A DNA stretch of 64,000 bases, taken from Amphiura filiformis (Eukaryota > Echinodermata > Ophiuroidea > Amphilepidida > Amphiuridae). Positions 1-64,000 of this stretch are shown in pieces. Made by a program: the position numbers and the translations under genes. The notes beneath the pieces are model-generated. The model saw only the letters and a list, made by a program, of their open reading frames with translations, was not told the DNA's origin and did not search any database. The stretch is from NCBI RefSeq assembly GCF_039555335.1, contig NC_092639.1:32458353-32522352 (forward strand). The letters run 5' to 3'. The stretch's first letter is position 1. Every line of letters starts with the position of its first letter.

Positions 1-784
1 TATCAGGTTATGAGTATGACGGTAGGCCTATTTATAGCAGATATCAGTGTGTGGGAATAAAAGTATCTTCAGTAGATAGTAGGTGTGATTATAAAACTAT
101 CTAGAGTAGATAGCAAAGTGTGAGTATAAAAGTATATTCAGAAGATAGCAGGGTATGAGTGTAAAACGAGCTAAAGTAGATGGCAGGGTGTGCGTATAAA
201 AGAATCTTAAGTAGATGACAAGGTGTCCGTGCAAATATATCTACAGTAGACAGCAAATCATGAGTATAAAAATATGTAGAGTAGATAGCAGGGTGTGAGT
301 ACAAAACGTTCTAAAGTAGATTTCAAAGGGTGAATAAAAAAAAAAACAAGTAAAAATCGGGGTGTGAGTATTTATAGTAGATATTAGAGTTTGAGAATAA
401 AAGTATCTTCAGTAGTAGGCTGTGAGTATAAAAGTATCTTCAGTAGATTAGAGGGCGTAATTATAAAACTATCTAGAGTAGATAGCAAAGTTTGAGTATA
501 AATGTATCTTCAGTAGATAGCAGGGTATGAGTGTAAAACGAGCTAAAGTATAGATGACAGGGTATGCGTATTAAAGAATCTGATGTAGATGACATATCTA
601 GAGTAGATATCAGGGTTTGAGAATAAAAGTATCTTCAGTAGATTGCAACATGCAAGTATAAAACTATCTTCAGTAGGTAATAAAGTGTGAGTATCAAACT
701 ATCTATAAAGTTATAGAACCGTGACGCCGAAGCATGAAACACCGATTGCATTAATAAGTAGGCCTACATAATCAAACTGGTGGT

Positions 785-1185
785 GTGATTATTGCGAATA
801 TTCGCAATAATTATTGCGAATATTCGCAATGTTATTGCGAATATTCGCAATAATTATTGCGAATATTCGCAATATTATTGCGAATATTCGCAATGTTATT
901 GCGAATATTCAACCAGCTATCTACTGTTGATAGTTTTATACTCAATTATTATTGCGAATATTCGCAATAATTATTGCGAATATTCGCAATAATTATTGCG
1001 AATATTCGCAATAACATTGCGAATATTCGCAATGTTATTGCGAATATTCGCAATGTTATTGCGAATATTCGCAATATTATTGCGAATATTCGCAATAATT
1101 ATTGCGAATATTCGCAATGTTATTGCGAATATTCGCAATGTTATTGCGAATATTCGCAATAATTATTGCGAATATTCGCAATAAT
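785..1185. repeat. Palindromic 21/22-bp monomer array (block 1)
   Basis: The monomer is the perfect 18-bp palindrome ATTGCGAATATTCGCAAT joined by spacers ATT, GTT or AATT. The array is interrupted at about 908-950 by one inverted piece of the flanking ~35-bp minisatellite and then resumes. Each monomer has two CpG sites, which are largely intact. Confidence 0.95.
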
Positions 1186-2333
1186 AATTGAGTATAAAAC
1201 TATCAACAGTAGATAGCTGGTGCAAAGTGTGAACATAAGACTATCTAGAGTAGATAGTGTGTGAGTAAAAACCTTTCTAAAGTAATAATTATTGCGAATA
1301 TTCGTATGTTATTGCGAATATTCGCAATGTTATTGCGAATATTCGCAATTATTGTGAATATTCGCAATAATTATTGCGAATATTCGCAATAATTATTGCG
1401 AATATTCGCAATAATAATTGAGTATAAAACTATCGACAGTAGATAGCTGGTGCAAAGTGTGAACATAAGACTATCTAGAGTAGATAGTGTGTGAGTAAAA
1501 ACCTTTCTAAAGTAGATAGCAAAGTGTGAATAAAACTATCAACAGTAGATATCAGGTTATGAGTATGACGGTAGGCCTATTTATAGCAGATATCAGTGTG
1601 TGGGAATAAAAGTATCTTCAGTAGATAGTAGGTGTGATTATAAAACTATCTAGAGTAGATAGCAAAGTGTGAGTATAAAAGTATATTCAGAAGATAGCAG
1701 GGTATGAGTGTAAAACGAGCTAAAGTAGATGGCAGGGTGTGCGTATAAAAGAATCTTAAGTAGATGACAAGGTGTCCGTGCAAATATATCTACAGTAGAC
1801 AGCAAATCATGAGTATAAAAATATGTAGAGTAGATAGCAGGGTGTGAGTACAAAACGTTCTAAAGTAGATTTCAAAGGGTGAATAAAACTCCCAACAAGT
1901 AAAAATCGGGGTGTGAGTATTTATAGTAGATATTAGAGTTTGAGAATAAAAGTATCTTCAGTAGTAGGCTGTGAGTATAAAAGTATCTTCAGTAGATTAG
2001 AGGGCGTAATTATAAAACTATCTAGAGTAGATAGCAAAGTTTGAGTATAAATGTATCTTCAGTAGATAGCAGGGTATGAGTGTAAAACGAGCTAAAGTAT
2101 AGATGACAGGGTATGCGTATTAAAGAATCTGATGTAGATGACATATCTAGAGTAGATATCAGGGTTTGAGAATAAAAGTATCTTCAGTAGATTGCAACAT
2201 GCAAGTATAAAACTATCTTCAGTAGGTAATAAAGTGTGAGTATCAAACTATCTATAAAGTTATAGAACCGTGACGCCGAAGCATGAAACACCGATTGCAT
2301 TAATAAGTAGGCCTACATAATCAAACTGGTGGT

Positions 2334-2782
2334 GTGATTATTGCGAATATTCGCAATAATTATTGCGAATATTCGCAATGTTATTGCGAATATTCGCAAT
2401 AATTATTGCGAATATTCGCAATATTATTGCGAATATTCGCAATGTTATTGCGAATATTCAACCAGCTATCTACTGTTGATAGTTTTATACTCAATTATTA
2501 TTGCGAATATTCGCAATAATTATTGCGAATATTCGCAATAATTATTGCGAATATTCGCAATACATTGCGAATATTCGCAATAACATTGCGAATATTCGCA
2601 ATAATTATTGCGAATATTCGCAATAATTATTGCGAATATTCGCAATGTTATTGCGAATATTCGCAATATTATTGCGAATATTCGCAATAATTATTGCGAA
2701 TATTCGCAATGTTATTGCGAATATTCGCCATGTTATTGCGAATATTCGCAATAATTATTGCGAATATTCGCAATAATAATTG
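2334..2782. repeat. Palindromic monomer array (block 2)
   Basis: Same monomer as block 1, carrying the same inverted minisatellite insert (about 2,457-2,499). The interruption therefore predates the duplication of the 1,549-bp unit. Confidence 0.95.
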
Positions 2783-5239
2783 AGTATAAAACTATCAACA
2801 GTAGATAGCTGGTGCAAAGTGTGAACATAAGACTATCTAGAGTAGATAGTGTGTGAGTAAAAACCTTTCTAAAGTAGATAGCAAAGTGTGAATAAAACTA
2901 TCAACAGTAGATATCAGGTTATGAGTATGACGGTAGGCCTATATATAGCAGATATCAGTGTGTGGGAATAAAAGTATCTTCAGTAGATAGTAGGTGTGAT
3001 TATAAAACTATCTAGAGTAGATAGCAAAGTGTGAGTATAAAAGTATATTCAGAAGATAGCAGGGTATGAGTGTAAAACGAGCTAAAGTAGATGGCAGGGT
3101 GTGCGTATAAAAGAATCTTAAGTAGATGACAAGGTGTCCGTGTAAATATATCTACAGTAGACAGCAAATCATGAGTATAAAAATATGTAGAGTAGATAGC
3201 AGGGTGTGAGTACAAAACGTTCTAAAGTAGATTTCAAAGGGTGAATAAAACTCCCAACAAGTAAAAATCGGGGTGTGAGTATTTATAGTAGATATTAGAG
3301 TTTGAGAATAAAAGTATCTTCAGTAGTAGGCTGTGAGTATAAAAGTATCTTCAGTAGATTAGAGGGCGTAATTATAAAACTATCTAGAGTAGATAGCAAA
3401 GTTTGAGTATAAATGTATCTTCAGTAGATAGCAGGGTATGAGTGTAAAACGAGCTAAAGTATAGATGACAGGGTATGCGTATTAAAGAATCTGATGTAGA
3501 TGACATATCTAGAGTAGATATCAGGGTTTGAGAATAAAAGTATCTTCAGTAGATTGCAACATGCAAGTATAAAACTATCTTCAGTAGGTAATAAAGTGTG
3601 AGTATCAAACTATCTATAAAGTTATAGAACCGTGACGCCGAAGCATGAAACACCGATTGCATTAATAAGTAGGCCTACATAATCAAACTGGTGGTGTGAT
3701 TATTGCGAATATTCGCAATGTTATTGCGAATATTCGCAATAATTATTGCAAATATTCGCAATGTTATTGTGAATATTCGCAATGTTATTGCGAATATTCG
3801 CAATGTTATTTGCGAATATTCGCAATGTTATTGCGAATATTCGCAATAATTATTGCGAATATTCGCAATAATTATTGAGTATGAAACTATCGACAGTAGA
3901 TAGCTGGTGCAAAAGTGTGAACATAAAACTATCTACAGTAGATAGTGTGTGAGTAAAAACCTTTCTAAAGTAGATAGCAAAGTGTGAATAAAACTATCAA
4001 CAGTAGATATCAGGTTATGAGTATGACGGTAGGCCTATATATAGCAGATATCAGTGTGTGGGAATAAAAGTATCTTCAGTAGATTGCAACATGCAAGTAT
4101 AAAACTATCTTCAGTAGGTAATAAAGTGTGAGTATCAAACTATCTATAAAGTTATAGAACCGTGACGCCGAAGCATGAAACACCGATTGCATTAATAAGT
4201 AGGCCTACATAATCAAACTGGTGGTGTGATTTTGCGAATATTCGCAATAATTATTGCGAATATTCGCAATGTTATTGCGAATATTCGCAACAATTATTGC
4301 GAATATTCGCAATAATAATTGAGTATAAAACTATCGACAGTAGATAGCTGGTGCAAAGTGTGAACATAAGACTATCTAGAGTAGATAGTGTGTGAGTAAA
4401 AACCTTTCTAAAGTAGATAGCAAAGTGTGAATAAAACTATCAACAGTAGATATCAGGTTATGAGTATGACGGTAGGCCTATATATAGCAGATATCAGTGT
4501 GTGGGAATAAAAGTATCTTCAGTAGATAGTAGGTGTGATTATAAAACTATCTAGAGTAGATAGCAAAGTGTGAGTATAAAAGTATATTCAGAAGATAGCA
4601 GGGTATGAGTGTAAAACGAGCTAAAGTAGATGGCAGGGTGTGCGTATAAAAGAATCTTAAGTAGATGACAAGGTGTCCGTGTAAATATATCTACAGTAGA
4701 CAGCAAATCATGAGTATAAAAATATGTAGAGTAGATAGCAGGGTGTGAGTACAAAACGTTCTAAAGTAGATTTCAAAGGGTGAATAAAACTCCCAACAAG
4801 TAACAATCGGGGTGTGAGTATTTATAGTAGATATTAGAGTTTGAGAATAAAAGTATCTTCAGTAGTAGGCTGTGAGTATAAAAGTATCTTCAGTAGATTA
4901 GAGGGCGTAATTATAAAACTATCTAGAGTAGATAGCAAAGTTTGAGTATAAATGTATCTTCAGTAGATAGCAGGGTATGAGTGTAAAACGAGCTAAAGTA
5001 TAGATGACAGGGTATGCGTATTAAAGAATCTGATGTAGATGACATATCTAGAGTAGATATCAGGGTTTGAGAATAAAAGTATCTTCAGTAGATTGCAACA
5101 TGCAAGTATAAAACTATCTTCAGTAGGTAATAAAGTGTGAGTATCAAACTATCTATAAAGTTATAGAACCGTGACGCCGAAGCATGAAACACCGATTGCA
5201 TTAATAAGTAGGCCTACATAATCAAACTGGTGGTGTGAT

Positions 5240-5605
5240 TATTGCGAATATTCGCAATAATTATTGCGAATATTCACAATATTATTGCGAATATTCGCAA
5301 TGTTATTGCGAATATTCGCAATATTATTGCGAATATTCGCAATGTTATTCCGAATATTCGCAATGTTATTGCGAATATTCGCAATGTTATTGCGAATATT
5401 CGCAATGTTATTGCGAATATTCGCAATAATTATTGCGAATATTCGCAATGTTATTGCGAATATTCGCAATATTATTGCGAATATTCGCAATAATTATTGC
5501 GAATATTCGCAATGTTATTGCGAATATTCGCAATAGTTATTGCGAATATTCGCAATAATTATTGCGAATATTCGCAATAATTATTGCGAATATTCGCAAT
5601 AATAA
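5240..5605. repeat. Palindromic monomer array (long uninterrupted block)
   Basis: About 17 head-to-tail monomers, with occasional single-base variants such as TTCACAAT and TTCCGAAT. The spacer alternates irregularly between GTT, ATT and AATT. Confidence 0.95.
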
Positions 5606-5956
5606 TTGAGTATAAAACTATCGACAGTAGATAGCTGGTGCAAAGTGTGAACATAAGACTATCTAGAGTAGATAGTGTGTGAGTAAAAACCTTTCTAAAG
5701 TAGATAGCAAAGTGTGAATAAAACTATCAACAGTAGATATCAGGTTATGAGTATGACGGTAGGCCTATATATAGCAGATATCAGTGTGGGAATAAAAGTA
5801 TCTTCAGTAGATTGCAACATGCAAGTATAAAACTATCTTCAGTAGGTAATAAAGTGTGAGTATCAAACTATCTATAAAGTTATAGAACCGTGACGCCGAA
5901 GCATGAAACACCGATTGCATTAATAAGTAGGCCTACATAATCAAACTGGTGGTGTG

Positions 5957-6325
5957 ATTATTGCGAATATTCGCAATAATTATTGCGAATATTCGCAATA
6001 ATTATTGCGAATATTCGCAATATTATTGCGAATATTCGCAATGTTATTGCGAATATTCGCAATAATTATTGCGAATATTCGCAATGTTATTGCGAATATT
6101 CGCAATATTATTGCGAATATTCGCAATAATTATTGCGAATATTCGCAATGTTATTGCGATTATTCGCAATGTTATTGCGAATAGTCGCAATAATTATTGC
6201 GAATATTCGCAATATTATTGCGAATATTCGCAATAATTATTGCGAATATTCGCAATGTTATTGCGAATATTCGCAATGTTATTGCGAATATTCGCAATAT
6301 TATTGCGAATATTCGCAATAATAAT
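5957..6325. repeat. Palindromic monomer array
   Basis: About 17 monomers, including variants with a mismatch in the dyad near 6,155-6,190. It directly follows linker copy six. Confidence 0.95.
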
Positions 6326-8460
6326 TGAGTATAAAACTATCGACAGTAGATAGCTGGTGCAAAGTGTGAACATAAGACTATCTAGAGTAGATATTGTGTG
6401 AGTAAAACCTTTCTAAAGTAGATAGCAAAGTGTGAATAAAACTATCAACAGTAGATATCAGGTTATGAGTATGACGGTAGGCCTATATATAGCAGATATC
6501 AGTGTGTGGGAATAAAAGTATCTTCAGTAGATAGTAGGTGTGATTATAAAACTATCTAGAGTAGATAGCAAAGTGTGAGTATAAAAGTATATTCAGAAGA
6601 TAGCAGGGTATGAGTGTAAAACGAGCTAAAGTAGATGGCAGGGTGTGCGTATAAAAGAATCTTAAGTAGATGACAAGGTGTCCGTGTAAATATATCTACA
6701 GTAGACAGCAAATCATGAGTATAAAAATATGTAGAGTAGATAGCAGGGTGTGAGTACAAAACGTTCTAAAGTAGATTTCAAAGGGTGAATAAAACTCCCA
6801 ACAAGTAACAATCGGGGTGTGAGTATTTATAGTAGATATTAGAGTTTGAGAATAAAAGTATCTTCAGTAGTAGGCTGTGAGTATAAAAGTATCTTCAGTA
6901 GATTAGAGGGCGTAATTATAAAACTATCTAGAGTAGATAGCAAAGTTTGAGTATAAATGTATCTTCAGTAGATAGCAGGGTATGAGTGTAAAACGAGCTA
7001 AAGTATAGATGACAGGGTATGCGTATTAAAGAATCTGATGTAGATGACATATATAGAGTAGATATCAGGGTTTGAGAATAAAAGTATCTTCAGTAGATTG
7101 CAACATGCAAGTATAAAACTATCTTCAGTAGGTAATAAAGTGTGAGTATCAAACTATCTATAAAGTTATAGAACCGTGACGCCGAAGCATGAAACACCGA
7201 TTGCATTAATAAGTAGGCCTACATAATCAAACTGGTGGTGTGATTATTGCGAATATTCGCAATGTTATTGCGAATATTTCGCAATAATTATTGCAAATAT
7301 TCGCAATGTTATTGCGAATATTCGCAATGTTATTGCGAATATTCGCAATGTTATTGCGAATATTCGCAATGTTATTGCGAATATTCGCAATACAATTATT
7401 GCGAATATTCGCAATAATTATTGAGTATAAAACTATCGACAGTAGATAGCTGGTGCAAAAGTGTGAACATAAAACTATCTACAGTAGATAGTGTGTGAGT
7501 AAAAACCTTTCTAAAGTAGATAGCAAAGTGTGAATAAAACTATCAACAGTAGATATCAGGTTATGAGTATGATAGTAGGCCTATATAGCAGATATCAGTG
7601 TGTGGGAATAAAAGTATCTTCAGTAGATAGGAGGGTGCGATTATAAAATTATCTAGAGTAGATAGCAAAGTGTGAGTATAAAAGTATATTCAGAAGATAG
7701 CAGGGTATGAGTGTAAAACGAGCTTAAGTAGATCAGGGATGAGTAGATGCATGGCAGGGTGTGCGTATATAAAAGAATCTTAAGTAGATGACAAGGTGTT
7801 AGTGTAAATATATCTACAGTAGACAGCAAAGCGTGCGTATAAAAATATGTAGAGTAGATAGCAGGGTATGAGTACAAAACGTTCTAAAGTAGATTTCAAA
7901 GGGCGAATAAAAACTACCAACAAGTAAAAATCGGGGTGTGAGTATTTATAGTAGATATTAGAGTTTGAAAATAAAAGTATCTTCAGTAGATAGCAGGCTG
8001 TGAGTATAAGCGAAGTTTGAATAAAACTATTTTCAAGTATCTATAGTAGGCCTAGATATCAGAGTGTGAGATTAAATTAGGCTATCTTCAGTAGATATCA
8101 GTGTATGATAATAAAATTATCTACAGTAGATAGCAAAGTGTGAGTATAAACTATCTCCAGTAGATAGCAGGCTTGTGAGAGTAAAACTTCCAAAGTAGAT
8201 AGTAAAGAGTGAATAAAGACTATCAACAGCAGATATCAGGGTGTGAGTATGAAAACCATTTTCAGTAGATACCAGGGTGTAACTACAAAAATGTCTTCAG
8301 TAGATAGCAAAGTGAGAGTATAAAATTATAGATAGTGTGGTCTGAGTAAATCAGATAGCAGGATGTTAATAAAAATAATCTACAGTAGATATCAGGGCGA
8401 AGTATAAAAACTAATAACTATAAATTTATCTACATCAGATAGCAGGATGTGAAAGACAAA

Positions 8461-8745
8461 AAGAAAGATAACGAGAAAGCACTGTTGTGTTTAGGCAAAC
8501 ACGAATATAATATCCGTTATCCCCCCCCCCCTTGCCCTGCCTTCAAACAAAAACTTGATTACCACGATGTGGAAGCCCTTGTTATAAGCTTTCATTTCTT
8601 ATAATTATCTCAAGGTCATAGCACCTCAAATAAAAAAGCGCCCAATTGGACGCCAAGAAAGAAAAGCAAAATGCGTACACATTCCCCTTTAAGGAATTTT
8701 ATATAAGTTTTATATCAAGACGTACGTTCTAAGCCTTTATCTTTG
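8461..8745. repeat. Junction with single inverted 108-bp repeat copy (block B)
   Basis: Holds a C-run at 8,521-8,531. At about 8,560-8,655 lies one copy, in reverse orientation, of the 108-bp repeat that is tandem at 18,850-20,100: TGTGGAAGCCCTTGTTATAA, then the ATAGCACCT word, then GCGCCCAATTGG. The following ACACATTCCCCTTTAAGG matches 18,650-18,672 inverted. No coding signal. Confidence 0.75.
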
Positions 8746-9115
8746 CTAATATAGATAGCTACCAGTACTACACTGTGTCAATAGGTCTAACGTATTTGCT
8801 CTTGACGTACGTTCCAATCCGTTATCATTGCAAATAAAGGTAGCTACCAAAATGCCATCTTTTGCACTGCACTGTGTTAATAGGTCAGACGTATTTGCTA
8901 TTGACGTACGTTCCAATCCGTTATCATTGCAAATACAGGTAGCTACCAAAATACCATCTTTTGCACTACACTGCGCCCGACACTGCGTTCATAGGTCGAA
9001 CGTATTTACTAATGACGTACGTTCCAATCCGTTATCATTGCACATACAGGTAGCTAGCCAAATGCCACCTTTTGCACTACACTGTGTAAATAGGTCGAAC
9101 GTTTTTGCCTTTTAA
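8746..9115 (+). repeat. 99-bp tandem repeat, left copy set 1
   Basis: Unit runs TTGACGTACGTTC, CCGTTATCATTGCAAATA, AGGTAGCTACC, TTTTGCACTACACTG, AATAGGTCGAACG. Unit starts at 8,798 and 8,897 are 99 bp apart; the next, at 9,008, follows after a 12-bp insertion. Because 99 is a multiple of three, long open frames arise on both strands; these are not genes. AACGTACGTT-like and GGTAGCTACC dyads occur in each unit. Confidence 0.9.
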
Positions 9116-9604
9116 AGCCTGTGAACTTTGACCTCTGGGGTTGCGGCTACCATAGGATACATCTGGGGCCATGGGGCAACATTTTACCCAGTATGAACCC
9201 TGAGGGCGCTGTAGTTCTTGAGCTAGAGCTGTTTGAAATTTTACACATATTGGTCCCTGTAGCCCATGACCTTTAACCTCTGGGGTCGGGGCTACCCCAG
9301 GAAATTTCTAGGGGTCATGGGTCATCATTATACCACGTATGAACCCCAAGCCTACTTTAGATCTTGAGAAAAGCTATTGAAATATTTGCAAAATCATTGC
9401 GAATATTCGCAAAGTTATTGCGAATATTCGCAATAACATTGCGAATATTCGCAATAATTATTGCGAATATTCGCAATAATGTATGGGTGGCCGATAGTAA
9501 CAAAACACGCCTAAAATTATACGCCTAACCATGTACGTCCAAGATTGCATCTTGGACGTCCAAAATTTCGCGGCAGACATAAATCGACGAATCACGGGTC
9601 AGAA
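9116..9604 (+). repeat. Composite C unit: spacer, palindrome array, conserved 120-bp block
   Basis: A ~280-bp spacer contains two related stretches (CCTCTGGGGTTGCGGCTACC and CCTCTGGGGTCGGGGCTACC). Palindromic monomers follow at about 9,395-9,480, then a conserved block (GTATGGGTGGCCGATAG through CGCGGCAGACATAAATCGAC) holding the inverted words TCCAAGATGCAATC-type and GGACGTCC. This unit recurs at 10,300-10,845 and, inverted, four times at 14,210-18,630. Confidence 0.85.
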
Positions 9605-10000
9605 ATCTACTGTAGATTCTTTTATACTCACACCATGCAATCTACTGTAGCTCCCTTTATACTCACACCCCGCTATCTATAATGTTATACTCACACTTTC
9701 CGATCTACTGAAGTTACTTTTGTAGTAACACTCTGGTATCTACTGAAAATTGTTTTATACTCACACCTGATATCTACAGTAGATAGTTTTTATTCGCATC
9801 CTGCTATCTATTGTAGATAGTTTTATACTCACTTAAGCAGAGATTGAATAAAAACTTCATCAGTAGATATCAGGGTGTGAGTATGATAGTATCTATAGTT
9901 CTATAGTAGATATCAGAGTGCGAGAATAAAAGTATCTTCAGTTGAAAGCAGGGCGTAATTATAAAACTATCTACAGTAGATCAAAAAGTGTGAGTATCAA
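9605..10000. repeat. Minisatellite with internal orientation switch (left D block)
   Basis: ~35-bp monomers run as TATCTACTGTAGATAGTTTT-ACTCAC up to about 9,832 and then flip to the opposite orientation after ACTCACTTAAGCAGAGATT. The flip point is shared with the right-arm copies (13,940, 14,975, 16,360, 16,660 and 17,805), so it is an ancestral feature of the unit. Confidence 0.8.
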
Positions 10001-10300
10001 ACTATTTGCTATTGACGTACGTTCAAATCCGTTATCATTGCAAATACAGGTAGCTACCAAAATACCATCTTTTGCACTACACTGCGTTAATAGGTTCAAC
10101 GTATTTGTTATTGACGTACGTTCAAATCCGTTATCATTGCAAATAAGGGTAGCTACCAAAATGCCATCTTTTGCACTACACTGCGTTAATAGGTTGAACG
10201 TGTTTACTATTGGCGTACGTTCCAATCCGTTATCATTGCAAATACAGGTACTACCCAATTGCTATCTTTTGCACTACACTGTGTAAATAGGTCGAACGTT
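10001..10300 (+). repeat. 99-bp tandem repeat, left copy set 2
   Basis: Three units starting at 10,008, 10,107 and 10,206, exactly 99 bp apart. The open frames of 114 and 95 residues here are repeat artefacts with the repeat's periodicity. Confidence 0.9.
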
Positions 10301-11125
10301 TTTTGCTTTTTAAGCCTGTGAACTTTTACCTCTGTGGTTGCGGCTACCGTAGGATACATCTAGGGCCATGGGCCAATATTTTATCAAGTATGAACCCTGA
10401 GGGCGCTGTAGTTCTTGAACTAGAGCTGTTTGAAATTTTACACATATTGCTCACTGTAGCCCATGACCTTTAACCTCTGGGGTCAGGACTACCCCAGGAA
10501 ATTTCTAGGGGCATGGGTCATCATTATACCACGTATGGGCCCCTGAGCCTACTTTGATCTTGAGAAAAGCTATTGGAATATTTGCAAAGTTATTGCGAAT
10601 ATTCGCAATAACATTGCGAATATTCGCCATAATTAACGCGAATATTCGCAATAATGTGCGAATATTCGCAATAATTATTGCGAATATTCGCAATAATTAT
10701 TGCGAATATTCGCAATAATGTATGGGTGGCCGATAGCGACAAAACACGCCTAAAATTCTACGCCTAACCATATACGTCCAAGATTGCATCTTGAACCTCC
10801 AATAATTTCGCGGCAGACATAAATCGACGAATCACATGGTCAGAAATCTACTGTAGATAGTTTTATACTCACACTTTGCTATCTACTGTAGATTCTTTTA
10901 TACTCACACCATGCAATCTACTATAGCTCCTTTTATACTCACACCCCGCTATCTATAATCCTATACTCACACTTTCATATCTACTGAAGTTACTTTTGTA
11001 GTAACACTCTGGTATCTACTGAAAATTGTTTTATACTCACACCTGATATCTACAGTAGATAGTTTTTATTCGCATCCTGCTATCTATTGTAGATAGTTTT
11101 ATACTCACTTAAGCAGAGATTTGTG
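10301..11125 (+). repeat. Second left composite C unit plus truncated D minisatellite
   Basis: Spacer to 10,570, palindromic monomers to 10,720 (one reads TTAACGCGAATATTCGC, a mutated dyad), conserved block to 10,845, minisatellite to about 11,125. The minisatellite is cut off shortly after its orientation switch, where the middle domain begins. The period to the preceding unit is about 1,239 bp. Confidence 0.85.
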
Positions 11126-11149
11126 TATAAAAACTACCATCGCATAAAG

Positions 11150-11405
11150 TTCTAGTTCGTCCAATCCCATTTGGTCCAATGCCACTTGATCCATTCCCAC
11201 TTGGTCCAATCCTATTTGGTCCAATCCCACTTCGTCCAATCCAACTAGGGCCATGTCCCACTAGGGTCATGTCCCTCTTGGGTCATGTCCCACTAGGGCC
11301 ATGTCCCACTTGGGTCATGTCCCACTAGGTCCATGTCCCGCTAGGGCCATGTTCCACTAGGGCCACGTCCCACTTAGGCCATGTCACACTTAGGCTATGT
11401 CCCAT
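11150..11405 (+). repeat. 15-bp then 16-bp minisatellite
   Basis: First part (about 11,158-11,248): 15-bp units like GGTCCAATCCCACTT. Second part (about 11,249-11,400): 16-bp units like GGGCCATGTCCCACTA. The two monomers are clearly related, so a one-base change in unit length spread through half the array. Confidence 0.9.
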
Positions 11406-11429
11406 ATGGACCAGTACATACTATTAGGC

Positions 11430-12115
11430 ATATTTTTTTTTTTTTTGGGGGGGGAGGGCTTTGGGGGCGCCAGCCCCCCGGGGTAAAAAAAACGGAGCGG
11501 CAAAAAAAGAAGAGAAGAGAAGAGAAGAGAAGAGAAGAGAAGAGAAGAGAAGAAAGAGAAGAAGAGAAGAGAAGAAGAAGAGAAGAGAAGAGAAGAGAGA
11601 AGAAGAGAAGAGAAGAGAAGAAGAGAAGAAGAAGAGAAAGAAGAGAAGAAGAAGAGAAGAGAAGAGAAGAGAGAGAAGAGAAGAGAAGAGAAGAGAAGAG
11701 AAGAAGAAGAGAAGAAGAGAAGAGAAGAGAGAGAAGAGAAGAAGAGAAGAAGAGAAAGAAGAGAAGAGAAAGAAGAAGAGAAGAGAAGAGAAGAGAAGAG
11801 AAGAGAAAGAAGAGAAGAGAAGAGAAGAAAAGAGAAGAGAAGAGAAGAGAAGAGAAGAGAAGAGAAGAGAAGAGAAGAGAAGAGAAGAGAAGAGAAAAGA
11901 GAAGAGAAGAGAAGAGAAGAGAAGAGAAGAGAAGAGAAGAGAAGAGAAGAGAAGAGAAGAGAAGAGAAGAGAAGAGAAGAGAAGAGAAGAGAAGAGAAGA
12001 GAAGAGAAGAGAAGAGAAGAGAAGAGAAGAGAAGAGAAGAGAAGAGAAGAGAAGAGAAGAGAAGAGAAGAGAAGAGAAAAAAAAACAGAAGGAAAGAAAA
12101 AAGAAGAAAGAAAAT
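11430..12115 (+). repeat. Homopolymer run and ~600-bp purine-only AAGAG microsatellite
   Basis: A T-run, a G-run and a GC-rich dyad (GGGGGCGCCAGCCCCC) precede a purine-only tract from about 11,502 to 12,113. The tract is imperfect at first and becomes an almost perfect AGAAG pentamer from about 11,895 to 12,078. Open frames of 230-284 residues on both strands are an artefact of a tract with no stop-forming words. It sits close to the centre of the mirror-image complex. Such tracts can form triplex DNA in vitro (general knowledge). Confidence 0.95.
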
Positions 12116-12159
12116 TACGCATATCACCTATATTGGTGTCACATTTAAGTAGGGTGGTG

Positions 12160-13640
12160 TGTAATCAGGCAATAATAGGAGAGAGAGCACTATTGGGCCT
12201 ACAGGGTGGCACATACAAGGAGGGCGGCTTATGGGGCGACATACAAGGGTGCACTGACTCCAGAGCGACTCAGTTCTTCAAAACTTACCCTTTCTGCAAG
12301 TTGAAGGTCAGATGAAGACATCCATTGTAGAAATTATATATGGAGTCCAGCATTTTTTCCCAGAAAAATGCCGACTAGATCACCCTATAGCCCATGCAGC
12401 CTACGCCACCTTACGAATAGCTTGGTGTTTCTGAAATGTAACACATTTTGAAAGTTTAGTCAAGGCCTAAATGAGGATTAAATATGAATCAGGGCCTAAT
12501 AGTTGGGTTTTAAGCCTTTTCTAATGTATTTAATTTAGTCGTTTTGGCACGATTCCTCGTTTGAAACACTGATTTTTTCCTCCCAGGGTGTAGGAGACTT
12601 GTATTTACATGGTGTGCACTCACAAGAAGAGCGGTACAAGGAGGCTGGCTTGTGAAAAAACGCGTGTCAGTCACCCATAAAGGGCGGCACATGGTAAACT
12701 TATAACCAAGAGAAAAGAGGGGGATGGAAAAGTACAACAAGCGTTATAACTATACCGTAATATGCCTACAGGGTGACCTATAACAAGGAGGGCGGCTTGT
12801 GACGGGCGGCACATACAAGGAAGGAAAAGATATATCACACGTTTTAACTATGGGCCTGCACTACAAGGAGGGTGGCTTGTGGGGCAGCACACAGAAGTAT
12901 GGGGGCTTTTGGGCGGCACATACATGTACAAGGAAGGCGGCTTGTAACAAGGAAAAAGTAAGAGGTGAAGAGAAAAAGCTTATCAGCCACCTATTTATAG
13001 GGCCGCACATGTTGGCTTGTAACCAAGAGAAAGGGGCGGTGGAAAAATACAACAGGCGTTATAAATATAGGTGAAAGCTGGTGAAGAAGGGCGGCCTGTG
13101 AGGCGGCACATACAAGGAGGGCGACTTGTAACCAGGACAAAAGTAGAGGGAGGGAGGAGAGAAAAACGCTTGTCAGTCGCATATCAATGGCGGCACGTTG
13201 TTTTTTAACCAGGAGAAAAGAGGGAGTGGAAAACGGTATATCACGCTGTGTTACTGTAATGGGCCTACGTCGTGAAACATAGAAGGAGGGTGGCTTGTGG
13301 GCGGCACTACATAAAAGGCCCTAAGGTGGCTTATGGGGCGGCACATACAAGGAAGATGGCTTATAACCAGGAATAAAGCAGATCATGAAGGAGAAAACCA
13401 CATATTATATATGATGGCTTTCAACTACAGCGCAGGGTACCGACGGGCGGAGTGCGAGCATCGGCAAACATTGCAAACAGTGTGGTTAACCGTGCAGGTG
13501 CATCTCATCGGAGGCCTATTTTCCCCAATTTCAATACGGCACACGTACAGAAGCCATACAGTAGACGTATATTATCATAGTAGTTTCAAAGGTCAGGGTA
13601 GGTAGGCCTATATGGGTAACGGGTGTTGGGTAATTAGAGA
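12160..13640. repeat. Middle domain: degenerate G-rich interspersed repeat
   Basis: A loosely repeated word group (ACAAGGAGGGCGGCTTGTGG, GGCGGCACATACAAGGA, AACCAGGAGAAAAG, plus a ~20-bp link) recurs at least eight times with irregular spacing, e.g. near 12,205, 12,640, 12,785, 12,860, 12,915, 13,020, 13,090, 13,280 and 13,335. No convincing gene; the open frames (90 and 91 residues) follow the repeat. This segment is not mirrored, so it would be the loop of a foldback structure. Confidence 0.7.
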
Positions 13641-13684
13641 TAGTCCTGTCACGAGAACCACCCAACCCGAGAACCGCGAAATCT

Positions 13685-16600
13685 GGTTGTAGATAATTTT
13701 ATACTCACAACCGTATATCTACTGTTAATAGTTTTTATTCACACTTTACTATCTACTTTAGAAGTTTGATACTCACATTCTGCTATCTACTGCAGATAGT
13801 TTTATAATCGCATCCTGCTTTCTACTGAAGATACTTTTATTTTCGCACTCTGATATCTACTATAGAACTATAGATACTTTCATACTCACACCCTGATATC
13901 TACTGATGAAGTTTTTATTCACACTTTAATCTCTACTTAAGTGAGTATAAAACTATCTACAATAGATAGCAGGATTAGAATAAAAACTATCTACTGTAGA
14001 TATCAGGTGTGAGTATAAAAACAATTTTCAGTAGATACCAGGGTGTTACTTCAAACGTAACTTCAGTAGATAGGAAAGTGTGAGTATAACAATTAACATT
14101 ATAGATAGCGGGGTGTGAGTATAAAAGGAGCTACAGTAGATTGCATGGTGGGAGTATAAAAGAATCTACAGTAGATAGCAAAGTGTGAGTATAAAACTAT
14201 CTACAGTAGATTTCTGACACTGTGATTCGTCGATTTATGTCTGCCGCGAAATTTTGGACGTCCAAGATTGCATCTTGATCAGGCGTATAATTTTAGACGT
14301 GTTTTGTTGCTATCGGCCACCCATACATTATTGCGAATATTCGCAATAATTATTGCGAATATTCGCAATGTTATTGCGAATATTCGCAATGTTATTGCGA
14401 ATATTCGCAATAATTATTGCGAATATTCGCAATAACTTTGCACAATATCTAAAGTAGGCTCGGGGCCCATACTTGGTATAATGATGACCCATGACCCCTA
14501 GAAATTTCCTGGGGTAGCCCCGTGGCCCCAGATGTATCCTATGGTAGCCGCAATCCCATAGGTCAAAGTTCACAGGCTTTAAACGGCAAAAAACGTTCGA
14601 CCTATTTACACAGTGTAGTGCAAAAGGTGGCATTTGGCTAGCTACCTGTATGCATTTGCAATGATAACGGATTGGAACGTACGTCAATAGCAAATACGAG
14701 TCGTACGTTGAACCTATTAACGCTTTGTAGTGTAAAATATGGCATTTTGGTAGCTACCTGTATTTGCAATGATGACGGATTTGAACGTAAGTCAATAGCA
14801 AAGACGTTCGACCTATAAACACAGTATTGTGCAAAAAAGATGGCATTTTGTGTGAGTATAAAAGGAGCTACAGTAGATTGCATGGTGTGAGTATAAAAGA
14901 ATCTACAGTAGATAGCAAAGTGTGAGTATAAAACTATCTACAGTAGATTTCCGACCCTGTCGCACTTTAATCTCTACTTAAGTGAGTATAAAATTACAAT
15001 AGATAGCAGGATGCGAATAAAAACTATCTACTGTAGATATCAGGGGTGAGTATAAAAACAATTTTCAGTAGATACCAGGGTGTTACTTCAAAAGTAACTT
15101 CAGTAGATAGGAAAGTGTGAGTATAACAATTAACATTATAGATAGCGGGGTGTGAGTATAAAAGGAGCTACAGTAGATTGCATGGTGGGAGTATAAAAGA
15201 ATCTACAGTAGATAGCAAAGTGTGAGCATAAAACTATCTACAGTAGATTGCGAATAAAAACTATCTACTGTAGATATCAGGTGTGAGTATAAAAACAATT
15301 TTCAGTAGATACCAGGGTGTTACTTCAAAAGTAACTTCAGTAGATAGGAAAGTGTGAGTATAACAATTAACATTATAGATAGCGGGGTGTGAGTATAAAA
15401 GGAGCTACAGTAGATTGCATGGTGGGAGTATAAAAGAATCTACAGTAGATAGCAAAGTGTGAGTATAAAACTATCTACAGTAGATTTCTGACACTGTGAT
15501 TCGTCGATTTATGTCTGCCGCGAAATTTTTGGACGTCCAAAATTGCATCTTGATCAGGCGTATAATTTTAGACGTGTTTTGTTGCTATCGGCCACCCATA
15601 CATTATTGCGAATATTCGCAATAATTATTGCGAATATTCGCAATGTTATTGCGAATATTCGCAATAATTATTGCGAATATTCGCAATGTTATTGCGAATA
15701 TTCGCAATAACTTTGCACAATATCTAAAGTAGGCTCGGGGCCCATACTTGGTATAATGATGGCCCATGACCCTAGAAATTTCCTGGGGTAGCCCCGACGG
15801 CAGAGGTCAAAGGTCATGGGCTACAGGGACCAATATGTGTAAAATTTCAAACAGCTCTAGCTCAAGAACCACAGCGCCCTCAGGGTTCATACTTGGTAAA
15901 ATGTTGGCCCATGGCCCCAGATGTATCCTATGGTAGCTGCAACCCCAGAGGTCAAAGTTCAAAGGCTTTAAAAGGCAAAAAACGTTCGACCTATTTACAC
16001 AGTGTAGTGCAAAAGGTGGCATTTGGCTAGCTACCTGTATTTGCAATGATAACGGATTGGAACGTACGTCAATAGCAAATACGAGTCGTACGTTGAACCT
16101 ATTAACGCACTGTAGTGTAAAAGATGGCATTTTGGTAGCTACCTGTATTTGCAATGATGACGGATTTGAACGTACGTCAATAGCAAAGACGTTCGACCTA
16201 TTAACACAGTATAGTGCAAAAGATGGCATTTTGCGTGAGTATAAAAGGAGCTACAGTAGATTGCATGGTGTGAGTATAAAAGAATCTACAGTAGATAGCA
16301 AAGTGTGAGTATAAAACTATCTACAGTAGATTTCCGACCCTGTCGCACTTTAATCTCTACTTAAGTGAGTATAAATTACAATAGATAGCAGGATGCGAAT
16401 AAAAACTATCTACTGTAGATATCAGGTGTGAGTATAAAACAATTTTCAGTAGATACCAGGGTGTTACTTCAAAAGTAACTTCAGTAGATAGGAAAGTGTG
16501 AGTATAACAATTAACATTATAGATAGCGGGGTGTGAGTATAAAAGGAGCTACAGTAGATTGCATGGTGGGAGTATAAAAGAATCTACAGTAGATAGCAAA

Positions 16601-18630
16601 GTGTGAGCATAAAACTATCTACAGTAGATTTCCGACCCTGTCGCACTTTAATCTCTACTTAAGTGAGTATAAATTACAATAGATAGCAGGATGCGAATAA
16701 AAACTATCTACTGTAGATATCAGGTGTGAGTAAAAAACAATTTTCAGTAGATACCAGGGTGTTACTTCAAAAGTAACTTCAGTAGATAGGAAAGTGTGAG
16801 TATAACAATTAACATTATAGATAGCGGGGTGTGAGTATAAAAGGAGCTACAGTAGATTGCATGGTGGGAGTATAAAAGAATCTACAGTAGATAGCAAAGT
16901 GTGAGTATAAAACTATCTACAGTAGATTTCTGACACTGTGATTCGTCGATTTATGTCTGCCGCGAAATTTTTGGACGTCCAAGATTGCATCTTGATCAGG
17001 CGTATAATTTTAAACGTGTTTTGTTGCTATCGGCCACCCATACATTATTGCGAATATTCGCAATAATTATTGCGAATATTCGCAATGTTCATGCGAATAT
17101 TCGCAATAATTATTGCGAATATTCGCAATGTTATTGCGAATATTCGCAATAACTTTGCACAATATCTAAAGTAGGCTCGGGGCCCATACTTGGTATAATG
17201 ATGGCCCATGATCCTAGAAATTTCCTGGGGTAGCCCCGACGGCAGAGGTCAAAGGTCATGGGCTACAGGGACCAATATGTGTAAAATTTCAAACAGCTCT
17301 AGCTCAAGAACCACAGCGCCCTCAGGGTTCATACTTGGTAAAATGTTGGCCCATGGCCCCAGATGTATCCTATGGTAGCTGCAACCCCAGAGGTCAAAGT
17401 TCACAGGCTTTAAAAGGCAAAAAACGTTCGACCTATTTACACAGTGTGTGCAAAAGGTGGCATTTGGCTAGCTACCTGTATTTGCAATGATAACGGATTG
17501 GAACGTACGTCAATATCAAATACGAGTCGTACGTTGAACCTATTAACGCATTGTAGTGTAAAAGATGGCATTTTGGTAGCTACCTGTATTTGCAATGATG
17601 ACGGATTTGAACGTACGTCAATAGCAAAGACGTTCGACCTATTAACACAGTATAGTGCAAAAGATGGCATTTTGCGTGAGTATAAAAGGAGCTACAGTAG
17701 ATTGCATGGTGTGAGTATAAAAGAATCTACAGTAGATAGCAAAGTGTGAGTATAAAACTATCTACAGTAGATTTCCGACCCTGTCGCACTTTAATCTCTA
17801 CTTAAGTGAGTATAAAATTACAATAGATAGCAGGATGCGAATAAAAACTATCTACTGTAGTTATCAGGTGTGAGTATAAAAACAATTTTCAGTAGATACC
17901 AGAGTGTTACTACAAAAGTAACTTCAGTAGATCGGAAAGTGTGAGTATAACATTATAGATAGCGGGGTGTGAGTATAAAAGGAGCTACAGTAGATTGCAT
18001 GGTGGGAGTATAAAAGAATTTACAGTAGATAGCAAAGTGTGAGTATAAAACTATCTACAGTATATTTCTGACACTGTGATTCGTCGATTTATGTCTGCCG
18101 CGAAATTTTTGGACGTCCAAGATTGCATCTTGATCAGGCGTATAATTTAGACGTGTTTTGTTGCTATCGGCCACCCATACATTATTGCGAATACATTATT
18201 GCGAATATTCGCAATAATTATTGCGAATATTCGCAATGTTATTGCGAATATTCGCAATAACTTTGCACAATATCTAAAGTAGGCTCGGGGCCCATACTTG
18301 GAATAATGATGGCCCATGACCCTAGCAATTTCCTTGGGGAGCCCCGACGCCAAAAGTAAACGTACATGGGCTACAGGGACCAATATGTGTAAAATTTCAA
18401 ACAGCTCTAGCTCAAGAACCACAGCGCCCTCAGGGTTCATACTTGGTACAATGATGGCCCATGGCCCCAGATGTATCCTATGGTAGCTGCAACCCCAAAG
18501 GTCAAAGTTCAAAAGCTTTAAAAGGCAAAATAGGTACGACCTATTAACACAGTGTAACGCAATAGGTAGCATTTCGTTAGCTACATGGGTTTACAATGAT
18601 AACGGCCTGAATCGTACGTCAAGGAAATTG
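13685..18630 (-). repeat. Right inner array: four composite C/D units, inverted relative to the left
   Basis: Each unit, read on the plus strand, is minisatellite, conserved block (about 14,210, 15,480, 16,923 and 18,061), palindromic array (14,330-14,445; 15,602-15,712; 17,043-17,155; 18,182-18,263), spacer, then 99-bp repeats (about 14,590-14,855; 15,975-16,235; 17,415-17,675; 18,525-18,625). Unit spacings are about 1,270, 1,445 and 1,140 bp, differing mainly in the amount of minisatellite. Blocks at 15,240-15,480 and 16,630-16,925 are local duplications of the minisatellite portion. The fourth 99-bp set is the most diverged. Confidence 0.85.
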
Positions 18631-18649
18631 ATCACTTGACAAAAACTCC

Positions 18650-20130
18650 CTTAAAGGGAATGTGTAGGCATTTTGATATTGGTGCCTTGGACCACCTCAA
18701 AAGGTTGTCATTGTGGGACATGGGGTGTGGTTGGTTAATGGGTGTTAGGAGGGTAAAGGGTTGTCAAGGTTTGTAAGGGGGTGAGCAAGGGGGTGGTCAC
18801 CAGTTTTTTAGATTTGGCGCCCAATTGGGCACTTTAAAAAAATTTTAAGTGCTATTAGGATGATACTTATATCAATTAAAGCTTATAAAAAGGGCTTCAA
18901 CATGATGGTTACCAACTTTGGTTTTGGCGCCCAATTGGGCGCTTTTAAATTTTTTAGGTGCTATGAGGATGATACTTATATCAATTAAAGTTTATAACAA
19001 GGGCTTCCAAATGGTGGTCACCAATTGTTAGATTTGGTGCCCAATTGGGCGCCTTTTATTTTAGGTGCTATGAGGATGATACTTATATCAATTAAAGTTT
19101 ATAACAAGGGCTTCCACATGGTGGTCACCAACTGTTGGATTTAACGCCCAATTGGGCGCTTTTTATTTTAGGTGCTATGAGGATGATTCTTATATCGATT
19201 AAAGTTTATAACAAGGGCTTTCACATGGTGGTCACTAACTGTTGGATTTTGCGCCCAATTGGGCGCTTTTTTATTTTAGGTGCTATGAGGATGATACTTA
19301 TATCAATTAAAGTTTATAACAAGGGCTTCCACATGGTGGTCACTAGCCCTGGACCCAGTGCCGTGACCAGTACCCGCTGGAAGTAGTCCTCTGAAGTGGG
19401 GTTACCAATTTTTGGAATTGGCGCCCAATTTGGCGTTTTTTTTATTCTAAGAGCTATGAGGATGATTCTGATATCAATTAAAGCTTTTAACAAGGGCTTT
19501 TACATGATGGTCACCAAGTTTTCGTTTGTGAGCATAGGGGGGCCACGGGCATATATATTCGTGTTTGCTCAAACACAGCTGTGACATCTAGTTGCTTTTC
19601 TTTCCCTGGACAACATCCCGGGACAACATCAACGGGTTGCCATGGTGGGTCAAGGGGTGTGGTTGCTTTAAGGGTCTTAGGGTGGGTTAAGGGTTGTCAC
19701 GGTGGGCAAGAGATGACATGATGGTCACCAATTTGTGACATAATCAAGGTGAATGAGTCGGATGTCATTAATATTGTTTTTGAGATATTGGCAAAAACAG
19801 TGTTCCAATTCATTTGTTTTATATTTTTTCAGCCATTGGTAAATTGTTCATAGCTCAGTAACCAGATGTCTGATTTTGATGGGGTTTGCACCAAAATGTA
19901 GCATTCATAAACTGCCAGAAAATGATGTAAAAATAAAACTTCTAATTGAAAATTGCCGACATGTGACTCATTCACCTTGATCATATCACATTTTTTGATT
20001 TGGCTCCCAATGGGGCGCTCTTTTATTGTAGTTGCTGTGAGGATGATACTTATATCAATAAAAGCTTATAACAAGGGATCTCACATGGTGGTCACCAACT
20101 TTTGGATTTGGCGCCCAATTATTTGGCGCT
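18650..20130 (+). repeat. 108-bp tandem repeat with GCGCCCAATTGGGCGC palindrome (block B')
   Basis: The shared word AGGATGATACTTATATCAAT starts near 18,857, 18,966, 19,073, 19,180, 19,288, 19,459 and 20,040: five units of 107-109 bp and two more after insertions. Each unit carries the 16-bp perfect palindrome GCGCCCAATTGGGCGC or a variant, then TGGTGGTCACCA. A second sequence (GGGTGTGGTTG, TTAGGGTGGGTTAAGGGTTG type) occurs at 18,697-18,770 and again at 19,636-19,710. No gene. Confidence 0.85.
19735..19989. mobile_element. MITE inserted in the 108-bp repeat
   Basis: About 255 bp bounded by inverted ends: ATCAAGGTGAATGAGTC on the left and GACTCATTCACCTTGAT on the right. It interrupts a 108-bp repeat unit. 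No coding capacity. Confidence 0.7.
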
Positions 20131-20974
20131 TTTTGTTCACGGAGTGAACATTTTCCCACTTGAACCCATATCTCATATGCACAGTTTATCCCTTTATATA
20201 CACTGTGTGTTAAATAGCTATTGTAGCCCAACAACCCTGTGGTTAAGAGGCTAGGAAATAATTCCTAATGTCTCATACCCAGGTTTGTATCCGGCTTTAT
20301 CTAATCCTGCCCCACATGATAAGGACTTTTTAGCACATCTTATCTTGTATTGAGACAATGGCAGCCAAGACTATTTTTTTGCTTTTTTCTAAGCATGTTC
20401 ACTATTGGATTGAGCCATCACATGATTATAATAGGCTTTACTGATTGGTGGGTAAGGTCAATGCTATTGTTTATTTTGTGATAAGGCTGAGCATATTACT
20501 GCATGAAAAATACACTACTATTTTGATACAGGCGATTTACTCAATTCCTTCCAACTGACAAAATCTAGTTCCTGTTATCTACCCAGTGGTGTTTGCTTAT
20601 CATAATTGGATCCCTAATAATTATTGGGCCAAGGTTATTATCTGTATGGTATATTTATTGAATTTCAATAGGCCTATGATAGTGTAAGTGATTTGAAAGT
20701 TTCTATTTCAATGAGTTTCTTGCTGGATGGAGAGTTATATAAGCTAGAGTCAGGATGTAGGTATCATTATGCGTCAAATCACTAATTTATTGTAAGATCA
20801 GTGCAGAGTAGGTTAGATATTAAAATGAAAAGTTAGAACAAATTACTATGACACCTGATCCGTGAACTGTGTCTTTTTGAAAGACTCTTCTTGTTTATTT
20901 TAGGTGCTATGGTCATGAGATATATATTGAAAAGACAGAAAGACAGAGCTTCTCATTGATACTTTGCAAATGTT
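20131..20974. other. Non-mirrored insertion between blocks B' and A'
   Basis: About 840 bp of ordinary AT-rich sequence with no counterpart in the left arm. It holds a possible tRNA-derived stretch at about 20,222-20,300 (TGTGGTTAAGAGG as an A-box-like word, GGTTTGTATCC as a B-box-like word at 20,282-20,292), which could be an old SINE. No open frame that looks like a gene. Confidence 0.5.
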
Positions 20975-23900
20975 TCTATAACTTCATAGATAGCTTTATA
21001 CTCACACTTTGTTATCTACTGAAGATAGTTTTATACTTGCATGTTGCAATCTACTGAAGATACTTTTATTCTCAAACCCTGACATCTACTCTAGATATGT
21101 CATCTACATCAGATTCTTTGATACGCATACCCTGCCATCTACTTTAGCTCGTTTTACACTCATACCCTGCTATCTACTGAAGATACATTCATACTCAAAC
21201 TTTGCTATCTACTCTAGATAGTTTTATAATTACGCCCTCCAATCTACTGAAGATACTTTTATACTCACAGCCTACTACTGAAGATACTTTTATTCTCAAA
21301 CTCTAATATCTACTATAAATACTCACACCCCGATTTTTTCTTGGGAGTTTTTATTCACCCTTTGAAATCTACTTTGGAACGTTTTGTACTCACACCCTGC
21401 TATCTACTCTACATATTTTTATACTTACGCTTTCCTGTCTACTGTAGATATATATACACTGACACCTTATCATCTACTTAAGATTCTTTTATACGCACAC
21501 CCTGCCATCTACTTTAGCTCGTTTTACACTCATACCCTACTATCTTCTGAATATACTTTTATACTCACACTTTGCTATCTACTGTAGATAGTTTTATATC
21601 ACACTCTCCTATCTACTGAAGATACTTTTATTCCCACACACTGGTATCTGCTATATATAGGCCTACTGTCATACTCATAACCTGATATCTACTGTTGATA
21701 GTTTTATTCATACTTTGCTATCTACTTTAGAAAGGTTTTTACTCACACACTATCTACTGTAGATAGTTTTATGTTCACACTTTGCACCAGCTATCTACTG
21801 TCGATAGTTTTATACTCAATAATTATTGCGAATATTCGCAATATTATTGCGAATATTCGCAATAATATTGCGAATATTCGCAATAATTATTGCGAATATT
21901 CGCAATAACATTGCGAATATTCGCAATAACATTGCGAATATTCGCAATAACATTGCAATAACATTGCAATAACATTGCGAATTGCGAATATTCGCAATAA
22001 TTATTGCGAATATTCGCAATAATCACACCACCAGTTTGATTATGTAGGCCTACTTATTAATGCAATCGGTGTTTCATGCTTCGGCGTCACGGTTCTATAA
22101 CTTTATAGATAGTTTGATACTCACACTTTATTACCTACTGAAGATAGTTTTATACTTGCATGTTGCAATCTACTGAAGATACTTTTATTCTCATACCCTG
22201 ATATCTACTCTAGATATGTCATCTACATCAGATTCTTTAATACGCATACCTGTCATCTACTTTAGCTCGTTTTACACTCATACCCTGCTATCTACTGAAG
22301 ATACATTTATACTCAAACTTTGCTATCTACTCTAGATAGTTTTATAATTACGCCCTCTAATCTACTGAAGATACTTTTATACTCACAACCAACTACTGAA
22401 GATACTTTTATTCTGAAACTCTAATATCTACTATAAATACTCACACCCCGATTTTTACTTGTTGGGAGTTTTATTCACCCTTTGAAATCTACTTTAGAAC
22501 GTTTTGTACTCACACCCTGCTATCTACTCTACATATTTTTATACTCATGCTTTGCTGTCTACTGTAGATATATTTACACAGACACCTTGTTATCTACTTA
22601 AGATTCTTTTATACGCACACCCTGCCATCTACTTTAGCTCGTTTTACACTCATACCCTGCTATCTTCTGAATATACTTTTATACTCACACTTTGCTATCT
22701 ACTCTAGATAGTTTTATAATCACACCTACTATCTACTGAAGATACTTTTATTCCCACACACTGATATCTGCTATATATATGCCTACTGTCATACTTATAA
22801 CCTGATATCTACTGTTGATAGTTTTATTCATACTTTGCTATCTACTTTAGAAAGGTTTTTACTCACACACTATCTACTCTAGATAGTGGTATGTTCACAC
22901 TTTGCACCAGCTATCTACTGTCGATAGTTTTATACTCAATAATTATTGCGAATATTCGCAATAATTATTGCGAATATTCGCAATAACATTGCGAATATTC
23001 GCAATAACATTGCGAATATTCGCAATAATATTGCGAATATTCGCATAATTATTGCGAATATTCGCAATAATATTGCGAATATTCGCAATAATTATTGCGA
23101 ATATTCGCAATAACATTGCGAATATTCACAATAACATTGCGAATATTCGCAATAATATTGCGAATATTCGCAATAATTATTGCGAATATTCGCAATAATT
23201 ATTGCGAATATTCGCAATAATCACACCACCAGTTTGATTATGTAGGCCTACTTATTAATGCAATCGGTGTTTCATGCTTCGGCGTCACGGTTCTATAACT
23301 TTATAGATAGTTTGATACTCACACTTTATTACCTACTGGAGATAGTTTTATACTTGCATGTTGCAATCTACTGAAGATACTTTTATTCTCAAACCCTGAT
23401 ATCTACTCTAGATATGTCATCTACATCAGATTCTTTAATACGCATACCCTGTCATCTACTTTAGCTCGTTTTACACTCATACCCTGCTATCTACTGAAGA
23501 TACATTTATACTCAAACTTTGCTATCTACTCTAGATAGTTTTATAATTACGCCCTCTAATCTACTGAAGATACTTTTATACTCACAGCCAACTACTGAAG
23601 ATACTTTTATTCTCAAACTCTAATATCTACTATAAATACTCACACCCCGATTTTTACTTGTTGGGAGTTTTATTCACCCTTTGAAATCTACTTTAGAACG
23701 TTTTGTACTCACACCCTGCTATCTACTCTACATATTTTTATACTCATGCTTTGCTGTCTACTGTAGATATATTTACACAGACACCTTGTCATCTACTTAA
23801 GATTCTTTTATACGCACACCCTGCCATCTACTTTAGCTCGTTTTACACTCATACCCTGCTATCTTCTGAATATACTTTTATACTCACACTTTGCTATCTA

Positions 23901-24440
23901 CTCTAGATAGTTTTATAATCACACCTACTATCTACTGAAGATACTTTTATTCCCACACACTGATATGTGCTATATATAGGCCTACTGTCATACTTATAAC
24001 CTGATATCTACTGTTGATAGTTTTATTCATACTTTGCTATCTACTTTAGAAAGGTTTTTACTCACACACTATCTTGGGTGGCTTACGCTCCAGTAATTTC
24101 AGATGATTGAGCTCAGTAATACATCAAAGAATGTCTTCCAATTCATGAAAACAAATAGATAATCAGCTTATCGGATTAAAAGCTTATTGCGAATATTCGC
24201 AATAACATTGCGAATATTCGCAATAACATTGCGAATATTCGCAATAATATTGCGAATATTCGCAATAATTATTGCGAATATTCGCAATAACATTGCGAAT
24301 ATTCGCAATAACATTGCGAATATTCGCAATAATTATTGCGAATATTCGCAATAACATTGCGAATATTCGCAATAACATTGCGAATATTCGCAATAACATT
24401 GCGAATATTCGCAATAATTATTGCGAATATTCGCAATAAT
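20975..24440 (-). repeat. Right outer array A', inverted relative to 1-8,460
   Basis: It starts in a truncated linker (TTTCTATAACTTCATAGATAG), then minisatellite, palindromic arrays (about 21,820-22,022; 22,940-23,222; 24,187-24,440) and full inverted linkers (about 22,022-22,105 and 23,222-23,305). It is shorter than the left arm (two full units against seven). The last unit is broken by a 114-bp foreign segment at 24,073-24,186, after which only palindromic monomers follow. Confidence 0.9.
24073..24186 (-). repeat. 114-bp exact inverted copy of 27,796-27,909
   Basis: From CTTGGGTGGCTTACGCTCC to GATTAAAAGCTTA the sequence is base-for-base the reverse complement of 27,796-27,909 by my reading. 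It sits between minisatellite and a palindromic array and replaces the linker-side minisatellite seen in sister copies. Satellite on both sides suggests that this is the acceptor site and 27.8 kb the donor. Confidence 0.85.
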
Positions 24441-24446
24441 ATTTGA

Positions 24447-25023
24447 ATTTTTTTTTTTTTTTTTTTTTTGGCACTAATATGCTTCCGTACGGATCACTTT
24501 AGTCTCACTTTATACCTGTATAAGAGTTAACCTATGACGGATATTGCCTAAATTTCAAAGCAGCAATATTTAAGTATTTTTTAGACATTTGTCTTTGGGA
24601 GAATTATTGTTACCACACTCAATTTGTATTTTCTTATCTTGTTAGGTTCTCAAGAAGGTCTTCCCTCAGTTCCCGAATTGCTCTGCTTTATCGTTTAAGG
24701 TATCCTTGAACGTAATAGGTTTTTTTTTTCAGTATTCACTACAAAGACATCTATATAAGACATGATATACGGTAGGCCTATTTGTTGAATTGCTAGATAC
24801 TGTACTGTGTACATTACTGATGGTTGGTCTCACTGCTGTATATCATTGGCCATACGAGTCATAACTGCCAGAATTTCACCTAGGAGACCTGCAGGGCAAA
24901 CTGAAAAGCTCAATCTTTGCTGGGATGCTACTCCATGCACCATGTCCGCCACTCACTGAAAATAAATTGAGACTTGAGACTAACATTTGGTTCATATCTA
25001 TATTATTTTCCTTTGACTTATAG
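24447..25023. other. T-run and unassigned sequence upstream of the WSC exon
   Basis: A run of about 23 T (24,447-24,469) marks the satellite edge. The rest is unremarkable. One candidate exon (AG at about 24,645, ending GTTTAAG|GTATCC) has the wrong phase for the next exon and a poor donor. The last ~40 bases are the pyrimidine-rich acceptor (TTTCCTTTGACTTATAG) for the WSC exon. No signal-peptide exon recognised. Confidence 0.5.
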
Positions 25024-25365
25024 ATGGCCTATACATCGATTGTTATTTCGATGCAGCCTCGCAACGTGCTCTTCCAGACCTCATCGAATGCACAGGAGAA
25101 GGTTGCGACAATCCATACTGCGACGATACCTACAGTAGTTACTGCCAGGATAATGATGGGATGACGATACAACGATGTCTTGATTTGTGCGCTGAGAGAG
25201 AGTTGAAATATGCCGGCTTAGAGGCTGGAAACCAGTGTTTTTGCGGAGCAGACAACGCTGACTATGACAGGCATGGAAAAAATGTAGGAGATTGTGGATA
25301 TAATTGTACTGGTGATGCAACGGAAGAGTGTGGAGGAACTTTTAGGATACGTGTTTACGAAATAG
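25024..25365 (+). CDS. Exon: WSC domain of a putative membrane receptor
   Basis: A 342-bp exon between ..TTTGACTTATAG and GTAAGC, phase 1 at both ends, 113 complete codons plus two split ones. It encodes a cysteine-rich WSC domain: DCYFD near the start, MTIQRCLDLC in the middle, YAGLEAGNQCFCG, then CGYNCTGDATEECGG and RIRVYEI at the end. These match the WSC signature (CY.D, MT...C...C, Y.GL..G..C.CG, C...C.G....CGG). WSC domains are extracellular, carbohydrate-binding modules found in yeast stress sensors, Kremen and polycystin-1. Unusual is an insert with four extra cysteines (ECTGEGC to SSYC) between the first conserved Cys and MTIQRC. It is followed downstream by sushi, stalk and transmembrane exons in matching phase, so it is probably the N-terminal ectodomain. 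The preceding exon was not found. Confidence 0.92.
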
Positions 25366-25499
25366 GTAAGCAGAGCTATGGTGTACTGTATTTATATTGT
25401 ATTTATTTGAATCTTCAGTATTGCTTTCCATTGGCCTCGTTTTATGTGATCGGGACATATTGAGACATTCCGGGGTTCACCCTACTCTTTTCAAAACTA

Positions 25500-25716
25500 A
25501 CTATATAGGGCCTACGATAGGCATGTTTTCATTACCCGATTCTAACTGGACCACGGGTAGAGCGGGAAGTCTGAATTTGATATACAAATGTTTGCCAATA
25601 AAGTCAGACGTGTTTCCAGTCAATACCACCATCAGCAAGTTTCCATTACCGGGAATTGAACCCGGGACCTCGATGCACCAAAAGCAAGGCAAAAACTCTA
25701 ACCACTAGGCCACGCT
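25500..25716 (-). mobile_element. tRNA-derived SINE (minus strand)
   Basis: On the minus strand the head looks like a tRNA: A box TGGCCTAGTGG (complement of 25,702-25,712) fits TRGCNNAGYGG exactly, and B box GGTTCAATTCC (25,652-25,662) lies in a T-arm-like hairpin CCCGGGTTCAATTCCCGG. The would-be anticodon stem is poor, so this is a SINE rather than a working tRNA gene. The body continues to about 25,500. Internal pol III promoter boxes are visible; activity is unknown. Confidence 0.75.
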
Positions 25717-27795
25717 TTATGCTCAAAGGTTTTTTTTCTGACAGAAAGTAGGCCTACAGCAAGATAATAAGAGTCAGTTTAAGGTTGAAATTCTTTATTA
25801 CACTCCAAGCTCATCACTTCTTTTGTGAGTGGGTGGGGTGGGTGCATGATAGTGGGGCAGCCAAGTGGTTGCAGGGTTTTGAAAGGAGGGGCCACTCCTG
25901 AGAAAATTCCGGCGCGCAAATGACAAATGCGAATCTACACTCCAAGCTCGTTATGTCCTTTGAGAGTGGCTAGGGTGGGGTAGGTGCATGATGGTGGGGC
26001 GGATGCAGGATTTTGATTAGCCATTTTGGTGGACCACGAGGGGGTACAACCCCTCAGAGTCGGATTTTAGAGGAGAGGCGCGCTCCAGCCCTCCTGGATC
26101 CATCCTTGGGGCAATATGAGGTGCATGTGTGGGTGTATACGTAAATTATCATTTTTGCATGAATTACCCGATATTTGAGAGCCGCGAAGCCTTTTCAATT
26201 TACAAAGCTCTAGAATCCTGGTTTTTATTGCATTTGAGGTTAAGAACACACTGTCATTGATAGCTTTGACCCTTTTCTCAAGATTTCTTCAAAGAACACA
26301 TATTGTATTTTTAGTTATTTTTTCTACCTTTGCCTGAAAACTTAAGCACTAAATCCACCTTAAATAATTATACTCTCTGACGCATTTCTCTAAACTGCTT
26401 ATAGCCTCGTTTCTATTTGTATTGGACAAGAACAACTCCTTCATTTAAACAGCGCTTGTAGGCCTAACGTAATGTATAGTGATTTGATTAATATAATTTT
26501 AGTCACACTTTTTATACAATTTCATCACATACACTTAAAATATCAGACAAGAATAGCAATAATTATATTAACTTAGGGCGAAGCAAACCTTAACCGGACG
26601 CAATTGATTATACTGCAACATTTAAATTACATTTTGTCTGTTCCATCAATTCGATTAAAATTCTTTATTATATTTCAACAAATTTATGGAAACCGATATC
26701 GAAAGAGTTTTTCCCATATTCATATTTATCGTGTACTGATATACTCACATAATTCGTACATAGAAAGATTGGTGTTGTTTTGTAATTTTAACCTATACCA
26801 TTAAAGCAATTATTTCCCACACAAAATATTAGATTTCTATAAAGAAAAAAGATATGCGGAAAACAAGTCACTATAAGATTGTAGTCACGTTCCATTTGGT
26901 TGTCATTTTGGTGGACCAAATTGGCAACCAAATTGCAAACCGGCAAATAAAAGTAAATCAATGAAAAATGCAACCAAATTCGTATGGTCGTCAACCATGT
27001 TATAACTAAAATAAGGCAGTTTTACCACATTTGGCAACATCGTTCCATTGCAGTTTTTTTTTTTCTCTCATGACGTTTCGTATACGGAAGCGTCTAAGTG
27101 CCACGACTTGGCAAGATAATTATCTTGCCATGTCGATATATTATCAGCATTATGTCAACATGACGATATAAATTATATCACCAAGACAACTTACCAATAG
27201 GCCTATGTGGAACTTTACATGGTTGTACAAAGAGAAAAAGAACCATTTCAGACGGACCTGAAAGGGTTCTGGAAAAGTCAGAAAGAACCATTTTATACCT
27301 GAAGAGGATTCTGGAAAGGCCAGAAAGAACCATTTTTGGTTTTAAAAATTTTTTAAGAACCCTTTTCTCTTGAGGTTTACATACAAAACAGCCAAGAACC
27401 CTTTCTTCTAAGAGTGCGCGGCTTTCTCTTCTTTACCAGGTTATTGCACACAACGTAAACATGGGTCAATGGTTTGGCGCTTAGCTTCAGGTGTGCAATG
27501 TCCTCGGTTAGATAGGAACAAGTCATGATAGGTCCACGGTTGTCAAAAGCGAAGTCCTCGGTTGCTGGTCTTATATACAAGTAGGGGTGTATGTGTACAC
27601 ATCCACACACTCACCCCACCCCACACCCACAGGCGATTACACGCAATCCCGAACAAAAATACACCCATATTTTATACTTTGTGTTGAACACCAATAATCA
27701 CCGCACATAAATCCAAAACATTCACATTAGAGAATGAATTTGGAGAAAACCTTCAAATAATTACAAACACTCGCTGAGCAGCAAGACCTTCCCTC

Positions 27796-27909
27796 TAAGC
27801 TTTTAATCCGATAAGCTGATTATCTATTTGTTTTCATGAATTGGAAGACATTCTTTGATGTATTACTGAGCTCAATCATCTGAAATTACTGGAGCGTAAG
27901 CCACCCAAG
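27796..27909 (+). repeat. Probable donor copy of the 114-bp inverted duplicate
   Basis: Single-copy-looking intronic sequence of the WSC/sushi gene. Its exact reverse complement sits inside the satellite at 24,073-24,186. No gene or transposon ends are visible at its borders. Confidence 0.8.
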
Positions 27910-28229
27910 CTGGTGGCTCAGCATAGTATTTTATTAACAGAAGGTTTTTTCCAAATTCATTCCCTAATGGAAAAGGAAAACGATCACACTACATGTAGGG
28001 TCATCAATCTGATACATGATAACAAAGTATGATGATATTATTATCATTAAATCGCATGAACTGTCAAGAGCATTACATCCAGAATTAGATTCCACTTAAT
28101 ATTGCACATTCATAACATTCAGTTTAATTTAGATACCGTTAATAAAAGCTTTCACTTTTAAGAGTGTTTGTAAAGTGGGTGGGTGGGTTCAGTTCTTTGC
28201 ACATTGCATTTATGTAAGTAAATGTCATC

Positions 28230-28455
28230 GGAACACTTCTGTGGCTGATTTTCTTCATTATTATGTTTTGATGAATCCAAGTGTGTGAAAATATTAGATC
28301 CAAAACATAATAATGATAAAATTGGATGCTTTACGCCCAATATTTATTGGTCTCGCTACGAGTTTTAAAATATTGGACTCGACTACGTCTCGTCCAATAT
28401 TTTTAAACTCATAGCTCGACCAATAAATATGGGCTCAATCGCTCCAATTTTATAC
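28230..28455 (-). mobile_element. Small inverted-repeat element, copy 1
   Basis: Contains TTATTATGTTTTGATG and CAAAACATAATAATG arms, then AAAATTGGATGC and a foldback GCCCAATATTTATTGGTC / GACCAATAAATATGGGC. The same sequence occurs in the opposite orientation at about 37,622-37,829. A 28-residue stretch of open frame is shared by both copies only because the DNA is. Confidence 0.75.
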
Positions 28456-30016
28456 CAAACCTGGTCTCAGTTAGTTACCTAAAACATGTACTTTTTCATG
28501 AAAAAACAAGGCTTTATAAAGGTTGCGCCAATTATAAAAGAACTAGGAATGTAAGAAATGAACTCGTAGAACGATAAAAAGGTTATTTGGAACCCGTTAT
28601 TGTTAATAAAATCAAAATCAAAATCTTATGAGTGTTTTTTTTGTATTTGTGTATGTAGGGGGTGTGTGATAGGGTGTAGGGTGTAGGGGGTGAGTCTGTG
28701 GGGTGTGTGTATCTTTATATCTGTTTGCCTGGAGATCTTTGTGTACTGCATGTGTCTGTGCTATTACTTGGTTATCTTCATAATAGAAAATACAATGGTA
28801 TTCCCACAAGCGGTTAAACTACATTATCCCATAGATTGATTGTCCTTATACACGAGTGCAATCTGCATGCTTGTGTTCAATGAGACAAGATGTTACCTTA
28901 ATGTTACGTAACCGTGTTTGTGTTGTCTAAATTAAGGTGATGACCTTAAATCTGATATGAAAGATAGGCTTTGTAAGGGTTAATTAAGCTTATCGAAGGA
29001 TTAGAAATAATTATAGAAATGCTATAGTATTAGGATGAAAATTGTACGATACCGTTATAGGGTCAATGCAATATTTCTTAAAATTCTGAGGGTTTATTTT
29101 TGTTTACTGGTGTAGTGGGTGTGTAGGGTGTGTTCGTGGAGGTGTGTAAGGCATATGTCGATCTCTTCTCTCTGTCTGTGTTTCTGTCAGTGTATATCTG
29201 TCGAGTGTGTTGTTCTATTTAACGGCATTCCCGCACTACCTTATACATGAGTTCCCATCTGTTTTGATATTTCACTCAGACAATGTTTCTTTTCATGTTA
29301 CGTGCCGTAAACGTGTCTGTGGTTTTAATACCTATATGACCTGAAGTTTGATATTATGAATCTACATTATAGAAGACGATACAATACAACACTATACTCG
29401 TCCCAGTTGAATGTTCTCTCACATGGAAACATAAATATTAATTATTAATAGCAATGGCTGAAAATAGACATTTTTATATAAAAGTGTGCATCTTTTCAGT
29501 CAATGAACCTTTCTTGTCGATATGTCTAGTGGTTAAAGAACTCCCCCATTCAACTACATTAGTTGCAAATCTTCACTATGGGAGTTTCCAGCCTCAGCCC
29601 TGCCGGGCTTGTGGCCTTGATGTTTTTTCAATATATAATGGCCCCGCAGGGCAAGAAAATAAAGTGTAACCTTAATGTAACGTTGACCAACAGAGGGCGA
29701 TAATATCTAGAGGGAACTAGAGTCCCTATAGAGGGAACGAGATATTATCTCGAGGGAACGACATAATTATCTCGAGAGAACGAGATAAAAAAATTTCCAT
29801 GTCAACTCAGGGCTCCGTATACTTGAGCAAAATACGGAATCCAACATGAGAAAAATCCAAATTATGCCTGTTTTTTGCTCTTTCGCATTTCTCATTAGCG
29901 CTGCATGGAGTATGGGACATGTTACTGAAGGTTCTGGATTTGCATCTTGAAAGTTCACGCTTAATAGAAAACTCATTTTGTTTTACATTCGTAACGTTTT
30001 CATTTTTTATTTCAAG

Positions 30017-30379
30017 GTTGCCACCCTCCAATTCCTTCCAACAACACCATAGTAACACCCAGCGACCAAGAGTTCTTCTATTTCAATAGCACCGCAACTT
30101 TTTCGTGTCCGACCGGTTACCAATTAGTCGGCAGTTCATCTATACTGCAGTGTCTCAAGACAGGTGAATGGGACCTGCCGCAACCAGGATGCGAACAGAT
30201 AACCTGCGACCCACCGACACTACCACCTCGTTCTACTACAGTAGAAGATATTGAAGATACGGATATGTTTTATATCAATGCTACAGTGGATATTATATGT
30301 GCTTTTGATGATACTTTGACGTATGTTTTGACGTGTAATGCAACGGGCGAATGGGACATTCCACCGACTAATTGTCCAG
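30017..30379 (+). CDS. Exon: two sushi (CCP) domains
   Basis: A 363-bp exon, TTTTTATTTCAAG|GTTGC...TGTCCAG|GTAAAG, phase 1 at both ends. It encodes two complement-control-protein (sushi) modules of about 60 residues back to back. Module 1: CHPP, FSCPTGY, LQCLKTGEWDLP, PGC. Module 2: ITCDPP, DIICAFDD, LTCNATGEWDIPP, TNC. Each has the four cysteines and the GxW before the last cysteine typical of the family. Sushi modules are extracellular protein-binding units of complement regulators, selectins and adhesion receptors. Module 2 lacks the usual aromatic/Gly motif after its second Cys (AFDDTLTY instead of xxGYxL), so it may be diverged. N-glycosylation sequons NST, NAT (twice) and NNT are present. 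Phase and order place it after the WSC exon in the same receptor. Confidence 0.93.
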
Positions 30380-30567
30380 GTAAAGTGTAAAATAGAAAAT
30401 GCTATTCAGAACTGCATCTACGTGCAGAATAAATAGCCTCGGGACACAAGGGAATGTGTTTTTGAAAATTAGATTAGAGAAAAAATATACAAACAAAGTA
30501 ATGTAAAATATCTTGAATCGAATTTATCCAAACTATCAAAACTAATTTTCTTATTTATTTTTTACAG

Positions 30568-30606
30568 CCCAATCGACGCCAAAAGGTTCAACAACGTCTT
30601 CATCAA
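30568..30606 (+). CDS. Mini-exon: Ser/Thr-rich stalk 1
   Basis: 39 bp between TTTATTTTTTACAG and GTAAGT, phase 1 on both sides, coding for the linker QSTPKGSTTSSS plus split codons. Strong splice sites and the right phase support it despite its size. It would start an O-glycosylated (mucin-like) stalk after the sushi domains. A 13-codon exon cannot be proven by composition alone. Confidence 0.65.
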
Positions 30607-30908
30607 GTAAGTATTGATATCAAAAATAAATCTGTCATTTTTAACAATTTATCGTTTTCACTTTACATTCTCTATAAACCATGATAAAAGCTTTAAACGA
30701 ATAAAAATACCCAGATGTAATTTGTAAAGAATAGTCTGACCCCAAATTCAATAATATACAAGTTAAGTTCGGTTTTTTGGTTGCAAGGAGCTATAGCGAC
30801 TATACTCTGAACAATTGACCAAAAAAACAACATTTTGTTCGTCGCTTGCCATTGAACTTAATATTCAACTGGAAGTGAATGACATGACACCTTTATTAGC
30901 CAATGATG

Positions 30909-30909
30909 A

Positions 30910-30941
<32 letters not shown>

Positions 30942-30945
30942 TAAC

Positions 30946-31013
<68 letters not shown>
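30909..31013 (+). repeat. AAT trinucleotide microsatellite
   Basis: About 105 bp of AAT repeats with two AAC variants near 30,938-30,946. The poly-Ile and poly-Leu frames across it are artefacts. Confidence 0.97.
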
Positions 31014-31015
<2 letters not shown>

Positions 31016-31275
31016 CAATATTTCTACAGCGCAATTTGCATCGCAGATGCCCGTTGCGCTTTACAACTAAAAAAAGGAAATGTACACATGTGCACATAAA
31101 AAAATATAATATGAAATTTACCCATACAACGGATTAAAATTAAAGATTGATGACACTGGATATTAAAAACTACACCTTAAAAGTAATCTAAAAACAAGAA
31201 ATGTCTTTAAAAAAGACAATGCCTCCAAGATACCAATGGGCACCTTTTGTTATTAGTTAAGGAGACACTTATAAT

Positions 31276-31985
31276 GCTAGCTTTAAGGTAACGCTATTGG
31301 ATATAGATTTTTGTCTGATTGAAATATGTGAGCCCATTCTCTCCTGATTACAAGACTGAAAATTTTATTTTAATCGGATATTCGGTTACCAAAATATGGC
31401 CTGTCAAAATGGCTTTCTTTTATTTTTGTTATGCAATGTTGTCAGGTAGGCCTTATTTTCTAATTATATATGCAAGAGTTATACAAAGTAAAATGTTCAG
31501 ATCGGCTACAAAATAAGATATAAAACCCATGGATGCCTTTGGCAAATTTCCATTTGCATAATTAATTTGGGCCCTTATCAACTTTTCTAATAAGTGGCCC
31601 TGATTAATTATGCAAATTGAAATTTGCCAAAACGCAACCGTAATTTTGTAGTATAGTGTGTGTTCTACCCATGTAGGCCTACCATGCCTCAGTGCCATAG
31701 CTCTTTTAATTGTATCTGATTATCTGAAATCTTTACTTTGCATAATTCATGCATGTAATTAGAAAATCATCTGGCAACTGGACTTGTCAAAAATATAGAA
31801 AATAAAAAGAAAGTTGTTGCCAATTTTTTGTTTTGGTTTCGCGCCATTTTGACAGGCCATATCTCAAGAACCGAATGTAATCTACAGGGCATAAGCTTTA
31901 ACATACTATAGTATTATTTAAATAGAAAGAAAATCTAAATTTGTGCATTAGCCAATAGGGCCACGGTCACCTAAAGCCATCTTGC
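31276..31985. mobile_element. Foldback MITE-like element
   Basis: Inverted ends: CTTTAAGGTAACGCTATTGG on the left against CCAATAGGGCCACGGTCACC on the right. Inner inverted words ATATGGCCTGTCAAAATGG (about 31,395) and CCATTTTGACAGGCCATAT (31,844-31,862). A central dyad around 31,545-31,630 contains TTTGCATAATTAATT and AATTATGCAAATT. No coding capacity. Confidence 0.7.
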
Positions 31986-33096
31986 AGATAATTCTGATGT
32001 ATGAAATAAGACCTTCAAACTTTCAGATATGAAGAGTTCCAGATGCAGGCAGCCGTTTCTGCTTTTTAAAAATAATATAGGCCTAAGTTGTATCAAGAGT
32101 CATTTCTTGTGGATTTTTTGACTGAAAATTACAATTGTAACGTTTCAGAGTAACAAATTTTCGTATCAGATTCTTTTATGCTTGTTTATTACATTTTGTA
32201 TTCAGGACTAAAATAATATTAATATTATTATATTTAGGGGGGGGTCTTTTCATAGGCCATTACTTTTTTGTATGTGTAATTGAATAAAAATCAAAAACAT
32301 TATTGTTTTGTTTTCTTTCCTTCATTTGTGCTTTGTTTTTGCATCGAAAGGGCCAATATCAACACCTTGTTTGTAAGAAGTATTGTGTGGGGAAAGATGA
32401 TTCTTGCATTTTATTTTTATTTTTATCTTAACAAACAAAAAGCAAATTTCTCAGTCATAGTCTTGAAACGGTCATGGGTATGCATACAAAAATATTGCAA
32501 CAGTACTCAGTAGAATGTAAAAAACTGACATACATACCACGAACATGACCAACCACGCATGGGAAGCAAATACTTTAAAACGAATTATTCCGAATTATAT
32601 CAACGCAATAAAATTGCAATACTTTAGTACATGTATTTGAACAGCAATGAAGCCGGCCATAGGCGCGGCTAGGCGCATCATAGTTGAACACGGCACAGCA
32701 CATACATCTCGTATGCAGAGAAATCAAATAGCTAGCCGGTCTTTTCAATCCCATCATTTCAACCTATTATTATGATGTAGACACGCATGCACGATGATTG
32801 CGGCCTAGTCGAGCCTAGCATGCATGCCAGTCGGCCTGCTGACTCACCGCGTATTAAATGACACAAAAATACCTCAAATTTTGCACAAAACAATCCATGA
32901 TGTCAAATTATCACATCCAAAGTGTCGCCATGAACGTCAGCTTCAACTTCTCCAGCCAAAGTTTTTGCATTGATAATCAGGTTCCATGTAATCATGAAAT
33001 AAACCTTGTTTAATGTGTTTTCCCATTGCCACACACAGCATAACGGTTGTCCGACTTGATTTCTACGGTATTGCTGATGTGATGAGGCTACAACCC

Positions 33097-33249
33097 ATAA
33101 TTAAATACCGAATTAAAAATACTAATTGCGTCTGACGTCATGACAAAGGCGCACCGTGATTGGTTGCTGACCTGCGCAGTATGGCATTTTTGGTCTGGTT
33201 GACAGGACGGCATACGCAAGCTAGTCTTTTTAATTCGGTCTTCAATTAT
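33097..33249. mobile_element. MITE, 153 bp
   Basis: Ends ATAATTAAATACCGAATTAA and AATTCGGTCTTCAATTAT are near-perfect inverted repeats of about 28 bp. The internal part is GC-richer than the surroundings. Confidence 0.7.
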
Positions 33250-33614
33250 ACAACATATGAGTTTGAAAAAATTCTAATGCATAATTCATGAGCTTGATAG
33301 ACTCGCACCATTGGCGCCACGTGCTAGGTGTTTCTAGAATCCCTATAGAATAAGATTGATTTTAATGCTAATTTATTGCACATGCTGAGGAAGCGTGATT
33401 ACCTTTTTGAACATTCGGAAATGGCGATAGGCGAATTTATGTATGGCGCAAAGTGGTGGGGGATATATATTGGGCTCTCGATATTGGGCGGAAATTAGAG
33501 TACTTGTCAGAATATAAATTTGTACAATCGGCCTACATGCCGCGCAATGTGCGGCATTTTAGGTGTAAATTTCAAATCATACTACCTCCTGGCGGAGGCA
33601 GAACAAACAAAATA

Positions 33615-34985
33615 TTGCAGCAATGAGATACACTAAGAATTGAAAAGATGCGTCTTGAGCATTGCCTTAAAACTATCAACAGAGGGGGCTGATTTCAGAG
33701 AAAAAGGAATGTATACTGTTCCATACTCAGCAACTGCGAAAGACTTTCGTCCGTATGATTTGGATGACTTGGGCTACTTCATCAGCAGTCGCATGGAAGC
33801 TGATCTCAACGAGCGTGATGGCACATATTTCTCATGTTCCTCGAGCAGTTCTGTTATGAACGCGGGGCAAGCCCGTGCAATGCCTTGTAAGTGAGAAGTA
33901 ATACCTTGAAGGTGATTCCACTTCTACTGTTCACTGGTGGCCAATGCAATTAGCAAAGTACTGGCGTTTCTTGACTAGAGCATCTAACGGCCGCGTTCTG
34001 TACCTGCTGAATCTTGCGGTGCTCACATTCAGGAAGTCCAAACAGAACACTATTGCAGCAGTCCAGCCTGTAACTAACAAAGGCGTGAACCAATTTCTCT
34101 GCTGTAGCGAGATTGAGAAATTTGCGATTTTTTCCGGAGAGCCAGATTTGCCGACAGGCGATTGGCACACAGAGTTTACATGAGAGGACAAAGTCAATTG
34201 ATGGTCAAGAATGACAGCTAGATTGCGTGCTTTGGAAACAGGGCTAACAACACAATAACCTATTTGAAAAGAATCCAATGGCGTGATGTTCTTGACAAAT
34301 TTTGATGTAACATGAAGGATTTCCGTCTTCCCATCATTCAACATTAGTCTGTTAGAAATCATCCATCTCTTCAAATCACTGACACAATTCTCCAAGCGAG
34401 AAATAGCTTGATCTCTGTTAGCTAAATTCATGATCATATACAGTTGTGTGTCATCTGCATACACCATTGTACACCATATAAGCTGCACTCCGTCATGAGA
34501 TCTTATAATATCTTCCAGGGGAGCAGTGTACATTGAAAAGCCAATGGGTCCTAGTATTGAACCCTGAGGCACACCGTCAGCTAGCACAAAAGGCTCAGAT
34601 TGGATACCGTCGATGACCACTGACTGAACTCTACCGAAGAGGTACGATCTGAACCAATCGAGGACAGAGTTTATTTGGCGACACCAGATCATCACAGTCC
34701 CGGTCCCTGATGGTAATAATATGGTAACTCATAACCAAGCAGTGTGTTCCTGATGTTGGCAAGTGCGCGGTATGAACGTTCATCATTCGTTAACCACGTC
34801 TCGGAAATGGCCATTATATCAATGATATGTGTGATTATAAAGTCACATAGAGAGACTATTTTCGTTGAACTTCACTGTTCGAGCATTCCATGCCCCAAAC
34901 TTAACTTGAGGGGCATGACCATTGGTAGCTGGCTGCAATGGGACTTGAATCAGGTTGTCACTTCACTTACGTGAAGTAGAATAAG
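33615..34985 (-). mobile_element. CR1/L2-like non-LTR retrotransposon, internally deleted and broken
   Basis: On the minus strand, starting near 34,985, a piece of the endonuclease domain is readable across two frames (VKFGAWNARTV, then IIDIMAISETWLTNDERSY, then LANIRNTLLGYEL). At about 34,700 it jumps directly into the reverse-transcriptase palm, so most of the endonuclease and the RT fingers are deleted. RT then runs in one frame to about 34,170, continues in another (AEKLVHAFVSYRLDCCNSV, QQVQNAAVR), and ends with a C-terminal tail (FKVLLLTYKALHGLAP, APSVDSFKAMLKTHLF) close to 33,640. The endonuclease-RT order and the tail are typical of the CR1/L2 group. Dead copy. Confidence 0.85.
33931..34695 (-). 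pseudogene. Reverse transcriptase fragment of the CR1/L2-like element
   Basis: The 254-residue open frame includes GVPQGSILGP (RT motif B region), the catalytic VYADDTQLYM (motif C, with the YADD aspartates intact) and KTEILHV (motif D/E region). The last ~80 residues of this frame are a frameshifted shadow; the correct continuation is in another frame (33,950-34,168). The 5' part of RT is missing. It cannot make a working enzyme as it stands. Confidence 0.88.
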
Positions 34986-35949
34986 AGCTGATGTGGGTAG
35001 GGGTGTTTCTTTGCTTCAACCTTCCAGCTCTACATCCCCCCGCCCGACGTGTTTTACTTGTACATATATTGAGTTCATTTAGTCTCCCGGTTTAGTCTAC
35101 TCCGTGATTGTTTATCAATTCTAAGTTCAGATGAAGACAAGTTCTCTCTGATTGGCAGAAGTGTTTGACGATCATAGATTAAGGGGGGAATTGCTAGAAC
35201 ACTCCTACAAGGACGCACAATAGCACTACAATATAGCATTAATACAAATAAGTGTAACTTGAAGTGGCATGAGTCAATGATCAATAGAAACCTTGAGTCA
35301 TGAAAGCTTACATGTAAGTAAGCTTAAGCAGAATTCAGCAGCCCGGTATCATACGGTGATTATACAGAGTTTCAAAATCATCCAAAACTGCTGTGGGAGA
35401 TGTAGGCCTAATGTATCATTCACAGGAGATAAAATAAGTACTCACAGTTCACTATATATTCGTATGAGTATAACAGCTTTTAAGCACTTTAAAAACACTT
35501 AGGCCTATAATGAAAAAAAATAATATCCGAGCAGATGTGTGGTGCAGTCAGCTACTTCAGGCGCCATTAACTTTTTTATGCCGATGCAAAACAACTGAAA
35601 AGGCGGTAAATTACAACAAACAAGCAAATACACATATCATTAGTGGCAGTATGTTTTTGTTTCTCATTATTCATTTCAACGGTGTCATAATGGGTTAAAG
35701 GGCTGTAACGGATGAACAATAGCGTGTTATGTTTGCCCTTTTAACATAGTTGTAGTGTCATAAGTATGAAGCAAAAATAACAGTATTATTTTAGAAATTG
35801 AATTTAGCATATAGACAATTAGACACAAAACCTCGTTTACATCAATAAATGGAAACAACCGTTGCCATTTGTGTGCAATTTGGAATATTTCAAATATTAT
35901 TAATGCACATATTTGCACATAATATAATTGCAAACCAATATAATTACAT

Positions 35950-36185
35950 TAGGGGGAGGAGCGTGTACACTGGTTAAGGACTTTGCCTTTGGTGTGAGAG
36001 GTCCCGAGTTCAATTCCCCGCAGGACAAAAAAAATCTAATTCCGCTCTCCCTGTGGCTCAACTGATAAAGACGGGCAGATGACCCATGGTAATAAGACCT
36101 CGTTACAGTCGGTTCCGATCAGGGTAATAAGCCCGATTGTTGGCTACTCTTGTCCTGTAAACATTTATGCCAGGTCACTTGTGCC
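35950..36185 (+). mobile_element. tRNA-derived SINE (plus strand)
   Basis: The head at about 35,953-36,025 has a weak A box (TGTACACTGGTTAAGG) and a good B box in GTCCCGAGTTCAATTCCCCG. A second tRNA-like segment follows (GTGGCTCAACTGATAAAGAC ... GTCGGTTCCGATCAGGG, about 36,050-36,123), so the element may be dimeric. It abuts the TIR transposon that begins at about 36,183. Confidence 0.6.
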
Positions 36186-37116
36186 TGACCATGGAAATAG
36201 TAGATGAGAAGGAATCACAACGAAATCGATCGCCTGTGACTAATCCCGCTTATCTATTCTTCATTACAAAGGAAGAGGACTCAACAAATTCCCTTGAGGA
36301 CACTCATATTGCCGCCATCAGCGTGATTTGGTAGCATAACTGGAAATTCATAGCGATAAATCTTTGCGCACAAACAAATTTTGAACCGGTTGTTGTGACC
36401 TTAGTTGATGAAGCGCACTTTTAACGTTCATTTAGACTGGATTTTATAAACATTTGCAACAGATTTCGGGATTTTCAGATGCAGAGAAGTCAAAACAATA
36501 CAAATATTGGGAAATTTAATCAAAATACGTTGTATTTTCGACTAAAGGCAAAGTTTTACATTTTGTAAGGATAATCGTATTTTCGCTGACCCCAAATTTA
36601 ATTAAAATGTAAAGGTATAAAACAAGTTGTTCCGATTGTTTCCGAAAAATGGGAACAGATTCTATCATAAGACAAACGAAAAATCAATTCTATCAAATTG
36701 CCTTCACATGTGCCCCAGACCGCCCACATAGGTAAATTTACCCCTAAATGTTTCAAATATATGACTTTCTACTTCCGATTTTGGTAATACATCCTTCCCA
36801 CAAGGCATTATTTTTGGCTATGTTATCCCATCTGTCCCATAATGCATTCATATTTCCCGCCCTTTCCTGCTCACAAGGCCGCATTTAGTCCATAAGCATT
36901 GGTCGCTTGACTGCAGCTTTAGAATTTGAAAATGTCATGTCATAGAAATGTTACGTCACCGATGACCATCGTGTTGGGATATAATCCCGAGGATTATGAT
37001 ATAACTATAGCGGTTGACGTGTATAGAAACGTCAATGTACATGTCGGCAATGTGATTGGAACTTTGATGATGGTTAGTTGTGATTCCTTCTCATCTACTA
37101 TTTCCATGGCCTGACC
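36183..37116. mobile_element. TIR transposon, family X copy A (non-autonomous)
   Basis: Left end CTGACCATGGAAATAGTAGA, continuing TGAGAAGGAATCACAACG; right end the inverted equivalent, finishing ATTTCCATGGCCTGACC. TIRs are about 40 bp. The interior of ~850 bp has no convincing gene (a 62-residue frame at 36,926 is unremarkable). The same TIR type occurs at 43,474-44,340. Confidence 0.75.
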
Positions 37117-37621
37117 GAAGTTCCGTTGCATTCACTCCTGTAGCTGTTAATCCCTAGATTATGATTGACATAAAAAGAAAAAGAAACGAGAGACAACAAT
37201 TTCTATGGGCCAAAATGATATCTCAATTGTAGGGCCACGCAGTCGGGTCAAAAATGTTAAATAAAATCTAAAATGAAGCAAGTAATAGTAGAACCTAGAT
37301 ATAGATATCACATTTGCATATTTATTGACGGGTGTGACCTCCAAATCTATCGATTCCAATTCGTCTCGTCGTTAAACAAAGGGTGTGGAACAGATAGAGT
37401 TAATTAAAGATGCATTCAAGATCAGTTGTTATAAATACTATATGCACGTAATATTTACTTATTTACATCACTGTATCATCGCTCATCTTCCCTCTTCATG
37501 TGAATAAATTGACGTATTTAATGAGTGAGTGCATTGGGCAGGGATTCCGTTTGTTTAATGACAAATAATGAGTTAGATTTAACCTTGATGACAAATGACA
37601 TAATTTTCGCAACACAGGTAT

Positions 37622-37829
37622 GATATAAAATTGGATTGATTGAGCCCATATTCATGATATTTATTGCTCGAGCTATATGAGTTTTAAAATATTGGACGAG
37701 ACGTACATTTTACAACTCATAGTGAAACCAATAAATATTGGGCGAAAAGCATCCAATTTTATCGTTATTATGTTTTGGATCCAATACTTTCCCATACTTG
37801 GATCCATCAAAACATAATAATGCCTATAC
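37622..37829 (+). mobile_element. Small inverted-repeat element, copy 2
   Basis: Reverse-orientation sister of 28,230-28,455: AAAATTGGATTGATTGAGCC, foldback around GTTTTAAAATATTGGACGAG, CCAATAAATATTGGGCG, AAGCATCCAATTTTATC, ending in GATCCATCAAAACATAATAA. Confidence 0.75.
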
Positions 37830-38112
37830 CTATTCCTATGCTACATTATATCGGATCCAAACAATAAATGAGAATGGTTATAAAATAATTGATGCATGCA
37901 TATTCCGACTGCTAAAGTTGTGTTAATTTGTTAGAGCTCCTGAAAAGAGCACATTTAGTTGAGTTTCAAGATAAAATGTATCCGGAACATTTGATCTCAA
38001 TCATATAACATGATTATCTGTTAGTTACTGAAGAATACATAGAACCCGTATCAGGCAAAAAAGTAATGGATTAGTTTGATGCACATGTACGTATGCTTGA
38101 TAGGGGTTTTAT

Positions 38113-38478
38113 GTTTTAAGGGGGTACTACACTCATGACCAATTTTGTGCCTATTTTTGCATTTTTCTCAAAAATTACAGCGCATTGGTGACAAGTAAGA
38201 TATGTATATTATAGGGGCAAGGACTACAACTACTGCACTGGAAATTTTATTTCAATACAGACAACAGTTGCGGAGTTACAGTCAAAAATGAGGGAAAACC
38301 AGTATTTGATCAATAAATCAAAAACTACTTGCCTTGAGTTGCTGAATTTTCAGTGCAGTAGTTGTAGTCCTTGCCCCTATAATATACATATCTTACTTGT
38401 CACCAATGTGCTATAATTTTTGAGAAAAATGCAAAATAGGCACAAAATTGGCTAGGGGTGTAGTACCCCCTTAAAACA
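38113..38478. mobile_element. Palindromic MITE with GGGGGTACTACAC ends
   Basis: Ends GTTTTAAGGGGGTACTACAC and GTGTAGTACCCCCTTAAAAC. Both halves read through long matching words, e.g. TAGGGGCAAGGACTACAACT at about 38,212 and its complement at about 38,361. About 366 bp of near-perfect hairpin with a short loop near 38,290. Confidence 0.85.
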
Positions 38479-39168
38479 TCGGAAACATAAAAACGTGAGC
38501 TTAAACGCTTCTTTGGAATTAAGATATTTCTTCAGAATTGAGATATGTTTTTAGCCCACTTATAGTCAAAGATGTATTAAAATGTACCAGAATCAAATGA
38601 AACATCTGTCCAGTACTAACGCGTACATATCAATTTTCTATATCAAAAACTGCGTCACAGTGTGACAATACAATAATATATTCCATAATTGTTCATAGGG
38701 ATGTTCTTCACAATTCTAATGTGTACACAAATATAAAATTATCTAAAATGATACCGTAATTAATTTTACCAAAATTGAAACCTTGAAAACGTTCTCAAGT
38801 ATCTTTTACATATAACTTAATCTAGAATATTAATTTAATTCAAGCCGTGAATGATAATCAAATTAGGCTTTTGTGATCTGTCATACCATCAAAGATGCAT
38901 TGTTTGAGGTAAAACGTTGTTTGGTAAGAATAGAACTGTTTTAAAATGGCCCGTTATTAAAATAATACAGCGCCGATTCGGATACGTCTTAAAATGGCTC
39001 GGCACATTGCATATAAAATTATGTGCCATGCACAAATCAAAACATTCTCACAAAAATATATTGAAATGTACTATAGTAAAAGCGACCATTACATCATGCC
39101 AACAATGTCATGTTAATTTCATTTCCTTTTTATATGACCTATTTTCTTTGTAAACTAACTTGACAAAG

Positions 39169-39276
39169 CAATGCCGACAACTTATCAAACAACCACTGGT
39201 ATGACTACGTTTGATATTACATCGTCGGATGCTTTATTGAGTACTGAATCTGGATCTGTCACAACTATGAAAGATT
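39169..39276 (+). CDS. Exon: Ser/Thr-rich stalk 2
   Basis: 108 bp, acceptor ..TTTTCTTTGTAAACTAACTTGACAAAG (with a CTAAC branch-point-like word) and donor GATT|GTAAGT, phase 1 on both sides. It codes for MPTTYQTTTGMTTFDITSSD, then a further Ser/Thr-rich half ending VTTMKD. About half the residues are Ser or Thr, fitting a mucin-like stalk. The ATG is internal, not a start: the phase match to neighbouring exons and the upstream acceptor argue for an internal exon. Confidence 0.62.
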
Positions 39277-42200
39277 GTAAGTTTTACCAGTTACTGGTAT
39301 ATATGGTCTTTAGAACAAAAGCTTGCAGTAAATGTCTTAGATTATGTTTATTAAAGCATGATTTGCTTTCCGCATAGTTTCCTTCCACCTTTTGTGCTTT
39401 TATTGTCTTCTGGTTGCTTGGTCTGTAGTTGGTAATATCATTACATCTTTCTCCAATAGTGCCCTGGGTAGGAAACTGGTATCTTTGTCCGGTTTTACTT
39501 TGTACACCTTTAGTTAGAACAGTGTATTCTTGCCTGTTGATTTTCTTTGACCTTACTTGCATAATATTGCTGGTGACAGATGCACAATTTAAGCTATCTA
39601 TTCTAACACTGTTACCGTTCATTATTGATATCTTATATCAGCTTATAGATCAGAGATAACTGTATTGTTTCTCTTATTTGATATCAACGCACAATGGGAA
39701 TTGACTTGACATCCTTGCACACCGCACAATATTTGGTGTTTTGTTTTACACATGTGCTCACGTAAATAATAATGTTATACTTTACAACTGGCTGTTTCCG
39801 GCTTTGGAATAACCAGATTGTTGATACTCAGTTTTGTAAGCATTATATAGAAAAGAAACTTAAAAACAAAATATTCATGTGGGCTTGACGTAATTGCAAT
39901 CACCTATTTTCATTTTATGTAAAACATTGCTAATAATTGCATTCAGTAACTCCAACACCAATCCATGTAGCCTTCATTTTCAAAACATTTCTTCGACTAT
40001 TCAAACATCAAACATGAAACATTTCTTTCATCTTTCATATCGTGCTACTATTTGGGGACTACTAATATACATTACATTTAATATCATAAAGCAATCACAA
40101 CAACCGGACCAATTTCATCTCATAATATCAATACCATTACCATGGTTACCGATAGACGCATTCTGGTACTGAGGATGAGGTGCTAGCTACTTCCAAGCAA
40201 GATTGATATGGTCCAATATTACAACACGTGTTGCTCATTGAAAAAGTGTTACCACTTATTTCTTAACACGTTATTGAAGTTAAATTAAAATTGCTTTTGC
40301 ATGTTACAAACGTTAAATTAAACCATGTTGTAAAATATTTTAAGGTTGGCAATGGTTGGTGTGAATTGATTTTGTCATGTGATTTGATTCGTCAATAACC
40401 TTAAAATGATATAACAATTGTGTACTCAAGACGTTGTTTCTTTCGCAAAATTGAGCTTTTTTGATATTTGTTACTTTGTTATGTTTTTTATAAATACAAG
40501 GAAAGAAAATCCAGATTTATAAACCCCAACTGCGCTATTTTATGGATTTTATTTCACTATTTCATTCGTGTTTGCAATTTTAACAGAGAGAAAACCTTTG
40601 TTGTATCAGCGGGGTGACACGCGCGCAACAACGCATCGCGCTGCGTATCGCGCAATTTGTTAACGCACAGATACGCTACGCATACGCGACGCTTATCTGC
40701 ATGCGTGGCGCATCCTTTGGAAACACTTATTTCAAGTGGTCAAATGGCTCCGTTTTAGCTGATAAAATGTGGGTTTGTTCAAGTTCTTTTCCTCGATTTG
40801 AATATCAAGTTATGAATGAATTTCGCTCAAACTTCTCAACGGGCTGTGGATTTACCCGATGTTCACATAATATAAGGTAGAAAAACGAAAACTGCCGCAT
40901 TCTCCTGTGAGATTCGATGAAAGGGCAAAATGTGACCACTTTAAACTTTAACGGCCATTATTTCAATGTTCATTTTCTCGGTAAAATGACGATTTAGGTA
41001 CACGATAACTCAATAAATACAGCATCTATAGGTAAGCAAATATGATCATCGTAAAAAGCATGATCGACTCAAGAAACGGTTTTCTCATTTTTTTATATTT
41101 TGGTCTATTTCCGATTTTAGGCATCATTTTGTGCAAATAGGCGTTTGTGAATTTTAAAAAGTTCAATTTGATGCCTTATATGGTCAATATCTCAAAAACT
41201 AAGGCCAATATCAAAAAATAAAAAACCGTTTTTGGAATGGAGCCTCAAGATTGAGCTAAAAACAAAATAAAATATTTTGGAAAGAGTGTTTTTTTGTTAT
41301 GATGTACCTAACAAATATTGCCAAAACTCACTTTTTGTGATTTTCTTCAAAATTGTTGTTTTTACCCCAAATCTGTATTTATATTAAGATTTATTGATGT
41401 CTTGCCTTCATAAAAATGTATACTTTTATATGTTTTGCACGAATAATTACAAAGTTATTGCACTTTTACTACATGCATGTCTGAGAGTACACAGCCACCT
41501 TAAGTTGATAACGTTTGTGACAACCAAAAATAATAGCACATTAAATATTATTATATTCTACTCCTATTATACTAAAAGAGATAAATCACATCAGTTTACT
41601 TATTATGTTTTTCAATGTTTTTATAAGGAGCCTTCACCATTAAAATTCACTGCAAATCACACAGCGATTTTACAATTTTAAGTTTTAAGATTAGACTTGT
41701 GTAATGTTCGTTGAGTCTCTGAAATACATTAAGGTAAAACAATCCACAAATGAGGTGATATACTAAAAAACTCGACTGCTCAGTGCTAGTATATTGTACT
41801 CATCCACACCTGACAGATACACATGGCAGCTATTGCACTTACCCACTTCTGGCACTGACCAGTCAATCTGCTTTATTGTCGTCTTGGAATGTTGTGTTAG
41901 TCATGCTACAGATTGATCAGATAAAAAACGCATGTTGATGTCATGTCTTGGCATGTTGATGTGTTTGGTGATAAAAGAATACTTTCAAAATTAATACTGA
42001 AGTTTATAAACAAGAAGATCAGAGAAAGAATACAGATACATTGATGGACTATAATATTGTGGCAGCCATTTTGGCAAGCAATCCTGATGTTGAATGCCTT
42101 TTCTGCGGGATCTACTACCAAAAATCTCGCATAAACCTAATGCATTGAAAGCCATTCGTGTGAGAAATATTCACCTTCACCATAGTAGATGAAAACCTTT

Positions 42201-42424
42201 AATACTATTTTAAATTTTACTGAATTATGCGTGTAGTTTGTTTATATGTTGAGCTTTGAAGATTTTAATTTAAAGATCATATGATAATAAGATTCACTAG
42301 AATAATATATAATATAAGCTTTGAAATTTTAATCATCCAATGTGTTTTCACATCATTTAACCCACTTTGTTCATCCACCATAATTTCATTTCATAAGATA
42401 CCACACCATATCTCACATCAACAG
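39277..42424 (+). other. Intron, 3.1 kb
   Basis: Donor GTAAGT, acceptor CTCACATCAACAG. I see no transposon ends, RNA gene or exon. The open frames at 39,894-40,172 and 40,614-40,880 have no recognisable domain and no matching splice sites. A short CGCG-rich patch lies at 40,615-40,710. Confidence 0.5.
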
Positions 42425-42514
42425 TTATTGTTACCACTGGTGGCAAAGATGTAGTTAGTACTTCGACGATGACACCAAAAACACGACCTCCAGATGATTC
42501 AACAACAAGTGACT
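42425..42514 (+). CDS. Exon: Ser/Thr-rich stalk 3
   Basis: 90 bp, acceptor CACATCAACAG and donor GACT|GTAAGT, phase 1 on both sides, coding for IVTTGGKDVVSTSTMTPKT then RPPDDSTTSD. It has Thr-Pro and Ser-Thr clusters as in the other stalk exons. Its final split codon begins with T, as in the other two larger stalk exons, which suggests that they are relatives. Confidence 0.72.
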
Positions 42515-42607
42515 GTAAGTTTGGTACAAGGACTGTTACTGATTGAATGTGTGTGTATCTGCACCCCTTGCTGCATTGATAAATGATATCTATACATCTC
42601 CCTCCTC

Positions 42608-42660
42608 TCTCCCACTCTCTCTCTCTCTCTCTCGATCTCGATCTCGATCTCGATCTCCCC
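42608..42660 (+). repeat. CT dinucleotide and CTCGAT hexanucleotide microsatellite
   Basis: A run of CT (42,611-42,633) turns into four CTCGAT units. Simple sequence in an intron. Confidence 0.9.
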
Positions 42661-43096
42661 CTCTTCTACTTCTCGCATAGCATTTGTTTATTTCCGCATC
42701 TCAGCATTGATTTCTCTTTCTTTTGTTCTTCGCGTTGCTCGAGTATATTTCTTCTCTAATGATTGCAGTTTTGTCTTTTATTTGTGGCTCTGAAGGTGCT
42801 CATGTGTTACCTTTTCATAATGCCGTGATTTTTTACGCGATAATTGATTTTGCTTCGGTTTTTTTACCTAACTTTAAAGAAATAAAATATAAGCACAGAG
42901 ATTTAGAGTGCGCTATAACCACAGTCCCAAGACACCATGTTATACGCCATTTACCATTTAGGGATGCATCTCTATATTGGCGCAGTACATTAGTCAGCCT
43001 ACATCTAGAATAACCATCGCATTACGGTAGACGAGGCCATAAGCAGCAAATGCCTCAAACATGGGAATTTTCAAGTTAACTCGATTATGTATAGGA

Positions 43097-43190
43097 TAAT
43101 GACCAAGGATTAGAACGTTCGTGGATAAGAATGGCCGCGGGCCGAAGGCCCAAGGCCATTCTTATCCCGAACGTTCTAATCCGTGGCCAT
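43097..43190. mobile_element. Hairpin end of an outer MITE interrupted by transposon copy B
   Basis: TAATGACCAAGGATTAGAAC, then GTTCGTGGATAAGAATGGCC, pairs with GGCCATTCTTATCCCGAACG, then TTCTAATCCGTGGCCATTA, around a GCGGGCCGAAGGCCC loop. The sequence just after it (ACACCTATGACGTCGCGC to TATTGTTTTATCGCTCCATT) is repeated inverted at about 44,395-44,437. The whole 43,097-44,440 therefore looks like an element with copy B nested inside. Confidence 0.7.
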
Positions 43191-43473
43191 TAACCGACTT
43201 AATACACCTATGACGTCGCGCTATTGTTTTATCGCTCCATTATTTTCCACGAATGGAGTGTTATAGAAATAGGTTGCTCATTTACAAATTGATCAATTGC
43301 TGATTGATACCGTAATAATAACAATGGTTGTGCAGGTGCGATTGAAAAATACATTGACTCAGCTTTATGAAAAATTTCTATAGAATTACCCATCACGATC
43401 CAGGTGTTTAGTTCAAATCATCCGTAACCCCCTTCTTGAATTATAAAGATTTAAAATGTTTGTTACATGAATT

Positions 43474-44340
43474 GAATAAACCATGGAAGAAAGAGATGAG
43501 AAGGAACCACAACGACTTCGATCGGCCAAGTTTTAATCCGCTTATCTATTGACGCATGAAAAGAAAAGCTATCAATGGTACTTACTTTCATGTATGATCC
43601 ATTTACCGCGATCGATGCTTGGCGAAATCATTACTGGAAAAAACTATAACAAACCCATCCAAGAACAAACAAACGCTACCCAGAAGTAAGATTATGGAAT
43701 TTCACTGATGCTCTGAACATGTATAGTAGCTTTGTTTTAGGATCTACAGTCAAACTGTTTTCTTGATCGTGTTGTGTAGAAACTGTCCTTTAAAATATCG
43801 AAAAGGTCATCAAAATCGGCCGTTTTTTTGCTGAGTTTCATCTTTAGCAAATAAGGTAAGATTTTGGTGACTTTTTTGTTGAAATATAGATGCAAAATGT
43901 TCTTAAATAATATACAATGTTCCGGTTGAGTCCGGTACATGAAACCTGTTTAATTTAATAGTTTATATGTGTATAATCGTAACTAGCTAACTCGTTTCAG
44001 TGCCAAAGACTGCCAACTCTGAGAAAAAAGTCATCAAAGTTCGGGAAAATTGGGCGAAATGGAAGAAAAGATGTAGGCCATCAATGACCGATGATCACGT
44101 CACCAGAGAAAATCCTATAGAGTGCTTGCACGGAAGGTCATTAGTTCAAATCATCCTTCAGACACGCTCCAGAAGACATGCAAATACATGGAGTACAATA
44201 CCAATCACCTATTTAACGCGGGGTATTGATCAAAGTAAATCCTCATGAATAACAATGTCAATTAAATGTCGGTAAAGGGAGTGGACAAAGTGAATGCGTT
44301 CGTTGTGGTTCCTTCTTATCTCTTTCTTCCATGAATAAAC
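43474..44340. mobile_element. TIR transposon, family X copy B (non-autonomous)
   Basis: TIRs of nearly 50 bp: left AAACCATGGAAGAAAGAGAT, continuing GAGAAGGAACCACAACG; right the inverted equivalent, ending TTTCTTCCATGAATAAAC. The TIR sequence is clearly related to copy A (36,183-37,116). The interior (~770 bp) has no transposase. Open frames 43,737-43,940 and 44,000-44,248 show no known domain. Confidence 0.75.
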
Positions 44341-44454
44341 GTAGATTCGTAAAACCATTCAAGTGATTAGAACGTTCGTGGATAATAATGGAGCGTTAAA
44401 ACAATAGCGCGACGTCATAGGTGTGTATTAATTCACGAGAACAAACAGAGGCTT

Positions 44455-44525
44455 GAACTCGCATCACCACCCACCAATGCGCTGCAGTCTAACGCCTTAC
44501 CGATTACTAACTTATTTCGACGGTC
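44455..44525 (-). mobile_element. Possible tRNA-like SINE head (minus strand)
   Basis: The minus strand reads TTAGTAATCGGTAAGGCG, GACTGCAGCGCATTGG, then B-box-like GAGTTCAAGCC (44,460-44,470). The order and spacing are tRNA-like but the A box is weak and no full cloverleaf closes. Confidence 0.4.
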
Positions 44526-44606
44526 CTAGCGTTCTATGTGGCGTTGGGATTTAGATATTATACCAGCTTGCAATTAGGTCTTACAACTTGTCACGTATGT
44601 GTCACT

Positions 44607-44880
44607 TACTGTTTCCTCTTTCGTATAATTTGCATGTCTTTTGTGTCACTTTGAGGCAATACATGTATCTTACGTGTATGCATTGCTATTCTTCTGTACA
44701 AGCTTAATTTAAAAACTTCCTACCAAACTCAGTGGACACGTTATGTGTCGCTGTTTCCCCTTTCATATTTGCATGTCTTTTGTGTCACTTTGAGACAATA
44801 CATGTACTATTATGTATCTTACGTGTATGCATTAATATTCTCCTATACAAGCTTCATTTACAACATCCTACCAAACTTCA
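44607..44880 (+). repeat. Tandem duplication of an intron 3' part
   Basis: Two ~130-bp copies (about 44,607-44,732 and 44,747-44,879) share TTGCATGTCTTTTGTGTCAC, TTTGAG.CAATACATGTA, TGTATCTTACGTGTATGCAT, TACAAGCTT and CCTACCAAACT. The second copy leads directly into the acceptor of stalk exon 4, so the acceptor-side sequence has been doubled. Confidence 0.85.
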
Positions 44881-44887
44881 ACAAAAG

Positions 44888-44998
44888 TACCTGCTAAAAC
44901 AACTCAGATGGTAACAACGAAAAAGACAATAGATAAAATGGAAACTGAGAGTACAAAAGGATCAACACCAGATACTGGATCTGTTAGATCACAGAATT
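44888..44998 (+). CDS. Exon: Ser/Thr/Lys-rich stalk 4
   Basis: 111 bp, acceptor ..CAACAAAAG (weak pyrimidine tract, preceded by a tandem duplication) and donor AATT|GTAAGT, phase 1 on both sides. It codes for PAKTTQMVTTKKTIDKMETE and STKGSTPDTGSVRSQN. Ser/Thr-rich like the other stalk exons but with several lysines. The acceptor is the weakest of the set; the GTAAGT donor, phase and composition are the support. Confidence 0.62.
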
Positions 44999-47819
44999 GT
45001 AAGTTATTAGCCTATAATTGGTGGTTTTATGTGCACTGTTATGATCCAGTCACAAGACCGCAGCACACCTCTCACAAGCTGTAATATTGGCAATCTTATT
45101 GAAGCACTACTCACTGTGACTAAGCACTTGCATGATTTGTCATGTTTGTTGAACGCTGCATTGCATTTTAGAACAGCACGATCGCGATGCGACTAACTTG
45201 CATGTTTTAGTGATAAACTGTCTTTGTAGTTTATTAAACTATCAATATTATAATTATGAAAGTCATTGATGTTAATTTGTTAAAATATGAAAATATAGTC
45301 CTTCTCATGTGATTTCAGTTTATTATGTTAATCGAGCTTTTTCTTCATTTGAATGTAACAAGAAAGCACCAAACTAACAACGTATTATAACAGTCTGCCC
45401 CGCACATGCACCCGCACCCATTCATTAACATTTTTGTACTGTATAGGCAGCTAACGTATTCAATGTTGTTAGAAAATTAGTTTTCCTCTGTACTGTTTGT
45501 AGGTGTTAGTTCATACTGCAGTTACTGTCCGTTTTCCTATACATAATACACAGTACTCTCACCATTGACGCGTGACCTCTACAAACAGTGTATGTTATAT
45601 TATATGGGCATTGCCTAGTTAACGTCACTGTGTGAAAAATAACCGGCCAATATTTAAAGTACTCTCTGAAATTCTAGAAAACATAGTTTTGTAACATGTC
45701 CTAAATTTTTAGCTAATTTAGATGGTGTTTTATGTAGGAAGGATATGTAAACGACAGATAACACCAAAAAATATGAAGACATTATTTCCAAACCGTGTTA
45801 AGTCTACAACCATTATGTTTCTCATTTTCAAGAATGCTGGTTAACAATAAGCAGACTATTGTCTCATTTCGGAAACAAAGGCCCACACAGTATTGTTACC
45901 TTGCGTTTGCTATAATAGTTCACCCAACTGAAACTATAATACCAGCTCATTACAATATTGCACAGTTAAAACAGAAACATGTGTAGTGTGGATTTAACAG
46001 AGAAGATCTGAGCTGTTTTCAATGAGTGTTATCTTGGTTTAATAGCTTTTAATGGTGTTTAAGTCCTGCAAAGGTCGTGGTGAATTCTACTGTAGACATG
46101 ACTGCATCATGTTGGGTGGGAGTTTATCTAGACAGGAGGGAAGGACTTGTGGGGTGGGATGTGTTTGGAGGTGCTATTGGTTGTGGGGTGTGTTTTGAAG
46201 CGGAGTTTTCGTGGCGCGATGGGGTGTGTGCCAAATGTATCGAAGGATTTGGCCCCGAGATTTGGCAGAACGTGATTTTAAATAATCACGTTGCGGGAAA
46301 ATGAAACGAGTGGATGGGGTGATTGAGGGATGTGGGTGGGTTATGCGTTCGCGGAGGTTTGTACAAGAGTGCGCATGCGTATGAGTTGGGTGATTGCACG
46401 CATGTGCGTTTAGAGCTTCGATGGATTTGGCAGGATGTCAGATTTTCATCAACGATACTGCAGGAAACGGAAAAACTACACTGTTCGGTGGGTTGTCATG
46501 GTAGACAGTATTGGGGGAGTATGTAAAAAAGTTTTTGATAATTGGCATTCCTGGAAATGGAAAAGGTTGGCTACAAGTGTAGCCAGAAAGTATACAAAAT
46601 GGTAGAAGTCAAAAATTCCGTTTGCTCTTTAATGTAACATCGGGGGAGGGTTCTATAGGTGTATGTTTCAAAGGTGTGAATATTGAATATGGGTATAGGG
46701 GGGGTGTATAGTGATGATGGCGATGTATATATAAGTCTGTTGGCCGTGTATTTGTGTGTGCAGGGAAGAGTGTAGGGGTGTTTATGTATGGGGTGGGGTG
46801 AGTTTGCGCGTGTTATATTCGTGCCGATATTTGGATTGGAAAATCTATAATAGTTGGATCACGATTGGGTTTATGTTCATGTCGCGTCAGGTTGGGCATT
46901 TTCCATGGAGTTAGAAATATGGTGCCAATTAGCGAGTATTATGATATGTCTGCGTCAGGTTGGGCACTTTGGATTGAGATACATATAATTATGTAAGAAT
47001 CAAATATTCTAAATATTAATGATAACTCCATAAGAAATCTTATGCCCTTAAAATGAGCGGGATAATGTTCATGTCCCGTCAGGGGGAATTTTACCATGGA
47101 GTCAAATATATTCAAAATATTAATGATAATAACGTCATAAGAAATGTGCCTTTAAATACGCGCAGATTATGTTTATGTCTGGTGTCAGAGGCATTTTTCT
47201 TTGGTATGAGATACTTAAGAAATCCCGTAGAGGATATTCTTTATAAATAAACCAAATGATCACTCGGTTGGTATAGAACATGACCACCACAAAAATTAGT
47301 CTCCCATGTTTGTTTTTGAGTTCAATGACAATGGGTTGGTGGGTAACATCTTGGACCGATTTTTTGTCTTATTAGTCCTAGATAAAGATTATAATGACCT
47401 TTCTTAATTTTGATTTTGTTGTAGGTAATATTGCAGTAGTTTACATAGTGATATAGTTGTAAGCCATCATGGTGCAGTTACTAAAACTGCTTGCTTGCCT
47501 TTGAAATGCCGTACAGATTCGCTAATGGCGCTACGAGCTCCCTTGACATAACAGAAAATTTAGGGGCAAACTAAGAATGCCCTCCCACAAACATCCCACC
47601 AGCAAATAAGGACACGGACCCTTAATTCTTGATGGGATTGTCAGAGAAGGGAACTCTCTATTTGTACAAGAAATTTGTACACAGCGAAGTAGCCCATGTG
47701 CGCCATTAGGCGAATATTTACGGTATAAAGACATTTGCACAATTCTGCATGAGAATACGATGGATATGCTTAGACCTATATACTCCATTAGCATTAGTGT
47801 TCTATTGTGACAACGTAAA

Positions 47820-48345
47820 CTGGGGTCAATCAGAAACTTTTTCACAGTGTTAAATCTTGCAAATCTGTCCATCAAATGAACCAAAATTACACACAGGGAT
47901 TATTTCAGTGCTCTACCATGTCTACTCTATAGTGACACGTCAATATCCAAACGTTTCCTACAACTGAAGAATGCACTGGCATGGAACCGCTTGCTGTATC
48001 ACAGCCTGGAAATTTCGGCAACATAGAGTGGTACGCGAGGAAGTCAAAACAAATGAAGGTATTCGTGAGAGAGCGTTGGGGAAGTGCTTATGTTCGTGGG
48101 GTGCGAGTGTTATTTTTGTGAGGCAATCCTGAGACAGGAAAGTCCACTTTGCTGTTACACACATCAAAATGGGCTGTGACATGCTGTCCAGGAAGTTGTT
48201 CCATGCATGTTATTCAATTAGGCAACTGCTTGGTAACTGACATGTGTTTAGAATATTGAAGTAATCCTGTGTGTAATTTTGGTTCATTTTGATGGACATA
48301 ATCTTAAGATATGACCTTGTGAAAATTATCAGTTTCTTTTTGAGC
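47820..48345. mobile_element. Possible inverted-repeat element
   Basis: Arms of about 80 bp: left complement of GTGTGTAATTTTGGTTCATT, right the same word followed by TGATGGACATAATCTTAAG. The arms carry several mismatches, so the element is old. The interior frame on the minus strand (47,531-47,884) overlaps one arm and has no known domain. Confidence 0.45.
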
Positions 48346-48734
48346 CCAATTTATTTGTATAATAAAAATGAATTTTAAATATCGAAGAAAGTGTACGCGT
48401 GAATAGAGAACATATAATAGACCTATATTTCAATGGTTTGATTATTATACTTATCGCATTCTCTCTTCTCTTTCTTACGCATGTCTATGCGGGTGAGTAT
48501 TATTCCTCCTTCAAAATTAAATATAAGGAAGAGAAACTGACATAAGCAATGATAACATGCAATAACAAGAATGTTTCATCTAAATCATATTTGAAATGGT
48601 GCTTTGTGTTAACTTACCAATGAAATCGGTCTCTATTTTGCTATAATTTATAACTACTAATTAATAATAATTATTATAATCACTTCATCGCTAATCACTG
48701 GTGACCTTTCAGCAACGTATAAAGCGCTGTATTG

Positions 48735-48781
48735 TTTGTTCGATTTGTTTGTTTATTTATCTGTTTGTTTGTTTGTTTGTT
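48735..48781 (+). repeat. GTTT tetranucleotide microsatellite
   Basis: About 47 bp of GTTT units with a GTTTATTTATCT interruption. Confidence 0.9.
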
Positions 48782-50053
48782 TTATATATTGCCACAAATG
48801 TACACATTCTCAATACATAATCGCATTAATCTTTACGTCCTCGTATCAAGCACGTCGGATTTGTTTCGTTGCTGCATGGGAATAACATTGATATATTAAT
48901 GCACATATTGAAATATATATCCATACTACAAACAAAACAATACAGAAATTATATGAAGTTAATGATATTTTGTGCTTCTAAGCTTAAACTGCACTATATA
49001 AGAAAGAACATCTCCATGTTTCATGCTAAATGAGTCATTAATTGTCATTTTTAAGCATTTTAAAAATAGCACACACGGTCTCTTTTCACTTGCATGTATA
49101 TTGTTATTTTTTCGACATTAATTTTATTTTCCTAATGTGAAGTACTGCAATTATTGCATGGTTTAAATACACGTATCGTGTATGGATAGATACAAATAGA
49201 CATACAGACGGATTATACCCCCCCCCCCAAGACAGACATGGAAATATGGAAAATATGATTTGAAGTTATCGTTTTTTATCAAGTAAAACAACAATAACTG
49301 CATGTATATTGTAAAAATGTTTAGGGCTGTGCAAAATAATTCCAAACGAGGTGCCAAAAATTGTTGTTTGTTCCCCGCCCCTCTGCCTACCAAAAATTGC
49401 TTGACCCCTTTCCCCCCATGCCAAATTTTCAAACCTTAAATGGGCTAGATTATAATTATAATGCGATTCTTTTCAACGTTTCTGTTCTGTTTTCGAAGCC
49501 ATTTAGAGTGTGTTATTTAAACGATACCCCGTAAATTAAGTGTGCCAAAAATCGCTCAGAAAAGGGCTCAGAATTATTGCACGACCTCTTGTTACCAGTA
49601 GTGCAAATGCATATATTTTAAAATGTTCACGAGAAAAAATTAACAGATGTAGACTACTTAATTCTCAATGTATTTCTTTTATCACAATATTCAAAATGCA
49701 GTTTAATTTGTTCGTCAAATAAAACACCAAATTATCCCCGCGTGATGGCGTCATTGGTTACCGGTTCAAGGGGGCCAATCACGGGCGTGCGTGCCCAGGA
49801 CCATCATCGGCGCCATTTTGCTGCTGGGATCATTTGCAATCATGTTTTCATTGAGGACGGACGTAAATCTTTTTTGCGTTCTTTCTGAATGCATGACAAG
49901 AGATCCCAAAAATTTTTGTGTGGGCTTGTTTCCTTATTTCAGTGTCTGGGATAATTTTATTTTCTCAGTTTATCACTCACATCGTGAGTTGTTAGTTTAC
50001 GCATTGTCGTATTTTTTTTATTTGCCCATTTATTCTGACTCTTCCAATCACAG

Positions 50054-50144
50054 GTCCAGATATGGTACTATACATTACTGTCATCAGTGCTGCAGTGGTG
50101 TTTGTTCTAATTATTGTAGTGGCAGTGATCATCGGATGCAGAAG
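50054..50144 (+). CDS. Exon: transmembrane segment
   Basis: 91 bp, acceptor CTTCCAATCACAG, donor GAAG|GTAAGA, entering in phase 1 and leaving in phase 2. It codes for PDMVLYITVISAAVVFVLII then VVAVIIGCRR: a ~25-residue uninterrupted hydrophobic helix followed by Cys and two arginines (the second split across the intron). This is a classic single-pass helix with a cytosolic stop-transfer signal, so the N-terminal WSC and sushi modules are outside and the following exons inside (type I topology). The juxtamembrane Cys could be palmitoylated. Confidence 0.88.
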
Positions 50145-51783
50145 GTAAGAAGACCAATCGCCAGCGCAAGCGATTGAAATCTGGCCAATGAGGTGGATCG
50201 TTTCATAATGCTTTGAAAAGAACAGACAAGTTCATTGGTTTAGATCAATCACAAGTAGCTAACGACCAGTGTTTATTAATTAACTTATTAATATGTTCAA
50301 TTTTTTTATTAACTTAATCTCTCAAGTATCTAGAAGTATAAGTTCAGCCATATTTTTTTTTCATTATCCCTATCATATCATCAGTGCAGTAGATAGCATC
50401 AACATTAACCATTACATATTATACTTAACCATTTCGCTATTGTTACGCTATCATTTTGTAGAAACCATTATAATAATAGCTAGAAGATGAAAATGATACT
50501 AACATTCCCTAGATACTGATAATGCGATTGACAGTAGCCTACACTCTTAAAACGATCTACTCATTTTTGAATAGAAACTTGACAAGGGAAACCATTCGGA
50601 TGGGAAATAACAGATAATTTAACAGAATTCTCTTCAAAATGAATCGGATATTCTCATCAGAATGACAAGAAACTCATCAAATTTGATAAGATTGCCTTCT
50701 CATTTTAAAAGATGAATAGGTTCTTGTCAGAAATGACCAACTTATCAAATTTAATTTCACTGATATTTAGCCTCTGCTAGTTGTTAGCACGTTTTATTTT
50801 AAAGTTCTTGGCTTGGTTCATTCCCTCTATCTAACATTCATTTCATTTGCTTAGCAAACTACCATTACAAGTATAGATTGGTAGTTTAAAATCGCCACCA
50901 TAATCATTTCGATTACTGATGCACTGATCAGTGATCAGCGCATATATAAGCAAAGCACGGTGCACTTCTTTGCCCATGAGAAGTCGTGCAATTATCATGA
51001 AGGAGAAACAGATATTTATTTCCCATTAATTCATTAACAAACCCGTCATTATGCACCTGATATTCTAAATAAATCTAAATAAATCAAGGCATCCATCTTA
51101 TTAAGTAGTGGTTCCAAAATACTAACAATGTTATTATGGTAAAAATGTTTTTGTTTATGTAAGATAATTATTTGGTTTACAATCTGTACACTACCTATTA
51201 TGACCCAAACACCACCACAAAGAGCCCCATTGATTGCAAGCAACCTTACTTTGAAAGTAAAACAAATGATTGACTCCGAACATTTCAAAGGCATTGTAAA
51301 CAAACATTCTGAAAAGTTTATGGTGCTTTTAGTTCAATACCACTAATTGCTTACACAGTTTTTAATGGAAAAATGGCTAATTTCTGGCTGAATTTCTCAT
51401 ATTCAGAACTCTCAGTCTCATAGTTAAACGCCAACAATACCAGATGAAACTAGGTGATTTAGATGCCAAATGATCAAAAACTCAACATAGATTGGCCTGA
51501 GACTTTTCTTGTTTTAACGCACTGAATCGTAAATACCTCAAATGGCAGTGCGCCCGCGAAGCTGAAAGTTACAATTAGGTAGGGCGAATATTAATTAAAT
51601 CCCGATGCCGTGCGGATGAATTTTGGTAATATTTCAACAAAAATTGCATAAAATGAGAGAAAGTATACCATTTCGAAGCATCTAACCCCAAAATGTATTT
51701 TTGTGCCATATAACTTGGTCAATTTAAGTGATTTTTAAAGCAACCTTTTCAGATGGCCCACAAACAAATAGTTCCTCTTCGTA

Positions 51784-53076
51784 AAATGGTTAATTATGTT
51801 AGCCAAATCCAATAAATATTACTCACGGAACTGAGCTTTCGCCATCTTGGCTGATGGCTTGATCACAGATGAACTGGTCCACTGCTTTTCCCGCGAAACT
51901 TGGTTGCTATAGACGCATCCTCGTTACCCGGAAGTGATGTTGATAAAAGCAGTGGGTCATATACATGATCTAGAAAGTACGCACCCTCGTCGCGGTTAAG
52001 TGAGTTCTTCCCCTTTTTTCTGATTTGGATGGCCTCCCTGACTCTTCTTGAGAAGGCGTTGGAGTCTCTATCCAGTAATTTGGCCCCCTCCCAGTCGATG
52101 ACGTGATTTTCTTGTGCTACGTGGTCGGTTATTGCGGACTTGTGCTGTTCAGTGGTAGAGAGCTTTCTGCTGGCTCTGGTGAAATTTTTGGTGGCGATCT
52201 TTTCAGTGTCTTTCTGATGCTCCTTCTTCCTTACCCCAAATGGTCTACCAGTCTCACCTATGTATGATTTATTACACCCTTTGCACGGGATGTCATAAAC
52301 AACTTCACTGGTCTGATCGATGTCTTTTTTGTCTTTCGGGTGGACAAGGACACTTTTTAGAGTGTTGGTTGGCTTCATGGCTGTTGTAAAACCATGCTTG
52401 CGGAAAACTCTTTGCAATTTTTCAGAGGTACCCTCCACATATGGTATAACCACCATGCCTTTGATTGGAGTCTCCGCTGTCTTCTTCTGAGGTTTTGCTG
52501 TTGTTTTGTCCTTCATTTGTTGTTTCACCTTGTCCATCGCCCACTTGGGGTATTCACAAACCGCCAATGCCTTTCTGATTCTTTGTTCCTCGTCTTTCTT
52601 GTCGTCTTCCTCCGTAACAATCTTGTCTTTTCTGTCCATTAATGTCCGGATCACCCCTAATTTCTGGTGAAGGGGGTGTTGAGATTTGAAGCTTAAATAT
52701 TGGTCGGTGTGGGTTTTTTTGCGATACACAAGAAGTTTGACAGTACCATCTTGTTTACGGATGAGTAATGTGTCCAAGAATGGTATTTTGCCCTCTTTCT
52801 CTTCTTCATACGTAAACTTAATGTTCCCAGATTGATCAGAAAAAAGGGGAAGAACTCACTTAACCGCGACGAGGGTGCGTACTTTCTAGATCATGTATAT
52901 GACCCACTGCTTTTATCAACATCACTTCCGGGTAACGAGGATGCGTCTATAGCAACCAAGTTTCGCGGGAAAAGCAGTGGACCAGTTCATCTGTGATCAA
53001 GCCATCAGCCAAGATGGCGAAAGCTCAGTTCCGTGAGTAATATTTATTGGATTTGGCTAACATAATTAACCATTTT
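51784..53076 (-). mobile_element. Penelope-like retroelement, 5'-truncated, with inverted 3'-end copy
   Basis: The minus-strand coding part (52,845 to 51,863) holds the end of the reverse transcriptase and a GIY-YIG endonuclease. The last ~230 bp (51,784-52,013), covering the C-terminal codons, stop and 3' tail, are repeated in opposite orientation at 52,846-53,076, joined directly to the truncated 5' end. A 14-bp direct repeat AGTTCCTCTTCGTA lies at 51,770-51,783 and at 53,116-53,129, about 40 bp beyond the right arm; it may be the target-site duplication. Inverted or tandem partial copies are known for Penelope elements. Confidence 0.85.
51863..52845 (-). CDS. Penelope-like RT C-terminus plus GIY-YIG endonuclease (partial)
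   Basis: Open frame to the stop at 51,863. The ATG at 52,777 is internal: the frame continues upstream to about 52,845 (NIKFTYEEEKEGKIPFLDTL), where the element is truncated. KIPFLDTLL is the conserved end of the RT domain of Penelope-like elements. A Lys/Glu-rich linker follows, then the GIY-YIG module: VVYDIPCKGCNKSYIGETGR, followed by RKKEHQKD with the catalytic-type Arg and the CxxC upstream of YIGETGR typical of this clade. The C-terminus (LNRDEGAYFLDHVYDPLL) is also standard. Without the RT core the copy cannot retrotranspose. GIY-YIG enzymes nick DNA to prime integration. This is the best-preserved single ORF in the window. Confidence 0.88.
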
Positions 53077-53579
53077 ATGATCTCAACAATCCTACCAAAT
53101 GAATCTCTTTGCTGAAGTTCCTCTTCGTATTTTCACGCATCGCCCAGGCCTATTAGTGGTTTATAACCTTTTAGTAAATACGGCGTGCTCACAAATCAAT
53201 GAGACATTTAGGACCTAGCAATCTAATACTGACAATGCTAACACATTTCAAACCCATTAACTACCTGACTATAACACACCAGCAGCATTATTGGATCAAT
53301 GTGTGGCTTTGTTTTGTCGAATTACAAGGGGAATCCAAAAGAATTGTACTTCTTGGAGAGCAATTTAGATTGGACTACCTTAAAAATCAATTCGTTAATG
53401 TTAAAGCTTTTGACGTTTAAGAAGATTTCAAATTTACTACAATTTGATAACAGAAAAATAAATCAACGAACTACCAGTCAAGATCAGTTGCATAAACCAT
53501 AAGAGTAAGTATCATGCTATCACCAAAGTAGATTTATAGGTAGAAATCATTTTAGTTCACTTTCTTTGCATGTACATTG

Positions 53580-53856
53580 TTAGAACACTGGGAAAAACAA
53601 GTTGGGTAAGGTTTTTATCCAACATTTGGTAAATTTTACCCAAGTTGGGTAAAATTACCATACCAAGTTGGGTAACTTTACCCAACCGCTGAGTACGTAT
53701 GAATAACCCTCATTGGTTGTGTAAGGTTTTATTAACCGATATTAGGTAAAATTTACCCAACATTGGGTAAATTACTGAAAATAACCCGATGTTGGGTAAA
53801 CTTTACCCAATGTTGGGTAAAAACCTTACCTAACCGGTTTTTGCCCATTGTTCTAA
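53580..53856. mobile_element. Foldback MITE made of TTGGGTAAA words
   Basis: Ends TTAGAACACTGGGAAAAACA and (complement) TTAGAACAATGGGCAAAAAC. The interior has repeated TTGGGTAAA on one side and TTTACCCAA on the other, including TTTACCCAATGTTGGGTAAA as a local hairpin. Confidence 0.8.
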
Positions 53857-54067
53857 AAGTGTAGCATTATAGAAATATCAACGTCGACATTATCTGAGTG
53901 ATTAAATGGTTATTCAGTAATTAAAGCACCTTTGAGCACTTTTAGAGGCATGCGTACACACATTACAAACTCACTTGTAAGTCAATATATTGTGTGTGCG
54001 TCTTTTTGAAATTCGGTTATCATGGTTATTGGCTTACTTAAATACTTCAATGTGTTCGTGTCCAATA

Positions 54068-54372
54068 CGCTGGCGAAGTTACGTAATAATCGGATTAACT
54101 ACCATAGCAATAGGTCAAAACAATTTTTGAATATACCGCGCTGCACTGATACGTTCACGCGGTACCTCTGCATTGAACCATATCATGCTGATCACTTGCA
54201 CCTGTAAGATTAGTATCTTTGAAGAGACCAGTATTGTATTCAATCTATGATTGCAGACATACACAGGTGATTAGTTCAACCTGCTCGTAGTGCAGCGCGA
54301 TATGTTCAAAATTTATTGTTTTGACCTATTGCTATGGTAGTTAATCCGATTAATTACGTAACTTCGCCAGCG
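54068..54372. mobile_element. Tc1/mariner-like MITE
   Basis: Inverted ends CGCTGGCGAAGTTACGTAAT and ATTACGTAACTTCGCCAGCG flanked by TA on both sides (54,066-54,067 and 54,373-54,374). The inverted similarity continues inward (ATCGGATTAACTACCATAGC, AATAGGTCAAAACAAT). Confidence 0.8.
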
Positions 54373-54376
54373 TACC

Positions 54377-54770
54377 CAGGGCCGGATTTACCATTGGGCC
54401 AGATGGGCCCGGGCCCAGGGCCCCTAACATTCGGGGGCCCCCAAGATTGCCATGTGCATGTTCCTTTTTAGCTCGAAAACAACGTGTTTTGGACCAAAAT
54501 ATAGTAATATTGCAACAATTTTCCGCGCTTCGCGCACAGTAGCCCATTACACACTAACAATCACATTCATCTTGGGCTAAAATAATCTGAAATTGAAATT
54601 TTTCGCGCGCTTCGCGCGCAAACATTATATTAAAAACGAAACAAAATATGCTCGTCACCCTCTAAACCAAAATGTGGCCACTTCAATGCACATGCCTTCC
54701 TCACGGTGAGTTTGAGGGCCTCCAAAGTCTGACCTGGCCCAGGGCCCCCAAAAAGGTAAATCCGGCCCTG
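54377..54770. mobile_element. MITE with CAGGGCCGGATTTACC ends
   Basis: Perfect 16-bp inverted ends: CAGGGCCGGATTTACC and GGTAAATCCGGCCCTG. GGGCCC-rich subterminal parts (ATGGGCCCGGGCCCAGGGCC). hAT-like by its ends, but no matching 8-bp flanking duplication was seen, perhaps because it landed at the edge of the preceding MITE. Confidence 0.8.
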
Positions 54771-55077
54771 CCAATAACACAGAATTGCTCCTTTCATAAA
54801 GTAGGCTCATGTTATATAAATTACTATTTTGTTTCAAAATAACTTATTTCGCAAATCGCTTCATAATCATTTGCACAAAAATCATGAAAATCGGCTTTTA
54901 CCCAATAAATTAGATTCCGTAAAATAAAATTATCTCGTAAACTCGTGAATTAAGATCATGGGTTTGAATCCCAGGCGGTATACGATGCACCATTAACTCA
55001 TGTATGAAGAGCCGTTCAAACTTGTATTTTGATTATTAATTTTAATAATACTATCAATTTCTTCTAAAACTTTAAAG

Positions 55078-55174
55078 ACGAAACGGGAAGAACTACGTAC
55101 AGCGTGGCCGAAAGAGATACTCTATTCCAAATGCCTCTAGTACAAATTTGTTAAATGATTACGTGGATTTGCAA
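55078..55174 (+). CDS. Exon: membrane-proximal cytoplasmic tail
   Basis: 97 bp, acceptor ..TTTCTTCTAAAACTTTAAAG, donor CTGCAA-type TTGCAA|GTAAGC. It enters in phase 2, completing the Arg begun in the TM exon, and leaves in phase 0. It codes for RNGKNYVQRGRKRYSIPNAS and STNLLNDYVDLQ. Basic residues right after the membrane helix fit the cytosolic side. Three tyrosines stand in NYVQ, RYSIP and DYVDL; YVDL fits both the YxxPhi endocytosis signal and an SH2-type site (inference). Phase continuity with the TM exon is strong support. Confidence 0.82.
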
Positions 55175-55212
55175 GTAAGCCAGCCATTCACAGCCATTCA
55201 GTTTATTATCAT

Positions 55213-55646
55213 AAAGTCTGCACAAAAAGTAACTCAGCTGTTATAAATACGCCTATAGATTCAGAACTAATAATTGTTTTCACAATATTTCAACATAGAG
55301 AGAAGAATGATTTATTTACACGTATACCCCATTCGTCAAATGTCGTTCAATATTAACAACACAGTAGTTCTTTTACAGAAAAATACCCGAATTTAAAAGT
55401 TGCAGTTTACAGCGATCAATGGTTATAATGCCAGCACTGTAAACACGTAAAGCCCGCCATTATCTTCGCGCTTACTTCAAATCAATACAAATAACTGCAA
55501 CTTTTAAATTGGGGTATTTTTTCTTTCAAAACACTGCTGTATTGTAAATCATATCCTTCTTTTATGTTGAAATATTGTGAAACAATTATTAGTTCTGAAT
55601 CTATAGGCGTATTCATAACAGCTGAGTTACTTTTTGTGCAGACTTT
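55213..55646. mobile_element. Palindromic MITE, 434 bp
   Basis: Arms AAAGTCTGCACAAAAAGTAA, then CTCAGCTGTTATAAATACGC, pair with the inverted words at 55,595-55,646. Inner arms also pair (CAATATTTCAACATA, CCCGAATTTAAAAGTTGCAG with CTGCAACTTTTAAATTGGGG). It lies 38 bp downstream of the tail exon donor. Confidence 0.85.
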
Positions 55647-55714
55647 AGTTATTCAATCATAGAGTCTTTATCCAAAACTTTCATTTTCACTTAGGGTAAC
55701 ATTTTGGTGTAACT

Positions 55715-56335
55715 TAAAGGGGGTATTTCGTGATTTTAGCATCCATTTTTTAGAATATAGTTCTGTTCAGTTTGATTCGGACATTGAATTTGCGAGTTAC
55801 GTATAAGGTCGTATAAATTTTGGTTCTCGTCCCTCCCTCCTCAATTTCTGGGATTTGTCAGATTTCTTTCTTTTTTAGATCTTTCATTTTTTAGACTTTG
55901 GAATATTTTAGGAAAACTTTATACATATAAATCAATTTATGGACATGGATCACTTCCAAGACTTTTTGTGGTACTCTAGGGGTTTAGCCTATCCTTCAGA
56001 ATCTCGCCTGAATAAAAGAGCATCCTCCTTTTCTCGAGCACTGTTGGAAAAAACAAACTGCTTCTCTCATCTGGACCGACTGGACGAGAACCAAAACATC
56101 AATTTTATACGGCCTAATCACGATAATAATACATTAGCATTGCTGTCATGTTTTGGAATTTTTGTGTCGGCAGACAGATTTTCAAATTGGGCGATGTATA
56201 ACAACCGAATCTGCAAGAAAGTTTTATGCACACGAACATTATGCCGTCTTATGAATTTCTGGCGGTATAAAAATCTCATCTCAGTTCTTCTGAGTTGGGG
56301 ACTGAGGTTGTGAATCACGAAGTGCTCATTCAATT
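55715..56335. mobile_element. Foldback element with GGGGGTATTTCGTGATT-type end
   Basis: Left AAGGGGGTATTTCGTGATTT and right AATCACGAAGTGCTC are inverted. The inner pair TTTTGGTTCTCGTCC (about 55,820) and GGACGAGAACCAAAA (about 56,083) confirms the foldback. The 124-residue open frame inside (55,939-56,313) is therefore most likely non-genic. Confidence 0.65.
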
Positions 56336-56568
56336 TGAATTTGAATAATTTCAATAATACAACACAGCAATTAAACTCTTCCGCTTTATTTTATAGGCGC
56401 TTCTTCGTGTTTTGCCATATAGAATAATATTGTATCACTGACAATATTGGGAAATGCTCATTGAAAAGGGATTCTTTCTAGAACTTTGCATGGATCTCAA
56501 TAACGTTAATGTTGCATATTAATTTCTGTATTTCTTACTATGTTGTGTTTTACGCGGTGTTTTTACAG

Positions 56569-56646
56569 GAAATCAACATTTCACAGGTCTCAAACTTTGA
56601 ATGTCCAGTGTATAATATAACAACGACTGAGGATGTCAAGCACTAA
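56569..56646 (+). CDS. Possible alternative last exon of the receptor gene
   Basis: Acceptor ..GTGTTTTTACAG is strong and the phase (0) matches the donor of the tail exon at 55,174. It codes for 25 residues, EINISQVSNFECPVYNITTT then EDVKH, and a TAA stop at 56,644. If used it would end the protein with the short tail VDLQEINIS..., with a Tyr in CPVYNI, instead of the long proline-rich tail. No AATAAA was seen close downstream. A chance ORF of this length is possible. Confidence 0.4.
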   Translation, partial: EINISQVSNFECPVYNITTTEDVKH

Positions 56647-57061
56647 TAGTAACGGTTACTAAAGCACTCGATGTATAGTCTGTATTCATGGTTATAGATT
56701 TGCACTGATTTGCACTTCAACCAAGTTTCTCGTCTTTGCACATTTGTTTCATGTTTTACGACGCATCCTTATATTTCTTATACAATCTTACGACCTGCTA
56801 AATTTATAAAAATACATGGTCCAGAAGTCATTTCCATCTTTATCTCTGACGGAAACACCGTGAACACTATTTTTTTTAAATCAAGATTGAAAACAGGCTA
56901 CACATTATTTATATATCATTTTGGTTTACTTGCATTTCCTATTCTACTACCACTACTACGCGGATTTCTATAGTACGGTTTGTAGCAGAAGCAATAAGAT
57001 GAGGACAAAACATCAGACAAAAACGTACCCCGACGCTTAATTGGACCACAATGCCACCAAC

Positions 57062-57094
57062 CCTTAGGGTTAGGGTTTAGATTTAGGGTTAGGT
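57062..57094 (+). repeat. Short interstitial telomere-like repeat
   Basis: Several TTAGGG-like units (CCCTTAGGGTTAGGGTTTAG, ATTTAGGGTTAGG), imperfect, about 33 bp. Confidence 0.7.
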
Positions 57095-57167
57095 TTTGCA
57101 GATGGTTACAGAAAATAAACACGCTACCCGGATGAGTCTTCAGATTCTTTTGGAAGCTCTGGACATT

Positions 57168-57727
57168 GGATATAATCCCGGGGGGCACTCCAACTTTGGA
57201 GGTGACGCTTATGTAGGGCTGTTAAGACCCCCTTTTTCAGCATCGCTGTCACCCAAAGACCCCATATTTTTTACGAACACATGCTCTGTAATTTTTCCAT
57301 TTGATCTGTCACCCAAAGACCCTTACAAGTTCAATTTGAACAGCAACTTTCATTTATCACTGATTTTATTACTTATTTTGAAAAAACAATGAAATTTGAA
57401 GCCATTTAGAACTAGAAATTCGACTTTCGAGGTTTTTGCGACGCTGTTTCGGCTCTCACCCAAAGATTCCATTTAAAAAAAAGGTCATGTTCTCACCCAA
57501 TGACCCCATATTTTTTACATTTGCTCTCACCGAATGCCAAAAATCATGCTCTCACCCAATGACCCCATATTTTTTACATTTTGCTCTCACCGAATTCCAA
57601 AAACCATGCTCTCACCCAATGACCCCATATTTTTTACATTTTGCTCTCACCGAATGCCCCTTAGTGCGAAGGTGCCAGCCCTACACCTATATCCATTTCA
57701 TATTGAAGTGCCCCCCGGATATATAAT
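57168..57727. mobile_element. MITE with CCGGGGGGCACT ends containing 60-bp tandem repeats
   Basis: Inverted ends ATAATCCCGGGGGGCACTCC and AAGTGCCCCCCGGATATAT. Inside, three units of about 60 bp (57,487-57,656) each contain CTCTCACCCAATGACCCCAT, ATTTTTTACATTTTGCTCTC and ACCGAAT. Two more diverged units (TGTCACCCAAAGACCCC) lie on the left. Open frames across it are the repeat. Confidence 0.8.
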
Positions 57728-58799
57728 GAGAGCCCTGAGTTGAGAGCCAGTAGCTCTATTGCAATAATTCAACTTTCCCCGCAAATTTCTCTGTACGGCC
57801 TAACCAATCTTATTTGTTTATCAGTAATTTGTTGCATTTTATTCACGTCTGATTATAATGATCTAAAATTATTTTAGTAATCTTCATAATTTTGGTATTT
57901 TCCCAATTTAAAACTCAATTCGAGACGGGTCACCCACTCTGACTCGTTCACAGACTGTCATAGCGCCATCTTGTTTTTTTCCTATGTAGCTAGCACGGCC
58001 TGTTTTGAGGAGGGCGTCAATTGATTTTCTTCGAATAGCTCTTTGGCATCATTTGACTATAACTTCATTCGTTTCACTTCATATTAACCAAATCACGAAT
58101 GTCGCCATGTGTATAATGGAAAAAATGCTACATGAATAACACCACTCGAAATCAAACTCAACTTCAATTATTATTAATAGTAATAACGTTCATAATGCTG
58201 GTTAATGTCCATTTGAAGTTCGAATTTTTTCTCTTACTTGTTAATTTGGTTTTACAATCAGCATTATGTAAAGGTACAGAACCTTTCGACTGTGCTGATA
58301 TGGTCTTTGTTTTTGTGAGTCAATAAATCACTGATATTAGAAATAAAAGATAATTTCTGAAGAAAAAGCGATCTTTTGTGATGCACATTTCATTCATATT
58401 CAAAAAGAATTTATAATCAATGCTTCCAATTTTGATGTTTTCATAACGTTACACAATGCGGGTTTTTAGTAACCAGAGATGCCACTTATCAGGAAAGTTC
58501 CTGATTTCAGGAAATTTTAAAGAAAATTGAACGATTCTGGAAATTTTTACTCTCCGCCCTGTGCAAAAGAATACCGGTAGTGCATTTTCAAGGTTTTCCA
58601 CGTTTTTCATGAAATTTGGAACAACTCCAAGTGGCACCTCTGTGTAAGGTGCACTATCTCTGCTTTGTTCGTCAACTCTGTACTGCATCGATAGCAATTA
58701 ATTGTGGGGAAGGGGCTTCGATTCAAACAATCTAACCATTTAATCATAATTAAAAAAATCGTAACATTTCTTCGCTTACATATCTCTTTCCAGATCTAG
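57728..58799 (+). other. End of intron before the last exon
   Basis: No transposon ends, exons or RNA genes recognised in about 1.07 kb. The ORFs at 58,132 and 58,449 have no domain. The acceptor region ends ..TTACATATCTCTTTCCAGATCTAG, giving two AGs six bases apart. Confidence 0.5.
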
Positions 58800-59276
58800 T
58801 ACAACTCGCTCCGTAGAACTTACCAAATCAGTTTCCCCATCAGTCTCACATCAAAATGGAGGAGTGTTAGCTTCGAAAACCATGGCTACGCACCGCATAA
58901 CGAGCCTCTCCCTCCCATCCCGCCACCAAAACCAACACGCAGCACGCCAAATCCGTCACCTACGCAACTCACACCGCCTGATGATACGTACTTGATTCCT
59001 TCAAATAGATCTCTAACACCAACGTCAACGGATAGCCGTCTGTCAGAAATGTCAGACAGTAACGGACATAACACCCGTAACGGACTTCACGATAACGTAT
59101 ATGACGGTGACACCATTCATTTGTATCTGGAAGACGAATCGAGTGGCGTGTCATCAATGTCACCTTCGCATCATGATCACGAGCACAGAATGAGGAGTTT
59201 ATTTGATGACATAGACCATGAGGAGAGCACTAGGGAGCAGTTTTCGCAAACACACTTGATTTCGACAAAATTATAG
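58800..59276 (+). CDS. Last exon: proline-rich cytoplasmic tail
   Basis: 477 bp, 158 codons and TAG. In the only long open frame it reads YNSLRRTYQISF at the start, then SFENHGYAPHNEPLPPIPPP, KPTRSTPNPSPTQLTPPDD, TYLIPSNRSLTPTSTDSR and an acidic/His region SSMSPSHHDHEHRMRSLFDD, ending THLISTKL. PPIPPPKPTR is a good SH3-ligand (PxxPx+) sequence; GYAP, TYLIP and VYDGD are tyrosine sites. Phase 0 fits the tail exon at 55,174 if the acceptor is the second AG (58,798-58,799). The first AG (58,792-58,793) would add ATC TAG and stop at once. The 5' border is therefore the uncertain point; the coding nature of the proline-rich part is much safer. An ATTAAA at about 59,824 could be the poly(A) signal. 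Confidence 0.75.
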   Translation, partial: YNSLRRTYQISFPISLTSKWRSVSFENHGYAPHNEPLPPIPPPKPTRSTPNPSPTQLTPPDDTYLIPSNRSLTPTSTDSRLSEMSDSNGHNTRNGLHDNVYDGDTIHLYLEDESSGVSSMSPSHHDHEHRMRSLFDDIDHEESTREQFSQTHLISTKL

Positions 59277-59332
59277 TGATTGTTTTAAGAGAACTTATTA
59301 TTTTTTATGTATTTTTATAGTTAGATTGTAAA

Positions 59333-59737
59333 TGGGCTATTCCAGTTGAAATGCATACACCCCTATGGAAGACTTGAAATCGATCTGAAATTTTTAAAAA
59401 TCCCATAGGAAAAGTGCCGAAAAACAGCTTGTGCCCCCCATCAGACCCGGTGCCCCCCAATCATGGTCGGTGACCCCCCCCCCCCACTATGTGATGACAC
59501 ACGCTACGCCACTAGCCACACCTTTCAGCAAAATGACCCATTTTTTGTCTTTTCAGCCACTTTTTGAAAATTCAGGCCATTTGCCCCACCCATTTCAAGC
59601 CAGATTGGCGCTAGAGTGTGAATTTCAAATGGGATTATCTGAATGGGTGACTCCATTTGAAATCTACACCCCCTGTGTGGGAGATTAAGGTCATGTTTTC
59701 CATAGGGAGTGTATGGATGTCAACAGGAATAGCCAAT
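59333..59737. mobile_element. MITE in the 3' flank, with a second MITE piece inside
   Basis: Inverted ends GGGCTATTCCAGTTGAAATG (continuing CATACACCCCTATGGAA) and (complement) GGCTATTCCTGTTGACATCC. Inside, about 59,390-59,515, lies a fragment related to the 61,180 element (TAAAAATCCCATAGGAAAA, GTGCCCCCCATCAGACCC, ACGCTACGCCACT) in opposite orientation. A C-run lies at about 59,468-59,480. Located where the 3' UTR of the receptor gene would be. Confidence 0.75.
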
Positions 59738-61179
59738 GTATTTATTTATTATTGAATTATACCAATATCTTTAATTGATAATTAATGCGACATTTATTTT
59801 ATTCATAAATTTTGGATGCAAAAATTAAAGAAAATACACTTCACTTTTCCGTGATAAGTTATGTTGAAGTTTTGAGGAAAATTTTATTTGGTGTAAAGCT
59901 ATAATGATGAGTACAAGATGACTGATCTAAACGTTTTGTGCCAATTTCAAAGACACACATCACTCTGATGTAAGTAGTCCAAGTAAAGATTAGATGGATC
60001 TCATAATTTACACCCAACAAAATTCTCCTCAAAAACCACCTTTATGAAATGAGCGAGATTGGTGACAATGTTCATGCTGTTAGGTTTTTAATGGGATATA
60101 GCCTACTATATAACTATTTAACTTATTTCAAAATTAAATAAGTTATAACAGGTAATAAGTTGTAATATCATAAACACAATCTCTAGTCATAATTGTAAAT
60201 TATTGTAAAGCCTGTTAAAATGTTGACACATGCCTATAATCGGATAATAACGCTTGCACAGTATTTTGGGGGGACCTGAGAGTACATCAGATAGGGCCTA
60301 TATCGAATTGCATTTTAAATACGAGGAATGTCCTTCTGATATCAAATAATTTTGATTTTTTTTAATTATTTGAATTTGATATTCCCTAGGGTGCAACTTG
60401 CTAGACTTGAGTCCAGTCCTCGTTTACGGAGTTTAGGGTTGGGGTAGGGCAGTCTTGTAATAAGACTATTAGAGTTGCACCCTATTCGGCAATCGCTCCT
60501 TTTGATATGTTAATGTTAATAATTTGCCATAAAATTGGTATTAGGGGCCTACACCGCGAATTACAAAAAAATCAAAACATGCTGTGCAAAAGTTGCTATC
60601 CGAGCCTTTAGCATATGTTCAAAAAGTTTATGCAAACTATATAAATAATGTATAAAAAAATCTATGCACTTTAGTCATGTTAGAGTAGCATGATACATAA
60701 CAGCTTTGTATTTTTCTTAATTTCCATATTAATGTACTCTAAGCAACAAATTTATTATTTTGTAAACAAAAACACACACAAATCGAGGACAATGTAAACC
60801 TAAAGCATACATTAATAATCAAAAAGTTGATACCATACCAGTGTATGTTTCAACCCTAGATTTAAACTCCAATTGCCTCACATACATGATCGCTATAGAA
60901 GTGTAGGCTTTCCACACCTTGGATTACCATGCATGGTCGTCATCAGTGTGTGCTTTCCATATCCTGGATTACCACGAATGGTCGCTAGCGCTAACAACAT
61001 TGTTAAGTCAACTCGCCCTGGATTTATACATCGAATTGTCGCTATACAGTGTCACTATCTGTATCTGATACAGTGTATAGGGGCTCCAATAACCATGAAA
61101 CATCTTGACAAAACCATGCTTTACATAATTATTTTCAGTTTTAAATGTTTGTGCGTGAGTTTTTCAGTGTGCTATATAG
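59738..61179. other. Intergenic sequence between convergent genes
   Basis: Contains a ~96-bp MITE at 60,388-60,483 (ends AGGGTGCAACT and AGTTGCACCCT) and a ~55-bp direct repeat near 60,890-60,990 (GTGTGTGCTTTCCATATCCT type, GGATTACCA.G.ATGGTCG). The ORF at 60,873 runs over that repeat and has no domain. Nothing else seen. Confidence 0.5.
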
Positions 61180-61338
61180 CAGTGGCGTAGCGTGGGTCAT
61201 CCGATTGGGGGGCACCGGGTTGGGGGGCACCGGGTCTGATTGGGGGCACAAGCCGTTTTTCGGCCATTTTCCTATGGGATTTTTAAAATTTCAGATCGAT
61301 TGGGGGCACCCCCGTGCCCCTATGACGCTACGCCACTG
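61180..61338. mobile_element. MITE with CAGTGGCGTAGCG ends
   Basis: Ends CAGTGGCGTAGCGT and ACGCTACGCCACTG are perfect inverted repeats of 14 bp. The flanks GCTATATAG and GCTATAG resemble a decayed target duplication. The interior has a doubled GATTGGGGGGCACCGGG word. A related fragment lies at 59,390-59,515. The ends are of hAT type (inference). Confidence 0.8.
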
Positions 61339-62585
61339 TGCTATAGCAATAACTGGATTTATTTATTTTAGGCTATGGCAGGTTTGAGTTGAATGTCATG
61401 GTGACAGGTAAAAACACGCTTTTACCCGGCACCTTTTTAACTGATTTTCGCTTTCTTTTTGTCTCTCCTAGGCCTACGGTTTCGCGGGCTGCACAAAATT
61501 TACCAGCGGGCTGGAGGTTGCCTATCCCTGCTCATTTTAATTAAATAGTAAACATGGTAAAGCAGTATGATAAACCAAAAGTGTGTTTGTTCCAGTAATA
61601 GATAATCTAGTCATCATTTTGTAGGCGATGCAATAAAACATCTTCTTTTTAGCCAAAATATGTTTTGGATGTTTAAAAGGTTTAGGTTTGTAATTATACC
61701 TTGGCTATAGACATTTTTGAAAATACACACAGATTCCCTTCTCCAATGATAATATCGCAAAACCCATTTTGAATAGGGGGCTTTTCTTTTATAGTAATAA
61801 ATATCTTACACCCTAGTTTCACACCACGTCAATTACGATATTATCATTCTAATACCACATAGTGACGAACAACACACAACTATAAACCGACCACATCCGC
61901 ACTCCCCTGTATTTGACTACAGTGGGCGACATTATCGATTTTTTTGCCCAGCAAAGTCGTTTGTGCCTTGGTCGCTATTCGCGCTCGGCGAATCGCGTAA
62001 GGCGCTTCATGGGTTAGACAGGGACGGTTTATACTGTATAGTAATCTAGGATACGTATTATACACACTGTTCTTTGATTGTCAAATACATTATTAAATTC
62101 ATACTTTTATTGTATATTCTTGTATCTATAATGTTAGAAAATGAAAATAATTTTGATATTATACAATTGAAAGAACACACTTGTCTGTCTGAGTATTTAT
62201 TGTTTCTTTTTGTAATGAGCATTTATCGTGTTTTACTGGTAACACGTGTTGAATTCTTATACATTTTATAATTATAGCGTCCGTTAGCTTGAAATTTGAT
62301 TATAATTTATAACTTTCACTAACTTGTTTATCTTATTTCGTGTTCTTTAGCACTCAACGAGAAATCATTTAGATTGTTTAGGGAGTGTTCACCTTGGTGG
62401 CAGTTGTAAAAAGTAAGGGGCACAAAAGTGTGGAATCTCTAAAAAGAAGGTAAAAAGTTTAGGTCATCTGAAGAGGAAACCGTGGTACTTAAGATATATA
62501 TCCTTTCCACTTTGAACGTCATTGCTATCAGTTTTGCTTCCATTAGGCCATATTATCATACAGATGTCTTGCTTTGTTTTGATCT
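61339..62585. other. Intergenic sequence, nothing recognised
   Basis: About 1.25 kb of AT-rich sequence. No exon, repeat end or RNA gene seen. It separates the two convergent transcription units. Confidence 0.4.
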
Positions 62586-62591
62586 TTTATT
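62586..62591 (-). promoter_or_regulatory. Possible poly(A) signal AATAAA of the minus-strand gene
   Basis: AATAAA on the minus strand, about 63 bases after the stop codon at 62,654. The position is plausible; common in AT-rich DNA, so not strong evidence. Confidence 0.4.
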
Positions 62592-62653
62592 ACTTGTATG
62601 CGCTTTTAGTGTACAGCTTTCAAATGTTATATAATTATTTAGGATGTTGATAT

Positions 62654-62765
62654 TTATTTCCTTAGGCCCTGATATCTACTCGGATCTTGCACCCTGTACT
62701 CAGTATAGCCATCTTCAGATACATTGACGGATCCGTGGTTTTCATCCATCCTTGCGCCGTTGGTT
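62654..62765 (-). CDS. Last coding exon of a second, convergent gene (receptor-tail-like)
   Basis: On the minus strand the acceptor TTTGTACGTTTTAG opens an exon in phase 2 that codes for TNGARMDENHGSVNVSEDGY and TEYRVQDPSRYQGLRK, then TAA at 62,654-62,656. Phase matches the donor of the exon at 63,857. The sequence is hydrophilic, with clustered tyrosines (GYTEYRV, RYQGL). YQGL and YRVQ are the kind of YxxL/YxxV sites seen in cytoplasmic tails of immune-type receptors (inference). No domain is present and the gene identity is unknown. The open frame upstream of the acceptor is intronic. Confidence 0.7.
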
Positions 62766-63856
62766 CTAAAACGTACAAAGGAAGTATAATAAATAAAGAA
62801 AATAGATATTGGTAAATAAATAATACGATAAATAATCATTTAAAAATAAGTACAGTAAATAACTAAATTGTTACCCGAATAAGGTCATGGCATAGCTTCC
62901 TTTTTAGCCAATTTTATTTTTTGGCCACCGCCTCCTCAAACTCCATCGCCTTGTATCACTGCAAAAGTCATTGACCAATCGGGTTATGAATTGCGAGTAC
63001 AAAAAAGTTATACAATTATCTAATTATCTAATAATCAGGGTATACGGTAACGATGGAAATCCTACGTACTTTGGTCACCACACCGAAAATCACTCATTTG
63101 TTGGCAAAACCCTTATACTTGCAGACAGTAAAGTTCACTTAGCCATCTTCCAGTAAGTATTTTGATCGTAATCTGGAGATTAGTTGGAACAATATATTTG
63201 GTGGCACCCGTCACTCAGAAGACCCGTTACTCAGAAGGCCCGCTATTCAGAAAATCCGTCAAATTCTGAATCGAGGACTTGTTTTCATTTAAAATGACAA
63301 GCTAACCAGAAGACCCACTAAATCAGAAATCCCGTTAAACAGGATCCCGTTAAAATACTTCTGAGTAGCGGGCCTTCTGATTAACGGACCCTTTGCAGGG
63401 TTAGTGTTAGGGTCAGGTTAGGGGTTAGGTTAGGGGTTAGGGTTGGAAACAGCCCGCTTGTCAGAAATAAAATTCTGAGTAGCGAGACTTTTACATAAAA
63501 TTCAATAAAAAGCCCACTATTCAGAAAGTCCGTTATTCAGAAGGCCCGCTACTCAGAAAATTCTGACTAGCGGGCCTTCTGAATAATGTGTTTTCTGAAT
63601 AGCGGGTCTTCTAACTACCGGGTCTTCTGAGTGACGGGCTGCACCCATATATTCAAGGAAGATAAAAAAGAGTTTTTGTACCCGTCGAGTATCAGGAGAA
63701 ATTAGTCAAGAGCAAGTTTTACGACAAGCAATAATTTCATCAATATGAAATGCAACAAGACCATATCCCTAGTGTGGTTTGACCCAAATTTGTTCTAAAG
63801 TTATATTTAAAAAAATACACATAACAATGCAATATTTATATATTTATAAAACTTAC
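62766..63856 (-). other. Intron of the minus-strand gene
   Basis: 1,091 bp, GTAAGT donor (complement of 63,851-63,856) and TTTTAG acceptor. It contains the bidirectional repeat element at 63,199-63,646. 62,770-63,195 shows nothing further. Confidence 0.6.
63199..63646. mobile_element. Repeat element built of 16-mers in both orientations with a telomere-like core
   Basis: Ends GGTGGCACCCGTCACTCAGA and (complement) GGGTGCAGCCCGTCACTCAG are inverted, flanked by ATATATT on both sides (63,192-63,198 and 63,647-63,653), a possible 7-bp target duplication. The interior has many copies of CCCGCTATTCAGAAGG-type words on the left and in the middle, and CCTTCTGAATAGCGGG-type words on the right. A core of TTAGGG/TTAGGGG words lies at about 63,396-63,447. 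Confidence 0.8.
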
Positions 63857-64000
63857 TGTCGAATGCCTTCATTCCGAAGATCTGGAAGCGCCTGTGTGTA
63901 TCCGTAGTCGTCAACGTCACCTTCCTGATCATGCTGTCCGCCAGTTGCTTGTTGCATCTGTCTTGATCTGTGGTTGATGGGGACCCGATCAGGAAGCGGT
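63857..64000 (-). CDS. Penultimate coding exon of the minus-strand gene (cut by the window edge)
   Basis: At least 144 bp, leaving in phase 2 at CGACA|GTAAGT (63,851-63,856 complement). It codes for PLPDRVPINHRSRQMQQATG, then GQHDQEGDVDDYGYTQALPD and LRNEGIRQ. A hydrophilic, Gln- and Asp-rich stretch with DDYGYTQAL. Together with the next exon it gives a ~84-residue C-terminus with at least five tyrosines, tail-like and without a fold I recognise. The upstream part of the gene lies outside the window. Confidence 0.7.

Follow-up and report, generated by a model that had tools for sequence, protein, structure and literature searches.

The first 24,443 bp of the window (the whole 64,000-nucleotide stretch of Amphiura filiformis DNA analyzed here) form a mirror-image complex of satellite repeats, and what is new about this complex, as far as can be judged from its sequence, is the unequal age of the mirrored arms along their length. 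We tentatively read it, with slightly less than even confidence, as a gene-adjacent macro-dyad compounded of several satellites and shaped by an inverted duplication, by unit changes proper to each arm, by satellite renewal weighted toward the outer zone, and by arm breakage. Its likeness to known palindromic satellite DNA appears stronger than any sign that it is a transposable element.

The mirror plan is evident from strand-specific probes for the 35-bp minisatellite A, the 81-bp spacer G, the 107-bp unit D, the 99-bp unit C, the spacers F and E, the ACACATTCCC word (K), and the linkers of the palindromic 21/22-bp array B. Every strand-specific module probed has opposite orientations in the left (1-11,135) and right (13,660-24,443) parts of the complex, which bears out both the order A-B-C-D / D-C-B-A and the inversion proposed by the first-pass annotation. 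The G probe matches 7 times on the plus strand at left and twice on the minus strand at right, the D probe once on the plus strand (8567-8656) and 9 times on the minus strand (18792-20927, two of the nine partial), the C probe 7 and 10 times, and the E probe with 2 and 4 full matches, while F has 2 plus copies at left and 4 minus copies at right and the ACACATTCCC word lies at 8677 (plus) and 18665 (minus). Only 4 short matches fall on the opposite strand, all inside E and explained by E itself being palindromic there. For the linker of minisatellite A, counted with at most 2 mismatches, plus/minus counts are 83/0 in 1-8450, 3/11 in 8700-11140, 42/3 in 13600-18700, and 0/40 in 20900-24073, the minority counts representing a mirrored orientation switch. 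The B-array linkers TGTTA/TAACA occur 32/2 times in the outer left arm versus 0/13 times in the outer right arm plus the end array (Fisher p 7e-10, with linkers within one array not independent of each other), and TATTA/TAATA occur 11/0 and 1/5 times. With both modules and junctions mirrored, chance clustering is excluded, as had been claimed, and the proposed 2.5-kb non-mirrored middle (approximately 11.14-13.66 kb) as well as the right edge (placed at 24,440, found at 24,443) stand.

The arms are nevertheless no simple copies of each other. They measure 11,135 bp within the window (left) and 10,783 bp (right), and since base 1 falls inside an array, part of the left arm lies outside the window. 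Their unit numbers differ (7 versus 2 G spacers and two versus four C/F/E units), and the identity between them is uneven, ranging from 69% to 100%. The best colinear inverted chain comprises 5,161 identical bases, compared to 2,917 in the best chain of direct orientation, and is broken into 8 pieces, so that the continuous antidiagonal envisaged for the arms is absent. Among the minor features, the minisatellite switch and the ACACATTCCC word are mirrored, and the D unit is single at left versus seven near-full copies at right.

The left outer arm (1..8450, plus strand) is built of a higher-order repeat (HOR), HOR-1, that joins an A tract, a G spacer, and a palindromic B array; it contains 7 G spacers and extends past base 1. 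Its innermost A tract, L7 (7424..8450, plus strand), is without a G spacer and degenerate in its second half. Inverted HOR-1 forms the right outer arm (20966..24073, minus strand) with 2 G spacers and the copies R0, R1, and R2, of which R0 (20966-21816, minus strand) is the older innermost one and the other two are younger. The G spacer is identical in 9/9 copies, but a special conservation of this element was not significant (0/81 variable columns versus 21/703 in the A tract, p 0.15; p 0.098 for G plus 70 more bases, both for the 7 full copies).

Toward the center, the left arm continues with the single D unit and an adjoining CAAACACGAATATA stretch (8460..8656, plus strand; 70.9% identity to 19603-19418 inverted), followed by K with a first degenerate C unit (8662..8797, plus strand; 68.8% to 18680-18528 inverted). 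The left inner arm (8793..11135, plus strand) consists, by probe matches, of 2 units of HOR-2, each composed of C99 units, an F spacer, a B array, an E spacer, and minisatellite A in reversed orientation; the mirrored switch of minisatellite orientation (9825..10003, plus strand) is 88.7% identical to 13948-13763 at right. According to probes and alignment, the right inner arm (13690..18622, minus strand) holds this switch and then 4 HOR-2 units, inverted versus the left, and is followed by a D block (18680..20137, minus strand) with 7 near-full units, a further partial one, and a diverged duplicate (19621-20137 to 18689-19167, 64.5%). Positions 20,138-20,965 are without a left-arm match except for a D-like piece of approximately 50 bp (20,890-20,938). 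At the HOR-1/D junction, the mirror symmetry does not hold at the level of single bases, with A stopping at approximately 8450 at left and in a truncated G spacer at 20966 at right. Among the right HOR-2 units, R4 retains alleles of the left units L1 and L2 at sites that have changed in R1-R3, three units that look like the product of a later amplification in the right arm. A 3-base hairpin loop in HOR-2 reads TGC in 2/2 left and GCA in 4/4 right units.

Divergence between the arms differs greatly from part to part. Five full left HOR-1 copies of the outer zone differ from two right copies at 8/770 to 17/702 sites (1.0-2.4%, or 1.4-3.7% when restricted to the first 558 positions), a range that omits the short variants L3s and L5s, and the inner pair of L7 and R0 differs at 29/556 sites (5.2%) in reliably aligned columns; a value of 118/848 (13.9%) for this pair was discarded because of poor alignment in the second half of L7. 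Arm-to-arm differences amount to 6.8-11.6% for HOR-2, 11.3% for the orientation switch (gaps counted), 11-31% for non-satellite junctions, and 29-31% for the D and K junctions (gaps included). Given that the D and K junctions sit between HOR-1 and HOR-2, there is no smooth outward fall in age, and ordinary DNA may show the true age with all satellites homogenized to different degrees. The age step inside HOR-1 is modest, since the 5.2% of L7-R0 compare to 2.3% for L4-R1 with p 0.012, but to 3.7% for the worst outer pair L0-R1 with p 0.29. The two short left variants L3s and L5s, which differ by 6.0-12.5% from full outer copies, are located inside the young zone and count against the picture of outer-zone renewal.

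Among the full-length HOR-1 copies of each arm, the innermost has diverged most. L7 differs by 3.4-4.9% from the outer left copies in its reliably aligned half (0.2-1.9% among those copies themselves), and R0 by 5.0-5.6% from R1 and R2, which are 1.0% apart. Moreover, L7 and R0 share 11 rare alleles across the whole tract and 7 in the reliable half, and 0/5000 permutations reach either number (for non-majority alleles in the reliable half, the permutation mean was 0.5 and the maximum 5 in 5000). These shared rare alleles and the mirrored junctions support an ancestral inverted duplication, as postulated in the first-pass annotation, as the origin of the plan. As a whole story, it falls short because arm parts differ so greatly in likeness: the unequal age implies that a single old inverted duplication is insufficient and that the satellites were renewed later, most of all in the outer zone.

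At its right edge, the complex ends in a terminal B array (24184..24443), directly followed by a T run and then unique DNA; a WSC-domain exon begins at about 25,024, some 0.6 kb further right. Just inside lies a 114-bp scar, H (24073..24186, minus strand), an exact inverted copy (114/114) of 27796-27909, 3.6 kb away. It replaces approximately 67 bp that belonged to the outermost A tract and to the A/B border, a stretch kept in 9/9 other copies with a visible start. The likely template (27796..27909, plus strand) lies in the loop between the two halves (27667-27779 / 27916-28038) of an imperfect inverted repeat. The scar is bordered by microhomologies of 2 and 3 bp, which taken alone would be a weak hint of template switching; we infer that a break was patched from a neighboring template, probably through microhomology-mediated template switching. 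As regards a possible foldback transposon, the patch shows only local repair of the right edge.

Several units are palindromic in themselves. The consensus sequences of A, B, and D contain stems of 8 bp (1/2000 shuffles), 11 bp (11/2000), and 8 bp (5/800), respectively, and no significant palindrome was found in C units (327/800) or in the consensi of the two center minisatellites; for the flank, 8 consensi chosen out of 17 rows were subjected to the palindrome test. The exceptional hairpin suggested earlier finds a counterpart in a B array stretch, which folds with z -15.7, but not in single A, D, and G stretches, whose folding is no better than that of shuffles.

The unmirrored center (11136..13660) is composed of a 15/16-bp minisatellite, a 584-bp uninterrupted purine run (11502-12085), and degenerate unique DNA. 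Of the ORFs within the complex, 29 were scanned for Pfam domains, and none scored above cut-off. The scan covered 16/20 of those of at least 55 aa in the center (the remaining 4 being further frames of the AGAAG run), one in HOR-2, and 12/12 in 18.6-20.98 kb; below the threshold, the best E values were 0.068 to 0.12. A single transposon with a coding center was rejected on this basis. No transposase gene was detected by Pfam in these ORFs, though such a gene is optional and absent from non-autonomous foldback copies. Rfam (gathering threshold) and tRNA scans of the whole window returned nothing. Patterns for the B dimer, F, A, and D had 0 matches each in viral contigs, and a 20-base B pattern matched 4 bacterial records in genome contigs, isolated 20-mer matches that we took as chance.

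We propose that a block of HOR-1, D, K, and HOR-2 would initially have been duplicated in inverted orientation around the unmirrored center, as supported by the mirrored junctions. Each arm would then have gained and lost units independently (four HOR-2 and seven near-full D units at right, at least 7 HOR-1 units at left), which copy numbers and arm-specific alleles support. After the duplication, satellites would have been renewed, most strongly in the outer HOR-1, while the innermost HOR-1 and HOR-2 remained older; arm-to-arm gene conversion or break-induced replication, on one chromatid or between sister chromatids, seems the most likely mechanism. Finally, the arms would break, as at the right edge where the 114-bp patch came in from 3.6 kb away and approximately 67 bp of satellite were lost. 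Both breakage and amplification are likely to have been caused by the palindromes within the units of A, B, and D. A more specific version, in which renewal between the arms proceeds inward from the outside, copying mainly affects the outer zone, the innermost units are old remnants, and the palindromic arrays also break and are patched with neighboring DNA, is possible but doubtful in our view.

The HOR-1 copies compared are those of this locus only, a comparison that would look similar under arm-to-arm copying and under genome-wide homogenization of HOR-1. The latter would start from the same old inverted duplication and keep the outer HOR-1 young through genome-wide homogenization or re-seeding, without special exchange between the arms. 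It would account for HOR-1 being alike throughout (0.2-1.3% difference between left copies, 0.9% between R1 and R2, and 1.0-2.4% between left and right), for a left array that runs on past the window, for the decay of copies at array edges like L7 and R0, and for non-satellite junctions that are far more diverged than HOR-1. Less readily does it explain why the old unit is the innermost one in both arms, why L7 and R0 have rare alleles in common, and why R1 and R2 are just two copies with unique DNA outside them, and we regard it as a serious yet rather doubtful alternative. Satellite arrays are often misassembled, and the complex might be a head-to-head join of satellite loci that are separate in the genome, or of two haplotypes, given that the left edge lies inside an array and that the purine run in the center could break an assembly. 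Yet the junction anchors follow a mirrored order and the innermost HOR-1 copies share their rare alleles, making such an artifact very unlikely. A missed adapter or simple fold-back artifact predicts identical arms and is disfavored by their different unit numbers and sequences.

TU elements of sea urchins and FB elements of Drosophila are foldback transposons with long inverted arms containing tandem repeats. A non-autonomous element of this kind or like Tetris, with tandem repeats inside terminal inverted repeats that exceed 10 kb and a transposase acting in trans, would fit the tandem repeats in long inverted arms (broken here, and with a left end beyond the window) around an unmirrored non-coding middle. 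As described for Tetris, such elements combine the same features and can seed satellites (PMC4079207), and unequal repeat numbers between arms are also seen in Galileo (PMC3573991). However, the arms of the complex exceed 10 kb, several times the about 1-2 kb of Tetris (up to 1,735 bp, with a target-site duplication of 8-10 bp; PMC4079207) and Galileo (up to about 1.26 kb; PMC3573991) as far as these accounts go, and no Pfam domain above cut-off emerged from the 29 ORFs scanned in the complex. An element moving as a whole would also be expected to have arms of one age, which here range from 1.0-2.4% (outer HOR-1) over 5.2% (inner pair) to 6.8-11.6% (HOR-2); this expectation is our own rather than a published criterion, and an element with converted arms could show unequal ages too. 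Altogether, we consider a foldback element unlikely.

Our preferred reading of a satellite macro-dyad has its closest counterpart in the macro-dyads of TmSat1/TmSat2 in Tribolium madens. These are satellite subarrays in inverted orientation, ranging in length from several kb to tens of kb with a maximum of 75 kb, that derive from a single progenitor of 110 bp, occupy putative centromeres of multi-megabase size, and have a function their authors leave unresolved (PMC13081366). Both systems have kilobase-scale inverted satellite subarrays around an inversion site and short dyads inside units (here A, B, and D), Tribolium likewise has inverted units at an intermediate level, and its diverged units at the inversion point may correspond to the diverged inner HOR-2, L7, and R0 (PMC13081366). 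The complex differs, according to the available text of that study, in nesting at least 4 unrelated units, in its unmirrored 2.5-kb middle that is itself no satellite of the arm families, and in location, with Tribolium arrays of megabase size being (peri)centromeric and the complex ending on its right side at 24,443, close to an exon. Its age layering and templated scar find no mention in the same text (PMC13081366).

Human Y palindromes keep their arms alike through arm-to-arm gene conversion. The complex is like them in having inverted arms that are in places more similar than their age suggests, but unlike them in that the likeness lies mainly in the outer satellite part, the inner part is diverged, and the arms yielded no gene. 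Non-autonomous Helentrons (HINE) contain satellite-like central repeats, subterminal inverted repeats, and a 3' palindrome, and thus resemble the complex in short tandem arrays of a marine invertebrate, which in HINE are spread by mobile units (PMC7492417); no HINE-like element was delimited in the complex. In the echinoderm/sea-urchin satellite and TU literature, no title or abstract start among the matches listed describes this structure, five repeat words of the complex have no occurrence in the literature searched, and "macro-dyad" together with "satellite DNA" appears there, beyond PMC13081366, in a reference list only.

This macro-dyad of unrelated satellites near an exon carries internal clocks (mirrored junctions, arm-specific alleles, and a scar with a known template). 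They allow the existence of large mirror-image satellite arrays, and the forces that maintain the likeness of the arms, to be addressed at a single locus by asking whether it was duplicated once or repeatedly copied between its arms. Should the complex prove to be mobile, its arms would have several times the length described for Tetris and Galileo. If outside-in renewal were true, homogenization would be driven by pairing within the palindrome and not by unequal crossing-over along one array.

The satellite complex at 1 to 24,443 was laid out by combining a tandem-repeat scan with self-comparison and strand-specific probes. Its left outer arm (1 to 8450) is composed of a higher-order repeat (HOR-1) that joins a tract of the 35-bp minisatellite A, the 81-bp spacer G and an array of the 21/22-bp palindrome B. 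A single unit of the 107-bp repeat D (8567 to 8656), the word ACACATTCCC (8677) and two units of a second higher-order repeat (HOR-2: units of the 99-bp repeat C, spacer F, a B array, spacer E and a reversed A tract) then lead up to 11,135. Beyond the centre (11,136 to 13,660), the right arm starts with the reversed orientation switch of the minisatellite and four HOR-2 units (to 18,622), followed by the ACACATTCCC word (18,665), D units (18,792 to 20,137), 0.83 kb of mostly unmatched DNA, inverted HOR-1 (20,966 to 24,073), a 114-bp scar (24,073 to 24,186) and a final B array ending at 24,443. The polarity of A and B flips jointly between HOR-1 and HOR-2 inside each arm, so that dyads exist at three levels—the unit, the arm and the whole. 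Between the arms, 584 bp consist of purines without interruption, mostly as AGAAG (11502 to 12085); such runs are known for stalling replication, and this one is possibly triplex-forming, fork-stalling DNA.

The first-pass annotation had described this region as a mirror image of four repeat classes around a non-mirrored 2.5-kb middle. The mirror symmetry is real and more strongly supported than could be known at that point, but its continuity and borders needed correcting: the antidiagonal is broken, and the best inverted chain comprises 8 pieces with 5,161 identical bases (best direct chain, 2,917). By chance, the exact mirrored order and orientation would be expected in 1 of 384 cases, counted for 4 blocks. 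Minisatellite linkers on the plus and minus strands number 83/0, 3/11, 42/3 and 0/40 in the four zones. The B linkers, on which the first-pass annotation was silent, flip too, with TGTTA/TAACA at 32/2 in the outer left and 0/13 in the outer right arm including the end array (p = 7e-10), TATTA/TAATA at 11/0 and 1/5, and TGTTA/TAACA within HOR-2 at 0/2 and 6/0 (p = 0.036), though these p values are too strong because linkers within one array share descent. Junctions are mirrored as well, at 88.7% (9825 to 10003 in 13948 to 13763), 70.9% (8460 to 8656 in 19603 to 19418) and 68.8% (8662 to 8797 in 18680 to 18528).

The components of the complex differ in age. Left HOR-2 units L1 and L2 (92.5% identical to each other) share 88.4 to 93.2% identity with the right units R1 to R4. 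Among the latter, R1 to R3 are 96.9 to 98.4% identical to each other and 93.4 to 93.8% identical to R4, which retains some alleles of L1 and L2 that are changed in R1 to R3 (e.g., GTAGTAACACTC versus GAAGTAACACCC), suggesting that R1 to R3 were probably amplified in the right arm after the duplication. The palindrome in the E spacers (e.g., 9480 to 9602 and 18068 to 18181) carries the hairpin loop TGC in 2/2 left and GCA in 4/4 right units when read in arm orientation, which we interpret as a single loop flip fixed by arm, without any later exchange between the arms at this site.

For HOR-1, five full outer left copies differ from two outer right copies at only 8/770 to 17/702 sites (1.0 to 2.4%), compared to 0.2 to 1.3% among left and 0.9% between right copies. 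The innermost copies, L7 (7424 to 8450) and R0 (20966 to 21816), were compared within the initial 558 positions of R0, the part in which every copy aligns reliably. There, L7 differs from the outer left copies by 3.4 to 4.9%, R0 from the outer right HOR-1 copies R1 and R2 by 5.0 to 5.6%, and L7 from R0 at 29/556 sites (5.2%), versus 1.4 to 3.7% for outer left-right pairs (p = 0.012 against L4-R1, p = 0.29 against the worst outer pair). L7 and R0 also share 7 alleles absent from the outer majority in this reliable half (0.5 expected, at most 5 in 5000 permutations) and 11 over the whole tract (1.8 expected, permutation maximum 7). As judged from these alignments, the innermost copies are older than the outer ones and, given their higher divergence and shared non-majority alleles, look like remnants of a single old layer once present in both arms. 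Two observations oppose a smooth outside-in age gradient: the young zone includes the short left variants L3s and L5s (6.0 to 12.5% from full outer copies, 3/266 from each other), and the D and ACACATTCCC junctions between HOR-2 and HOR-1 are the most diverged parts of all (29 to 31%, gaps included). The true age of the duplication may be shown by the ordinary DNA, with the satellites reflecting varying degrees of later renewal. What most merits further work is this unevenness in age, in which the innermost unit of either arm is old.

The scar at 24,073 to 24,186 is an inverted copy of 27,796 to 27,909 (114/114 identical; divergence upper bound 3.2%). In the neighboring HOR-1 copy R1, 67 bp between CTATCT and TTATTGCG represent the state before the scar, and the tract start is retained in 9/9 other HOR-1 copies with a visible start (including R1) and absent from R2; by this comparison, the changed side is the satellite and not the template. 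An imperfect inverted repeat (27,667 to 27,779 and 27,916 to 28,038; alignment score 68 versus 46 for the best of 200 shuffles) encloses the template in its loop, and the whole structure of 113/123-bp arms (27667 to 28038) is MITE-like. At its two junctions the scar shares CT and TTA, respectively, with the template; matches this short are weak evidence alone. Microhomology-mediated template switching leaves scars of this type and may have produced this one. The scar shows breakage and repair at the right edge and says nothing about how the complex arrived.

In keeping with animal DNA, the right flank encodes a WSC domain (ORF 25,017 to 25,463, Pfam E = 5.5e-12; exon bounded, as judged by eye, by an acceptor near 25,023 and a donor near 25,367), a sushi domain (29,995 to 30,390, Pfam) and a reverse transcriptase (33,931 to 34,728, minus strand, Pfam). 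A GIY-YIG stretch below the Pfam cut-off (51,863 to 52,855, minus strand) we take to be Penelope-like; around it lies a perfect 243-bp inverted repeat (51782 to 52024 and 52835 to 53077, 100%), which may reflect a recently inserted Penelope element accompanied by part of itself in inverted orientation. A GGCACTTAGACGCTTCCGTA-like inverted pair (24468 to 24489 and 27078 to 27102) flanks the WSC exon, one member directly following the T run that terminates the complex. An inverted dispersed repeat of about 175 bp (28256 to 28430 and 37822 to 37657, 85% identity), short tandem repeats with palindromic units (CGAGATAATTATCTCG; TTGGGTAAAATTTTACCCAA) at 29731 to 29788, 53598 to 53685 and 53784 to 53830, and a short telomere-like GGGTTAGGTTAG array close to the window end (63398 to 63441) were also seen. 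TAGGCCTA occurs 9 times in 24.5 to 64 kb (0.45 expected by base composition), an excess familiar from echinoderm genomes.

How did the complex arise? Our literature search returned no paper naming the TU elements of sea urchins, foldback transposons that also bear comparison with the complex. Pfam was run on 29 of the complex's ORFs, namely 16 of 20 central ones of at least 55 aa, all 12 from 18.6 to 20.98 kb and one from HOR-2, and gave no domain at cut-off. The foldback elements Tetris (terminal inverted repeats of up to 1,735 bp; PMC4079207) and Galileo (about 1.26 kb at most; PMC3573991) have the layout in common with the complex but are far smaller. Since Tetris repeats are described there as able to turn into satellites (PMC4079207), a foldback origin is possible; the giant-foldback reading is possible but unproven, and membership of a foldback family is not established. 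By working plan, the closest kind is the macro-dyad symmetries described in Tribolium in 2026, which span tens of kilobases and show dyads on three different scales (PMC13081366). Most likely is a passive account, in which palindromic satellites would give rise to inverted duplicates, expand, break and be repaired, and the outer zone would be copied from arm to arm. Duplication and scar can be read from the sequence; we infer the arm-to-arm copying, with which genome-wide homogenisation competes.

Folding clearly favours the B-array stretch over shuffled sequence (z = -15.7, 0/200 shuffles), C and E stretches are intermediate (z about -1.5), and single A, D and G stretches fold no better than shuffles. 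Pairing of whole arms in the cell would go beyond what these folds show. Exact palindromes exceed chance in the consensi of A, B and D and not in that of C, and 3 of 8 flank consensi tested have stems reached by at most 39 of 2000 shuffles. Tandem growth in the genome of Amphiura filiformis may favour palindromic units.
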